A stretch of 64,000 bases of DNA from Diplonema papillatum (lineage: Eukaryota > Euglenozoa > Diplonemea > Diplonemida > Diplonemidae), in NCBI GenBank assembly GCA_030068145.1, contig JAPJBO010000308.1, forward strand, positions 62,001-126,000, in the 5' to 3' direction. Made by a program: the position numbers and the translations under genes. Positions 1-64,000 of this stretch are shown here, in pieces. The notes beneath the pieces were generated by a model, which saw only the letters and a list, made by a program, of their open reading frames with translations, made no database searches and was not told where the DNA came from. The number at the start of each line of letters is the position of its first letter. Position 1 is the stretch's first letter.

Positions 1-290
1 TTGTCAAAGCTGCCTAGCATTGATCGACCTGAAATAGTAGCGGCAGTCGGTGGAGAGACGGTCTTCCGGGCGTCACAGGCATGGCTGGACGGCATGTACT
101 GGTCAACCGCGGGCGAGGTCTCGACGGCGGAGCTGGCGATAGACTTTGAGGTCTTCACCGGCGAGGACCTGCCGGGCCCCTTATCGCGACCTCCTGGGGT
201 ACAGGGGCGAAAGACCCATCGAGCCAGTTCGGAGCTGGTTCACTCCGAAGTTTCCTTCAGGATATGCTAGAACCAAAACAGGGATGATTC
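1..290 (+). pseudogene. Possible retroelement ORF tail (decayed)
   Basis: An open frame runs in from the window edge. It contains a stretch around residues 10-55 (EIVAAVGGETVF, then STAELAIDFEVFTG) that resembles the C-terminal tail of reverse-transcriptase polyproteins seen in protist retrotransposons. After about position 180 the plausible protein continues in another frame (SWGTGAKDPSSQFGAGSLR), which suggests a frameshift. The 5' part lies outside the window. The resemblance is from memory of such tails, not a search, so the call is weak. It is one of few protein-like stretches here on the plus strand. Confidence 0.3.
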
Positions 291-2107
291 CGATTGCTAC
301 AAAAAGCGGCTTGTGTCGCCACCCAGCCCGCAGCGCACGCTTCGCACGCGCCGTATGCGTCGCACACGACCGTCGCGTTCTGCGCCTCGCACGCCGACGG
401 CAGCCACGCCACGAGCCAGACGACGGCAGGAGTTCAGCCAGGTGAAGCGAATGATTGGAGGCATTGGGGAAATCGCTTCCTCGACCTATTCTCAAACTTT
501 AAATGGGCGTGAGCTCGGGGTTTCTTCATTGAACCCTGACGTAGAATCCTGATTCTAAGTGGGCCACTTCTGGTAAGCAGGACTGGCGGCGCGGGATGAA
601 CCGAGAGGCGACCAGTCAGCCAGCCAGGATTTTGTGCATGTCACGTGCACGCGGAGCGAGTGAAGCTGCGGCCGGCTGTGGGCGCGCACTCTTTTCCCTT
701 CGGTACTGCAACCGTTGCCTCACGTCACCCCATGTCCACTGTGCCTTGTGGAGGTTTCTCCGCAGATTGCCACCGTAAAAATGAGGACAAGCCAACGCTT
801 CCTAGCGAGCCGAAGTCACAAGTAGGATGGGCACCCGAGAAGTTGAACCGATTGCCAGGCACCGGTGTGCGGACACGTCAGTACGCACGTTGCTCTCCCG
901 GAGTATCAGACCATGTGCCTTGCGAACCGAGGTGGTGGTGTGGGGCTAAGTCACTCCATTACCTAACCTCATAACAGTCTCTTCATCGAGTTGAGGCGGC
1001 AACGCCTACGCGCCGTCGTGTTTCTGGAAGAAGACAACTTCGAGAGGCGACGGGAAGCACGAAAGAATCCTGGCATACTTTTCTTCATTACTCGTTTTGT
1101 ATGTCCAATCTGAGTGTCAACGTAGGGTTGACAAAAATCACAATTCGGTGTCTGTGCATGTCGGTGGACAGAGGGAGGACACAGTAAGGCAAGGGGGGGA
1201 GTTGCAAGAACGTGCTTGGAATGGATGTGTGCTCAACACCGCACCGGTCCTATGTGCACCGTGTTTCGATCCTTGAAGCCACGGACACGTAGGGCGGACC
1301 ATTGTAGGCGCAGAACCTGAGTATCTGCACGCAGAATTCCCGATGTCGGTGGACAGAGGGGGGTGGCACAGTCGGCAAGGAGGGGGTGGTATAAAAACAG
1401 GGTTTGGAATGGTCGGACCACGTCCTATCTGTACCGGGGCGGGGCGGGGTGGGTGGAGCAATGGCGAATAGAAGATCGACCGGCTGGCAGGGGCCGCATA
1501 CATAATCCTGCGTCTTCCCCCGCTGGCCGAATAGAAAAGTTTATCTGTGGCGATGAAGCGGTCTGGGGTCGTTACCGATCAACGAGAAGTGTACAATCTC
1601 ATCAGGTCGTTGGATGCGGTAGCGGGCTGGGACTGCTCACACCCGGATATTTTACGATATGGGTTTTAAAGTGCAAGTTCGCTTAAGAACCCGGGGTGGT
1701 ATAGTAAGGGCTATGCAGTATGGTTAGTTGGGGGTGCATGTTCATGGAGTCTTGGACGCGGTGCACGCCGGTCTTTTTATTTCCAAAGTACATGGGTGTT
1801 AGGACCACCCTTAGCGAGTCTAGAGGTAACCTTTTGCTCAGTCCAGCGTTTGCGCAAACGGGCCCCCCCGGACCGCCCCCGGAAACCCCTGATGCTAAGT
1901 TCGGGATGATGGCAAGTTGGGGGCCCTTATCCGGGGGGGTGGGCCCCTCAGGACCGCCCCTGGTGAACCTTTTAAGAAGGCCGCGGAACTCGGCTGAGCC
2001 GGGAGCTACCGGAGAAGGTGTGTAGATGCCTAGGTATTACAACCTGGCTCGATTGCGGGATAATAAAACCTCGGGGATAAAAGCCTGCGTGTTTTTTCCC
2101 GTTCAAG
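291..2107. other. No gene recognised
   Basis: Apart from the family G tandem pair and one copy of the dispersed 5'-motif at 1664-1685 (minus orientation), I see no exon-like frame or known RNA here. The open frames are short and have no protein-like composition. Confidence 0.5.
1150..1440. repeat. Imperfect tandem duplication, family G
   Basis: Two diverged copies start at about 1155 and 1342, each opening with TGTCGGTGGACAGAGGG and running through a TTGGAATGG core to a GTCCTAT end. A third dispersed copy of the core (AAGAACGTGCTTGGAATGG) lies at about 9905-10010, and a shorter match at about 61785. No coding signal is seen. Confidence 0.6.
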
Positions 2108-2199
2108 AAAAAAAGCCCACCGGCGGGAACCGAACCTCCCACCCGTAGGTCAGGACCGTCTTCCACCGACGACTGTGCCACGCCGTTGTCCGCCGCCAG
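2108..2199 (-). repeat. tRNA-like element, probably a SINE head
   Basis: On the minus strand a box A-like stretch (GTGGCACAGTCGTCGG) is followed about 35 bases later by a box B-like GGTTCGGTTCC with flanking complementary GGGA/TCCC, and then by a run of seven T, a polymerase III terminator. The acceptor ends do not pair well enough for a convincing functional tRNA. I therefore read it as a tRNA-derived element or tRNA relic. Confidence 0.4.
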
Positions 2200-2955
2200 A
2201 ATTTTTTTCGACGAATTGTGAATTCTCAAAGTACCATGAAAAAACGGTAGAGAAATGTCCGGGAAGAGGGTACCCCATGGCCTTCCCCAGAAAAGTGGGA
2301 TAGCTCGCTAGAGAGCTAAATTTGAGAATTTCAAATTTACCAAACCTCTAGACTTGGAATACATATGTGCCCCTCTAACAGAATCGGTACCGTCTTCAGA
2401 ATGACTAGACTGCAATTCTACCCGCCAGCAGTTGCGTGTTGCTGGATAAAACTAGCCTCGGACTCCGGCCGACATTCAATTAGCAGGAGGGACGACGGCG
2501 CTGGAATGTTTGATGCAGGAGAAGTGGGCAGTTCCAATATTACAGCGAAGATTTCGCGCGTGTGCATTGAGATCTTGAGACTTGCGTGAAGCACGCCACG
2601 AGCATTCCCTTGCAGTCCGATGACTGCGTGGGCTTCGGATGGCAATCCGAAAACCAGAATGCATAGTTGAATGGGCCTCTTGAGTGTGTGCGTGTCGTGA
2701 CCCGCTCGTGCTCCGGTGCCTGTTCTTTTTCGTGACACCGCGGAAGTCGGAAACCTACGAACGCTTCGTGCAGTGCAGCCTTTTTTTCGAGACCTGCAAC
2801 ACAAATCCTCCATATTCTGAGTGTGCGGAAGTCTCAGTGCCGATGTCTTCATCAGCGAAACGTACTGAACACTGACATCCCGCATCCTCAGAGCCGACTT
2901 CTTTCACGAAGAATGCGGAACCCAGCTTTGGACCCCAAAACTGTTCCTTCAACCG

Positions 2956-3275
2956 TGTCACCAGTCGTAGGGTTCGTCCTCGGTGGTGGCCGTGCGGAGA
3001 TCTGCCGCAGGGTCAGGGATGGAGTCGGCCGCCGTCAGAATGGACGCCGCGTATGATTCAATGCCCTCGACCAACTCCCGCCGCTCCTGCGGCTTCCGAG
3101 CGACCCTCTGCGACGACGTCGACACGGACGAAGCCGCCTCCCGCTGCTTTTCGTCGTGCTGCTGCATCAGCCGTCGACGCCGCGTACCCTTCGGTGCCTT
3201 CGATCAACTCCCGCTGTTCCTGCGGCTTCCGAGGCCGTCGCCCGCTGCTTTTTCGTCGTGCTGCTGTACCGGCTT
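2956..3275 (-). pseudogene. Two partial copies of the membrane-protein C-terminus
   Basis: The segment 2960-3170 is about 90% identical to 3500-3712, which encodes the last coiled-coil and tail part of the neighbouring 506-residue protein (shared peptides QQHDEKQR, STSSQRVARKPQERRELV, YAASILTAAD). The segment 3170-3270 is a third, more diverged and shorter copy of the same part. The copies lack any N-terminal coding sequence, and their frame ends early (YDW then stop). They look like tandem duplications of only the 3' end of the gene. Confidence 0.85.
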
Positions 3276-3321
3276 GAGTTGGTCCTCAACGACCTCTCTC
3301 TCGTTTCTCTCTCTCGCTCCC

Positions 3322-4842
3322 TCAGCTGGGATACGCACTGTCGCTTATGCTCATCCGACCGCCCGAGAACCCGGTGGAGTTGCGGCCGCGCCGCGAAGAG
3401 GGGGGAGAAGTTGCGCCAGCTAAGGCGACGGGAGACGAGGTTGCCATCGCCGTGAGCTCTGCGTCCAACCGGTCGCGCGACGTGTACAAGTCGTACAGTT
3501 CTTCGTCGGTGGTGTACGTGCGGAAGATCCGCTGCAGGGCCGGGATGTAGTCGGCCGCCGTCAGAATCGACGCCGCGTATGCTTCGATGCCCTCGACCAA
3601 CTCCCGCCGCTCCTGCGGCTTCCGAGCGACCCTCTGCGACGACGTCGACACGGACGAAGCCGCCGCCCGCTGCTTTTCGTCGTGCTGCTGCATCAGCCGC
3701 TGCTGTAAGTCTTCGATGATCCGGCTGGCCTCGTGCAGCTGCTGCCGGAGGACGGCAACCTCGCCTTTGACTGCTTCGGTCGGCTCGCCGCCTTCCCGCG
3801 GGCTCTCCGCGTCCGCACCGCCGGCTTGCTCGGCGGGCTGCGGGAGGATAGCGTGCATCTCCTGCGCATCTTCTTCGGCGGTCGCGGCGCCGTGGAACAG
3901 GTCAGTGCCCCAGCTCTTCTGCTTTTGCGCCTCGCTGACCTGCTCCCGCGTCGGCGGGTGCGAGAAGAACTCTCTTAGCCGCCCTAGGTTCGCCTTCCCG
4001 GCGTCGCCGGGCCCCAAGCTCGCCAGCAGCGCGGCGTCCACGTGCTCCAGGTTCCGCCGAGCCAACTCCTCGGACATGCCCTTTTCGGTGCCGTCCGCCG
4101 TCTCCAAGCAGTCGTGGGCCAGATCTTCGTCGAGCGCCAAAATGTAGTGGATGCTCAGCATCACGTCCTCCGAGGGGTAATACCACGGGTAGTCGATCAT
4201 GATGCGCGGGCAATTCAACGCGTGGTAGAGTGTAGTCACAGGGCTGTCGTACGCGGCGAGGCGCCAGGCCGTCCACACGGCGGTGATTGCTTGGAAAACG
4301 GTGTTCAGCAGGTCGTTCGGCGTCCCGTCGAAGTCGGCCAAGAACCCGATGATCGAGACGACCGAGGCGATGAAGACGGTGACAGCGGAGACCCGGGTGA
4401 GGATGTTGAAGATAGTCCCGTTTTCCTTCGCGACCTCCAACCACACGACGAGCTGCAGCGAGCCGAACTCCGACGGCCCCACCTTCACGCACAATAGGGC
4501 AAACTGCACGACGACAGTGAGTCCCATGAACAGCCCGCCTATCAAGAGCAGCAGCCCTGTGCCCTCGGTAGGGGTCAGCGTCGGGCAGGTGAAGAGGTCA
4601 CGGTTTTCTTGCGTGGTGGTCTCGTCGGTGTCCTCCGAGACGCAGTTCGTGAACTTGATGTCGCAGCTCGAAGCGACGATGTCGTTGACGATTAGGAAGA
4701 ACCCGTACCACAGCAGGAAGTATGGGGCGAACTGGGCGCAGATGCAGAGGACCTTCTTCGCCTTCCAGTTCGAACCCGTCGGCTTCGGCAACCCGTCGGG
4801 CGCGCCATCGTCGAGGAGCTTCTTCTTCTTCTCGCCGCTCAT
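3322..4842 (-). CDS. Multi-pass membrane protein with C-terminal coiled coil, unknown family
   Basis: An uninterrupted 506-residue frame starts with a Lys-rich cytosolic leader (MSGEKKKKLL). Hydrophobic segments lie at about residues 31-53, 95-118 and 150-170, with a weaker one at 179-198. The loop between the first two has three cysteines (60, 67, 86) and acidic residues, as expected outside the membrane or in a lumen. After residue 250 the chain is hydrophilic. A heptad-like stretch at about 355-395 (AVLRQQLHEASRIIEDLQQR) should form a coiled coil, and the tail is Ser/Arg-rich. I do not recognise the family. No intron is needed. The third-position GC is high compared with the flanking DNA, which supports real coding. 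Partial copies of the 3' end follow downstream. Confidence 0.75.
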   Translation of the reverse strand: MSGEKKKKLLDDGAPDGLPKPTGSNWKAKKVLCICAQFAPYFLLWYGFFLIVNDIVASSCDIKFTNCVSEDTDETTTQENRDLFTCPTLTPTEGTGLLLLIGGLFMGLTVVVQFALLCVKVGPSEFGSLQLVVWLEVAKENGTIFNILTRVSAVTVFIASVVSIIGFLADFDGTPNDLLNTVFQAITAVWTAWRLAAYDSPVTTLYHALNCPRIMIDYPWYYPSEDVMLSIHYILALDEDLAHDCLETADGTEKGMSEELARRNLEHVDAALLASLGPGDAGKANLGRLREFFSHPPTREQVSEAQKQKSWGTDLFHGAATAEEDAQEMHAILPQPAEQAGGADAESPREGGEPTEAVKGEVAVLRQQLHEASRIIEDLQQRLMQQHDEKQRAAASSVSTSSQRVARKPQERRELVEGIEAYAASILTAADYIPALQRIFRTYTTDEELYDLYTSRDRLDAELTAMATSSPVALAGATSPPSSRRGRNSTGFSGGRMSISDSAYPS

Positions 4843-4859
4843 CGAAGAGCGAACCCTTC

Positions 4860-6630
4860 AACTCCTACCTTTTTCGCGATCGGCGTCGAACGCATCCACA
4901 CCCCGTGCTCTTGCTTTACTTCGAGTGTTTTCGCCTGTTCGTTTCTTGTGACAACAGAAGATGACAAGATGAGAGAAGGGCACAGCGCGGGCAAGTGGTC
5001 GTGTCGAGATATTTCATCCAGGGTAGGGTCCGTGTCTATATGGGGCGGCGGCGAGGGTGTTTACAATCAGGTACGCAGCAGGAAGGAATGGCGCAAACTA
5101 AGCGCAGAGTGCAGAGGGCCTTCTTTGCTATCCAGCTCAGGCCGTTGTTCGACGATAAACCCCAGAATTGCCTGCTGTTGTTGGGCGGCTCAATTGCAAT
5201 TCGCAAGTGGCGGCCTCCATCGAGAACTAGCTACAATCCGAAAAGAGAACACCGGAAGCATTGAACACACGAGTGTGAAGCAAGAGAGTTGAGATACGGC
5301 TACGAGCGTGAGTTAAAGCAAAATGAACCAGGCTCCGCACAAGTTGGGGCCGCCGAGCAGCTCAAGATTGCTAAAAAAGGGAATGCGCGAAACATTCCGC
5401 CGTTGTTCCAGATGTGCATCCTTCAGTACACATGCGGCACTATTGAAAAGAAGACGAGAGAAAAAGGTGAGAGTCCGGTGCTGAGAACAATTTTGCAACT
5501 CCGGGCGTTGCAACGAACCGCGAAGAACCTATGGTCGCCACCTCTGGATGCTGGATGCTTCTGCCGGTGCTGCAGCGCATCCGACCGGGTGTGTTGTGTC
5601 TAAAAAGCACAAGAACGACAAGAACACGCCACAGAGGCGGGCACGTTACGCAGAAGACCGCGAGTGGTGTCAAAAAAAAACAAGAACACTCGGCAGCAAA
5701 CCAGCAGGGGCGGGCCCCCGACCGTATTGGCATTCCACGGCGGAAATGGTGCCGTGAGGACAGCAGCGTGCCCCCCTCCAAGGGGCAAGCGAATCGTGCA
5801 CAAAAACTTGCGCGGTGGTGTCGAAAGACAACAGCAGCCGATACCACCGTCGCCCATCCGCAGCTGACGCCGCAGCATCCCGTGCCGCGACGCAGACTCC
5901 ATCAGCAGTACCGTAAAGGTCCGGTTTGCAACCTGAGCTAAGCCGGACCATCCCTTCCTGAGATCACGGTGTGCCGTGACAGTTTGAGGGTAGAAATGCA
6001 GAACGTCTGTAGCGATGGCCTGCATTAGTCAGCAGGTGACAACCTCTTCGATCGTAACGCGTCGTGCTTCAGGCGCTTGCACGCATTCGAACCGGATAGC
6101 CAGCTTCAAGCAATTCTAAGAGCCTAATAGACCATGGTGTATCGTGGTACTGTGATAGACAGCAGCAGGCAATTCGATGCAGTTTCAGGGGTCCGGTTTG
6201 CAACCCGAGCGCCGGATCCAAGCACGAGCAGTGTACTCACGCAGCACTACCGCGGGGGCGCAAGACTTGTCCCCCAGAATTGTGTGGCCGTCACCAGGAT
6301 TTGGTTTTGGCGCTTTTCACTCCCAGGAGGAAGGGGTTCGTGCGCGGGACCCGCGCGTGTGGTGTCGAAAGACAAGAACACTGCGCGCAGAAAAATACCA
6401 CGCGTGTCGTCCGTGCACTTGGGACAGCGGACGACGAAGGGCGGTTGTGCGTAAGCCTGTGGCTGGCGCGCGGTCACCGGAAGAGCTCTGTGCACTCTGT
6501 GCACTCTGTGCAGACGACTGCGCAACTTTACGCAGAGCGAAGGCGCAGGCAAAACTCACAGGACGATGGCGCCGTCGTCGTCCACCGTGGAAATGTCGAC
6601 ATCGACGTCGCCTTTCTCCAGGTCCCACGC
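4860..6630. other. No gene recognised; scattered short repeats
   Basis: Several copies of a short GTGGTGTCRAAA-type motif occur (about 5665, 5815 and 6358), each followed by A-rich sequence. They recall similar text near 7505. The frames here are short and overlap on both strands without protein-like composition. Nothing else could be supported. Confidence 0.4.
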
Positions 6631-6634
6631 GTGC

Positions 6635-6911
<277 letters not shown>

Positions 6912-6924
6912 CTTGGGGTGTTGT

Positions 6925-6990
6925 CGTGTTTCCGACGATCCCGTGGACGTGCAAATTGGTGTCTTTCGACTCTTCGTTTGTTTGTGAGGT
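6925..6990. repeat. Dispersed repeat F, copy 1
   Basis: The sequence TTTCCGACGATCCCGTGG, followed by a GTCTTTCGAC block and a TTTGTTTGTGAGGTT block, recurs at about 60130-60187. There it leads directly into a copy of the dispersed 5'-motif. Confidence 0.6.
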
Positions 6991-7044
6991 TCAGCTTGGT
7001 GCAGGTAGTCGGTGGGCGGGGGAGCTGGGATAGCTTCTTTTTAT

Positions 7045-7074
7045 GTGCGTGGGTCAGAAGTCTGACCCACGCAC
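7045..7074. repeat. 14-bp inverted repeat with 2-base spacer
   Basis: GTGCGTGGGTCAGA is followed after AG by its exact reverse complement. It could form a tight hairpin in RNA from either strand. No gene end is close by, so a terminator role is not supported. Confidence 0.7.
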
Positions 7075-7470
7075 ACCGACCAAGCACCTACAGGTTAATT
7101 TCCACTTATTCCCCATTTTCATTTTTATGGAGTGCCTTCGCTCTTTTTTGGCATTCTGGGGCTGGAACTTTGCGATTTCGAAGCATATCTTACCGTTGCT
7201 GCCCATGCAGCACTAGTCTGCTATCGTCGGGTCTTAAGGACGAAAAAAAGCATGGTCACCAGAAAGGGTCCTTATCCCAAAAAAAAAGGAAACCCAGTCA
7301 CCTAAAATGACCCTTGAACCGACTCAAAATCCAAAATATACGACTATTCATCAGGGGTTTATACGGGGCTTCGAAAAAATCCTGAGTTCCGGTCTGGGCG
7401 TGTTTTTTTTTTTGCTGCAACTGCATGCTGTATGCCACCTTTGCCTCGTTTTGATCAGCTTCATCAAACT

Positions 7471-8135
7471 GAACAGTCTTTCAACCGATGCCGTTCCGAG
7501 AGGTGTCGAAAGGTTTTGAGCTCCTCGAGAACAGATCTGTGCTCGTCGTCGGCTCGGGGAAAAACCTCATTCCTGAAATCTGCAATGAAGCGGGCATTGA
7601 GAAAGGGAGGAGAACGTGCGGATCTGCCTTCCTGGGTTGGTCGGACCTTTTCCTCGCCGTAATGGGCGACAAGAATATCAACAAGTCTGACCGCCTCAGG
7701 TTGGTTTCCAGCCACAGGCCCACTCAGGTCAAAAAGGCTGAATCCCTCCATGACACCCAGGTTGCTCTTCAAACCCGAACGAAGGTCAGAGATTAGCCCG
7801 TTAACGTAGGGCGTGGCCACTTCGGCATGATAGGCCTGGACTGTCTGGGGTGTCACGCGGGTAAAGCCTGCTAAACCTTCAGTTGCGCGGTTTATCACGA
7901 CATCGCAAAGGAAGTAGGTCGGGTGATTTTCGTGCAGAAAGTCGTGCAGGGAGTTGGCCTTCTCAACTTCTGAGTACGACTCCTTTGTCCACCGCTCGTA
8001 CTCCGTGTTTGTCCCCTCTTTCGGGACGTTGGTCTGCCGTCCTGTTTGCCGAGATGCGAGCCCGAACATGCTTGCGATGTCCCGGGGAATCCCCTCCTTC
8101 TTTGGATCCACACGCTGTAGCTTCTTTGGTGGCAT
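7471..8135 (-). CDS. Possible hAT-type transposase-like fragment, first exon
   Basis: A 221-residue frame starts with a basic MPPKKLQRVDPKKEG. The middle (TVQAYHAEVATPYVNGL, then GFSLFDLSG and LVDILVAHYG) and the end (FRNEVFPRADDEHRSVLEEL) recall the part of hAT-derived and ZNF862-like proteins just before the C-terminal dimerisation region. The zinc-finger and catalytic parts are not seen. The frame ends KDCS then GTT TGA. Since GTTTGA fits the local donor pattern GTNTG(C/A) in phase 0, this may be an exon end and not the true stop. Family assignment is from memory of the fold and is tentative. Confidence 0.4.
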
Positions 8136-8139
8136 ACTG

Positions 8140-9115
8140 GCCCTCCCGTTACCGCTCCCACCCGGTAAGCCCCAACCCGAACGCTATGTGGTTTTTTTTT
8201 TTTTTTTCCCCAGACCGAAAGAATTTGAGTTCCGGTCTCTCAGACCGCTAAACTAAGCCCGTATAATCCCCTGCTATTCATGCTTTAACCGATCGAGGCG
8301 ACATCCTGCCAGATAGCTATTGACCGTGTTATTAACACTCGCTTTGATCGGGAGGGGGGCGGGGTATACCTTTTTCTTCCGCTTTTTCTTGGGCTGCGCT
8401 TCCTTCTCGTCCTCTTCTTCGATGGCGTGGGTCGGTTCGAGAAGCCTGTTGAGGCGGTCTGCCAGCTCCCTGTGCGTGGTTTTTGGTTTCCGACCGCTTC
8501 ACCCGAATCGCGAGCTGTTCAGTGAGGACTTGTTGAAACCGTACACCGCGAGAGTAAGAGATAGTAGAAAAGGGAAACTAGAGCTCACCGCACTACCCTG
8601 AGCCCAAATCCTGGACGTGGTTTCAGGTGGCAAATTGGCAAATGATCATGATCAGAAGGTCCTACTTGGGCGGTTCAGTTTCCTCACACATCGCATGTGG
8701 CTAAAAACAAAATGAAGTACACTTTCGATTCACCGCTTTTCAGTATGGATTTGTTGAAAACAAAACGAAGTACACTTTCGATCCTTCGCAAGTCAGGTGC
8801 AACGAGGTCTACGACAAGGGGCAGCTTTGTCCCGTTTGCTCTGCACATCGGACGTCAGTATTGGAAAGCGACGGTTGGCGGCGTATCGTGTCACGCCTAT
8901 CAAACCTGACTACACACGTGCAACAAAAACAAAACACACCACCCGCGGGGCAGCCAATTTCCGCGGGCGGTCCCACCCAAGAACAGCCGTCGATGTCCGA
9001 AACTAAACGAGGCCGGACTTAGTGGTGGATCGCTACGGCAGTGGCATTCGGCGGACACGGGACAAGGTTGTGCTCTTGGGCAGTTGTTGAGACAGAGGGC
9101 ACAGTGCAGTGCGAC
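8140..9115. other. No gene recognised
   Basis: The region holds a T-run at about 8188-8203 and two near-copies of a short AACAAAATGAAGTACACTTT segment (about 8706 and 8760). Otherwise it shows no coding or RNA signal. Confidence 0.4.
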
Positions 9116-9121
9116 AACAAA

Positions 9122-9310
9122 GTCACGTAGTGCAACAGCACAGTAGTGCAACAGCACAGTAGTGCAACAGCACAGTAGTGCAACAGCACAGTAGTGCAAC
9201 AGCACAGTAGTGCAACAGCACAGTAGTGCAACAGCACAGTAGTGCAACAGCAGCACAGTAGTGCAACAGCACAGTAGTGCAACAACACAGTAGTGCAACA
9301 ACACAGAACT
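9122..9310. repeat. 16-bp minisatellite (CAGTAGTGCAACAGCA)n
   Basis: About twelve units occur in direct tandem, the last few with CAACAACA in place of CAACAGCA. Minus-strand frames through it (CCCTTVLLHYCAVAL repeats) are artefacts of the repeat. It lacks spacers of unique sequence, so it is not a CRISPR array. Confidence 0.95.
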
Positions 9311-10398
9311 GGAACAATGGAGTAGTGCAACAACACGGTGGCAACAGCGCGTGGTCGCGCGGTAGGTGGTGCAGCTACGGCGTGCGGCGATGCAAGAGTA
9401 GTTGGCGCATGCGTGCACCAGCGCGTTGTACGACCGCCGCTGGTGCGAGGGAGAAGTACCATCCGAATCCGGGTACCAGCCGACTGGCACCCGGATTCTC
9501 GTTGGCTGGCACACATTGACGGGAGCCAGAAACGGCGGGGAGGGCACGTTTAGTCCCCCAGCCACCGAATCGTGCACAACCCTTTTTGCTTACTGCAGGG
9601 ACAAGCCGCCAAAGCCAACCTTTTCACACCGAAAGGACACCGCCTGCCCAAAAAAAACAGCCGGAAAAGGAGGTACAAAGAGGGGACATACTTCGAGGGA
9701 CAGAGGTCATAAACGGTTGAACCATCGACCGCTTTAAGCACGGCTTGGTCGCATGCATCTGTAAAAGCGTTTGGCGGTGCGACGGTCCGCCCGTTGCCCG
9801 CGGAGCGCGCGGACTGGCGACAATGAACACGTGCTCTGGCATCCCGGCAGCCCCCCCCCATGACAGGGGGGAGAATCTTAGTTTAGTGTTTGGGCAGGGG
9901 GGCACTGCAAGAACGTGCTTGGAATGGGACGAATGCTCAACACCGCACTGGTCGCACCCATCTGCACCGTGTTTTCGGTCCTGTGAGAGAGCCACGGACA
10001 CATGGCAAAACGTGCGTGTCTCACAATGCTGTGTCCTGTCTGCAGTCTTGTCAGGCGGCTGTTCGTAGCTCGCCAAGGCCATGCTACCAGAGCAGAGGCA
10101 GATCCGTCTCGAAGAGAAGGTCCCGAACCTACAAACCGTGGCTGAGCATTCAGTTAAAAACGTATTGGGAGGGGAGGTGGTATCGTATCGTGGCTGAGAC
10201 AGTTCCGCAGCCCCCCGGCAAAGTGCTGTGGTTCCTTGCGCTACTCCATGCAATCATAGGACATCAGCCTGCAAAATAAGACCGCCCACACACCTACAGT
10301 TTCTGTAGGTGTTGCTGGTTGCTTCGGTCGTCTTCGTGAGGGAGCCCTGTACGATATATATATCTAGGAAGCCAATGAATGTGCAACCCAGGTCATAC
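9311..10398. other. No gene recognised; family G repeat copy
   Basis: The family G core lies at about 9890-10010. Open frames here run through this repeat and have no domain-like content. Between about 10400 and 10920 the ankyrin exons begin. Confidence 0.4.
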
Positions 10399-10495
10399 CT
10401 ATGTCCATCTCGAGCGCGACGTGCGTGATGGTGTCGTTGTCACCCGAGGCCGCGGCGAAATGGATGGGCATGAAATCCCAGCGATCGGCGTCCTT
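10399..10495 (-). CDS. Ankyrin-repeat exon B
   Basis: The reading KDADRWDFMPIHFAAASGD continues the ankyrin pattern from exon A (DNGGKPRL + KDADRW). The acceptor is AATGCAG before AAG, in phase 0. The 3' end is either at GTATGA (phase 1, given here) or about 14 bases further at GTTGCA (phase 0); I cannot choose. The PIHFAAASGD signature is the classic second-helix region of an ankyrin repeat. Further exons must lie at lower coordinates but were not found. Confidence 0.6.
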
Positions 10496-10792
10496 CTGCA
10501 TTTTTTGTGAGGAGGGAGCGATACATGGGCAACGTTGGGCGGCTTCCACACCGCCAGGTCGAACATTAGGGTTCAAAGATTCTAGCCACAATAGCCACCC
10601 ACACTGCCTTGTGGGTACATGTTGTGGCTGTTCTGACCGCATTGTGGGAAAGTTGTGGGCACAGTGCTGTCGTGAGCTTCGTCGGTGCCTGTCGTTTCCT
10701 TTGGTTTGCTTGCCAAATGCAAGCCCAGGCCGTCCGCCCTGTTGGCGGTAGCTATGCGCGCGAATACTGGAACGTGCTGACAAAGTGCATAC

Positions 10793-10921
10793 CAACCGAG
10801 GCTTACCGCCGTTGTCCAGAATGAACGAGATGACCTTCTTCCAGGCCAACCGGCACGCGTAGTGCAAGATTGTGCGCCCGGTCATGTCGGTGTAGTCAAC
10901 AAGGGGCAGAAGAGCGTTTTT
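10793..10921 (-). CDS. Ankyrin-repeat exon A
   Basis: A 43-codon exon runs from acceptor CACACAG to donor GTATGC, phase 0 at both ends. It reads KNALLPLVDYTDMTGRTILH, then the ankyrin helix pair YACRLAWKKVISFILDNGG. Joined to exon B it gives a continuous ankyrin unit with the expected DNGG-x-P turn. A nearer GTAAGC (at 10806) would break the frame with exon B, so GTATGC is the better donor. The upstream exons of this gene, toward 11 kb and beyond, were not identified. Confidence 0.65.
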
Positions 10922-11254
10922 CTGTGTGGGGAGAGTTTCCGGGCTGAAAGAAAAGAATGTTTTCCGGTTAGTTCTGCGGGGTGGGTGCGGTGTGCCCTGC
11001 TACTTGGACACCATCTCCTGTAGACCTGACAGCGGGCCTATCTGTGCAGGGAGAGCCAGGGTACGCCAGACCCTGAACAGCAGGATCAACAACCCGGCTC
11101 AAGCTTGCTGCCCTATCAAACTTGCAGCTTCCTCCTGATATTCCAGGTCGGGATGTCTTCTTGCTCCGACCTGGAAGGGCTTGACGCGTGTACAGAGATA
11201 ACCCTCTCGTATATAAGTCCCCTGAGGCCAACATGAGTAGCTCAGCCATTTTTA

Positions 11255-11431
11255 GAATTCTTTGTTTGCGCGTGCCGGGTGATCGTTTTCCGCTTGTTCT
11301 TACCGTGTGTCATTTTCAGGTAAGGAATTCTGATCAAACATGCTGCGTCTTTTTAGCCTTTCACGATACATTGAAGAGAGCAACCCGCAAGATTGTTTGA
11401 GATTGATCGTACTAAAAAAGGGCACGCAAAC
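11255..11431 (-). repeat. Dispersed family B copy directly after a splice donor
   Basis: On the minus strand the sequence after the donor runs TTTTTTAGTACGATC, CAAACAATCTTGCGGGTTGC, GGCTAAAAAGACG, then CAGAATTCCTTACCTG. The same order of blocks recurs at 17340-17500, 37075-37115 and 56815-56985, and as a tandem at 16435-16985, all in the same orientation. Confidence 0.75.
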
Positions 11432-14400
11432 CTCTTTTCGCTGTTCGAGGTGGTTGAGCAGGTTCTCGGCGGTGAGCTGAGGGAGGAGCCTCGGGACTTC
11501 CGAGCGGAGCGTCAGCAGCGAGCGGATGGGCGCCTTGGTCTGCTCGACGAAGGGGTGCGCATCGTAGTCGTCGCACTGCAGGAGCAGCTCGGCGATCGAC
11601 CGCCGCATGACCTCTGCCTCCGCGGCGCCGCCGACCTCGTAGGAGAGGGTTGCCTCGCCCACTTCGCGGGACCGACCGTCGGTGGCGAGCAGGAACACGG
11701 TGATGGACTTCTCGTCCGTGCTCTCGGTCAGCGGCGGCGCCTGCAGGAACGCGCAGCTCGGCCCGACCGCAAACGGCCGCGCCTGCTCCGACCAGCCGCC
11801 GCCGCCGCCGTACGGCCAGTCGAACACGAACTTCGTCGCGTCGTTGAACGCGGTCCCGACCACCATCACAAACGCGCCGAACCGCGAGCACGCCTGCGGC
11901 GCGACCATTTTGGTCATCGGCCCCAGCCCGTCTCCCAGCGGTCCCTGCGCGTCCGGAAGCCTCAGGAACCCGGACAGGTCGCAGCGGTTCCAGCTCTTCG
12001 AGAGGAACGCTTTTTCGGGGTCGTAAACCCACTCCTGCATGCGGTCCTGCAGCTTTCCGGTGTCCCCCGCGACGTCGCGCGCGTATCCCGTCGCCTGCAG
12101 ATCCGTTTTGAGGACGAGCCAGACGTCGACGGGCGTGATGCCTTCGATGCAGCCGGCCATCTCGCAGATGCCATCCGCCGCGTCTTCGAGCAGCTTCTTC
12201 TTGTTGACGTTCACGTACCGGCGCCCCGCGTCGGCGGCCGCCGGCCGCTCGGCGGAGAAGGCCCCGTCCTTGAACTTCGGCACGACGATGTGGCCCCAGT
12301 CCGCGAAGTAGCGGAAGCGGCGGATGCGCTCGACGGACAGCAGGTAACGGACCGAGAAGTCCTGCTGCGGCGCGGCCGCCAGCCGCGCCGACGGCGGCGC
12401 AGCCGCGGCCGCCGCGACAAGCTGCGGCGGCGGCGGCGGCGGCGCCGGGTTGACCGGGCCGTACCAACCCTCGGCCAGGTAGCCCTGGCCGCCGTACTCG
12501 TAGCCCTCCCACTCCGCGGGCGCCTCCTCCCACGCCGCCGCCGCCGCCGCGTCCTCGGGCGCCGGGGGCGGCGGCGGGGGCGGCGGCGGCGGCGGCGCGA
12601 CGGCAGGCACCGCGCCGCGCTCGGCCGCGTGCCCGTTGATGAAGGCCGACGGGGGGAGCCCGGCATCCGGCGGCTGCGACGGCTCGACCGCCGCCGTCGG
12701 TTGGGCCGGAAGCGTCGCCGGGCGGGGGGGCGGCACGACGATGCGGTTCTGTACGAATTGCTGGGGTTGCTGCTCCACGGGTTGGTGCTGCTGGTGGTCG
12801 TCGTTGAGATGCTGATGTTGGTGGTAATGGTGCTGGTGTTGTTGTTGGTGGTGCTGGTGCTGGTGTTGGTGCTGGTGCTGGTGTTGATGTTGGTGCTGGT
12901 GTTGATGTTGGTGCTGGTGCTGTTGTTCGTGCTGGTGCTGGTGTTGGTGTTGGTGCTGGTGTTGTTGTTGGTGGTGCTGGTGCTGGTGTTGGTGTTGATG
13001 CTGGTGCTGTTGTTGGTGCTGGTGTTGTTGTTGGTGCTGGTGTTGTTGTTGGTGTTGGTGCTGGTGCTGAGCCAAGTGCTGGTGGTGATGCAGGTGTTGA
13101 TGCTGGTGGTGCCCCGAAGGCATCATGTGAGGTTGGTAGTGTGGCACAACTTGAACCTTTGCGCCCTGCTGCGCTGTTGCACTCGCAGCCAACGGCGCCT
13201 GCTGCTGTGCGCGCCGCGATGCCAGAGCCGCAGCCAAAGAAACTTCGTCCAACCTATTCACCGCGTCGTTCTGCACGCCACCCGGAAGCTTGCCAGCCGC
13301 AGCTGGCTGAGCCCGCTGCGCCGCCAGCGCAGCCGCCCGCGCAGAGACGTCCGACAGGTCGGGCGACATCCCGTTCTTGGCAGCAGCAGCAGCGGCGGCA
13401 GCAGCCGGCAAGCCTGCTTGAGCCTGCGGTGGTCCTGGCTGCGCTGCAGCCAAGGCGGCCGCTGCGGCGCGCGCGGAGATGTCGACGAGCTGCGGTTTGG
13501 GTCCGCCCGCACCCGTTCTGTGGGCAGGCTGCGCCGCCGGCGAGACGCCGCTTCGCGACGCCAAGGCGGCGGCCCGCGCGGAGATATCGTCGAGCTGGGG
13601 ATGCGGTTGGTAAGGTCCAGGAGCCCCTGCTGGCCCTGTTCGGCTCGCAGCGGGTTGCGATGCGATGTTCTGCGACGCCAAGGCCGCGGCGCGCGCGGAG
13701 ATGTCGTCGAGCTGCACCGGATGCGACCGGTAAGGTCCGGGAGCTCCCCCTCGGTTGTCGGCGGGTGCCGCCGAAGCAGCGGCGCGCGCGGAGATGTCGG
13801 CAAGCTGCGGTTTGGGACCACCCGCCCCCGTCCGCTTGTCGGGCTGAGCCGCCGGTGGGGCGCCGCTTCGCGACGCCAAAGCGGCAGCACGCGCGGAGAT
13901 GTCGTCGAGCTGGGGATGCGGCTGGTAAGGTCCAGGACCCCCTGCTGGCCCTGCTCGGTCGGCAGCAGGTTGCGATCCGGTCTGCGACGCCAAAGCAGCG
14001 GCGCGTGCAGATATGTCGTCGAGCTGAGGATGCGATTGGTAAGGTCCAGAAGCCCCTCTGGCAGCGGGTTGCGATGCGGTGTTCTGTGATGCCAAAGCAG
14101 CGGCGCGCACGGAGATGTCGTCGAGCTGAGGATGCGGCTGGTAAGGTCCAAGACCCCCTGGGCCTCCTCGGTTGGCAGCAGGTTGCGATGCGGTGTTCTG
14201 CGACGCCAAAGCTGCGGCGCGCGCGGAGATGTCGACGAGCTGCGGTTTGGGTCCGCCAGCACCCGTTCTGCTGGCAGGCTGCGCCGCCGGCGAGACGCCG
14301 CTTCGCGACGCCAAAGCGGCAGCCCGCGCGGAGATATCGTCGAGCTGAGCCGGATGCGGCGGGAAAGCTGCCGGAGCTCCTGCCCTTGCCCGGCCGCCGG

Positions 14401-15373
14401 CGGGTTGCGCCGGCGGCGGTGCCGCGGCGGCGGCCGGAGCCGGGCCGCGGTACGCTTTCGAGCCGGCCGCCCCGGCCTGGCCGACGGCTGGCGGAGGCGC
14501 CGCCGCAGCTCGCGGCGCCAACGCGGCGGCACGGGCGGACACAGCGTCGAGGTTTGCCGCAATGGGCGGCTGCTGCTGCTGTTGCTGGTGCTGCTGTTGT
14601 TGCTGCTGTTGGTGCTGCTGTTGGTGCAGGTGCTGCTGTTGCTGCTGTTGGTGCTGCTGTTGGTGCTGCTGTTGTTGCTGCTGCAGGTGCTGCTGTTGTT
14701 GCTGCTGGTGCTGCTGTTGTTGCTGCTGTTGTTGCTGCTGGTGCTGCTGCAGGTGCTGCTGTTGGTGCTGCTGCAGGTGCTGCTGTTGTTGCTGCTGTTG
14801 TTGCTGCTGTTGTTGCTGCTGGTGCTGCTGTTGTTGCTGCTGTTGTTGCTGCTGGTGCTGCTGCAGGTGCTGCTGTTGGTGCTGCTGCAGGTGCTGGTGC
14901 TGTTGGTGATGCTGCTGCTGGTGGTGCTGGTGTTGCTTATGCTGCTGCAGTTGCTGCTGGTGCAGTTGCCGCTGTTGCTGTTGCAGCTGCTGCTGTTGCA
15001 GCTGCTGCAAAACGGGCAGCTGCTGCATCTGCTGGGGAAGGTGGTGGTGGAGGTGCTGGTGGTGGTGGTGCGGGCGCCGACCATCCTCGGAGCCGTCGTC
15101 GTCTTCGCTGTCGTCGCTGCCTTCGGACGGGCTGAGCTCCACCGGCGGCTGGCCGCCGCGGAGCAGCGGCCGCGGGCCCGCACCCTTGCCGCCGTTGCCC
15201 GGCGGAGGCAGCCCCACGGCCGGGCGGGGGCCCAGCACGCCCGCCGCGTACGCCATCGCCAGCTGGTGCGGCAGCAGCACCCCCGGCGCCGCGAACGGCG
15301 GCGGCAGGCCGCCGCCCAGCGGCGGCGCGAACCCGCCGCGCCGCGGGGAGGCCGGATGGTTCGGGGTGCTCAT
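11432..15373 (-). CDS. Gln/His-rich protein with twelve LDDISARAAALA motifs, first exon
   Basis: A frame of 1314 codons starts at MSTPNHPASPRRGG and ends at a phase-0 donor (EQRKE, then GTTTGC). Order of parts: Gly/Pro-rich leader; acidic patch (SDDSEDDDGSEDG); Gln/His tract at about residues 100-270; twelve copies of a motif close to QLDDISARAAALAS between about residues 275 and 720, set in Pro/Ala/Gly spacers; a second His/Gln tract; Pro- and Ala-rich linkers; and a C-terminal region of about 330 residues that looks folded (PDAQGPLGD, VFDWPYGGGGGW) but that I do not recognise. The Gln codons mix CAG and CAA, so the tract is not a simple microsatellite. If translation read through the donor it would stop about 43 codons later inside a dispersed repeat, which is why I place an intron there. 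Function unknown; low-complexity tracts plus repeated short motifs suggest a scaffold or RNA-granule protein, which is inference. Confidence 0.8.
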
Positions 15374-15462
15374 TTCAGAAGGCTGCGCGCACCCCTCCTA
15401 CGTACACCTCCCGTCGGCAACGATCCAACCACCTCTCCCCGCTCTTTGTATTTGTGTGTGTG

Positions 15463-15868
15463 TGTTTAAGTTCAGGGCTTTGAGTGGGTAACGGCTGAAT
15501 CAAAGTATAGCCCACTTTTCACTTTCACCAGTCGGCTTTGAGTTTCCGACACGCTGCTTTTGGGTCCTGTGACTCCTCTCCGAAGGGTGGGTGGGGCGGG
15601 ATCCTTTGAGGGACGGATAGAGCGTGGGGGGCTGTCAGCTTCTCCATCCGGCACTCGGCTCAAGACTTCTGGTTTCATCTTGCGGTGTTAGCTGCACGGG
15701 GGGTTTCGGCCCCGGGCAACAGCTGAGTGTCTTTACACAGGCGGCACATCTCGCCCGAGGATGTGGCAAGCTCTCTCTGTGCAATGAGCTTGGCCTAACT
15801 AGCTGTTCCAAACACCTGGTGCGAGCACCCGTCATGGTCGGCAGTCGCCACCTGGGTCACAGTTTTGA
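15463..15868. repeat. Dispersed family D, copy 1
   Basis: About 400 bases beginning TTAAGTTCAGGGCTTTGAG are about 93% identical to 42718-43120. Here it lies about 90 bases 5' of the Gln/His-rich gene's start codon; the other copy lies next to the acceptor of TVP23 exon 3. A short related piece is at about 30850-30905. Confidence 0.85.
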
Positions 15869-15869
15869 G

Positions 15870-16434
15870 TCCTGTTCCGAGACTCGCTCGCACGGGGAAG
15901 GGGCGCGAATCATTTGTCGCCAAGCATTCTGAAATGCTGTCGACTGCTGTGTGTGTGTGAGATGCGGTATAGATTAGCCTCAGGGTCGAGACCCCGAGGT
16001 CGACCTAAGACGTGGTCCACTTAGGTGGTCCCTGCACAGAGTACCCATGCTCTTGCCCGGTAGGCGCACTGAAGTGAGTATCTTGACTTCACGTGACTTT
16101 CTCGTTGTCTGAGCGTGCGGGTGTGACCCCGGCCGCGTACGCTTTCCCTTCGCCCTGCACGTGTAGAAAATGTAGGAGGGGGTGGCGCACTGCAAACTGT
16201 GTACGCCGGAGCGGAAATCAGGCTACTCAAATCTCATGAGCCGAGTGGGACAGCGGCTGCTGATGCGTTAGCGGAGAAGCATCGGCAGGCTGATGAGCAC
16301 CACACGACATCAGCCTTTCGCCACGTGACACCGGAAGCGGCCCCTTTGCGTTCCATCAAGGTTGCACTAGACGAACACCAACCAGGGGGGCCCACATTCT
16401 GACAAAAACATTGAGATTCCGTGCCAACACAATA
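15870..16434. other. No gene recognised
   Basis: No frame with protein-like content and no clear repeat apart from short GT runs. Confidence 0.4.
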
Positions 16435-16985
16435 TGGGCCCTGCTGAAGGATCGCAGTCCAAGGTCAACATCGTGAAGACGGCTCGAGGGACCTTGTGTC
16501 ATTGTCAGGCTATCATTCTTCGAGTTAGGAATTCTGATCAGCCCCCAAACACGCTGCCTACGTCTTTTTAGCCTGCACAGTACATTCAAGTGTCGGTGCC
16601 TCTGCTGAAGGATCGTAGTCCAAGGTCAACATCGTGAAGACGGCTCGAGGGACCCTGTGTCATTGTCAGGCTATCATTCTTCAAGTTAGGAATTCTGATT
16701 AGCCCCCAAACACGCTGTCTGCGTCTTTTTAGCCTGCACAGTACATTCAAGGGTCGGTAGCCTCTGCTGAAGGATCGTAGTCCAAGGTCAACATCGTGAA
16801 GACAGCTCGAGGGACCCTGTGTCATTGTCAGGCTATCATTCTTCAAGTTAGGAATTCTGATTAGCCCCCAAACACGCTGTCTGCGTCTTTTTAGCCTGCA
16901 CAGTACATTCAAGGGTCGGTAGCCTCTGCTGAAGGATCGTAGTCCAAGGTCAACATCGTGAAAACAGCTCGAGGGGAGGGATAAA
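16435..16985. repeat. Tandem array of a 162-bp unit, family B
   Basis: About three and a half units start at 16441, 16602, 16764 and 16926 (periods 161-162). Each holds the block AGGATCGTAGTCCAAGGTCA and the family B block GGAATTCTGATTAGCCCCCA. The units are about 95% identical. A single family B copy follows at 17340-17500. Confidence 0.95.
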
Positions 16986-17164
16986 GAAGCTTCCTTCTCA
17001 CATGGCAAATTCTCTTTCGCTTCTTCTTCACTCTTTTATTTTGAAGGCGGAGCTAGAACTGGCGCCAAGAGGCCGCACGGCATACGAATGATACGTTTGA
17101 AGGAGCACAGACGTTTTGGGCAGGACAACGCGCGCTTTGTTTGGAGCACACAGCAGAGTGGTAG

Positions 17165-17300
17165 AGTTCGGGTCCGAATAAACCCGAGGTGAGAAATTCT
17201 TGGCTTGTGTACGCGAGTCTATCCTCGCCTGACGTTGTGCGCAGACCCGATCATTGTGGACATCCGTGCGCTGTGAATGAGATGCGGGGCACCAGAGATT
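17165..17300. repeat. Direct repeat shared with 17820-17945
   Basis: Both copies read through AAATTCTTGGCTTGTGTACG or close variants, TATCCTCGCCTGA and TGAATGAGATGC. The second copy sits just upstream of the true gene 3' end and the first just upstream of its truncated copy. A larger unit was therefore duplicated and then diverged. Confidence 0.8.
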
Positions 17301-17504
17301 AACCCACGACTGATACGCACGTTATGGAAAGACAGGCGCTTCGGTTTGTGTGTGCCGGTGGTTGATCGTTTTCCCACTTGTATTTACCCTGTGTCTCATT
17401 CTTCAAGCTAGGAATTCTGATTAGCCCCAAACACGCTGTCTACGTCTTTTTAGCCTGCGCAGTACATTCAAGGGCACCCCCGCGAGATTGTTTGTACGAA
17501 GACG

Positions 17505-17820
17505 GGTAGATTCCGTCGTAGTGCGGCAGAACATGCCTAAGTGGCTGCGGAGCGCGTGCGCCTGAAAAGGGCGGTGTAGCCTCCCTGATCCGGGGTGGGT
17601 ACGCGGTAAGCTACGGCGATGGCGCGCGCGAGCTCCGGCGAGACGGACGTGGTTTTGATGACGTCGGCGTCGTCGCTGAACTTCAAAGCCGCCAGCACGT
17701 GGTCGAGCTCGACGCCCATTTTGACGAAGTCGGTCTGCGGGTCCCACCAGTGCGGACCGAACCCCGTTTCCTTCTGCCTGACACCAGCAGCGACTGGACC
17801 TGGTAACAGGAGCCGGTACG
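17505..17820 (-). pseudogene. Duplicated C-terminal part of the P-loop ATPase gene
   Basis: This is a 500-base-offset copy of 18005-18325, encoding the last about 80 residues (GFGPHWWDPQTDF, then VELDHVLAALKFSDDADV and the stop after RSAAT). It has no N-terminal part. The frame is open to its own stop, with a few substitutions (ALFRRT for ALFKHT), so divergence is recent or constrained. It could serve as an alternative last exon, but I see no acceptor evidence for that. Confidence 0.85.
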
Positions 17821-18036
17821 GGGGTCCAAATAAACTCGAGGTGGGAAGTTCTTGGCTTGGGTACGCGAGCCTATCCTCGCCTGATGTTGTGCAGACCCGA
17901 TAGTTATCAACATCCGTGCGTTGTAAATGAGATGCAGGGCACCAAAGCTTGCAAGGGTTACGCGACTCAAGACTGCCACGGCTGACACGCACGTTGTGAA
18001 ACCTGGGTAGATTCCGTGCAGTGCGACAGAACATGT

Positions 18037-19620
18037 CTAAGTGGCTGCGGAGCGCGTGTGCTTGAACAGGGCGGCGTAGCCTCCCTGATCCGGGGTGGGT
18101 ACGCGGTAAGCTACGGCGATGGCGCGCGCGAGCTCCGGCGAGACGGACGTGGTTTTGATGACGTCGGCGTCGTCGCTGAACTTCAACGCCGCCAGCACGT
18201 GGTCGAGCTCGACGCCCATTTTGACGAAGTCGGTCTGCGGGTCCCACCAGTGCGGACCGAACCCCGTTTCCTTCTGCCTGTCCGCGTACGACACCAGCAA
18301 CGACTGGACCTGGTACAGGAGCCGGTGCACGGGGACCTGGTTGTTCGGCGCGGCGTCGGCCTGCTTCGCGCTCTGGATCTTCTTCGCGAGCCGCTTTTTC
18401 GACGCGTTGTTGGTCATGGCGCCCTTTTGGTTCCCGTCCTCCAGCTTCTGCAGCTCGCGGGAGCGGACCTTGCAGAGGAAGACGGCGAGGGTGATGAACG
18501 CCTCGCGCGGCTCCATGTTGTCCACCGAGAACTGCACCGGCGGGATCAGGTGGTCGACGAAGTGCCAGTAGCTCTCGTCGGTCGATTTGAGGTTGTCCCG
18601 GTCCTCCAACTCGCGGAGCGCGGGGAGCGCTTCTTTGACGATGTTCGCGATCGCAGGAACGGTCGCCCAAGGGTCCGTGTACCGTGCGATGAGCCGCGCG
18701 ACTGCGGGGCGCGCCGCGTCGGCGGGGGAGAAGCGAAGGAGGGCCTCCGACTCCTTCTCGCCGTTGCTGAGGCACCGGAGGTTGAGGGTGCGGGCCTTGC
18801 GGCAGGCGGCGGGCGGGAGAGGGTGGGAGATGGCGACGACGAGGCAGCACTCGGCGAGCTTCTGCAGGACGGCGTGCACCGAGTTGCGCCGGTCCTCGGA
18901 GAGGCTGAACATCTGCACCGAGTCGACCGCGAGGAACCCGCGCCGGGCGGCTGGGTCCCAGCGGCCGACGGCCCCGGCGACGAGCGCCTCCATCGCCGCG
19001 AGCTGCGCGACGCCCCACGCCTTGCTGGTCGCCGGCGGCGGCCGCGCCGCGTCCCGCGCGAACACCACGCAGCCGCCCGTCTTCCTCCGCTTCGCCCACG
19101 GCAGGTCCGCGAACGGCAGCAGCTGCAGGGACCCTGCGCCGTAGGCGCGGAACGTCGCCGGCTGCCCGGCGGCGGGGCGCGCGGCGGCGCCGACCGCTAC
19201 GCAGCCGGCGTGACTCACGTTCGCCTTCGCGCTCGCGGTGTGCCGGCCGCTGGCGGCCAGCTCCCGCCACACGTCGGCCAGCGAGTGGTTCTCCATCACC
19301 GCGTACTCGTTCGTCGCGCCCTCGTCGGTGATCCGCACGCCGTCGAAGGCAGAGTGCCCGTCGGCGTGCCCTGTCGACGCGCGGAACTGCGCCAGGAAGT
19401 CGGTCCAGAACCGCTCCGGCGACGGCACGTCGGCGCTCCGCAGATACACGCACTCGACTCCTTCGCCGGCGGCCAGCCGCTGCGCCTCGTGCAGCACGGT
19501 GTGCTTCCCGCACTTCTGCCCGCCGCCGAGCACAACGTACCCAGTGCGTCCCATCGCAGCATCTTGAGCCAGCCTTTCGGCCTCCCTCTGCAACCGCTCG
19601 AGCATCACATGAACAGACAC
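18037..19620 (-). CDS. AAA+/P-loop ATPase, possibly ORC4-like
   Basis: A single-exon frame of 527 residues. A Walker A-like loop lies at residues 32-41 (GGGQKCGKHT) after a beta strand (GYVVL), and a Walker B-like strand reads FLAVDSVQMFSL, followed by a sensor-like LVVAISHPLP. The C-terminal third (EAFITLAVFLCKVRS, then VPVHRLLYQVQSLLVSY) has the spacing of the winged-helix end of ORC4, a subunit of the origin recognition complex that binds DNA at replication origins. The assignment is by pattern only; other STAND or ORC/Cdc6-type ATPases are possible. The Walker A has Lys-His before Thr, and Walker B lacks the second acidic residue, so hydrolysis may be weak. A GT dinucleotide run lies just 5' of the start codon. 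A partial copy of the 3' end follows at 17505-17820. Confidence 0.6.
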   Translation of the reverse strand: MSVHVMLERLQREAERLAQDAAMGRTGYVVLGGGQKCGKHTVLHEAQRLAAGEGVECVYLRSADVPSPERFWTDFLAQFRASTGHADGHSAFDGVRITDEGATNEYAVMENHSLADVWRELAASGRHTASAKANVSHAGCVAVGAAARPAAGQPATFRAYGAGSLQLLPFADLPWAKRRKTGGCVVFARDAARPPPATSKAWGVAQLAAMEALVAGAVGRWDPAARRGFLAVDSVQMFSLSEDRRNSVHAVLQKLAECCLVVAISHPLPPAACRKARTLNLRCLSNGEKESEALLRFSPADAARPAVARLIARYTDPWATVPAIANIVKEALPALRELEDRDNLKSTDESYWHFVDHLIPPVQFSVDNMEPREAFITLAVFLCKVRSRELQKLEDGNQKGAMTNNASKKRLAKKIQSAKQADAAPNNQVPVHRLLYQVQSLLVSYADRQKETGFGPHWWDPQTDFVKMGVELDHVLAALKFSDDADVIKTTSVSPELARAIAVAYRVPTPDQGGYAALFKHTRSAAT

Positions 19621-20267
19621 ACACTACCACACACACACACACACACACACACCCACACCTTGCGATTGAATACAGTAAACGTGTTTGAACCAAGGCCCTC
19701 ATGAACACAGATGGGCAAACTTCCGCCGGGGCGGGGGGGAATCTTCATCAATGCTTCGGCAGGGCAGGCACGTTTGATGGGTGATGTCACCGGAGGCTCT
19801 CTCACTGGACTCACTGCGTTCGCTTGGCCTCCATTACTGCACCACCCCCTGTAGGAAACCGTTACTTTCGCCACTGTCGTTTACAAAAGAGCGGAAAAGG
19901 CAAACGAACGAGTCACACGCTCGAGCAAAAAAATTTCTTGAGCGCAGATCAGAACGAGGGAGGTAAGACGCAACAGAAGTCGCCTTCGCGGTGCGCCACG
20001 GAAATAAAAGAGAGAACGCAACGGTAGCACATCGACGCGCGCTTTATATGTGTCTCCTAAATGGTGGGCAGAATGTGTGCAAGGTTTGGCAGGTGCCAGA
20101 GGATCGATGCGACAACAGTGATCGAACCCTGGGGCTACCATGTAATGTGGTAGTTGTATACGGTTTTCATCAAGTAAGCCCAGTTAAGGAATACAGGACG
20201 AGAAATAATGTGGGGTCATCAATTGAATGAGCTGCTTCTTCATGAAGCCAGACAAGGGAAGCAGGTA
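19621..20267. other. Intergenic; (CA)n run and 3' flank of secreted gene copy 1
   Basis: A short (CA)n run sits at 19629-19653. From about 19870 the sequence is shared with 22485 and 26990 as the 3' flank of the triplicated secreted-protein unit. No other gene is seen. Confidence 0.6.
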
Positions 20268-20867
20268 TTACCCTTCGAGGTCGCCGTTGCCACCACCGTT
20301 GCCGCAGGTCAACGCTTCCTCTTCCGACGAGAAGCACCCGCCACAGCCTGCGAACCGCTGGAACGACGGGCATCCGGAAACTCCGCAAGCCAGCGCTGCG
20401 TCGGCCGTCGCGAAGCAGCCGCCGCATCCTTTGAACGGCGACGAAGCTGGGCACGAAGAGCACTGCGACGCTTCTTCTTCCGTCTGGTGACACACATTGC
20501 AGCCGGCCGTCGTTCCCACGGGGCACGCTTGGTTCGCTCCCGGCTGGCAGGCCGCAGCTAATTGGGCTGTGGCCCAGCACTGGCCGCACGAAGCCTCCTC
20601 TCTCCAAGACGGGCACGTCCCCACAGGGGGCGGTGTGCTAGGAGTAGAAGGCGTAGGAGGAGTGACAGGGGGTGGGACAGGTGCAGGAGGCGAAGGCGGA
20701 GGCGGAGGCGGACCCCACGGAAAGGGAGGGGTCGCTGGTGGTGTGGCCGGAGGAGACTTCGGTGTGTCCGGAGTCCCGCATCCACTACCGGACGGAGCCT
20801 TTGCCCATGAATATGCTCTCGACGACCCGCACAGAGCCGCAACGACAAGAATGGACAGCGTCCTCAT
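20268..20867 (-). CDS. Secreted Cys-rich protein, copy 1 of 3
   Basis: 199 residues. A signal peptide (MRTLSILVVAALCGSSRA) is followed by a Pro/Thr/Ser-rich linker at about residues 28-85 (PPATPPATPPFPWGPPPP) and a Cys-rich domain. That domain holds three related units of 22-24 residues with the pattern CPS-x(4,5)-C-G-x-C-(F/W)-(A/S)-(T/S)-x(3)-A-x-x-C: CPSWREEASCGQCW, CPASSPFKGCGGCF and CPSFQRFAGCGGCF. The extra cysteine pair CNVC sits between units one and two. The protein should be exported and disulphide-bonded, with the linker probably O-glycosylated; the role is unknown. The gene is intronless. The dispersed 5'-motif lies at 20896-20917, about 30 bases before the start codon. Confidence 0.8.
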   Translation of the reverse strand: MRTLSILVVAALCGSSRAYSWAKAPSGSGCGTPDTPKSPPATPPATPPFPWGPPPPPPSPPAPVPPPVTPPTPSTPSTPPPVGTCPSWREEASCGQCWATAQLAAACQPGANQACPVGTTAGCNVCHQTEEEASQCSSCPASSPFKGCGGCFATADAALACGVSGCPSFQRFAGCGGCFSSEEEALTCGNGGGNGDLEG

Positions 20868-20869
20868 CG

Positions 20870-21503
20870 TTTCTTCTTCGACTTTGTTGTTGTTGTTTTA
20901 GAGTGAAAGTTCGCTTGTGTGTTGTGGGTTACAGTGTCAGACGGAAACCTGCGGACAATAAATATGGCTTCGTTTACTGCGTTTTCCTCCCCTTCCTTCC
21001 ACAGCCTTCTTCTCTGATGGCAAGGACCATTGGGGTAGGTGCCATTGGGGTAGGTGCCATTGGGGTAGGTGCCATACCGCATGAATGGCACGATCGGGTC
21101 CACGGCAGCGCAAGCCTGTGCCCAACGTAATGAAGAACGATACACACTGGAACTGTCTCTCCCTTCTTCTTTACGCTGAGGCCGGACGCGCGGAAGTGCA
21201 GCTGGTACTTCTTGAACCAGCTTGCGGAGCTCCTGGTGCGTAACAGCTTTATAAGCTGCATGCTGGTCCATGTACCTAAAAGCTCCCAATGCTTAACAGC
21301 TTTATCAGCTGCATGCTGGTCCGTGTGGTCCATGTACTGAAAAGTTCCCAGTGCTTAATGGCGTTATCAGTGCATGCTGATCCATGTGGTCCGTGTCCTT
21401 AAAAGTTCCCAATGCGTAACAGCTTGTATCACGTGGGCGGCCCTGAGATTACCCCCCGACACCACTGTTCCACCACAACTTGCTCGAGGACACGCCTCCG
21501 GGG
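20870..21503. other. 5' flank of copy 1; short tandem repeats
   Basis: There is a three-fold repeat of TTGGGGTAGGTGCCA at about 21030-21075. From 21235 to 21425 a 65-bp unit (AACAGCTTTATCAGCTGCATG, then GGTCC.TGT, then AAAGTTCCCAATGC) is repeated about three times. No gene is seen. Confidence 0.6.
20896..20917 (-). promoter_or_regulatory. Recurrent 5'-motif AAGCGAACTTTNACTCTAAA
   Basis: Just 5' of the secreted gene copy 1 start codon. Other copies on the same strand: 1664-1685, 23492-23510, 28008-28029, 35885-35905 (2 bases from the aldehyde dehydrogenase ATG, with matching copies before each of its decayed repeats), 43189-43212, 48214-48235, 48646-48667, 60185-60207 and a diverged 60877-60898. 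Position next to start codons suggests a core promoter or leader element; being part of a longer dispersed repeat in some places is the alternative. Confidence 0.5.
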
Positions 21504-21924
21504 TTATAGGCCGCAGAAGCTCACCTCAGACCAGTCGTGCTCCAAATTGCTCGGGAGGTTAATGTTCCGCCCCCCCCGGGACGAACCCAGACATTGGGCC
21601 CTTGCCCGAGCCAGGAACTCCCAGAGCGCACGAACGGCGCCCAAACGCTGTTTCGTCCGGGTCTTCCCCTGAACGATGTTTCGGAGGATGGCCATGTTGT
21701 CCACCCACCGAGACCGAGAAGTCTTCCCGCCCCCCGGACCACAGCTCGAAGGCTGCCGAGACCGCCACGAACTCCAGACCCATGCGGCACCGCCTGCGAG
21801 AAGTACCCCGGTAGACGGCGATAGCCTTCCAGGACGATGAGGAGAGCGCACCTAGACCATGTAGACAGGCATCGGTAAATAGAACGTACCTGGTGGCGCA
21901 GCTCCGCCGGACCTCCCTCACCAC
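21504..21924 (-). pseudogene. Retrotransposon RNase H relic, frameshifted
   Basis: One frame carries RYVLFTDACLHGLGAL and GLEFVAVSAAFELW, the first strand with its catalytic Asp and the first helix of the RNase H domain found in DIRS-like and related retroelements. After a frameshift the domain continues in another frame with RWVDNMAILRNIVQGKTR and LGAVRALWEFLARARAQ, matching the DN-containing strand and following helix. No single frame spans it, so it is a dead fragment. The element's other parts were not found; 21925-22190 may hold more of it but is too decayed to read. Confidence 0.65.
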
Positions 21925-22867
21925 GGCAACGACCGACGGAACATTGCGTCCTCTATCCTGACCTACCAGCTCAGGGCCCTGAGGTACTCGCCAAGCTTGA
22001 AGTCGGCGAAGCTTGAGGCGGCGTTGCCGTGGTGAGGGAGGTCGGCGCGCTTGAATATCGGCTGGAGGGGAACGCGGCCCACCTTGCCATACAGCACCGT
22101 CGAAGCTTACCTGGCAGCGCAGCCGCTTCGCCCGGAGCGAGGGAGTCGCGTGACAGAATGTCCTTCAGCTACCAAATGAGACCCTTCTTCATGCCCGGGG
22201 TACAGTCAGCGATGGTGACCGCCGTGCCATCTAGACTCGAAACACAGGCCCCCCAGGCGGGCCGGCACACACACACACCACCAGACACCGCATGTCCGGC
22301 GTAGCGACACAGTAAGAGATACAGCCGAGAACACCCGCTGCCTGGTACTCTGCTCCAGGTCGAAGTCAGTTCCTGGAAGCGACAGTTGCCAGACACCAAA
22401 ACAGAATCGAAGGATACACACTTGCACGAAATTAGCTGACATTAGCCTCCATTCATTACTGTTCACTAACCACGCCACCGTTTACAAGAGAACGGAAAAG
22501 GCACACGAACGAGTCACTTGCTCGAGCAAAGAACTTTCTTGAGCGCAGATCAGAACGAGGGAGGTAAGACGCAACAGAAGCCAACTTCGCGGTTGCGCCA
22601 TGGAAACAGAAGAGAGAACGCAACGGTAGCACATCGATGCGCGCTTTATATGTGTCTCCTAATGGTGGGCAGAATGTGTGCAGGTTTGGTAGACGCAAGA
22701 ATATCGATGCGACAACAGTGATCGAACCCTGGGGCTACCATGTAATGTGGTAGTTGTATACGGTTTTCATCAAGTAAGCCCAGTCAAGGAATACAGGACG
22801 AGAAATAGTGTGGGGTCATCAATTAAATGAGCTGCTTCTTCATGAAGCCAGACAAGGGAAGCAGGGA
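21925..22867. other. Decayed sequence and 3' flank of secreted gene copy 2
   Basis: 21900-22050 holds an imperfect inverted repeat around GCCGTGGTGAGGGAGGTC. From about 22465 onward the sequence matches 19860-20267, the 3' flank of copy 1. No separate gene is recognised. Confidence 0.5.
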
Positions 22868-23464
22868 TTACCCTTCGAGGTCGCCGTTGCCACCACCGTT
22901 GCCGCAGGTCAACGCTTCCTCTTCCGACGAGAAGCACCCGCCACAGCCTGCGAACCGCTGGAACGACGGGCATCCGGAAACTCCGCAAGCCAGCGCTGCG
23001 TCGGCCGTCGCGAAGCAGCCGCCGCATCCTTTGAACGGCGACGAAGCTGGGCACGAAGAGCACTGCGACGCTTCTTCTTCCGTCTGGTGACACACATTGC
23101 AGCCGGCCGTCGTTCCCACGGGGCACGCTTGGTTCGCTCCCGGCTGGCAGGCCGCAGCTAATTGGGCCGTGGCCCAGCACTGGCCGCACGAAGCCTCCTC
23201 TCTCCAAGACGGGCACGTCCCCACAGGGGGCGGTGTGCTAGGAGTAGAAGGCGTAGGAGGCGTCGGGGGTGGGACAGGTGCAGGAGGCGAAGGCGGAGGC
23301 GGAGGCGGACCCCACGGAAAGGGAGGGGTCGCTGGTGGTGTGGCCGGAGGAGACTTCGGTGTGTCTGGAGTCCCGCATCCACTACCGGACGGAGCCTTTG
23401 CCCATGAATATGCTCTCGACGACCCGCACAGAGCCGCAACGACAAGAATGGACAGCGTTCTCAT
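22868..23464 (-). CDS. Secreted Cys-rich protein, copy 2 of 3
   Basis: 198 residues, nearly identical to copy 1: same signal peptide, Pro-rich linker (one residue shorter, PPPTPPTPS) and same three CPS...CGxC units. The frame is open 23 codons further upstream, but the homologous start MRTLSILVV is preferred because the upstream residues differ between copies and precede the signal peptide. The 5'-motif is present but eroded (23492-23510). High identity extends over both flanks, so copies 1 and 2 are a recent tandem duplication with a period of about 2.6 kb. Confidence 0.8.
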   Translation of the reverse strand: MRTLSILVVAALCGSSRAYSWAKAPSGSGCGTPDTPKSPPATPPATPPFPWGPPPPPPSPPAPVPPPTPPTPSTPSTPPPVGTCPSWREEASCGQCWATAQLAAACQPGANQACPVGTTAGCNVCHQTEEEASQCSSCPASSPFKGCGGCFATADAALACGVSGCPSFQRFAGCGGCFSSEEEALTCGNGGGNGDLEG

Positions 23465-23651
23465 ATTATCTTCTTCGACTTTGTGTTGTTGTTTTAGTGA
23501 AGGTTCGCCTATTTGTTGTGTGTCACACGGCAACCTGCGGATAAGAAATGTGAGCAGAATACACTTGAGTTCAGCTCACAGCTCAAGGGCAAGAGGGGGA
23601 AATGGCCAAACACCGGGGTGAGCTCACAGCTCACACGGTCGACCACTGCCT

Positions 23652-23885
23652 TGCATGGGCTTTGTTCTGTCCTGTTTGACGGAACGTTTACAAGAGCCAA
23701 GGCGAGAATAGACGGCCTACCTTCTGAGTTACGTACAGGGGTTCCTTGTTCCCGCTGTTACTAGGTTGGTCCACTTGGTAGTAGTGTCGTGGTCGTTCCC
23801 GGGAAACAGGACTTCCAACGTACATCCAAGGAATCGGAGCACCGGTTGCCCCAGGGAGCTTTGCTCCACGCCTGGAAAGGACCAT
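23652..23885 (+). repeat. Dispersed repeat J, copy 1
   Basis: The block AGACGGCCTACCTTCTGAG, then CAGGGGTTCCTTGT, GGTCGTTCCCGGGA and CCAAGGAATCG, recurs in the same order and orientation at 25616-25845 (about 75% identical). Each copy precedes a SINE or SINE-like region or a repeat-rich stretch. No coding content. Confidence 0.75.
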
Positions 23886-23904
23886 GTGGGCGACCCCTTG
23901 GGGG

Positions 23905-24155
23905 GCTCCTGGTCTAGTGGTTAGGACGTCGGACTATTATCCCATTTATCCCATTCGTCCACGGTTCGATTCCTCCTCAACCACTATTTCAGGTGTTCAG
24001 GGATTGGCTCCTGAATGCAACTCCTAGCCCAGTCTCTGTAAAAAAACGGCTGCACAGGTTGACCGTGTGGGTGCCAAAGTGGCCCGAATACGATCCAGGG
24101 AGAGGCGACTACCATAGAAAATGGGGTACCCTGAGACGTTTACCCAAAAAAAAAA
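23905..24155 (+). repeat. tRNA-derived SINE 1
   Basis: The head resembles a tRNA, with box A CTGGTCTAGTGGTTAGGACG and box B GGTTCGATTCC about 50 bases later. A body of about 160 bases (GTGTTCAGGGATTGGCTCC and following) ends in an A-rich tail (ten A) at about 24146-24155. This is the layout of a polymerase III-transcribed SINE with a poly(A) end. Confidence 0.7.
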
Positions 24156-24156
24156 C

Positions 24157-24390
24157 CCTGGGGCACACCTGGTCTAGCGGTCAGGGCGCCAGATTGTCAA
24201 CCTGAGGGTCGCTGGTTCGATTCCCTGACTGGCCAACTTCTCCAGGCGTTTGGGGATGAACTCCCAGATGCAAGCCCTGCGGAAACTGGTCCGCGAGAGG
24301 ATGGCTTCCATACCTAGTATGGTTTCCCAACCAAGGGGACCTCAAAGGAGTGGAGTAAGCTGCCCTGGTGGCCTGAGAAAAAAAAAGGCG
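24157..24390 (+). repeat. tRNA-derived SINE 2
   Basis: Same layout as SINE 1: box A CTGGTCTAGCGGTCAGGGC, anticodon-like loop, box B GGTTCGATTCC, a body containing CTCCCAGATGCAAGCCC and GGAGTGGAGTAAG, then nine A. The acceptor halves do not pair, so it is not a functional tRNA. Its body returns inverted at 25253-25435. Confidence 0.75.
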
Positions 24391-24394
24391 ATTA

Positions 24395-25082
24395 CATAGA
24401 TGGCCGGTTGACAACGTTATATAACGTTGTATAACGTTATAACGGTCATAACGTTATATAACGTTATATAACGGTCGAAAACGCAAAATAACGGAAAAAA
24501 TAACGCAAATAACGGTTTTTGGGAATTTTCAGATTTTGGCCATTTTTTGCCGATTTTTCCAGATTTCGGCCATTTTTACCCTTATTCCAGATTTCTGGCC
24601 ATATTTGGTGGTTTTTGGCCATTTTTGCCGATTTTCTCAGATTTTGGCCTATTTTGGTAGTACCTTCGACCTCCGTTTTTTAGCAGACGGTGCTTGACTG
24701 GAACGTTCACAGGAGGGGTCTTCTTCACAGATCTTTGAGCACTGAGTGTCAAACACTACCGGATTTGCCTCAAAACGAGCTGAAAACGCGCGATTTCACT
24801 CGCCACAGGGAGAAAAAAAAATTTGCGAGGGGTCTCCCCTACAGATTTCTCCCTACAACGGTATCATGTGACGAAAATAACGTTATAATAACGTTGTATA
24901 ACGTTATATAACGTTATTATAACGTTATATAACGTTATAACGGTCAAATAACGTTATTTTTCGACCAAAAATGGCAAATAACGGTTTTATAACGGTCAAT
25001 AACGGTTTTTCTGGATTTAGGGGGGGGGTAACAAATAACTCCGGGAATAACGTTATATAACGTTATATAACGGCCATCTATG
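24395..25082. mobile_element. TIR-bounded ATAACGTT-rich element (possible MITE)
   Basis: The 688-bp block opens with CATAGATGGCCG and closes with the exact reverse complement. Both ends carry arrays of the palindrome-rich ATAACGTTATAT (about 24412-24516 and 24875-25075). The middle (24520-24660) is a T-rich array of GGCCATTTTT/GATTTTCCAGATTT units, and then unique sequence. No frame of transposase size exists. It sits between an upright and an inverted SINE copy. A non-autonomous DNA element is the best guess; target duplications are not clear. Confidence 0.6.
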
Positions 25083-25159
25083 CCGATTTCGTTTTCGTTT
25101 TCATAAGTCGGAACGTACTCTGCACCTCCTACGTACAAGGTTCCTTGTTGGCGATGGAG

Positions 25160-25250
25160 CCCATGTAAGCCTGAGGGTCACCGGTTCGATTCCTTGTTAG
25201 CCCAAGTTTTGTGTCAGCCGCGGTTGTGCGGGTGACGAGCTCTTATTTTT
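25160..25250 (+). repeat. SINE head fragment
   Basis: It carries CCTGAGGGTCACCGGTTCGATTCC (read in pieces), matching the 3' half of the tRNA-like head of SINE 2, then a short unrelated tail with TATTTTTAG. It abuts the inverted SINE 3. Confidence 0.55.
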
Positions 25251-25252
25251 AG

Positions 25253-25435
25253 TTTGGGCCACCAGGGCGCCTTACTCCACTCCTCTGAGGTCCCCTGTTG
25301 TGGGGATGGTTGGAGACCTTACAATCATGTTGCAAGGAAGCCATCCCTTACTGCGGAGCAACTTCCGCCAGCAGTATAAGTTCTGTGTGACCTAGGGCTT
25401 GCATCTGGGAGTTAGTCCCTAATGACGATGATGGA
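25253..25435 (-). repeat. SINE 3, inverted relative to SINE 2
   Basis: On the minus strand it repeats the SINE 2 body in order: AACTCCCAGATGCAAGCCC, GGATGGCTTCC, GGGGACCTC and GAGTGGAGTAAG, and GGTGGCC before an A-rich end. The tRNA-like head is missing. SINE 2 and SINE 3 together form an inverted pair around the ATAACGTT element. Confidence 0.75.
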
Positions 25436-25615
25436 AAGAGAGTTGTTTTCGTTGAACGCAGTGTCTGATCGTTTTCGCGTAAAGCTGGATTCAGGACGCA
25501 AGTGGAAACGCCACGGTTTGCGGTGACGAGCTTCTCATTTCCTCCAACATTTCATGTTTGGTTAGAAAAAAAAGCGATTTCGTGTTGTTGCGTCAGAAGC
25601 TGCTCGATCCGGTGA

Positions 25616-25845
25616 ACGAGGCTGTTCTGTTCTTTAGCGGAACATTTGCTGCAGCCGAGGCGAGATTAGACGGCCTACCTTCTGAGCGTAGTACAGGGGT
25701 TCCTTGTGCCCGCTGTTTACTCCGTTGTTTGTTGGTCCACCTAGTATTGTTTTCCGGTCGTTCCCGGGATACAGAATACCTCCAAGGAATCGAAGCTACC
25801 GGTTGCTTCGGGGAGCTCACCCCCAACGCCTGGAAAGTTCGTCAG
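25616..25845 (+). repeat. Dispersed repeat J, copy 2
   Basis: Matches 23652-23885 in the same orientation, with shared blocks GACGGCCTACCTTCTGAG, CAGGGGTTCCTTGT and ATCGAAGC.ACCGGTTGC. Confidence 0.75.
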
Positions 25846-27380
25846 CAAGGAACAGATCTACGATCTCTGGGGTAGTACGTTGGCGCCTTGCCACTGGACC
25901 AGGTTTCCGGCTTGGCGACCGAATGAATGATAAACCGGGTATCGGTTTTCGGTTCTCGATACGGTGGATACCTGTCGCAGGCTAGTTCTTTGAGAACAGG
26001 TGAGGTGGTTTCTTGTGCTCCCTCATCGCCATCCTTGGCGCGTTTGTTTGTTTCGTGTTCGGTTTCGTTCTTTTGACCACTGTAAAACGAGTGGTCAACC
26101 AGTGGTTGGACAGGCTTGAAAGATAGCCGCATTGCTACCTTGCACACCGCAATGGGGCTCGCTGCGTTCACTTGGGCTTAGGGTTCGGTTGACGAATGTC
26201 TGCGGTCCAGGGTGGCGCAGCGTATCTTCTCCATGGCGTTCGTCACCGAGAAGACGCTGTCGACCCCCGTCGCGTTAGCTGTGCGGCCAGCACCGCCATG
26301 TGGGTCGACAGAGCGGGAAACTTCTCTGCTGCCGTTCCCCCCCCAACACGTGTTTCTCCCCCATAATGAGGGGTTTTTTTTTTTTGGCATCGGGGTACGG
26401 CTCGACCATGTAAACCGTACCTTTGGTACCAGGGAAAGCCTGCTACACGGGAGCCAAGCTTCACATGTTCGGCGGTACTGCAGAGCCACGGGCCTACGGG
26501 TCAAGTTCCCATACTAAAGCATCAAGGCGTGGCGCACCTTGGGGCTTGGCGCTTGCGCTGAACACAAGCTCGTCGAGACGGTCAGCCACAGGGCAGAGCG
26601 GACGGGGGAATGGCACTATGCTGCCTCCGACTCAAGCTTTGCAAGCTGTGGTTGGCCGTCACGTTCCTGGACCAGGAGCGGACTTTTTCTTCTTCACGAC
26701 GGGGTATTTGCCGGGATTCTTTGTAGTTAACCCCCGGAATTCTCCGTCGGCTACTCACTCCTGCAATAGGAGAATGCTGCTACTGCAAGTTTCACTGGAA
26801 TACAGAAAAGGGGGAAAAACAAGGGTCTAACGTACGATGGGGTAGCCTCCCGAGATTTTCCCCGCCAGCCAGCCCAAAGGAACCTGAAGTTCGTTCGTAA
26901 TGCCGTGTGGAATTCCCTCGATGAATCGCAACACTGCTCACGGACCACTCCGGCCGAGCAAAGCCATGTAAAACGTCACCTTCCGCCGACCGTCGTTTAC
27001 AAAAGAACGGGAGAGGACACATTCGAGCAACGAATTTCTTGAGCGGAGGTCAGAACGAGGGAGGTAAAACGCAACTGAAGACAACTTCGCGGCTGCGCCA
27101 TGGAAATAAGAGTGGGCACGCAACGGAAGAGCATCGACACGCTCTTTATAATTTCAGCAGGCTTGTCTTCTAAATGATGTGTGCAAAAGGTTGGTAGACG
27201 CCAGAAGAATCGATGCTACGACAGTGATCGAGCCCTGGGGCCACCATGTAATGGTACTTGTATACGGTTTTCATCCACGAAACCCAGTTAAGGACTACAG
27301 GACGAGAAATAATGTGAGGACATCAAATGAATGAGCGGATAATCTTGTTTCTTCATGAAGCCAGACAGGGACTGCAGGTC
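25846..27380. other. No gene recognised; 3' flank of copy 3 at right
   Basis: A T-run lies at 26373-26385. Frames on both strands between 26180 and 26830 have no recognisable content. From about 26985 the sequence matches the 3' flank of the other two secreted-gene copies. Confidence 0.45.
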
Positions 27381-27980
27381 TTAACCTTCGAGACCGCCGT
27401 TGCCACCACCGTTGCCGCAGGTCAACGCTTCCTCTTCCGACGAGAAGCACCCGCCACAGCCTGCGAACCGCTGGAACGACGGGCATCCGGAAACTCCGCA
27501 AGCCAGCGCTGCGTTGGCCGTCGCGAAGCATCCGCCGCATCCTTTGAACGGCACCGAAGCTGCGCACGAGCACTGCGACGCTTCTTCTTCCGACGAGTGG
27601 CACTGGTTGCAGCCGGCCGTCGATCCAACAGGGCACGGAATGTTACCGCCTTGCGGCTGGCAGGCCGCAGCTAATTGGGTTGTGGCCCAGCACTGGCCGC
27701 ACGAAGCCTCCTCTCTCCAAGACGGGCACGTCCCCACAGGGGGCGGTGTGCTAGGAGTAGAAGGCGTAGGAGGAGTGACAGGGGGTGGGACAGGTGCAGG
27801 AGGCGAAGGCGGAGACGGAGGCGGACCCCAAGGAAAGGGAGGGGTCGCTGGTGGTGTGGCCGGAGGAGATTTCGGTGTGTCCGGCGTCCCGCATCCACTA
27901 CCGGACGGAGCCTTTGCCCATGAATATGCTCTCGACGACCCGCACAGAGCCGCAACGACAAGAATGGACAGCGTCCTCAT
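27381..27980 (-). CDS. Secreted Cys-rich protein, copy 3 of 3
   Basis: 199 residues. Signal peptide, linker and outer two Cys units match copies 1 and 2. The stretch between units one and two has changed (QPQGGNIPCPVGSTAGCNQC in place of QPGANQACPVGTTAGCNVC), and unit two has lost one Cys of a pair (CSCAAS for CSSCPASS). This copy is older than the 1/2 split. The 5'-motif is intact at about 28008-28029 just before the start codon. Conservation of the frame and cysteines against a diverged background suggests selection on the protein. Confidence 0.8.
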   Translation of the reverse strand: MRTLSILVVAALCGSSRAYSWAKAPSGSGCGTPDTPKSPPATPPATPPFPWGPPPSPPSPPAPVPPPVTPPTPSTPSTPPPVGTCPSWREEASCGQCWATTQLAAACQPQGGNIPCPVGSTAGCNQCHSSEEEASQCSCAASVPFKGCGGCFATANAALACGVSGCPSFQRFAGCGGCFSSEEEALTCGNGGGNGGLEG

Positions 27981-28059
27981 ATTTTCTTCTTTGACTTTGT
28001 TGTTGTTGTTTTAGAGTGAAAGTTCGCTAATTGTTGTGTGTCACACGGAGACAGGAAAG

Positions 28060-28190
28060 TGTTTTGATGAACGCTTGCGCCCGCCACTAAACCCAGATAT
28101 ACCTGTGTTTCCTGTGGCTACAGCACATTTGCGTCCTTTGTGATTGGAATATTGTTGCGATAGTGGGGAGTCATCGGCATGCCGATGAGA
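28060..28190 (+). repeat. Dispersed family A, partial copy
   Basis: Carries GAACGCTTGCGCCCGCCACT, AAACCCAGATATACCTGTGT and GCTACAGCACATTTGCGTCC, then GAATATTGTTGCGATAGTG. These last blocks are also found in the minus-oriented copy at 61925-62185. Confidence 0.75.
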
Positions 28191-28624
28191 ACCACACTAT
28201 GCCTGCCTAATGCAGATTCTCACCATAGATTTTTTGCATTCTAACCCAAACTATGCCTGCCTTTCGCTGCGTGACACCGGATAGGTCACGCTTCGTCCCT
28301 CTTGGCGCGCTTCCGTCGTGGGAATGCAACTGCTGCTTGTGACAACCTCGTGGTCAGATCCTGACTCGGAGTCCCTCGTTCTCACGCACTTCAATTATTA
28401 TGAACGTACTGCACGGCCATCGTAGCGACGGATATACAGCCACAATGCTGTGGAATAAGCACGAATTGGTCGAATTTAACCTGCAGCACTGCTTTCTGCG
28501 GAAGTACTGATAGTCCTCATGGCTGTTGTGCCCGGTCTCTCGCTTCCGGCGGAGCCGTGTCGGCGGGGTGCGCGATCGTCGACTCCTCGGGTAAATCCAG
28601 CGTGCAAAAGCAGAATCTCACTCA
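28191..28624. other. No gene recognised
   Basis: Nothing beyond short matches to neighbouring repeats. Confidence 0.4.
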
Positions 28625-28850
28625 AAAATACTCGAGGGACTGCCTTGTGCTCATTTCGAAGGAGGCTAGAGGGGGAGAAAACAATACAACTACTTTTCTG
28701 TTGAACGCGTAAATAAATTACGCCCACCACTAAACCCAGATTTATCTGTGTTTCGTGTGGGCTACAGCACATTTACCTCCTTTGATCAATCGCAACTGGC
28801 AGTCTCCTCAAGCATTTCCTACAAAGCAGGTGCTTATACAAAAATGATTC
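28625..28850 (+). repeat. Dispersed family A, near-full copy
   Basis: Order of blocks: ACTCGAGGGACTGCCTTGTG, GAAGGAGGCTAGAGGGGGAG, ACAATACAACTAC, TTGAACGCG, AAACCCAGATTTATCTGTG, GGGCTACAGCACATTTACC and ATTTCCTACAAAGCAGGTGC, then TTATACAAAA. The same order is seen at 45890-46110. Confidence 0.8.
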
Positions 28851-29265
28851 CATAGCTCGGCTCAGCGGGAGGAGGGACAGCAAGGCGTCAACACACGGAT
28901 GCGCTGCTGAATGAAGTCATGTGCGAGTGATGGAATGGATGGGATGCATGCTGCTTGAAGCAAGACTCGGAGAGAGAGTTCAAGAAATGCGGCTCCAGAG
29001 AAACGGTGCTAGCGACGGTTCTCACAAAACAACGTCCCCCGGCGAGAAAGAGCTAAAAGTGCCAGAACGTTATTGGTGTCTCTTTTTATTCTGTTTTTTT
29101 GTTTATTTTTTGTTTGCAATCCGGGAAGCGACTCTCGGGAACGGTCGGCGCTGCCTGATACAGCATCCGCCCCACCAGGCAACGGCTGATAAAGGAGGAC
29201 GTGAACGACGTGGTAGAGCGAGACGAGCGTCTGCGAGAGAGGGCGGCCGACCCGGAGCGGCGGGT
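28851..29265. other. No gene recognised
   Basis: One 135-residue plus frame crosses it but has no domain-like content. Confidence 0.4.
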
Positions 29266-29830
29266 GACAAATCACTCCACCGACCACACAATTCATCGAG
29301 AAAGAGCTCTCAATCTGTCAATCCTTGAGATCGTCCTGACCTAGTAAATTTTTTACATAAGCGCCAGCTTGAAAGGAAATGCTCGACGATGCTGCCCGAC
29401 AAAGATCAGAAGGGATCCCAAGTGCTGTAACTACCGAACCACGTGTTGAACGGACGTGAGGTCATGCGGGTCTACCCCTACACGACAAATCACACAAACA
29501 CAACAGGTCAAAAATCCTGAGTGAGAAAACATCACACGGTGGTGTAAGCGAAGAACAAAAAGGGATGAAGTGGAGCAGGGAGGCCGCGGTGGAGTGGGTG
29601 AAGCAGGCGACGGGGCTCCAAGTTCCGTCCGCTTTCCATTTTCGTCCGGACAATGGTCGGCTGCGGCCGATTATCCGGTTGGCAGGGGTTGCCGGCGCTT
29701 CCGCGGACGCTTACCTGAGGTGTAAGCGAAGAACAAATCAGATTGCGTTTGTATTGTATTTGCCCCTTACCTCTATATTTCCCCCCTTCCATTCGGAGTC
29801 GAAGCAGCTACGTCGAGAATTTCCCCGTGT
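29266..29830. repeat. Composite repeat: copy of 38012-38092 plus inverted copy of 43578-43870 with an insertion
   Basis: 29266-29330 matches 38012-38092 (ACAATTCATCGAGAAAGAGC). 29340-29830 is the reverse complement of 43578-43870 inside TVP23 intron 2 (blocks TAAGCGCCAGCTTGAAAGG and GACGTGAGGTCATGCGGGTC), interrupted by a 159-base insertion at 29560-29718. The insertion is flanked by exact 19-base direct repeats GGTGTAAGCGAAGAACAAA. The copy at 43680 is the empty site. Confidence 0.8.
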
Positions 29831-30904
29831 TGAGTCAAATTAAGCCGCATGCTCCACGCCTGGCGGTCCCTGAACCCATAATCTTTGATTTCTCGTTCGG
29901 GGAGTGCCGTGGGAGCCAAGATGACTTCTTGCGGGCTGCGTGGCGGTCGGCAAGGCGGGCCTGCTCTGCGCGGGCGTGGCCGTTTCTGCCGGCGCCGGAC
30001 GCGAGCTGCGCGATAGCATTGTCTACGAGAACACATGCAAGTGGGTGGAGCGAGGACGTCCCACATTGTCTGACGTCCTTCAGACTTATTCAGAGTACAC
30101 TTACCACATGGATTAGCACGCGCTTTCCCCAATGGGAGCAACGACGTTGTGAAACGAGCTCGGCACACTGTCCACAGACCCATCCTGAGCATCTTGATCC
30201 AAACTACAGTATTCAGACGTTTTGAAGTGTCTGGGGCTCAAGCGCGAGAAAATTCGGGGGTGAGACTTTATCTCGAGAACTTAGCCATTACGTTCAAATG
30301 GAAACTGCGCTGCGACTACAATCACGTTAGCAACACGTTGGGGCAAATAAGCTCTCGAGGGAGGGCTCGGGAAGGACTGAGAGCACCGCAAGCGCGAGGT
30401 GCATCACAGCATGCTGCGAACAGCGGAGACGATGGCTCTGGTGAGCCTCCACCAGCTGGGGTTGAGCAGTTGACGGGACACGTCCGCATTCTTGAACTGG
30501 TCAGCCTGCCTCGCACCGCCTGTCGGCAATCCGGGGGCGCCCCACGGCGTTCGCAGTGTCTGTGTGTGCGGGTGGTCATGACGAAAAGCAAGATGGGGTG
30601 AAACGCGTGACTTAAAGTGGGTTGTAGTATGGTTGAAGGCAAAACAGTGGTGTCACCTGAGGGGGGTAATCTCAGGGCCCCACGTGACAAAGCCGTTGTT
30701 AAGCAGCGGCTGCCGGTTTATCCCGTGACCCCTTTTATGTGTAGTTGGATAGTACGAATGAACTACGGTGTAAAAAGAGTGTTGGGGCACTCCTCTCTGC
30801 TAAGTTCCTTCGTAGCTCGCCGGGAAAGGGGAAAATATGGGTAACGAGAAGCAAAGAGATAACCCACTTGTCAGTTTTAGCAGTCGGTTTTGTGTTGCCG
30901 ACCG
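29831..30904. other. No gene recognised
   Basis: Open frames on both strands, none protein-like. The last exon of the aldehyde dehydrogenase gene would be expected downstream of 31700 in this direction but was not found. Confidence 0.4.
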
Positions 30905-31140
<236 letters not shown>

Positions 31141-31599
31141 TCTCAGTTGTGGGTAATCCCTGCGCGGAATATAGCTCATTGTGTGTGTGTGCGTGTGTGT
31201 GTGTGTGTTGTGTGTGGATGTGTGTGTGTCCGCCCCGCCAAACAACGAGCACCTCAGCGCACACGGCCGTGCCATGTTCGCCTTGCCATGTTCAAGGGCG
31301 GCATCAGGAAAGGGCGGAAGCACGTTCTCCGCAATACACAGCACCATACTTGGCCAGCATCTTTTTTGTTTGTGCGTACGTGTGTAAACCCTGTTTTGAG
31401 TGATTTAACACAGCACGCTGCCATCCGACACTTTTTGATATAGACAAGCAAGCTTGTTACCATAAAAAACTCTCCTTTCGAATCAACTCATACGGGACCC
31501 TACGTCAGGGGCTTGTCTATAAAGATTCCTCCCACGTAAATGTCCATAAGTTGCTCGGAGGTACTAAAAATCCCAGTTGCGGCATGTGCGGGTGGGTTT

Positions 31600-31680
31600 T
31601 GCTCGTGGTAGCGCCACACTGCAAGAATTGCTTTGCAGCCCCACCGAGACTGTGGCAAATTTGATGAGGGCGAACAAGTT
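31600..31680. repeat. Dispersed family H, copy in intron
   Basis: GGTAGCGCCACACTGCAAGA, then GAGACTGTGGCAAATTTGAT, matches 62825-62890 and 63110-63165. Here it lies just inside the second intron of the aldehyde dehydrogenase gene. Confidence 0.7.
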
Positions 31681-31700
31681 TTTACAACGAAAATGCATAC

Positions 31701-32534
31701 CACTTTTTGCGGGTGGTCAAGCATGAGCGTGTTGAGGACGAATCCGGTGCCGGACTGGATGTCGCGCGGGTTGTGCTTCGGGAAGGCGCCCCAGAGGCCG
31801 GTTGAGATGAAGTTGGACATGCAAGCCCAGTTGTTGACGCCGATGGAGCCCCACTCCAGGCGCTGCAGGACATAGTCGAAGTACTCACGGCCGAGGTCCT
31901 TTTCGGTCGAAGGGTGCACAATAAGCGTGCAGCTGAGCGACCCGAAGACGTCGTCGGAGTTGACCAGTTTGACCACCTTCTCGAAGAACTGCATCGAATC
32001 GTCGGCGTCGATCGCCAGCTCGACGAGCACAGGCGCAAACGCTTCGTTGCGGGTGGAGTAGGAGGGAACATCCGCCTCGGTGAGGTTCCGGATGACGATG
32101 GGCTGGATGCCGTGCGGCTTCTCGAACTTCAGCACCTCCTTTCCTTCCGCTTTGTACGCGTCCTCCGCGGCTTTGGCGCGGTCCTCGGTTCCGGGGTAGA
32201 ACACCGGCATCACCGCCGCGGCTTGGAACTTTTCCGCCACCTTCTTCATGAACTCCTCGCGGTGCTCCCAGTTCTTGCCGACGATCAGCAGCTGCGGCGA
32301 GGCGCAGACGGCCGACGAGTTCGCCAGCTTGAATCCGACCAGGGCCCCCGCCTGGGCGTCGAGCTCCTTCGCTGTGTACTTAGCGGACGGGACCACGACG
32401 TACGGCGACACGGCGCCGAGCTCCGCCGAAAACGGCTTCGTCACCTTCTTCTCCCCGGACTTCTTCGCCTTGTCGTCGCCCCACACGATTTTGTCGTACG
32501 TCGCGCAGCCGCCAGTCATCATCAAGCAGTCGAC
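31701..32534 (-). CDS. Aldehyde dehydrogenase family, exon 2
   Basis: 278 codons in phase 0, from acceptor TCCTTAG to donor GTATGC. It reads VDCLMMTGGCATYDKIVWG, joining exactly to exon 1 (ALTKHAQ). The general-base Glu lies in KPFSAELGAVSP, the nucleophile Cys in NSSAVCASPQLL, and the conserved EAFAPVL, FGSLSCTLIVHP and LWGAFPKH blocks are present. These fit the NAD(P)-dependent aldehyde dehydrogenase superfamily, nearest to the acyl-CoA reductase-like branch with a VLGAGN-type nucleotide-binding loop. Substrate unknown. The family normally has 30-60 more residues after DHPQK, so at least one more exon should lie below 31700. Reading past the donor gives unrelated sequence. Confidence 0.88.
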
Positions 32535-35213
32535 CTAAGGAGTGTTTGATGTTGGTTTGACCCGTTGACCCGCAAACCCGGTGGAGCGCATGGGGGAAAG
32601 GGAAAAGAGAATACAACACCTGGGGTTCTCACGTGATCACTCAAACACGGTTTCGGGGAGTTTCGGGGTATTTCCTTTGTGGCGACCACTTTCGGGCTAC
32701 GCTGTTTTGGTCCTACCTTGCGCAGAGCGCCCGTGTTTGGCTATGCCCCGAAGACGAAGATAGAGGCTGAGAAGGAAGGACAGACTGGGAGGTACAGGTT
32801 GACACGGTTTGACACAGGTAGCGACAGGATCCGCTGCGGTAAGGAGAGCAGGAACCGTTCCACCAGAGGTCGTGCAGGTACAGAGACGATGCTCCTGCTC
32901 GAGTCGCAGCTAGGTAGCACGCCTTCAATGCTGAGGTCTGGGGGATGGACGTATTTTCCACGTATGGGGAGGAAAGGATCGGACGTGCTGGTGGTACGCC
33001 TTCGAAGACGGCACCTCCGGCAAGAAGGGGCAGAAGGGGGTAAATTTAGTGGGCAGCGGAGACCCAGCGCATGGAGGTGTGCCCAGGCACACCACCAAGG
33101 ACGAGAGAGTGTGCACGGGACTTTGTTGCATTAGTGTGACACACTCCGTGTCTACGTCACAGCAGATGGAACGCGTTTGTTGCGCCCCCGCGGGCGGGGG
33201 CGGCCTACGAGTGGGTGTCGTTGTGGCCTCCCGGCCGGAGCCATCGTTGGATGACCCCTCGCTCGTTTGCGTTTGCATCGGTTGGCGCGCCGGGTGGACG
33301 CAGCCGGGGGCTGCGTTGCACTGGGCGGCGTTCGCCGGGCCGGGGTGCTGGCCTCACAAAGTGAAATGCGAAGAGTGCAAGCGCCGGCAAGCGTCGGTAG
33401 CGCGCTTCTGCCGAGGCACACCACGCGGCAGGGGACGGCCTCGCCGTGAAGTATTGCGAGAAGCACAGGATGACGCAGTGCGGGACGTGCAAGACGATCG
33501 CGGAATCCTGCAGGAACTCACACCACGGGTGCCTGCAGCACGATATGCCGATGTGCGGAGTCGGCGGCCAGGACAGTGCTGCAAGCGGGGGCTTCATCAC
33601 CGCCGGGTGCTACAGCAACAACCCGAGCACGACCAGCAGAAGAGACGGAAGCGCGGGCCTTCGCCCCCGGGGACGCCCGAAGCGACACCGAAGTCGAGAC
33701 GCAAGCTGCGACCTTCGACCACAAGGGAAGCGGCGGATGCCGGTGCCAACACTGCCGTCGAGAACGCCGCAAAAGGCGACGACACCAGGACGGCCGCTGG
33801 CAACGAAGCGACGGCGTAAGGACTCGCCATCATCGAAGACACAGATGTGCACTCCGCGGCGGGCTGAGGTGCAAGATAAGGTACCAGTGACGAAGAGAGG
33901 TGGCACGAAGAGAAAGTCACGAAAGAGAGCAGATGCAGATTATCGCCACAGGCTCTTTGCATGCTAACCCTATCCACCAGGACCAGGGGCAGTTACGGTC
34001 GAAGACGGCAATTCGAGCGAGGAGTAAGGTTGATAACCAAAATGAGAGGCACGATGGCCATCCTGAAAGCAGGGTTGCAGGATGATGTTTGGCCGAGGAT
34101 AAGATGGCTATGGCGACTGGGACAGAGAGACAACGCAAGATAGAGAGTCCTCCCTATGGGGTAGTCACGCAGCCCCAGGGCCTCCACAAACGGTCGTCGA
34201 CTGACCTTTCCCGAGACGAGTTGGACCATCTTTCCGGAGATTTGCGGTTCCTCCCGTCCTCTACAACTCCCCACATAAGTGAACGTGGACTCCGAAGTGT
34301 GACACTCCTCCCAACCGGTTGCACGAATTCAGACTTCCGGGAGGGTTGGCCGACTGTTTCCGATGCGGCTTCTAATCATCGAAGGCTAACCTCGCGTGCA
34401 AGAGCGGTGCTCGTCGTTCGGGGACCAGATGGGGGAAGACGACTGGGTGTGGTCAGAAGTGGGAAGGTCATCGGGAGATGGCGGGCGTGAATACTTCTTG
34501 CCCAAACCAAAGCCCAAGAGGGAATTGGAGAGTTTGACATAAGAATGGCAAACTCGTGGTACCGAAGGTTGCAACCGCAAACAGAAGAGTCAGATGATGG
34601 TTGAACCTGTGCACATGCACAAGACGCGTCCTGTTCAGACTCCTTCCTGCAGATGCTGCAGGTTTTCCAGCAACTGCTGGTTCGCCTTGAGGCCCTCCGA
34701 ATCCGCAGGCTGCAGGGCTGCAGGGTATGCCTCAACAACTGCCTAGGAGTCCAAGCTACAGTTGGTAGATGCATCCGAGTTCTCTCGCACGGTGTTAATT
34801 AGAAACACCCTGCGAGCTGTCGAGGGTGGCCAAGAAAAAGCCACCGACCTGCCCACCCACCTGTCCACTTTCTTCCACAACAATCGGGCTGAGTATCGGG
34901 GAGTTTCGGGGAAGTGTCGGGGAGTTTCGGGGAACTTACCAGGAGCCCGGACCAGGTGGTCTAAAAACAATCCGTGCCTTCGAGGTGTGAACCTCACGAG
35001 GCTAAACAGCTTGAACATTGAGCTCAGTTTTGAGCTTTGGGCAATGAACGAGCCACCAAAACATGAAGAATCAGTGTTCACTGGCCGGTCAGTTTACGCT
35101 GGCTGCCACGTGGAGCCCACACAAAACACAGGTAACGTTCCGAACGACTGGCTCGGACGCAGGTACAAGCGCCACGCTCCGACTTCTGGTTGAGAGAAGT
35201 GCAAGGGGCAGAC
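32535..35213 (-). other. Intron 1 of the aldehyde dehydrogenase gene (2679 bases)
   Basis: Donor CAG then GTCTGC, acceptor CACTCCTTAG, both phase 0. The intron has no large microsatellite. It contains a plus-strand Cys-containing frame (see 33361-33616) and a short plus-strand heptad-like stretch near 34620-34710 (SFLQMLQVFQQLLVRLEALR) that may be retroelement debris. Near 34890-34935 GGGGAGTTTCGGGGA is repeated three times. Confidence 0.8.
33361..33616 (+). CDS. Possible antisense Cys-rich ORF inside the intron
   Basis: Plus-strand frames read KVKCEECKRRQ and, in another frame, YCEKHRMTQCGTCKTIAESC followed by CLQHDMPMCGVG. The Cys/His spacing looks metal-binding. Because the two parts lie in different frames and no splice sites join them convincingly, this may be a nested gene's exons, a relic, or chance. 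I give it only because it would be the sole gene-like plus-strand content in the window. Confidence 0.22.
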
Positions 35214-35882
35214 CTGAGCGTGCTTCGTCAGAGCCGACGCGAGCGGGATGCCGGGCTCGAGGATCCCGAGGTACTTCTTGTCCACCAAGCACTTGTAGAT
35301 CTGCGCGGTGAAGACGTTGCTCTTCGTGAGGTTGGCATGCCGGGCGTACACAGCGACGCGGGACTCGATGAACATCGAGTGCAAAATGTCGATGGGCGCC
35401 TCGAAGTTCCCGGCGCCGAGGATGCCGATCAGTCCTTTTTGCTCCCTGCACTTTCCTTGCGTCGCGGTCGTGCCGGGCTCGAGCCAGACTTCCGCGCTGA
35501 TGGGGAGGAGGAAGGACTCCATCCACGTCATGGGGTACACTGCGAGCACTTCTTGATCGCCTACTTTTCGGGAGCGGAGCGGCTTGGGGGGTTTGCCCGT
35601 GTTCGCAAGAGATTCGTACGTCGCGATCGTGCTGGTGAGGGTGGCTCCGAACAGCATGCCGGCCGTGGTGTACCCGGACAGGCGCAAGTGGTCGTGCTTG
35701 TCGTTGCCCCGCACGGCGTCCGCCGCCGCCGACCACTCGTCCAGCACCGCCTCCGTCGCGGTGCGGATCTCGTACAGCAGCTGCAGCTTCTCCTTGTCGC
35801 TCAACGCCGCCCACTCGTCTGCCTTCGCAGCGACCTCCTTCACCATATCATCCACGGCACGTTCGGGATCCTGCGTCGCCAT
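35214..35882 (-). CDS. Aldehyde dehydrogenase family, exon 1
   Basis: 223 codons from ATG (MATQDPERAVDDMVKEVA) to a phase-0 donor. The N-terminal helical part is followed by GLIGILGAGNFEAPIDILHS, the nucleotide-binding loop (GAGN) of the acyl-CoA reductase-like aldehyde dehydrogenases, then RVAVYARHANLTKSN and GILEPGIPLASALTKHAQ. No targeting signal is evident, so cytosolic action is likely. The open frame extends upstream into a decayed copy of the same 5' end, but the start used here follows the 5'-motif at 35885-35905 by 2 bases and is shared by the copies. Three partial copies of this exon's first about 210 bases lie upstream at 36.0-36.8 kb. Confidence 0.88.
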
Positions 35883-35999
35883 TTCCAGAGTTAAAGTTTT
35901 GCTTGAAGAAGAAAGCGCCGGTGTCCTGTTGGCGGGTGTGTGTGTGTGTATGTGTTTGCCTACAAAGTGAGTATTTGCTTGTTGAACGCTTACGCCCGT

Positions 36000-36820
36000 G
36001 GTGTAACCCGACAGGCGCAAGTGGTCGTGCTTGTCGTTGCCCCGCACGGCGTCCGCCGCCGCCGACCACTCGTCCAACACCGCCTCTGTCGCGGTGCGGA
36101 TCTCGTACAGCAGCTGCAGCTTCTCTTTGTCGCTCAACGCCGCCTACTCGTCCGCCTTCGCTGCGACCTCCTTCACCATATCATCCACGGCACGTTCGGG
36201 ATCCTGCGTCACCATTTCCAGAGTTAAAGGTTTGCTTGAAGAAGAAAGCACCGGTGTCCTGTTGGCGTGTGTATGTGTTTGCCTACAAAGTGAGTATTTG
36301 TTTGTTGAACGCTTACGCCCGTAGTGTAACCCGACAGGCGCAAGTGGTCGTGCTTGTCGTTGCCCCGCACGGCGTCCGCCGCCGCCGACCACTCGTCCAA
36401 CACCGCCTCTGTCGCGGTGCGGATCTCGTACAGCAGCTGCAGCTTCTCTTTGTCGCTCAACGCCGCCTACTCGTCCGCCTTCGCTGCGACCTCCTTCACC
36501 ATATCATCCACGGCACGTTCGGGATCCTGCGTCACCATTTCCAGAGTTAAAGGTTTGCTTGAAGAAGAAAGCACCGGTGTCCTGTTGGCGGGTGTGTGTG
36601 TGTGTTTGCCTACAAGTGAGTATTTCTTTTGTTGAACGCCCGTAGCGTAACCCGACAGGCGCAAGTGGTCGTGCTTGTCATTGCCCCGCACGGCGTCCGC
36701 CTCCGTCGCGGTGCGGATCTCGTACAGCAGCTGCAGCTTCTCCTTGTCGCTCAACGCCGCCCACTCGTCCGCGACCTCCTTCACCGTCTTATCCACGCGT
36801 TCGAAATCCTGCGTCGCCAT
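36000..36820 (-). pseudogene. Three tandem partial copies of the aldehyde dehydrogenase 5' end
   Basis: Copies start at about 36215, 36538 and 36820 (periods about 333, 323 and 282). Each includes the start region, the AALSDKEKLQLLYEIRTATE peptide and, 5' of it, a version of the 5'-motif. The first two carry a TAG in place of a Trp codon (DEW to DE-stop). The third lacks part of the AVLDEWSAAAD segment and has other small deletions. All stop homology at about HLRLSGY. They are non-coding, but each would bring a copy of the promoter-proximal sequence. Confidence 0.9.
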
Positions 36821-36904
36821 TTCCAGAGTTAAGGGGTTTGCTTGAAAGAAGAAAAAAGCACCCGGTGTCCTGTCGGCAGGGGCATGTGTGTTTGTCGACG
36901 AGTT

Positions 36905-37115
36905 TAAATACTCGAGACACTGCCTTGTGCTTTTTCACCGCCTTGTGCTTTTTTCGACGGAGGCTAGAGGGGGGAGGAAATGATACAAAGTAGGTATTTC
37001 TTGTTGAACGCTTCCGTAGTAACCCGACAGGCGCAAGTGGCCGTGCTTGGTGTTGCCCCGCACGGAGTCCGACGTTGAAGGGCAACCCGCAAGGTTGTTG
37101 GTACGAAAAAGAGTC
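36905..37115. repeat. Family A partial copy followed by family B piece
   Basis: ACTCGAGACACTGCCTTGTG with a duplicated GCCTTGTGCTTTTTT block, GGAGGCTAGAGGGGGGAGG and TTGTTGAACGCTT belong to family A. TTGAAGGGCAACCCGCAAGG at 37075-37095 belongs to family B. Confidence 0.7.
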
Positions 37116-37502
37116 ATAGGCTGCCCCCGCCATGTTTCCCGCGCTTGACCTAATCTCTCAGCGTTGACACGCAGGAGGACACTTTGCGGATACAGCCCAG
37201 AAGCTGCATTCCACTCGCCGCCGCAAGTACGTCCTACTTGAGGGCGGTCGCGATCTGAAAATCCGCTGCAACCAAGGCCTGAAAGTCTCCCCCGCGTGGC
37301 GTGGCCATTTTCAACGGGCTCAGCATACTACTACAAGGCTCTGGCTGCCATCAACGCGAACGACCCGAAGGCGCCACACAGAGGCTGCCCGACTCACGGC
37401 CTCTCGGTCGCGCTTCTAGGGATGGAGATTGGGTGTCAGAGTTATGCGACGACGCTGCTGTAGAATGAGCTACCTGAGAATAGCAGCCGAAATGCAGCGG
37501 AC
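37116..37502. other. No gene recognised
   Basis: No supported feature. Confidence 0.4.
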
Positions 37503-37908
37503 GCGCACTACTTCGTAAGGGGACTGCGCGCGACTTATAACGCGCGGAAGAGCGAGCCAATAGCAGGTCTGTGATGCTCCTAAATGTCATCACAGACCTG
37601 CTATTGGCTCGCTCTTCCGCGCGCTATCTGCGTGGGACTGCAACTGCTCCATCTGCGCCATGAAGGCGAACACGCACATTGTCGTCCCCGACGCGATGTT
37701 CACGCTGGGAGTTGAGCATCTAAAAGTGACAGGAACCTGAAAAGCAAAAACGACCCAACACTGTACAATTTCTAGCCCACCCCCTTGTACCCAGGCTCCG
37801 ACACGACCTTACCAAGGACCCCACCCCGCTTCGCATGTCAATCAGAGATTGCAACTACAAGCTTCTGAACATAGTCGCGCGCAGTCCCCTTAAGAAGTCG
37901 TGCGCGTC
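37503..37908. mobile_element. Nested inverted-repeat element
   Basis: Outer arms of about 29 bases (CGCACTACTTCGTAAGGGGA at the left; near-exact complement at 37877-37908) enclose an exact 36-base hairpin stem (37541-37576 and 37588-37623) with an 11-base loop. The 250 bases right of the hairpin are unique. The structure resembles a small foldback or MITE-like element; no transposase frame is present. Confidence 0.65.
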
Positions 37909-38875
37909 TCGGGTAAGCAGCAAGCCGCCGATGCCAAAAGACACCCCCTACAACGACACGCCCACCTATTTGAGGGTCGAGATCTCGTTCGTTAACGGAA
38001 TCAACCTGACAAATCACTCCACCAACCAGGAGCGGCCATGCACACCACACAATTCATCGAGAAAGAGCTCTCAAACTGTCAATCCTTGCTTGCGACGCAG
38101 TCGGTACCGTCCTGGGCCCTTGCCTTCTTGCGGGAATCATGAATCAAGCGACATTCCGCTGGTGCCGATTAGCTCAGCATTCCCAAACTGAGCGACTCGT
38201 GCTAGCAAGGAGTTAACCAACATGGCTCGTCGAGGATATACGGGACTCTCACCCTCTGTGGATACCTCATTCCAGGAGACTTACCTCGACGCCAGTTGTG
38301 TCTCCAAGCAGCTTGCGCCACATTCCGGATATCCGTAGAACACCGGTTCAGGCTTGGGCTCTGCCCTGTTCACCCCCAAACTCGGTCCCAAATCTGGTAC
38401 TCAACTATCTGGTGGCTCGATTGGTTCCAAACACAACGAAGGCAAAAAAGATACCGCGAAAAAAAAAAAAGAAGAAAACGCGTAGGAGCGAGAAGAACAG
38501 CAGGAAAACTAATCAAAGGGGACGCGCGTGTCCCAAGACACCTCGGAGTGTGCCTTCTCGTCTTCCCACCCGGGCGAAGGGGCAAGGGGCATGTGGGAAC
38601 ATAGTGCGGCTCGTGTGAAAACAAAGTCGTGTTTCAAGAAGAAACATACACATATATGGTCTGCCACACAGGGCCCATTTCCGAAGTGATTCCGAATTGA
38701 TTCCACTCTCCAAAACACAAGGGGTGCAGACAGTCGCTTTTCGGTGGGCTGGGATGTGCACCCCGGACCCCTGCACGTATTACCCCATTTCCGAAGTGAT
38801 TCCGAAGTGATTCCACCCCTTTTGTGGCAGACCAATATAGCAAGCTTGCTCGAGCGCCTCGCCGAACATGTCCAA
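37909..38875. other. No gene recognised; repeat E copy
   Basis: 38012-38092 matches 29266-29330. CATTTCCGAAGTGATTCCGA occurs at 38669 and 38789, each part of a short direct repeat. An A/G-rich run is at 38450-38490. No gene. Confidence 0.5.
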
Positions 38876-38876
38876 A

Positions 38877-40934
<2,058 letters not shown>

Positions 40935-41337
40935 GCAGGACCGGACTCTTGCAGGGGGACGTGACTCTTGCAGGGGGACGTGACTTTTGCAGGGGGACGT
41001 GACTCTTGCAGGGGGACGTGACTCTTGCAGGGGGACGTGACTCTTGCAGGGGGACGTGACTCTTGCAGGGGGACGTGACTCTTGCAGGGGGACGTGACTC
41101 TTGCAGGGGGACGTGACTTTTGCAGGGGGACGTGACTCTTGCAGGGGGACGTGACTCTTGCAGGGGGACGTGACTCTTGCAGGGGGACGTGACTTTTGCA
41201 GGGGGACGTGACTTTTGCAGGGGGACGTGACTCTTGCAGGGGGACGTGACTCTTGCAGGGGGACGTGACTTTTGCAGGGGGACGTGAATCTTGCAGGGGA
41301 CGTGACTCTTGCAGGGGGACGTGACTCTTGCAGGGGG
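40935..41337. repeat. 19-bp minisatellite (CTTGCAGGGGGACGTGACT)n
   Basis: About 21 units with CTTGCA/TTTGCA variation and one unit one base short near 41295. Because 19 is not a multiple of three, all three minus frames give the same 19-residue repeat (PLQESRPPARVTSPCKSHV), which makes long but meaningless open frames. Confidence 0.97.
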
Positions 41338-42436
41338 AGGGGTTCTTCTCCACTTCCGGGGCCACAGGCGAGGGCACGTGCCATCGATCCTGCCGATTTC
41401 GCTTTCCGCGTCTGTGCTGCAGAGAGGCACTGTCGTTGAGCAGCACACGTGTGTAGCTTTGGGCTGGCGGCGCCTCCATCGCTTCGTGGTGATGCGGTTC
41501 CCCCCCCCGTGAAGCTAGCGGTGCAGGTCGGAGGATCGAGGCTACACCGGGCATCGCGCGAGACAGGGGGTGCTAACGCCACGCGGCGGGTCAGATGACG
41601 TTCGACGTGTCGGACTGTGTAGGTTGAGGCGTTCGGTGCGGACTTCGGATAATGTGCGGAACCCCCAGCCAAAAGGAAGGATACCCAAAAGGTCGAAACG
41701 AAAGACACCAGACTGCACAGCAACCTCGGTTGATGGTCGGCAAACACTAAGGTCCGGTCATGACAAGCCCCCTGCTTCGGGGGAAGCACGGGGGATGTGG
41801 CGTTTTGCTCCGAAATTCTCCGAAACATGGTCACACTCTGGATCGTGCGTAACGAATTGCTCGGGATTCAGTCGGTTCGGTGTCTAGCCTCCACAATCGT
41901 CAGAACCTATCCGCGGTGCTAAAGCATGGGCTAATGATTCCTGGTCCTCGCTTCAATCGTTGAAAGGGTGACGATAATACTCTCCGCCACAGATGCCTCC
42001 CGCAAGCCTGAAGTTGTGCTGAACACTAGTGCCTGACCCAATATCGTTTAGCGTTTTTTTTTTTTTTTTTCAAATGGAGCATTAAATAGGGGGGTGTTGA
42101 ATAATAACAGTATTTGACACACGCCTAGCTGCCGATCTCTTTGTTATTATTCGACCCCTCCCTCTAACTTACAACTGGCTTTTGCTGTGGTTCGTTGTCG
42201 TCGATAGAGTCATCGATCCTCGTCGCCCCACACACCGCAGAACAGAAGAAAAAAGGACAGAAGTTGGACAGGATTCAGTCGGTTCAGTGTGCGGGTGGTC
42301 ATGTCAGAACACTGCTCACCCGTATGAGTGTGAACCATACGCATAAGTCTAACACTCCTAATTGTTTTAGCACTTTTCGCGTGGGGCATTGACTGCAATG
42401 GCCAAGCTTCACTCCTGACTTTTTCCGTGGGCACAC
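41338..42436. other. No gene recognised; TVP23 downstream region
   Basis: A T-run is at 42054-42070. The last exon or 3' end of the TVP23 gene is expected here or in 42210-42430 but is not clear. Confidence 0.4.
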
Positions 42437-42709
42437 CTGGTGGTACGCGTTCATCGGCGTGTCCCCCCAGGGGTTCGACGACGTCGACAGCTGCTGCTGG
42501 TCGGCGGTGTCGAACTCGTTCGGGCTCGAGACCGCCGCGGCCCGGGGGGCCGACTGCTGCTGCTGCTTGGGCGGGTGCTGCGCGCCGGCCATGACGCCGA
42601 CGGCGGCGACCGCCATTTCCGGGTTCTCCGCCGCGGCCCGCATCGCGTATGCGGCCGCCTGCTTTTTCCACCCTTTTTTGCACTTCGCGTAGCCGTACGC
42701 GTTCGTCCC
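42437..42709 (-). CDS. TVP23: TVP23 exon 3
   Basis: 91 codons, phase 0 at both ends, acceptor CACACTCAG and donor GTGTGC. It reads GTNAYGYAKCKKGWKKQAAA, the conserved YGY-x-KC motif after the last membrane segment of TVP23, followed by an Ala/Gln-rich cytosolic tail with an NPWGDTPMNAYHQ end. The NPW motif resembles NPF-like endocytic sorting signals (inference). A short final exon is expected downstream; reading through the donor adds 45 unrelated residues before a stop. Confidence 0.85.
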
Positions 42710-42717
42710 CTGAGTGT

Positions 42718-43120
42718 GGGTGTTAAGTTCAGGGCTTTGAGTGGGTAACGTCTGAATCGAAGTATAGCCCACTTGTCACTTTCACCAGTCGGCTTTGAGT
42801 TTCCGACACGCTGCTTTTGTGTCCTGCGACTCCTCTCCGAAGGGTGGGTGGGGCGGGATCCTTCGGGGGACGGATAGAGCGTGGGGGGCTGTCAGCTTCT
42901 CCATCCGGCACTCGGCTCAAGACTTCTGTTTTCATCTTGCGGTGTTAGCTGCACGGGTTCTATGGCCCCGTGCACCAGCTGAGTGTCTTTACACAGGCGG
43001 CACACCTCCGAGGATGTGGCAAGCTCTCTCTGTGCAATGAGCTTGGCCTGACTAGCTGTTCCAAACTCCTGGTGCAAGCGCCCGTCATGGTCAGCAGTCG
43101 CCACCTGGGTCACGGTTTTG
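42718..43120. repeat. Dispersed family D, copy 2
   Basis: Nearly identical to 15463-15868. It begins nine bases from the TVP23 exon 3 acceptor, inside intron 2. Confidence 0.85.
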
Positions 43121-43885
43121 AGTCCCCGCGGGCCACCACACCCACACGTAGTCGGCAGTTCAATTCCTCCCCGAGATCCTTTGTGGGGGTTTTTAGAGTG
43201 AAAGTTCGCTTGAAACTCCGGGGGGTTATAGTCTCCGGGTGACCTTCGTCGTTATCGAAAGATATCCTTTGTGCTCTGAGTGTCGTAAGAATTGTGGTTA
43301 CACGAGGTAAGAGGATCGGTGGGTACCTTTGTTGTTGGTCATTGGTGGTTTCGGCCAATGTTCACATTACCTTACTTACGGTAGGCCCTTCTCAGTATGG
43401 TGCCGCAGTAGGTGGTTGTTGGTCTTTTGAAACAGCCCCGACCTCTTGTCCATCAGCACGCCAGGTTTTGGTCCATCCACAAACAAAAGAACTTCCAAGA
43501 TTTTGACCCAAAACGGGCTAGCTTTTTAGACGGAAAAGGTGTGGAATGGGTGACATGCTTGTCTCGACAAACCATGTGTACATAAAATACTCGACGTAGC
43601 TGCTTCGACTCCGAATGGAAGGGGGGAAATATAGAGGTAAGGGGCAAATACAATACAAACACAATCTGATTTGTTCTTCGCTTACACCACCGTGTGTTGT
43701 TTTCTCACTCAGGACTTTTGACCTGTTGTGTTTGTGCGTGTAGGGGTAGACCCGCATGACCTCACGTCCGTTCAACACGTGGTTCGGTAGTTACAGCACT
43801 TTGGATCCCTTCTGTTCTTTGTCGGGCAGCCTCGTCGAGCATTTCCTTTCAAGCTGGCGCTTATGTAACAAAATAAGTGGCATAC

Positions 43886-44161
43886 CCCGAGAACAATGCC
43901 GACGGCGCAAACCGGGAGCCACGACCATTCCACGGAAAGGACGTTCACCACGAAAAGCAGCGCCCAGACGATTACGTAGCCGAAGAGCGTGGTCCAGAAA
44001 AAGGTCGAGTCCCCGGTCTTCACGACGCTCCGGTTCTGCACCGATTCGTAAACCCACTCGCTGTCGCCGTTGTCCTTGACGTTGTTCCACCACCGCAGCG
44101 CGACGAGCACTCGGCCTGACACATTCTTCACAACCCAGAAATCTGCTGCAGACAACAGGAT
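43886..44161 (-). CDS. TVP23: TVP23 exon 2
   Basis: 92 codons in phase 0, acceptor CACAAACAG and donor GTATGC. It starts ILLSAADFWVVKNVSGRVLV and continues LRWWN, matching the signature [20 protein letters not shown] region of the TVP23/FAM18 family. SEWVYES and a hydrophobic pair (FFWTTLFGYVIVWALLFVVN, LPVCAVGIVLG) follow. TVP23 proteins are four-pass Golgi membrane proteins linked to YIP1-type vesicle traffic. Joins exons 1 and 3 without frame change. Confidence 0.92.
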
Positions 44162-44942
<781 letters not shown>

Positions 44943-45236
44943 TGCTAAGGACCAGTATTAATGTGGTGCTTCCCTTCACGGAAGTACGACCACTCTTGTG
45001 TGCGTTTGTGTGTGTAAGCGTGTAAGTATAGCCGCAAGCTCTCTCTCTCTCCCTCTGCACAAAGCTTGGTCTGGCTAACTCCTATTCCCGAAGCTGTGCA
45101 GGAGACAACCTTCTTCACGGGCGCGCTGCAACCAAAACGTGTGCAAATGTATAAGCGTGACATTTGCTAACACCAGTTTTCACTTCAATGGTTTAGGGTA
45201 TTCGTTTCAAAAGAGGCTAGGGAGGGGGATGCATAC

Positions 45237-45368
45237 GATTATGATGAAGCACATCACGAAATCGTCCCACACATGCTTGCCGATGAAGTACACAGCCAAT
45301 GCCGCTACTTTGAATAATACGTGGAAGAGTGCTGTCTTCTTGTGATTCCCGCTGTAAAACCCAGCCAT
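45237..45368 (-). CDS. TVP23: TVP23 exon 1
   Basis: 44 codons from ATG (MAGFYSGNHKKTALFHVLFK) through the first hydrophobic hairpin (VAALAVYFIGKHVWDDFVMC, FIII) to donor GTATGC in phase 0. The spacing HP/LFHVxFK-AAxxxY matches the start of TVP23 proteins. The frame is open 14 codons further upstream, but the family start fits MAGF. With exons 2 and 3 the protein has at least 227 residues, the usual TVP23 length. Confidence 0.88.
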
Positions 45369-45628
45369 CGATGTTTCCTGTGTGGTTGACGACGCGTGGG
45401 GATCACGCATTTGCTCGGATCCCCTGTCCTAACTTTAGCATCACGTCACGGAGGATGCGCAACCAAAACTGGAAGGATGGGCAGGAGCGACACATACCTG
45501 CTCGTCATGTTCCGGATCCTCTTCATCGTGCATCTGCATTATCCTCCCGCCAACCTCCCCTCCCCTTTGGCCTCCACCTGGATCAGATCAAGGGTCTATA
45601 TGGGTCGATGCCAAAACCCCCCCCTCCC

Positions 45629-46508
45629 TTTGCACTTAATCAGCTCAAAAAAATTCGAAGTCAAACCGGGGTATTTCTGGGCCCAGGATCACCCCAAAAA
45701 CAACTTCTGAGTGGTATTTCCTACCAGATGGGCCCCGTGGCATGCATAGGAGCTCACAAACCCACACAAATGGGGCGTATGGCGCCCCCACCCCCCTCCC
45801 GCATGACCAAAATAGGGCCAAAAATAGGCATTTTTTTCAGATTTTCCACTGTGGTCTGGGAATGGGCAGCAATGGTCAGCACCTGGAGAAATACTCGAGG
45901 GGCTGCCTTGTGCTTACTTCGAAGGAGGCTCGAGGGGGAGAAACAATACAACTACAAAATGGGTCTTTTTTGTTGAACGCTTACGCTGAACCCAGATTCA
46001 CCTGTGTTTCGTGTGGGCTACAGCACATTTACCTCCTTTGATCTTTTGCAACTGGCAGCCTCCTCAAGTATTTCCTACAAAGCAGGTGCTTATACAAAAA
46101 GAAATGTGTATTCCGCTCCGGGTGACCATGCGCGCGCCAAATTAGCCTTGGAGACTCCTGTTTTTACGTGCAGATTCCTCATTGCCAGCTCCCAAGACTC
46201 CTGCCTGTTCACCGCACCAGCCACTGTCTGTCCGGTGTGCTAAGAAGGGGGTTTGGGACGCATTTACTGCCCATTCCCAGACCACAGTGGAAAGTCTGAA
46301 AAAAATGCCTGTTTTTGGCCCTATTTTGGTCATGCGGGAGGGGGGGGTGGGGGCACCATACACCCCATTTGTGTGGGTTTGTGAGCTTCTATGCATGACA
46401 CGGCCCATCTGGTAGGAAATACCACTCAGAAGTTGTTTTTGGGGAGATCCTGGGCCCAGAAAAACCCGGGTTTGACTTAGATTTTTTTTTGAGCTGATTA
46501 AGTGCAAA
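45629..46508. mobile_element. Foldback element with 240-bp inverted arms
   Basis: Left arm 45629-45869 and right arm 46267-46508 are about 90% complementary (CTTTGCACTTAATCAGCTCA at the outer left edge, its complement at the outer right edge). The 397-base spacer contains a family A copy at 45890-46110 in plus orientation. The left arm continues a C-rich run. No transposase. It lies upstream of TVP23 exon 1. Confidence 0.8.
45890..46110 (+). repeat. Dispersed family A, near-full copy inside the foldback
   Basis: Same block order as 28625-28850, including AATACTCGAGGGGCTGCCTT, GAAGGAGGCTCGAGGGGGAG, GTTGAACGCTTACGC and TTCCTACAAAGCAGGTGC. Confidence 0.8.
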
Positions 46509-46621
46509 GGTATCCCAAATTTTCGCGTGCCTTGCACCAGAGAGAGAGAGAACGCACCACAATAAGCCAAAGAAGGAGCGGGGGTAGTCACGCCGTGCAA
46601 CACTACCTGCGTGTGTTTACC

Positions 46622-46735
46622 ACGCTGCAACGGCTCCGAGCCATCCGGCTGTGGAAGCGAGGCGGCAGGGCGCGTCTGCCTCGCGTCGAAGCTGCCGTAG
46701 ATTTGCTGCTTGCACCAAATGGGCTGTCCGAACTG
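46622..46735 (-). CDS. Possible orphan exon
   Basis: After an acceptor-like CTTGCCAG the minus strand reads QFGQPIWCKQQIYGSFDARQ and continues TRPAASLPQPDG to a weak GTAAAC donor. The amino-acid pattern looks natural, but no neighbouring exon or known family supports it. Confidence 0.25.
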
Positions 46736-46799
46736 CTGGCAAGGATACCTCTTCGTTTCTCACTCGCTACACAGAGACACAGCGGCGCAAAACTCTAGA

Positions 46800-47239
46800 C
46801 GAGTCTCCGAAAGAAAACGCCAAAAAGTAGAAACAAGTTAGCGAAGGCGCAGGTGCACACGACAGCATCTATGGAGAGTCAGTACTCAACATTCTACAGG
46901 GGAGCGCCTGTTTGCTAGCAGGCGCTGGAAAAGAAAAGGCCAGCCTAGTTCGAATTTGTGCCTGGGCGCTGGTTCCGAGATACTCTTTGCAACCTGGACT
47001 CTAGGTTTCTGCTACTGGCTTAAACCCGCGCGAGCCGTGGTCGGAATGGAGGCGGAACAGCTGTTGGGGAACTCGAACACGGGGATCTGAATCGGAGTTG
47101 CCAACCTCCTCGCGGTGGTCCCCGTTCACGTGCGCAAGCACGGCTAATGGCAACACGTGCACAGTGCGCTGCTCAGGGTAGTTGAAGGTCTTGTCAGTAG
47201 TCGCGAGGGACGATAGTACTAATGCAATCCCTTACTAAA
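46800..47239. other. No gene recognised
   Basis: Contains one copy of CTGTTGGGGAACTCGAACAC at 47061-47080, the same text that forms the stem of the palindrome at 47240. Confidence 0.5.
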
Positions 47240-47295
47240 CTGTTGGGGAACTCGAACACGGCAGCGAGCGCTGCCGTGTTCGAGTTCCCCAACAG
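47240..47295. repeat. 26-bp perfect hairpin with 4-base loop
   Basis: The arm CTGTTGGGGAACTCGAACAC + GGCAGC is followed by GAGC and its exact complement. With the copy at 47061, the arm sequence occurs three times in 240 bases. It is 3' of the 47.5 kb gene (minus orientation), so a role in transcript end formation is possible but untested. Confidence 0.85.
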
Positions 47296-47299
47296 CAAT

Positions 47300-47470
47300 C
47301 TCTGGTGCAGGCTGTTTGCGATGATAAGCGACTGTTTGTCCTTCAGCGCTCGGTCCTGTGCACAGTCACCAAAAACGTGAAATGGTCACAGGCCAAACAG
47401 GAAGCCGCAGGGTGTGGAGCGAGAAGACAAGGACTTTCTGCTAGTGCCTCGAAAGCGGCGCGTCCGCGTT
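47300..47470 (-). pseudogene. Short decayed 3' copy of the 47.5 kb gene
   Basis: GCGATGATAAGCGACTGTTTGTCCTT at 47320-47345 (in parts) and TGTGCACAGTCACCAAAAACGT mirror 47492-47520 and 47615-47635 of the neighbouring gene's last exon. It lacks the middle, so it is a deletion derivative of a tandem copy. Confidence 0.5.
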
Positions 47471-47475
47471 TCCGG

Positions 47476-48190
47476 CTAGCGTTCTGCCTGCGCAATGATG
47501 AGCGACGGCTTGTCCTTGGGCGCGTACACCTCAGAGCCACTGTCGAGGCGGACGCGGTACGCCATCCCCCGCTCCCGCAGCGCCACGACTATGCCGGGCT
47601 CGCGCACGTTCTTGGCGATCGTGCACAGCACCCTTTGCCGCACCGCGAAGCGCAACGGCGCGAGCTGCTTGCTCTTCCGCCTGCCAGCCGGCGACTCCTT
47701 CGCGGCCTCCCGCCCGGCGGAGCGCCCGCGGCCGGCGGGGCGCCCCCCCCTCTTCTTGGCCTTCTTCTCGCGCGGATCTGCAACCTTCTGGTCGTGGTCG
47801 TGGTCGTCGTAGTCCAGTCCGCGCGGCACATCCCGCGACACCATTCGTTCAAGGTCATCCTCCTTCCCGGCCGCGGCCACGTCCCAGCCGCCCAACGGGT
47901 GGTCCTCCTCGGCATGCTGGGCGCCGCCTTCCTCGTGCTCCGCCGCCCCCGACGAGATCTCCGCGAGATTCTCCGACGACGCGCGGCTGACGGACATCCC
48001 GGCGGACTCCGCTGGCTCGTGGGCGGCGGGGACCGGCGAGAGAGACCGCGGGTAAAGCGGCGTGTCGGCCGGCTTCGAATCGTGCCGCAGACCTTGCTTG
48101 CCGGCCTCCGCATTGGGGTGCGAGGGCGGTGAAGGCGGGCGCGAGCTCGCGCCGGCACCGAGACCGACGCTAACGAGGTCCGGACGCACT
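47476..48190 (-). CDS. Basic protein with C-terminal KLDDG-type domain; start codon apparently lost
   Basis: The frame encodes an N-terminal Ser/Glu-rich part (SRASSENLAEISSGAAEH), a strongly basic middle (REKKAKKRGGRPAGRGRSAG) suggesting a nucleic-acid or nuclear role, and a compact C-terminal domain (RFAVRQRVLCTIAKNV, IVVALRERGMAYRVRLDSGS, VYAPKDKPSLI). That domain resembles the small beta domain with a YxVxLDxGxxxxAPxDxxxLI pattern common in algal and protist proteins. In the duplicated copy upstream the start reads AGC ATG CGT CCG; here one inserted base makes AGCAGTGCG. The frame is open to 48453, but only by running through a copy of the dispersed 5' repeat. Confidence 0.55.
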
Positions 48191-48191
48191 G

Positions 48192-48330
48192 CTAAGCTTT
48201 GAAGCGCCTGCGGTTTTAGAGTTGAAGTTCGCTTGTCTTGAGATTCCAGTATTTTAGGGTCCTCCGGGTGATCTTTTTTGGAAATGGGTTCTCTAAGAGC
48301 AAGTAAGGGCTCCTTTTTTTCCAGCCAAGG
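48192..48330 (-). repeat. Family C repeat with 5'-motif, copy at 48.2 kb
   Basis: The 5'-motif lies at 48214-48235. On the minus strand it is preceded by GATCACCCGGAGGACCCTAA, TACTGGAATCTC. The same text recurs at 48625-48770 and, more diverged, at 43190-43260 and 60185-60265. Confidence 0.8.
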
Positions 48331-48622
48331 GTGGTCCTCTTCGGCATGCTGGGCGCCGAGGGCTGCCGCAGGGGCGCTGCCCCCAACGTGCTCCGCCGCC
48401 CCCGACGAGATCTCCGCGAGATTCTCCGACGACGACGCGCGGCTGACGGACATCCCGGCGGACTCCGCTGGCTCGTGGGCGGCGGGGACCAGCGAGAGCG
48501 CGTCGGCCGGCTTCGAATCGTGCCGCAGGCCTTGCTTGCCGGCCTCCGCATTGGGGTGCGAGGGCGGTGAAAGCGGGCGCGAGCTCGCGCCGGCACCGGC
48601 GCCGAGCGAGGTCCGGACGCAT
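48331..48622 (-). pseudogene. Duplicated 5' part of the 47.5 kb gene, frameshifted
   Basis: It keeps an ATG (MRPDL) after the 5'-motif but has a 5-base net deletion right after it (GCTCGGCGCC against GTTAGCGTCGGTCTC), which puts the rest out of frame. The downstream peptide in the old frame (SRASSSENLAEISSGAAEHV, QHAEEDHPWLEKKEP) is still readable. So this copy has the start but not the frame, and the downstream copy has the frame but not the start. Confidence 0.8.
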
Positions 48623-48770
48623 GCTAAGCTTTGAAGCGCCTGCGGTTTTAGAGTTGAAGTTCGCTTGGCTTGAGATTCCGGTATTTTAGGGTCCTCCGGT
48701 GATCTTTATTGCAAATGGGTTCTCTAAGAGCAAGTGAGGGCTACGTGCCCTTTTTTCCAGCCAAGGGTCG

Positions 48771-50613
48771 TACGTTTTTCGTACTTTTTTGAAACAGTAC
48801 AAAATTAGTATGGCGCTTCCGTTTGTTTGTGCGCACTAGCGGCTTTTCACCTGATTTGGTGATACGCTGCCGACTACTAATTTTTAGTACCAACAATGCA
48901 TTGTTGACACAGTAAAAGGTCAGACGGCCGTCTGACACGGACCGAGTCAGGAAAAAGTACGAAAAAAGTCAGACGGGTTTCCCGTTGGGTATTCCTGGTC
49001 CGGGGCTGTGTGAAGGTTAGCCAGGGTTCGTTGGCGAGCTCGCCAAAGATACATGAGCGTTGGCGAAATTTGGCGAACTCTGGCGAACTAAGCCAAAGAA
49101 CGTTGAGAGTTTGTCGAAAACGATGGAGCACAAGTTTCCGCCACACATGCAGCAAATAGGTCGTGGGGGTAGACGGCTCCTAATGGTGAGCACCGAAGAA
49201 ATTCCCGTGTAGTGTCGCGTGAAGAGTCTGCCGTCAACCACTGGTCGACCACTCGTTTTACGAGTGGTCGCCTTTGGGGACGCGCACGGCGGGATACCCA
49301 CCTCTCGAGGGCACGGAGTTACCGCGCGACGACACGAAACCGCAAGAGGGGACAGCGCCCAGCACCGCTGTACCATTCCCGTGTTATTGAACAAGCTGCA
49401 CCACAGCCTTCGGGCGGTAGACAGCTCACTGGGTTTGTGGGTGTTCGTTGTGGATCCAGTGTGTCTCTCGCGTGGCTGAGTGTGCAACCACAACTGTTCA
49501 CTTCGTACATGGGTCGAAGTTGCGGCGTGACATAAGCGGTGCACTGCGCTTTCAAGCCCGCTGTAGCAGCTCGCATCACGAATTTACTACTCATTTCAGA
49601 GCTCCGGACTCGACGGCACTCAGACTCAGAGTCAGTGGGTGGTGCTTTCCGCGAACTCTCTGCTCAAAATAGGTTGGCGCCTTCTCAGGGAACCGATAGC
49701 GCACACCAGTGGCGAAGGTCGCCTGAACCACTGCGAAACAAGCTTACGAGGGATCAACAGTACGCAGCCTTCGTGACCGGTTTGGAACACCTTTTCCGAT
49801 AAGTGCGCGCGTTGGTGTCTGCAATATCTGCTTCTTTTTGCTGGTTCCTTCTCTTTGGAGAGGTGCGACGCTGCCACTTCGGCCGTGCTCCCGAACCGGC
49901 GACGGGAAATGTGGCGGGAATAATTGAGTTGCAGCTCTTGACAAAGATAGATGGAAAAAAGAAGGTGTTTTTATTCTTCGCTTTTTCTCACGAGCGGGGG
50001 GGTCGGTCCTGCTTTTGGCTTTGTAGGTTCTCCCGACTCCCCAATTCGTGGTCAGCACAAACTCAAGAGGTCTAGTCAACTATTCCCTGCAGTATTGGCA
50101 TACTTTCAAAAAGAATTGTAGAAGCGGGCTCGAGACCCCAGTACCTTCCTCGAGTTTTAGTCCGTTCCAGTCACATTGCCCGGGTTTTTCCTATTCACTT
50201 TCTCGGGGTTTCAGCCCATCCCGTGCCAAGAGTTTTGTGGCCACCCACTGGGCCTAGGCCCGGAGGTGGACTCTGGATGAGAACAGCAATGGATGTGCAC
50301 TGCGCTGGTCACCTCTTCGTTCATCACCCAAGTGAACCCAGAAAAACAACCGGAAATAACCCACAAAAATCAACGGACGGCTCGTCGCACTTTTTTCGTT
50401 GGCTTCGTTTTCTCTTTCATGTGCAACCGTTGTTCCGGAAATGTTCCCGTCAGTACAGATGTACTATTAAGAAATAAATCGGTCCGAGTCGGTCTTGAGT
50501 CAGACCGACTGCGAAGTATGAAAGCAGGTGCCAAAACAAAAACAACGAAGGGGGCCTGTCTTTTTCCTGGGGTTTCCTGGGGTTTCCATTGCAATAGGAA
50601 GAAGTCCTCATAC
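48771..50613. other. No gene recognised; repeat I copy
   Basis: 48810-48920 (GTTTGTGCGCACTAGCGGC, CCAACAATGCATTGTTG) matches 56690-56800. GGCGAACTTTGGCGAA-like short tandem text is at 49030-49095. Two copies of CCTGGGGTTTCC lie at about 50566-50588. No gene. Confidence 0.5.
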
Positions 50614-51663
50614 CTGAGCTTCTTCGACGACGGAGGCGAGGCGGAGGCACGTCGCGGTGACGACGGCTTCGAGGGTCGACGCGATCGAGTCCAGCGGAGA
50701 CTCGGCCTCGCGCGGGTGCAGCGAGTCGATTTTGAGCGACACCATCAGCCTGAGCCAGTCGCCGAGGGCAACCTCCGGCGCCGACGGCAGCCCCGCGGCG
50801 GCGGCGACCAGGCCGAAGACAACCGGCAGCACCTTCCGGTGCACGGCCTGCCGCACCGCCGCCGCCGGTGGGTCGCCCAGGGCCACGTACCGCAGCACGC
50901 CGAAGTCGGTGTCCCGCAGGTACCCGACGAAGGCGGGGGAGCCCAGCTTTTCGGCCACGCGCCCCGCCAATTCGAGCAGTGCGGCCGAGCTCAGCAGCGT
51001 AGACACCTCGAGTGCACCGCCCGGATGGCACCGGGAGACGGCGTGTAGCCATGCGGCGACGTACGCCGTGCGCTGCGCGGGGGAGAGGCCGCACGCGACG
51101 CTGTTATGGAAGAACGACATACCCGCGGCGCCGAGTGCGTCGGACGGGCCAGGCCGGTCGGTCCACTTTGGGACCAGGCGGCGGAGGGCCGCGTCTCGGC
51201 ACGAGGACAGCCTGTCGGAGATTGCGGTCCACGTTTCGGAGACGGAGGGGGTCGGGTCGACGGGCTGCATGCCGCGCAGGCTTTCAACCTCGGCTTCGAT
51301 GGCTGCGGCGCACGACGCCGGGTGGGTCAGCTCCGTGGGGATGATCTTGCACGCGTTCGGCGGCTCCGTGCAGAGTGTGTACGATCGGGTCTCGGCGAGC
51401 GAGCTCCACTTCGCCAACGCGTGGTTGCACTGCGCCGGGATAGCAACGCCTTCCAGCCGGACCTCGCGCAGGCACACGCTGTCCGCGACGCCTTCGGCGA
51501 GCGCAGCCCACTGCAAGCTCGACAGCCGGGCCCGGCTCAGCGCCAGCGACCGCACCTCGCCCCGCCGCAGCCGCCGCGCGAGCACCGAGACGTCCCTTCC
51601 CTTCACGAACCCGTCCGCGAAGCTCGCGCTGCCGCCCCCAGGCTCGCAGCCCCGCGGCGCCAT
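50614..51663 (-). CDS. LRR-like protein, first exon
   Basis: 350 codons from MAPRGCEPGGGSASFADGF to a phase-0 donor (EEAQ then GTATGA). Residues about 30-75 have a leucine-rich-repeat rhythm (VRSLALSRARLSSLQ, CLREVRLEGV). The rest is helical and Ala/Leu-rich (LLSSAALLELAGRVAEKLGS, VLPVVFGLVAAAAGLP) and is not recognised. The donor places an in-frame TGA at once if unspliced. Partial copies of the first about 100 codons and of the 5' flank lie at 52.0-53.4 kb and, flank only, at 56.0 kb. Confidence 0.7.
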
Positions 51664-51717
51664 TTTGTTGAAAAAACGGATCTGGCGCTTCCTTTGTTTG
51701 TGCGCACTTACTTGTTG

Positions 51718-51925
51718 AATAAAAACGGTGTTTAATGGGGCATCGGAGGGCCCGGAGTTTTCCTGTGTTGTCGTGTGTTGGGTTGTAACGTTGCGCAAGA
51801 TGAGGTGGTCTCCTGCAAGCACTACATGCCATGCTACATAATACACTCTACAGAGTTCTGTGTGTACACAGAGTTCTGAAGTGTCTAGCTACGTCCAGTG
51901 GATGTAGCTGGATGGTACAACCACC
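51718..51925. repeat. Repeat K, copy 1 (5' flank of the LRR-like gene)
   Basis: AACGGTGTTTAATGGGGCAT, GAGGGCCCGGAGTTTTCCTG and the imperfect palindrome ACAGAGTTCTGTGTGTACAC recur at 52215-52480, 52803-53075 and 55990-56190. Confidence 0.85.
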
Positions 51926-52024
51926 CGCTAGCACATGTCCCCCCTCCTGATTGGCCACCGGCCCGTTCGGTGCATTCCGAATCCGCTTCGGGCAACGAGC
52001 TCGTCATGAGCTACGGCGGGTGTC

Positions 52025-53407
52025 GCGAGGTGTCGCGACGCCTTCGGCGAGCGCAGCCCACTGCAAGCTCGACAGCCGGGCCCGGCTCAGCGCCAGCGAC
52101 CGCACCTCGCCCCGCCGCAGCCGCCGCGCGAGCACCGAGACGTCCCTGCCTTTCACGAACCCGTCCGCGAAGCTCGCGCTGCCGCCCCCCGGCTCGCAGC
52201 CCGCGGCGCCATTTTGTTGTGTGAAAACGGTGTTTAACGGGGCATCGGAGGGCCCGGACTTTTCCTGTGCTGTCATGTGTTGGGTTGTAAAGTTGCAGAT
52301 GAGCTGGCCTGTACCTCCTGCGAGCACCACATGTTATGCTACATAGTACACTCTACAGAGCTCTGTGCATACACAGAGTTCCTACGATTCATCGTGGGAA
52401 TGTTTCAGCGGAACGACCAAACAGCAGATCATTGGGGTTTTAGCAACACAAAGTCTAAAATTAGCTACGTCCAGTGGATGGCTGGCGCTGAGCCGGGCCG
52501 GCTGTCGAGCTTGCAGTGGGCTGCGCTCGCCGAAGGCGTCGCGGACAGCGTGTGCCTGCGCGAGGTCCGGCTGGAAGGCGTCGCGACACCCGCCGAAGCT
52601 CGTGACGAGCTCGTAGCCCGAAACGGATTCGGAATGCACCGGGCAGGCCGGCGGTCAATCAGGAGGGGGGACATGTGCTAGCGGGTGGTTGTACCATTCA
52701 GCAGACCGCACCTCGCCCCGCCGCAGCCGCCGCGCGAGCACCGAGACGTCCCTGCCTTTCACGAACCCGTCCGCAAAGCTCGCGCCCCGCGGCGCCATTT
52801 TGTTGTGTGAAAACGGTGTTTGACGGGGCATCGGAGGGCCCGGACTTTTCCTGTGCTGTCATGTGTTGGGTTGTAAAGTTGCAGATGAGCTGGCCTGTAC
52901 CTCCTGCGAGCACCACATGTTATGCTACATAGTACACTCTACAGAGCTCTGTGCATACACAGAGTTCCTACGATTCATCGTGGGAATGTTTCAGCGTAAC
53001 GACCAAACAGCAGATCATTGGGGTTTTAGCAACACAAAGTCTAAAATTAGCTACGTCCAGTGGATGCTGCTGAATGGTACAACCACCCGCTAGCACATGT
53101 CCCCCCTCCTGATTGACCGCCGGCCTGCCCGGTGCATTCCGAATCCGTTTCGGGCTACGAGCTCGTCACGAGCTTCGGCGGGTGTCGCGACGCCTTCCAG
53201 CCGGACCTCGCGCAGGCACACGCTGTCCGCGACGCCTTCGGCGAGCGCAGCCCACTGCAAGCTCGACAGCCGGGCCCGGCTCAGCGCCAGCGACCGCACG
53301 TCGCCCCGCCGCAGCCGCCGCGCGAGCACCGAGACGTCCCTTCCCTTAACGAACCCGTCCGCGAAGCTCGCGCTGCCGCCCCCCGGCTCGCAGCCCCGCG
53401 GCGCCAT
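52025..53407. pseudogene. Cluster of partial copies of the LRR-like gene 5' end
   Basis: Minus-strand copies: 52025-52213 (one base lost just after the start, so frameshifted), 52697-52797 (short) and 53090-53407 (open for 105 codons from MAPRGCEPG, then a stop). A plus-strand, inverted piece sits at 52490-52680 (RLSSLQWAALAEGVADSVCL). Repeat K flanks separate them. The end of the 53 kb copy and the inverted piece share RNGFGMHRAGRRSIRRGDMC, which is absent from the main gene, so they derive from each other by an inversion-linked event. Confidence 0.85.
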
Positions 53408-53409
53408 TT

Positions 53410-53860
53410 TTTTTTGTTGAATGAAAACGGTCAGGGGACTGTAGCTCTTTGTCTGACCGAGCAAAAAAGCCGGTTTCAGCCATAAACCCGGTTTTGGGGC
53501 TCTGCGGTGCCTGTGGGTGTCTGAGTGCCTGGAACCGTCGCCCCGCGCACGTAAACAAGGGGACGGAGGGGGGTGGTGAGATATAAGCTTGCGGTGGCGG
53601 TGGTGTGCACGTCTATCAAACTACGGAGATGGTAAGTGAAAAGCTTCGAATTGCAGTGACACACCGTGACGCTGCAGTGTGTAACTGCAGTCACTGTACA
53701 GTACAGGGGCCACTTGAAATCATAATTTATAAATTTTTTTTTTTTTTTCCTGTTAACAACTTCAGGGATTTATATAGCTTTTGCTCCTCTGAAGAAAACT
53801 CCTTTTTCCCCTCGGGGTCCTGTCCCGGATCCAAAATTAATTGGAACTGGTAGTCAACAG
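53410..53860. other. No gene recognised
   Basis: A T-run is at 53735-53747. A diverged single satellite-like unit (AATTAATTGGAACTGGTAGT) is at 53835-53855, just before the CCCAG array. Confidence 0.5.
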
Positions 53861-53861
53861 G

Positions 53862-54232
53862 CACCGTGCCAGCCCAGCCCAGCCCAGCCCAACAACTCCA
53901 GCCCAATAACCCAGCCCAGCCCAGTCCAACATACCAGCCCAGCCCAGCCCAACAACTCAGCCCAGCCCAGCCCAGCCCAGCAACTCAGCCCAGCCCAGCA
54001 ACCAGCCCAACAACTCAGCCCAGCCCAGCCCAGCCCAACAACTCCAGCCCAATAACCCAGCCCAGCCCAGTCCAACATACCAGCCCAGCCCAGCCCAGCC
54101 CAGCCCAACAACTCAGCCCAGCCCAGCCCAATAACCAGCCCAGCCCAGTCCAACATACCAGCTCAGCCCAGCCAGCCCAGCCCAGCCCAGCCCAATAACC
54201 CAGCCCAGCCCAGTCCAACATACCAGCCCAAC
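53862..54232. repeat. CCCAG-based minisatellite with higher-order structure
   Basis: Runs of CCCAG alternate with CAACAACTC, CAATAACC and TCCAACATACC linkers. A unit of about 150 bases covering all three linkers is repeated at least twice. Confidence 0.95.
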
Positions 54233-54522
54233 CTCAGAGCTTCTCTCCCCTTCGGGATGAGCGTAACAAAGGCTGTATTTACTGCCTCTAGTACTGCTAC
54301 TTCTGATAGCATGCTGTGAGCTTCTGTCGTCATGCTACCTCTGACCGCCCAGCTTGGAGTGAACGACACTGGAAAGAAGGGATGACGGTGTAGAAAAGGA
54401 AGCAACGACGATCAAGGGTCGCTGGGGGGGCGCTTGGTCCGCTTGGAAAAAGAGGTAGGCCGAAAGACTAGACCAAAGACACAGGATTCTGCTCCCTGCG
54501 CGATCTCCAAGCCTTCCGATCT
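54233..54522. other. No gene recognised
   Basis: Unique sequence between two arrays; nothing supported. Confidence 0.4.
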
Positions 54523-55575
54523 CAAATTTAATTAGAATTGGTAGTCAACGTTCGATTTTGAATCCAAATTTAATTAGAATTGGTAGTCAACATCCAACTT
54601 TCGGATTCTGAATTTAATTAGAATTGGTAGTCAACGTTCAATTTTGAATCCAAATTTAATTAGAATTGGTAGTCAACGTTCAATTTTGAATCCAAATTTA
54701 ATTAGAATTGGTAGTCAACGTTCAATTTTGAATCCAAATTTAATTAGAATTGGTAGTCAACATCCAATTTCCGATCTCAAATTTAATTAGAATTGGTAGT
54801 CAACGTTCAATTTTGAATCCAAATTTAATTAGAATTGGTAGTCAACGTCCAATTTCCGATCCCAAATTTATTTAGACTTGGTAGTCAACGTTCAATTTTG
54901 AATCCAAATTTAATTAGAATTGGTAGTCAACGTTCAATTTTGAATCCAAATTTAATTAGAATTGGTAGTCAACGTCCAATTTCCGAATCCAAATTTAATT
55001 AGAATTGGTAGTCAACGTCCAATTTCCGATCTCAAATTTAATTAGAATTGGTAGTCAACGTTCAATTTTGAATCCAAATTTAATTAGAATTGGTAGTCAA
55101 CGTTCAATTTTGAATCCAAATTTAATTAGAATTGGTAGTCAACATCCAATTTCCGATCTCAAATTTAATTAGAATTGGTAGTCAACGTTCAATTTTGAAT
55201 CCAAATTTAATTAGAATTGGTAGTCAACGTCCAATTTCCGATCCCAAATTTATTTAGACTTGGTAGTCAACGCTCAATTTTGAATCCAAATTTAATTAGA
55301 ATAGGTAGTCAACGTCCAATTTCCGATCCCAAATTTAATTAGAATTGGTAGTCAACGTTCAATTTCCGATCCAAATTTAATTAGAATTGGTAGTCAACGT
55401 CCAATTTCGGATCCCAAATTTAATTAGAATTGGTAGTCAACGTCCAATTTCCGATCCCAAATTTAATTAGACTTGGTAGTCAACGTCCAATTTCGGATCC
55501 CAAATTTAATTAGAATTGGTAGTCAACGTTCAATTTCCGATCCCAAATTTAATTAGACTTGGTAGTCAACGTCTC
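54523..55575. repeat. 42-bp satellite array, about 25 units
   Basis: Core TTTAATTAGAATTGGTAGTC + AACGTTCAA, followed by TTTTGAATCCAAA or TTTCCGATCCCAAA. The two unit variants alternate in blocks, and a five-unit block appears twice. No unique spacers, so not CRISPR. No frame. AT-rich against a GC-balanced background. Confidence 0.97.
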
Positions 55576-55990
55576 GCCTCCCACCACCCCCTTTGGCCCT
55601 CCGCCCCTGGCCCTCCTGCCTCCTCTTTCCCCGCCTCCGTTTTACTCTTCCTGCCCCCATGGCTTCGCCATGGCTTTCGCCATGACTTCGCCATGGCTTC
55701 GCCATGGCTTCGTCCCTCACCCCCGCTGATCCCGGTTGGTAGTGACCCGGCCCTACCCCAACCCCCAGCCCAAAATTAAGTCAATTTTTTTTTTTTCGCG
55801 CTCGGGGTGGCCCCGAGCCCCAGACCCATATATAAATCACTGTCGGGGTGGCCCCGAGCCCCAGACCCATATATAAATCACTGAACAACTTGTGTCAGAC
55901 TAGCCCACCCTTTTTTATTTTTTTGAACATTTTTATTTTTTTGAAAAACCGAAACCGGAAAAACCCGGTTCCTGAGACCGGGAAACCGGG
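55576..55990. repeat. Short tandem repeats
   Basis: CATGGCTTCGC repeats at about 55660-55715. A 41-base unit (GGGGTGGCCCCGAGCCCCAG, ACCCATATATAAATCACTG) occurs twice at 55802-55881. T-rich runs with AAACCGG text lie at 55908-55990. Confidence 0.85.
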
Positions 55991-56190
55991 TTTCCAAAGT
56001 CCCCTGAAAACGGTGTTTAACGGGGCAGCGGAGGGCCCGGACTTTTCCTGTGTTGTCGTGTGTTGGGTTGTAACGTTGCGCAAGATGAGGTATCCTGCGA
56101 GCACCACATGCCATGCTACATAATACACTCTACAGAGCTCTGTGCATACACAGAGTTCTGAAGTGTCTAGCTACGTCCAGTGGATGCTGC
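55990..56190. repeat. Repeat K, distal copy
   Basis: Same order as 51718-51925 with no part of the coding exon attached. Confidence 0.85.
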
Positions 56191-56760
56191 TGGATGGCCC
56201 GCTAGCACCACGTCCCCCGCCGGCCCGCTCGGTGTGGAAACGAGCAAAAACTTGGCACGAGCTTCCAGATAATGGGGGCAGAGGGTAGACCGTTTGCTGC
56301 ATTGATAGACGGAGACAACGCAATTCCAAAGGATAAGGGCTGGGCCCTCCAGCCGCTTACCCAGCCTTGGCCTTGTTCCAAACACAGTTCGCTACCTTGC
56401 GAGGGGTCCCAACAGTATGCGTTTGAAGTCGAGTGGTGATCCGTGATCCACCTACTGTTTAACAGGAATCTTCACAACTTTTCACATTCAGTGTTGACCC
56501 ATAGTTCTGCAGAGTTCTGCAAAGCTCTGCAAATTTGCAAAAAAGTTGCAACAAGTTGCACCACGACGAAAGCGCGGAAAAGGTTCTGGAGTCACGTAGC
56601 GAAAAGCTGGGACTAAATTGCTTGCAAATGACTCCACTAACGCAGCTGAAATTCTGGGAAGACTTCTGCTAAAAACTTACTATGGCGCTTCCGTTTGTTT
56701 GTGCGCACTAGCGGCGTTTCGCCTGATTCGGTGAGTTGCTTTTAGTACGCTGCCAACTAA
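56191..56760. other. No gene recognised; repeat I
   Basis: Repeat I begins at about 56690 and runs into the palindrome at 56761. No gene. Confidence 0.4.
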
Positions 56761-56796
56761 TTTTTAGTACCAACAATGCATTGTTGGTACTAAAAA
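56761..56796. repeat. 36-bp perfect palindrome
   Basis: TTTTTAGTACCAACAATG followed by its exact complement, with no spacer. The related copy at 48880-48898 has lost the right half. Confidence 0.9.
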
Positions 56797-56814
56797 ATAG
56801 TACCAACAAGTGTT

Positions 56815-56988
56815 GCTAAGTTGTTTGTGCGTGTCGGTTGATCGTTTTCCCACTTGTAGTTACCCTGTGTGTATTCAGGTAAGGAGTTCTGATCATCCAC
56901 CAAAACACGCTGCCTACGTCTTTTTAGCCTGCACAATACATTGAAGGGCAACCCACAAGATTGTTAGTACTAAAAAATAACCCACCAA
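56815..56988 (-). repeat. Dispersed family B copy
   Basis: Minus-strand order TTTTTTAGTACTAACAATC, TTGTGGGTTGCCCTTCAATG, GGCTAAAAAGACGTAGGCAG, as at 11255-11431. Confidence 0.75.
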
Positions 56989-56989
56989 C

Positions 56990-57245
56990 CCCTTTTCCGC
57001 TGCTTCAGAACCGGGCGGGGCCGCCTGCGTCTGAAGGAAGTCTGCGGCACAGCTACCGGCAGGGGGAAGGCGGAAGGAAAAATACGGAAGCACTTCTTCC
57101 AGCGGAATGGGCAAGAGGCTGGTAAAACGGACGACACACGATGCGGCTGCGGCCGAAACAGAGGCGCGCAGTGTCTGCCGACCAGCGACGAGCCCGTGGA
57201 ACGCAACTTCATTCCGACGGACCAGACGACGTGCGGCCGGAAGAC
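56990..57245 (-). CDS. Possible exon upstream of a family B copy
   Basis: Acceptor TTCCCCCAG, then open sequence to GTTGGT. One frame (FHGLVAGRQTLRASVSAAAA, IPLEEVLPYFSFRLPPAGSC) looks protein-like, but it does not give phase 0, and the donor does not fit the local GTNTGC pattern. Position relative to family B mimics the Gln/His-rich gene, which is the main reason to list it. Confidence 0.22.
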
Positions 57246-57285
57246 CTGGGGGAAGCGACAACAAAGGCCAGGGTATGCTGAACGT

Positions 57286-57415
57286 TTAGGCCCCTGCCAC
57301 GAAACCCAGATACCTGTGTTTCGTGTAGGCTGCAGCACACGTACCTGCTTTGATACTTCGCAACTGGCAGTCTCCTCAAGTCTTTCCGACAAAGCGGGTG
57401 CTTACACAAAAAAAA
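57286..57415 (+). repeat. Dispersed family A, partial copy
   Basis: Contains CTGAACGTTTAGGCCCCTGC, AAACCCAGATACCTGTGTTT, GGCTGCAGCACACGTACCTG and GGCAGTCTCCTCAAGTCTTT. Confidence 0.75.
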
Positions 57416-57431
57416 CACGTACAATATGGTA

Positions 57432-58656
57432 CGATGCCAAAAGGGGGGGGGGGGGGTTGGGCAGATGTTTTATGGCATAGTAAGATACTGGGCATGTGGG
57501 GTACGGGACCCATATCCCCCCAGAAACCATTTTTTCGGGCCGGTTTTGGGGCCAAATGCCCTCGGAGAGCCTTTTTCTGAGCGCAAAACTCTGTTTCTGT
57601 GGGTTTCGAGGCCCCGCACGGTGCACTCCAGCTTCGTGTGGGGGTGTTAACTGTGCGGCCAAAGTGTCGGGCGTGGGCACACCTGCTAGATCCAGTGTGC
57701 CACACCCGCAAATCCAGCGTGAAATCCACTGACACCCAAAAATCCAGTGCGGAATCCAGTGTGACACCCGCAAATCCAGTGTGAAACCCACTGTACACCA
57801 GCTAAAACAGTTCCCCAAGTTGGATCGAGTCACCTGTCGTCCAACGCAAATCAATCATCAAGGAGGCGAGGCCCCTGGTTGTTAAAAAAGCTGACCCCAG
57901 GTTCTTCTGGCAGTATTGGCAACTTTTATTGGCAGAAATCGGCTTGTCGGATCGAAAGAAGTGAGTTTGCTGCTGGTAACCTCACGAAGGCGATGGTTAA
58001 TCGTGTTCCCTTCTGCAGGTGTCGCACACGTCCGGCCAGGTGTTCGAACCGGGCACCACGTAGCTGGCGGTACGTGGTGTACGACACCTTTGCCGTTAGT
58101 TGGCCTTCTTCGTCCACCAGCCTGTGCTAGAAGGATTTGTGCGACGAACGTCTTGTGCACGACAGCTTTTCCGTGACCCACGACGTCGGTGGTTGCCTCC
58201 ACGAGATCGTCGAATGCCTGCTGCCTCATGGGTCACCTTTGTCGGTCGCCCTCTGTACAGAGACCCCGGGCGCAATCGGGCAACTCCTGCAGCTTTCATC
58301 AGAAAGGCTCTCGTCGCTCTAAAGTGTCTCCGTGTGCGTCTTGCCTTGCAAATTTTTGAGCCAATTCTTCGAACGAAACGCATTTACGAGTCACGCATTC
58401 TGAGAACAGAGTTAAGTTCCTGTTCTGGGTGGGTGCTGCCGCCGCAGCCATTGTACAGTCGTAACCCTACCTGGGGCCTCAAAGTCCACAACAACTGAGG
58501 ATTGCGCTCAGAAAAAGGTTCTCCGAGGGCATTGGACCCCAAAATCGGCCCGAAAACATGGTTTCTGGGGGGGTATGGGTCCTATACCCCACATGCCCAG
58601 TATCTGACTATACCAGAAAACATCTGCCCAAACCCCCCCCCCCCCTTTTGGCATCG
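57432..58656. mobile_element. Foldback element with 154-bp inverted arms
   Basis: Arms 57432-57585 and 58502-58656 are about 85% complementary (GATGCCAAAAG + G-run at the outer edges). The 916-base spacer holds a short tandem of AAATCCAGTGTG (57695-57795) and, on the minus strand, a possible exon at about 57990-58120 (LVDEEGQLTAKVSYTTYRQL after acceptor CTAGCACAG). That exon is unproven. Confidence 0.7.
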
Positions 58657-60503
58657 TCTCATATGGTACCGGCACGGACGCGGCGACCGTCGCCTGGCGT
58701 GGGGCGCCGCGGCTTCGGCGGTTCGCATCTGCCGGTGAAGGTTGCAACGCGGCGCGTTTGACTGGGCTCTGGAGGAGGGCCGCAGGCGGCACAAACAACA
58801 TTTCCTGCCTTTTTCTGGCCCCAAGCAGCGCCGAGCCTCGCCAGAATCATCCAGGGGCAACTGAAGAGTTTCCCATGCCCCTTCGTAAGCCGGTCTATCC
58901 CCTTCTGATAGACTGTGATGTACCGCGAAGTGAACCGTGAAACACAGCTCCCCGCCAGGCAATTCTATGCAGCTCCAGGAGATAGGATGGGCCTGATGAC
59001 GAGCCGTGATGTTTGAAGTTAGAACGCAGAGTATCTGCAGCGATGCCGCGATAGGTAACGCAGTTCCAAGGAACCCAGATGGTTGCACACGCGGCGGGGC
59101 AGTTTTTCACTGGCAAACGGGTGGTGGCCGGCGGCTCCCTGCGTAATTTGCAAGCACCGCGAGACCCCCCTCGTTCGTTCCGGAGTTCTTTCGTTTCCTC
59201 TCTCGTGTTCCCGGCATTGGTTTCTGGTTTTATCCCTCGTGGTATTCCGCTCACGTTTTCCCGCACAACGGCGCGTAGACGAATTCTCCAAGTTTGCTGA
59301 GGGAATTCTGCAAGCAGAGTTGAACAACAGAGTGGACCGGCTACACTGCGTGTGGTAGTTCGACCTATTCGGCCAGACAGCAACACCTTGCGCCAGGAGT
59401 CCTGAGGCGGCGAGTGGTAAGGTTGTTGTCTCCATCAAAAACAGGTGTATTGGTATGCTGGCGCCGTCACGGTGCAGCTGCGCCGCTTCTTCCGGACAAC
59501 CACTGGCTGGCTGATGGTTCACCGAGGGTGGGGACGTATGCCTACCACACACGATGGTACTGCCGTGGGACCGGACGCTAGCACCTGTTGGCTATGACGT
59601 GGACACCATCCTACCTTCTGTCTATGGCGACGTTAAAAGCTGCCAGAGGCTGACCCGGCATACAGCTCGTTGCGTCACCATCGTGGCTCATGAGCTCCTG
59701 CGATGGGAGGTGGGAAAGAGGATCCCGAGACTCGGGCTTCTTCCTCTCAACCGACTTTGCATTCGCAGTTTTTAGGCACTCCTGGAGCCGGATCACTGAA
59801 CTCCCCGCCAGCGACACTATTCAGACACATGATTGAAGTCTTGCCGTCCATGTTCAAGGTCGTCCACTGGTCATCCGATCCAAATCGAGCCTGTGAGGTG
59901 TGCGAGCATGAAAAGTAAGACCGCAAAAAGCGGCAGCCTGAACTTCAGGTTGCGCGTACACCGGCGAGTCGAACTCAGCTGGACTCAGCAGACAACTACC
60001 GGCTGCACTGCAGCATTCACGCAAAAATGCGAACCCGAAGTTGGCCCACAATTTGGACCGGTTGATCGTGTTCCTGCTTGCTTGTGAATTCTGAAGGCCC
60101 CGAAAGAACACGCTCCACCCGGCGTTTTATGTTTCCGACGATCCCGTGGGACGTGTCTTTCGACCTTTTGTTTGTTTTGTGAGGTTTTTAGAGTTAAAGT
60201 TCGCTTGAAATTCCGGGGGTTTAGGGTGTCCGTGTGACCGTTCATGAATGGGTTCTCTTTTAAGCCTTCGCACTACATTTGCAGAAGGCACCCCGCAAAT
60301 ATGCGAACCCAAAAGAACTGCGAAAACGGGGTTTTGCCTCTATGGAGACATTTCGTGTTATTCTGCAGATGCTTTGAGCTATCTTTGTGTCTATGCTTTC
60401 AGTCGTCTTCTTAACCATGGTTAAGTGCACAAGGATGTCAGCCGAAGCTGACGAAGCTTTGGCTGACACCATTTGACCGGCTCGAACAAACAGGATGGCA
60501 CAC
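58657..60503. other. No certain gene; repeat F and family C copies at right
   Basis: Minus frames between 58600 and 59110 (NCVTYRGIAADTLRSNF, YLLELHRIAWRGAVFHGSLR) may be retroelement debris. Repeat F lies at 60130-60187 and the 5'-motif at 60185-60207. Neither gives a gene that I can support. Confidence 0.35.
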
Positions 60504-60798
60504 CTCGGTGGTGCATTTGCACTCGGAGTTTTCATCGGCGCACTCGACCCAGCGCGGGCCTTTCGGCACCGCCGGGGGAGGCGTCGGCTTGAGCTTCGGC
60601 GGCTCGGCAATCGTTTCGACAGACGGCGACTCCTTCGCCTCCCATCTTTTGTCCAGCTTCAGCTCGCCGAACGAGGCGAGGTGGTGCCGCAGCCATCGCT
60701 CCATCCAGTCCCCGCAGCGGTCCCATTGGTGGACCACTGCTGCCGTGCGTCCCTTCTTGTCCATGATCATCTGATTCGAATCGAAGTCCAGCAGATCC
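60504..60798 (-). CDS. Exon of a protein with a WxxCAxExxxCxC motif
   Basis: The exon ends at a phase-0 donor GTGTGC. Acceptor either CAAAGCAG (phase 2, given) or CGAATCAG 30 bases on (phase 0, then MIMDKKGRTA). It reads VVHQWDRCGDWMERWLRHHL, a Pro/Lys linker and RWVECADENSECKCTTE. The last part resembles the start of a short Cys motif (W-x-x-CA-x-E-x-x-x-C-x-C) repeated in many algal and oomycete extracellular proteins. The other exons were not found. Confidence 0.45.
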
Positions 60799-61924
60799 CT
60801 GCTTTGTGTTTTGGATGCATACGCAACGGACACGGGTTCGTACTAATACTCTGAATACGCACCTTCTTTACTTGGATGAAAGTCCGCTTAGAAACTACCC
60901 AACAGGCCTATGTCTAGGTAGGGTGAGATTGAAGAACTTGCCTAAACGGTTGTGTTGGGGCCCTTTACATGAAGCGGACCATCATCAGCGCGGAACCTGG
61001 CTGGAGACAGGGCAGCGGTGTGAGTACTTATGTTTGCGCACGCGTAGAGAAAGGCGGTGGATGCGTGCGTGTGCAAAGAGTGCCTTGGGTATGTTTGGTT
61101 ATGTTCTACGCGGTTCGGCCTAGTAGGGTAAGTATGCTCTCTCGAGGCAATGGCCGTTCATGTTGGTCTGTGCCAGCTGCGACAAGTATGCATATCATCT
61201 TGGCCATCATGCTCGCGGAAAGAAAGAGAGAGACGGGTTAGAGTGCCGGGGACCACCTCTTCACCACTTCCTCTCGTACTTCTACGGTGGCTGCAAGTCG
61301 TTCCGTCGGAGGCGTGTTGCGGCGTGCGATATTTACGAAAGAAATGCGTAGTTTTGTTTTATTCTTAGAAGAATGTGGATCATATCTTTTGCCGGTAGAT
61401 CGACTTCAGGACCGCAAAGGAAACGGAACTGCTAAAACGAAGCCACACCTCAAGCCCCTCTTCCCGTTGTTCGTGGTGCACGCCCCTCCAATGGTCAATA
61501 CCGGACCGTCGCCGTATGGTACTGTCGTGACATTCATCAGCCCGCTCCAAATGAGGTAATTCATCTGTATTTCGTTGTTTGTCATCATCAATCGCGAGAT
61601 CTTTCAGTACTCGTCTTCGACAGGCGCACTAAAGAACGGAAGGGAAAGACAGAGTACACGACACGCTTGCTGGGCTACTGGGTTTTAACTGTATTCCGTG
61701 TGATCAGATGTTACGTGTGTTCACAACATGTTGTGCCCCATGTTGCATAACATGTGAAACATCCTAGTCCATAAAGAAACTTGCTTGGAATGGTAGGCTC
61801 GAGCTTGTCTTATCTGTCACCTCCGACGGACACTTAGGTCGGATCAGCATTATTTTCTTCACTGCGGTGGTGTGCGCACTCTGTTTTCGTCTCGGGTTCA
61901 GATCTCATAATATTTTTGTGTGAG
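60799..61924. other. No gene recognised
   Basis: A diverged form of the 5'-motif is at 60877-60898. Nothing else supported. Confidence 0.4.
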
Positions 61925-62185
61925 CACCTGCTTTGTAGGAAATACTTGAGGAGACTGCCAGTTGCGAAATCTCAACAGGTGTGGTACTCATCAGCATGCT
62001 GATGACTCCTCACTATCGCAACAATATTCCAAGTCTCAAAGCAGGCAAATGTGTTGTAGCCCACACGAAACACAGGTAAATCTGGGTTTAGTGGCGGGCG
62101 TAAGCGTTCAACAAAAAAAGACCCGCTTTGTGACCCTGTAGCCTCCTTCGAATTGAATGCACAAGGCGGTCCGTCAAGTATTTCG
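61925..62185 (-). repeat. Dispersed family A, full copy, minus orientation
   Basis: Reverse complement of the 28.6 and 46.0 kb copies, extended by GAATATTGTTGCGATAGTG and the AGCATGCTGATGAG palindrome-like text also found at 28.15 kb. It lies in the intron right after the 62.2 kb exon. Confidence 0.8.
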
Positions 62186-62236
62186 TTCGTCGGTTCCGAA
62201 GAAGGGAAGCGGGGGGGTTGTAAGCAAAGGGCAAAC

Positions 62237-62518
62237 CATTGGCTGGTCGGGAAGGACGGGCGGCACGCAGCTCGGGCCCTTTTTGCCGTTCGCAATCATC
62301 TCGTCAATGAACTCGTTGAGCATGCGGATGGAGCCGGCGCGATTGCCGAGGATTTGGCCGGCGCAGAGCATAGGCTTGCTCTTGTACTTTTTCCACGCCG
62401 CGTCCCCGTAGCACTTGGTCGCCAACCTGCAGAACCAGTGCGTGCAGTCGATGCCGCGCATCTTGCCTCTTTCGATCGTCTTCTCCGTATCGCCGTAGTA
62501 TTCCTCGTACACAAAAAC
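62237..62518 (-). CDS. Exon of a possible glycosyltransferase-like protein
   Basis: 94 codons, phase 0 at both ends, acceptor GGCAGTCAG and donor GTTTGC. It reads VFVYEEYYGDTEKTIERGKM, CTHWFCRLATKCYGDAAWKK and MLCAGQILGNRAGSIRMLNE. The (I/M)LCAG-x(2)-G-x-R/TAG-x(3)-MLN/RYL core resembles a motif in nucleotide-sugar glycosyltransferase-like proteins of algae. That is memory of a pattern, not a search. The flanking exons are not seen within the window. Confidence 0.55.
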
Positions 62519-63686
62519 CTGACTGCCACTCGGCGGCCTGCAATGGGGTGTCGTTTGTATAATGGTTTATTTTGGAGGGAATTGGAAAGGTTGAAAGAGG
62601 TTTTGGGGGTCACCGTCGGTTTGTGTGTTTTTTTTTTTTTTTGGGGGGGGGCAGGGAAGTAGCTTGAGCTCTGAGCCCCACGTAAAATCCTACCAAATGT
62701 TGTACAGAGCACTTTTCAGGGTCCTCGTGGCACTTGGTGCGTGTGGAGCTCAGACCGACACTGTGTTGAGGGTGTGGGGTGTTCGGACGAAATGCGGCAC
62801 GTGCAAGTGGTTTTTGCTCATCGAAGGTAGCGCCACACAGCAAGAATTGCTAGCCGCTTTGTAGTCCACAGAGACTGTGGCAACTTTGTAGTTGTCACTA
62901 CTGTCCACCACAGAGACTGTCCTTCGGGAAGCAAAAAAGCCATGCGAAGAAGGCAAGTGTCGCCTGGCGGTTATCTGCGACAGCAGGGCTGACAGCTGCA
63001 GTCTTCTTGGCAACACGACATGTAACATCACGTAAGCTAATACCAGCGCCGCAGGCGCGGAAATTTTTTCAAGCTAATGGGTCAGCGCTGCAGGTATCCA
63101 AACAGCAAGAATAGCCGCTTTGTGGTCACAGGGACTGCGGCAAAGTTGATGCGAGTCAAGTGCACTTTCATGTACCCGACAGGGTGCTCCTCTTTGTGGT
63201 AGTCACTACTGCCCACCACAGAGAGCAGGGCGGACAACTGCGGACTTCTTTGGCAAAAAACAAGACATGAAACAGTACATAAGCCAAAAATGCCAGCGCC
63301 GCAGGCGCGGAAAATTTTGCCAAGCTAATGGGCCAGTGCAGCAGGTTCCAAAATTGAGGGTGTACATTGCTAGAACGATGATCCAAAGGTGCAGTAACCG
63401 TACTGTAGCATCATCCACCTACTCGCTGCCCACTACATTCCCACCACCACCACTGCCCACCGCACCACCCACCCACTGCACAACCTCCACAACCTCCCAC
63501 CACATGACAACCCACTTCCGCTGACATCTGACCGCTGGCTATAACTATAGTTTTGTTTCGAGACTGGAGGTCCTATGAACATGCCATGTGAATAGCCTCT
63601 ATTCGAGCCAACCCGGCTTTTCTTCATGGAAAAAGTGTATTGTTTTTGGAAAGAGCCGGGCAAGCTTTTTTTTTTCCTCGCAAAAG
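62519..63686. other. No gene; family H repeats
   Basis: Family H units at 62825-63110 and 63110-63350 share AGCGCCGCAGGCGCGGAAA, CAAGCTAATGGG and CTTTGTGGTC/CTTTGTAGTC blocks. A T/G run is at 62627-62650. Confidence 0.6.
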
Positions 63687-63758
63687 GTATGCGGGTGGCA
63701 GAGTGACCGGGCGTCGGCCTTCAGGCCGGTGGTCCGGGTTCGAACCCCGCCCATGACA
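63687..63758 (+). repeat. tRNA-like sequence
   Basis: Box A-like GGCAGAGTGACCGGGCG and a perfect box B GGTTCGAACCC, with an anticodon-stem-like GGCC-TTCA-GGCC between. The acceptor arms do not pair well and no T-run terminator follows directly, so a tRNA relic or SINE head is more likely than a working tRNA. Confidence 0.4.
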
Positions 63759-64000
63759 TTTTTCCGAAGATTGTTTTCGAGGTTTTGTTGCGTTTCCAGG
63801 TCCAATGTACCCGAAAATTGCGTTTTTGCGGAGTTTTTCAGCATCTCGCGGCATTTGGGTCACCACGGGAAACGGAGTCGGGGGGGGGGGGGGGGGGGGG
63901 TCGTTGTTGTTGGTGATGGTTTTGTGGGATGAAGTAGGGGAAAGAAAATTTCTTTTTGCGGTGGTCTCCGCTGGCCTGGTAGTCCGTGCTACCTCCTTTC
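63759..64000. other. No gene; poly-G run
   Basis: A run of about 20 G lies at about 63881-63900; nothing else supported. Confidence 0.4.

Follow-up and report, generated by a model that had tools for sequence, protein, structure and literature searches.

Splice donors, the U1 5′ end and intron phase in the diplonemid Diplonema papillatum

The textbook splice donor is GTAAG, and the donors of Diplonema papillatum, a marine single-celled flagellate of the diplonemids, mostly read GTATG. A preliminary description of a 64,000-nucleotide stretch of its genome (positions 62,001 to 126,000 of contig JAPJBO010000308.1; hereafter the window) listed ten donors of the form GTNTGC, with T at +4 and C at +6, all cutting in phase 0, and offered two explanations: an altered U1 snRNA or a mechanism of intron gain with a fixed insertion context. 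Which parts of this pattern hold among introns placed independently of the motif, and what would recognize such a donor?

Introns and the donor consensus

Each of the ten hexamers can be read at its stated position on the minus strand of the window, nine as GTNTGC and one as GTATGA. The introns and putative donors to which they belong are as follows.

44162..45236, minus strand: TVP23 intron 1, donor GTATGC at 45236, acceptor CAG, phase 0
42710..43885, minus strand: TVP23 intron 2, donor GTATGC at 43885, acceptor CAG, phase 0
42431..42436, minus strand: putative donor GTGTGC at the end of TVP23 exon 3, phase 0, 3′ of the conserved domain; frame and codon bias
32535..35213, minus strand: aldehyde dehydrogenase-like (ALDH) intron, donor GTCTGC at 35213, acceptor TAG, phase 0
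31695..31700, minus strand: putative second ALDH donor GTATGC, phase 0; donor-side homology
10496..10792, minus strand: ankyrin-repeat gene intron, donor GTATGC at 10792, acceptor CAG, phase 0
11426..11431, minus strand: putative donor GTTTGC at the end of a glutamine-rich ORF (11303-15397), phase 0; frame and codon bias
50608..50613, minus strand: putative donor GTATGA at the end of an ORF (50611-51888), phase 0; frame and codon bias
60498..60503, minus strand: putative donor GTGTGC, phase 0; frame and codon bias
62231..62236, minus strand: putative donor GTTTGC, phase 0; frame and codon bias

The preliminary description presented these donors as placed by protein homology or frame continuity. 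Homology on both sides of the intron is found at 45236, 43885 and 35213 and, more weakly, at 10792; at 31700 it lies on the donor side only, and the donors at 11431, 42436, 50613, 60503 and 62236 follow from the upstream frame and codon bias only. TVP23 intron 1 is flanked by positions 2-39 (upstream) and 34-138 (downstream) of the Pfam family DUF846, and the spliced TVP23 protein matches positions 2-139 of the 139 in this family. The Pfam Aldedh match of the spliced ALDH protein runs through the junction, which is also gapless in a weak alignment (E 0.004) with a betaine aldehyde dehydrogenase. For the ankyrin-repeat gene, Pfam Ank matches lie in an open frame spanning both flanks, which is weaker than the other two-sided cases of the window.

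Several further features of the window were recorded. A lone piece of eukaryotic 18S rRNA lies on the minus strand at 37580-38092 (positions 1229-1476 of the model, 116 bits); scattered pieces have reportedly been published for 28S rRNA, whereas this one is 18S. A 323-base unit that includes the 5′ coding part of the ALDH gene is repeated about three times at 35663-36705. A tandem gene-part repeat of the same kind occupies 50611-53407, where upstream copies of the 5′ coding part of the gene that ends at 50613 lie at 52034-52210, 52706-52798 and 53159-53407. Tandem copies of gene parts have been described for D. papillatum (PMC10161547).

The minus strand of the window shows no enrichment of the hexamer GTNTGC, with 71 occurrences observed and about 79 expected from first-order Markov resampling (20 samples); in the same resampling, GTATGC occurs 16 times compared with about nine expected. 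The motif alone is thus no evidence for an intron, and we therefore placed introns by protein homology, ignoring the motif, in the window and in 200 kb of a different contig of the same genome assembly (C16:300001-500000, loci L009-L028), together with locus L004. This placement by homology gave 14 introns with homology on both sides (hereafter two-sided) from eight genes, four of them in the window and ten outside. The donors outside the window are the following.

Rab5 introns 1-3: GTATGT phase 0, GTATGT phase 0, GTATGG phase 2; two-sided
Rab5 intron 4: GTATGC phase 1; upstream homology only
Thioredoxin-like introns: GTATGC phase 0, GTACAC phase 0; two-sided
Apyrase introns: GTTTGC phase 0, GTGTGT phase 0, GTACGC phase 0; two-sided
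SDHA intron: GTATGG phase 0; two-sided
UPF1-like intron 1: GTACGT phase 1; two-sided
UPF1-like second donor: GTATGC phase 2; upstream homology only
FKBP donor: GTGTGC phase 0; upstream homology only

Junctions were checked by Pfam matches and by aligning the spliced proteins to solved structures, and those of the introns outside the window are gapless in these alignments. At seven junctions we enumerated all GT, GC and AT donors with AG acceptors (AC as well for AT) within 24 bases; although no donor motif was favoured, at all seven the called pair came first among 24 to 58 candidates, in phase 0 six times and in phase 2 once. The weakest two-sided calls are thioredoxin-like intron 2, which relies on a distant domain match, the ALDH junction, where similarity is weak, and the junction of the ankyrin-repeat gene, which relies on domain matches in its flanks. 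The first SDHA exon was located by a search with protein motifs; FKBP exon 2, Rab5 exon 5 and the last ALDH exon were not found in searches of this kind.

All 14 two-sided introns start with GT and end with AG, GC and AT donors having been permitted as well at the seven enumerated junctions. Eleven have a GTNTG donor. The base at +3 is A in 11 of 14; that at +4 is T in 11, C in three and never A, T being present in seven of the ten introns outside the window; that at +5 is G in 13 and A in one. With G at −1 in 12 of 14, the introns conform as a consensus to the diplonemid G/GTATG pattern (G at −1 followed by a GTATG donor), the exceptions at +4 and +5 being the three donors with C and the one with A. 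The proposal that +4 is T therefore holds as a rule. The accompanying statement that +6 is C goes too far: the base is C in eight introns, T in four and G in two (C 4, T 4 and G 2 outside the window), and the full GTNTGC is present in six of the 14 donors and in two of the ten outside. Any GTNTG on the gene strand of C16 is followed by C in 33% and T in 27% of cases (n = 755); on both strands of all 264 kb the shares are 22% and 47% (n = 3,070), that of T being inflated by GT repeats. Outside the window, C at +6 is not clearly preferred.

A scan of the ends of coding runs outside the window found GTNTG at 19 of 140 GT sites, well above the 4 of 265 in coding interiors and modestly above the 47 of 511 in downstream sequence; we count this as weak support only. 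Gene finding from codon usage only, with self-trained donor signals, diverged and merged genes, with 14 high-scoring introns on the C16 gene strand compared with 22 on the control strand, and was excluded from the counts.

Could the pattern have arisen by picking GTNTGC words at codon boundaries among the many available? Such a selection would bear only on the fixed C at +6 and the strict phase 0, and for these it is a possible but rather doubtful account. It would fit the lack of GTNTGC enrichment in the window, the lack of downstream homology for six of the ten window donors and, outside the window, the low share of GTNTGC and the mixed phases of the two-sided introns. However, T at +4 and G at +5 hold in introns chosen independently by homology, U1 carries a matching change, and when the ends of coding runs in the window were scanned without reference to the list, GTNTG was in phase 0 at ten of ten sites.

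U1, U6 and the pairing of the donor

An Rfam search of the genome (271.4 Mb in 2,910 contigs) found four U1 genes, three above the cut-off and one just below it. All four start with GTACATACCTG, compared with AUACUUACCUG in the consensus of the Rfam U1 family: in their 5′ end, GUACAUACCUG, an A replaces the U at position 5, which faces donor position +4. The search scored 42 of 4822 candidates, and the genome may hold a second, divergent U1 elsewhere. The usual U1 5′ end, ATACTTACCTG, is present at 25 places in the genome versus 23 for the reversed control, and none of the eight ATACTTACCTG places checked is a U1 gene at the Rfam cut-off. An altered U1 was thus correctly anticipated in the preliminary description, which pointed to the U1 5′ end as the site of a compensating change: one letter has changed there, opposite +4, and the C at +6 is left without explanation.

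Since the U1 letter opposite +4 is A, the unusual donor would be recognizable by ordinary base pairing. The mean pairing energy of U1 with the 14 two-sided donors is −8.11 kcal/mol with A at position 5 versus −5.96 kcal/mol with U, and the genomic U1 end pairs more strongly than the version with U in 11 donors, equally in two and more weakly in one. A hypothetical G at this position gives a slightly better mean (−8.58 kcal/mol) because it serves the three donors with C at +4, yet A is the stronger in 11 of the 14. Opposite +6, U1 retains the ordinary A even though G would improve the mean to −10.54; the C at +6 is therefore not compensated.

The ACAGAG box of U6 is unchanged in the best copies and fits U at +4, G at +5 and U at +6. 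The recognition that these sequences suggest starts from a cis donor consensus of G|GTATG followed mostly by a pyrimidine, whose +4 U and +5 G would pair first with the U1 starting GUACAUACCUG, A being opposite +4, and next with the unchanged U6 box; we infer that U1 and the donors pair in this way inside the cell. As read from sequence, U1 and U6 would account for +4 and +5; at +6 both call for U, and a C there would be accounted for by neither of them.

Genes for U1, U2, U4, U5 and U6 snRNAs are all present in the genome. Those for U1, U5 and U4 lie within about 1 kb of each other (loci L029 and L031; L032 overlaps L029).

Intron phase and repeats within introns

Phase 0, said to be universal in the preliminary description, is indeed that of all four two-sided introns of the window. 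It is found in eight of the ten outside and thus in 12 of 14 overall, the exceptions being Rab5 intron 3 (phase 2) and UPF1-like intron 1 (phase 1). The three one-sided donors outside the window are divided among phases 0, 1 and 2, bringing phase 0 there to nine of 13. In the scan of coding-run ends, GTNTG sites are in phase 0 in ten of ten cases in the window and in ten of 19 in C16.

In 24,990 bases of coding runs from this genome, the phase-0 expectation is 46% for G|G, 61% for AG|G and 76% for AG|GT contexts, and the introns themselves lie in G|G in nine of 14 cases and in AG|G in five. Twelve of 14 in phase 0 gives a binomial P of about 0.05 against 61% and about 0.003 against 46%; the corresponding values for eight of ten outside the window are about 0.18 and 0.03. 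Our reading, to which we attach a probability of about 0.9 as a whole, is one of ordinary U2-type spliceosomal introns in a diplonemid, with a G|GTATG donor, a U1 with A opposite +4 and no fixed phase, the majority in phase 0 being roughly that expected from G|G or AG|G contexts and the codon usage of this genome. A moderate true excess of phase 0 is possible.

A genuinely strong phase-0 bias in the lineage (more than 75%), stemming from intron gain at AG|GT proto-splice sites, is unlikely, somewhat more so than the selection of motif words discussed above. It would suit the 12 of 14 introns in phase 0 and the 76% of coding AG|GT sites in this phase. However, AG before the donor together with G after the acceptor is found in just five of 14 introns, the sample is small and takes four of its members from the list of the preliminary description, and the share outside the window falls to nine of 13 once one-sided donors are added. 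A literature search on diplonemids and intron phase found no paper.

A fixed insertion mechanism, the second explanation originally offered, is not borne out: phases are mixed, the exon bases preceding the donor differ from intron to intron, and no end-to-end relationship links the 11 introns compared. Its most concrete form, in which mobile-element copies (introners) bring their own GTNTGC donor and insert at a fixed codon position, is very improbable: a repeat of about 300 bases common to Rab5 intron 2 and TVP23 intron 2 does start 10 to 14 bases past the donor, and a repeat of a different family begins in apyrase intron 2 at about +16 to +20, but GTNTG precedes the repeat within 20 bases in only three of the 19 copies listed (the three in introns), some copies are oriented opposite to the genes, the repeats open with a run of T that resembles the tail of an antisense retroposon, no two of the 11 introns match end to end, and phases and exon contexts differ. 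From the comparison of these 11 introns with the window and the sampled loci, we took the shared pieces to be dispersed repeats and rejected introners.

In three of the 11 introns, an antisense retroposon-like repeat begins no more than about 20 bases past the donor (the 43885 region of the window, that is TVP23 intron 2, where the repeat runs from about +14, and C16 local positions 28421 and 196823), a closeness that may be due to chance. Finally, the nonconventional introns of euglenids, which lack GT-AG borders, were considered and set aside, all 14 two-sided introns being GT-AG.

The diplonemid host and known systems

Saccharomyces cerevisiae introns also have U at +4 and G at +5 (GUAUGU), but in yeast the U1 base that faces +4 is still the usual U, whereas U1 is changed here.

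The host is recognizable as a diplonemid from its spliced leader and from a repeat unit that joins it to 5S rRNA and U2. A query that we take to be the end of the diplonemid leader matches 882 places in the genome with at most three mismatches, compared with nine for the reversed control. For U2, 27 of 46 scored matches lie on one contig, mostly about 1,240 bases apart. On contig C66, U2, 5S rRNA and the spliced leader share one repeat unit. In the one SL RNA gene read, the donor is GTACTT, unlike the cis consensus. At seven places read (L033-L038 and L039), no SL RNA gene follows the leader; the sequence after it is of other kinds, often coding-like, and resembles reinserted copies of trans-spliced mRNA; such leader-bearing copies are arranged in tandem on contig C91 with a period of 1994.

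The available text on the genome of D. papillatum, now placed in Paradiplonema (PMC10161547), agrees with these features, describing a genome of about 280 Mb, mostly GT-AG introns, tandem gene-part copies and an SL-5S-U2 unit with up to 27 in a row, which is called exceptional and is apparently absent in other diplonemids. Neither a donor consensus nor a U1 sequence or intron phase is given in the parts consulted.

The closest match to the introns themselves is found among Diplonemidae, whose cis introns share GT-AG borders, a GTATG donor, CAG acceptors and the presence of spliceosomal snRNAs (PMC12621601). In that study, the bases that occur most often at the donors of L. lanifica, D. japonicum and R. 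humris are (G)/GTATG, only G/GT is shown for the diplonemid S. specki, and the intron logos of P. papillatum are stated to agree with an earlier annotation; its main text, as far as available, gives no logo letters for P. papillatum, no U1 letter opposite +4 and no treatment of intron phase.

In the conventional introns of Euglena gracilis, the donor is GTGTG and all five bases are paired to U1, with one G-U pair (PMC11170887). Euglena thus shares T at +4, a donor paired with U1 and a cis consensus unlike the donor of the spliced leader, but it has G at +3, where A predominates here. From the pairing of all five bases, we infer that Euglena U1 also has a U-pairing base opposite +4. A paper on trypanosome U1 (PMC4041458) gives, in the part available, no U1 5′ end for comparison, and a search for literature on altered U1 letters returned no title on U1 among the matches listed.

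Given the published GTATG of Diplonemidae and the U1-paired GTGTG of Euglena, the trait is real but already described, and it is less unusual than first assumed because T at +4 has been published for both. A reading of the sequence without other information thus recovered a genuine, lineage-specific donor consensus and rightly foresaw the matching U1 change, whereas its fixed C at +6 and fixed phase 0 are overstatements that would have implied a new mode of intron gain. The GTATG donor is essentially a known euglenozoan trait, to which the present analysis adds the explicit U1 sequence, namely A as the letter opposite +4 in this genome. We tentatively suggest, with somewhat less than even confidence, that U1 and the cis donor underwent a joint change in the ancestor shared by euglenids and diplonemids: a single U-to-A change would have occurred in the near-invariant U1 5′ end, U at +4 would have spread through tens of thousands of introns, and +6 would have drifted away from U without any change in U1. 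If this is true, Euglenozoa would be a natural test of the coevolution of U1 and splice donors.
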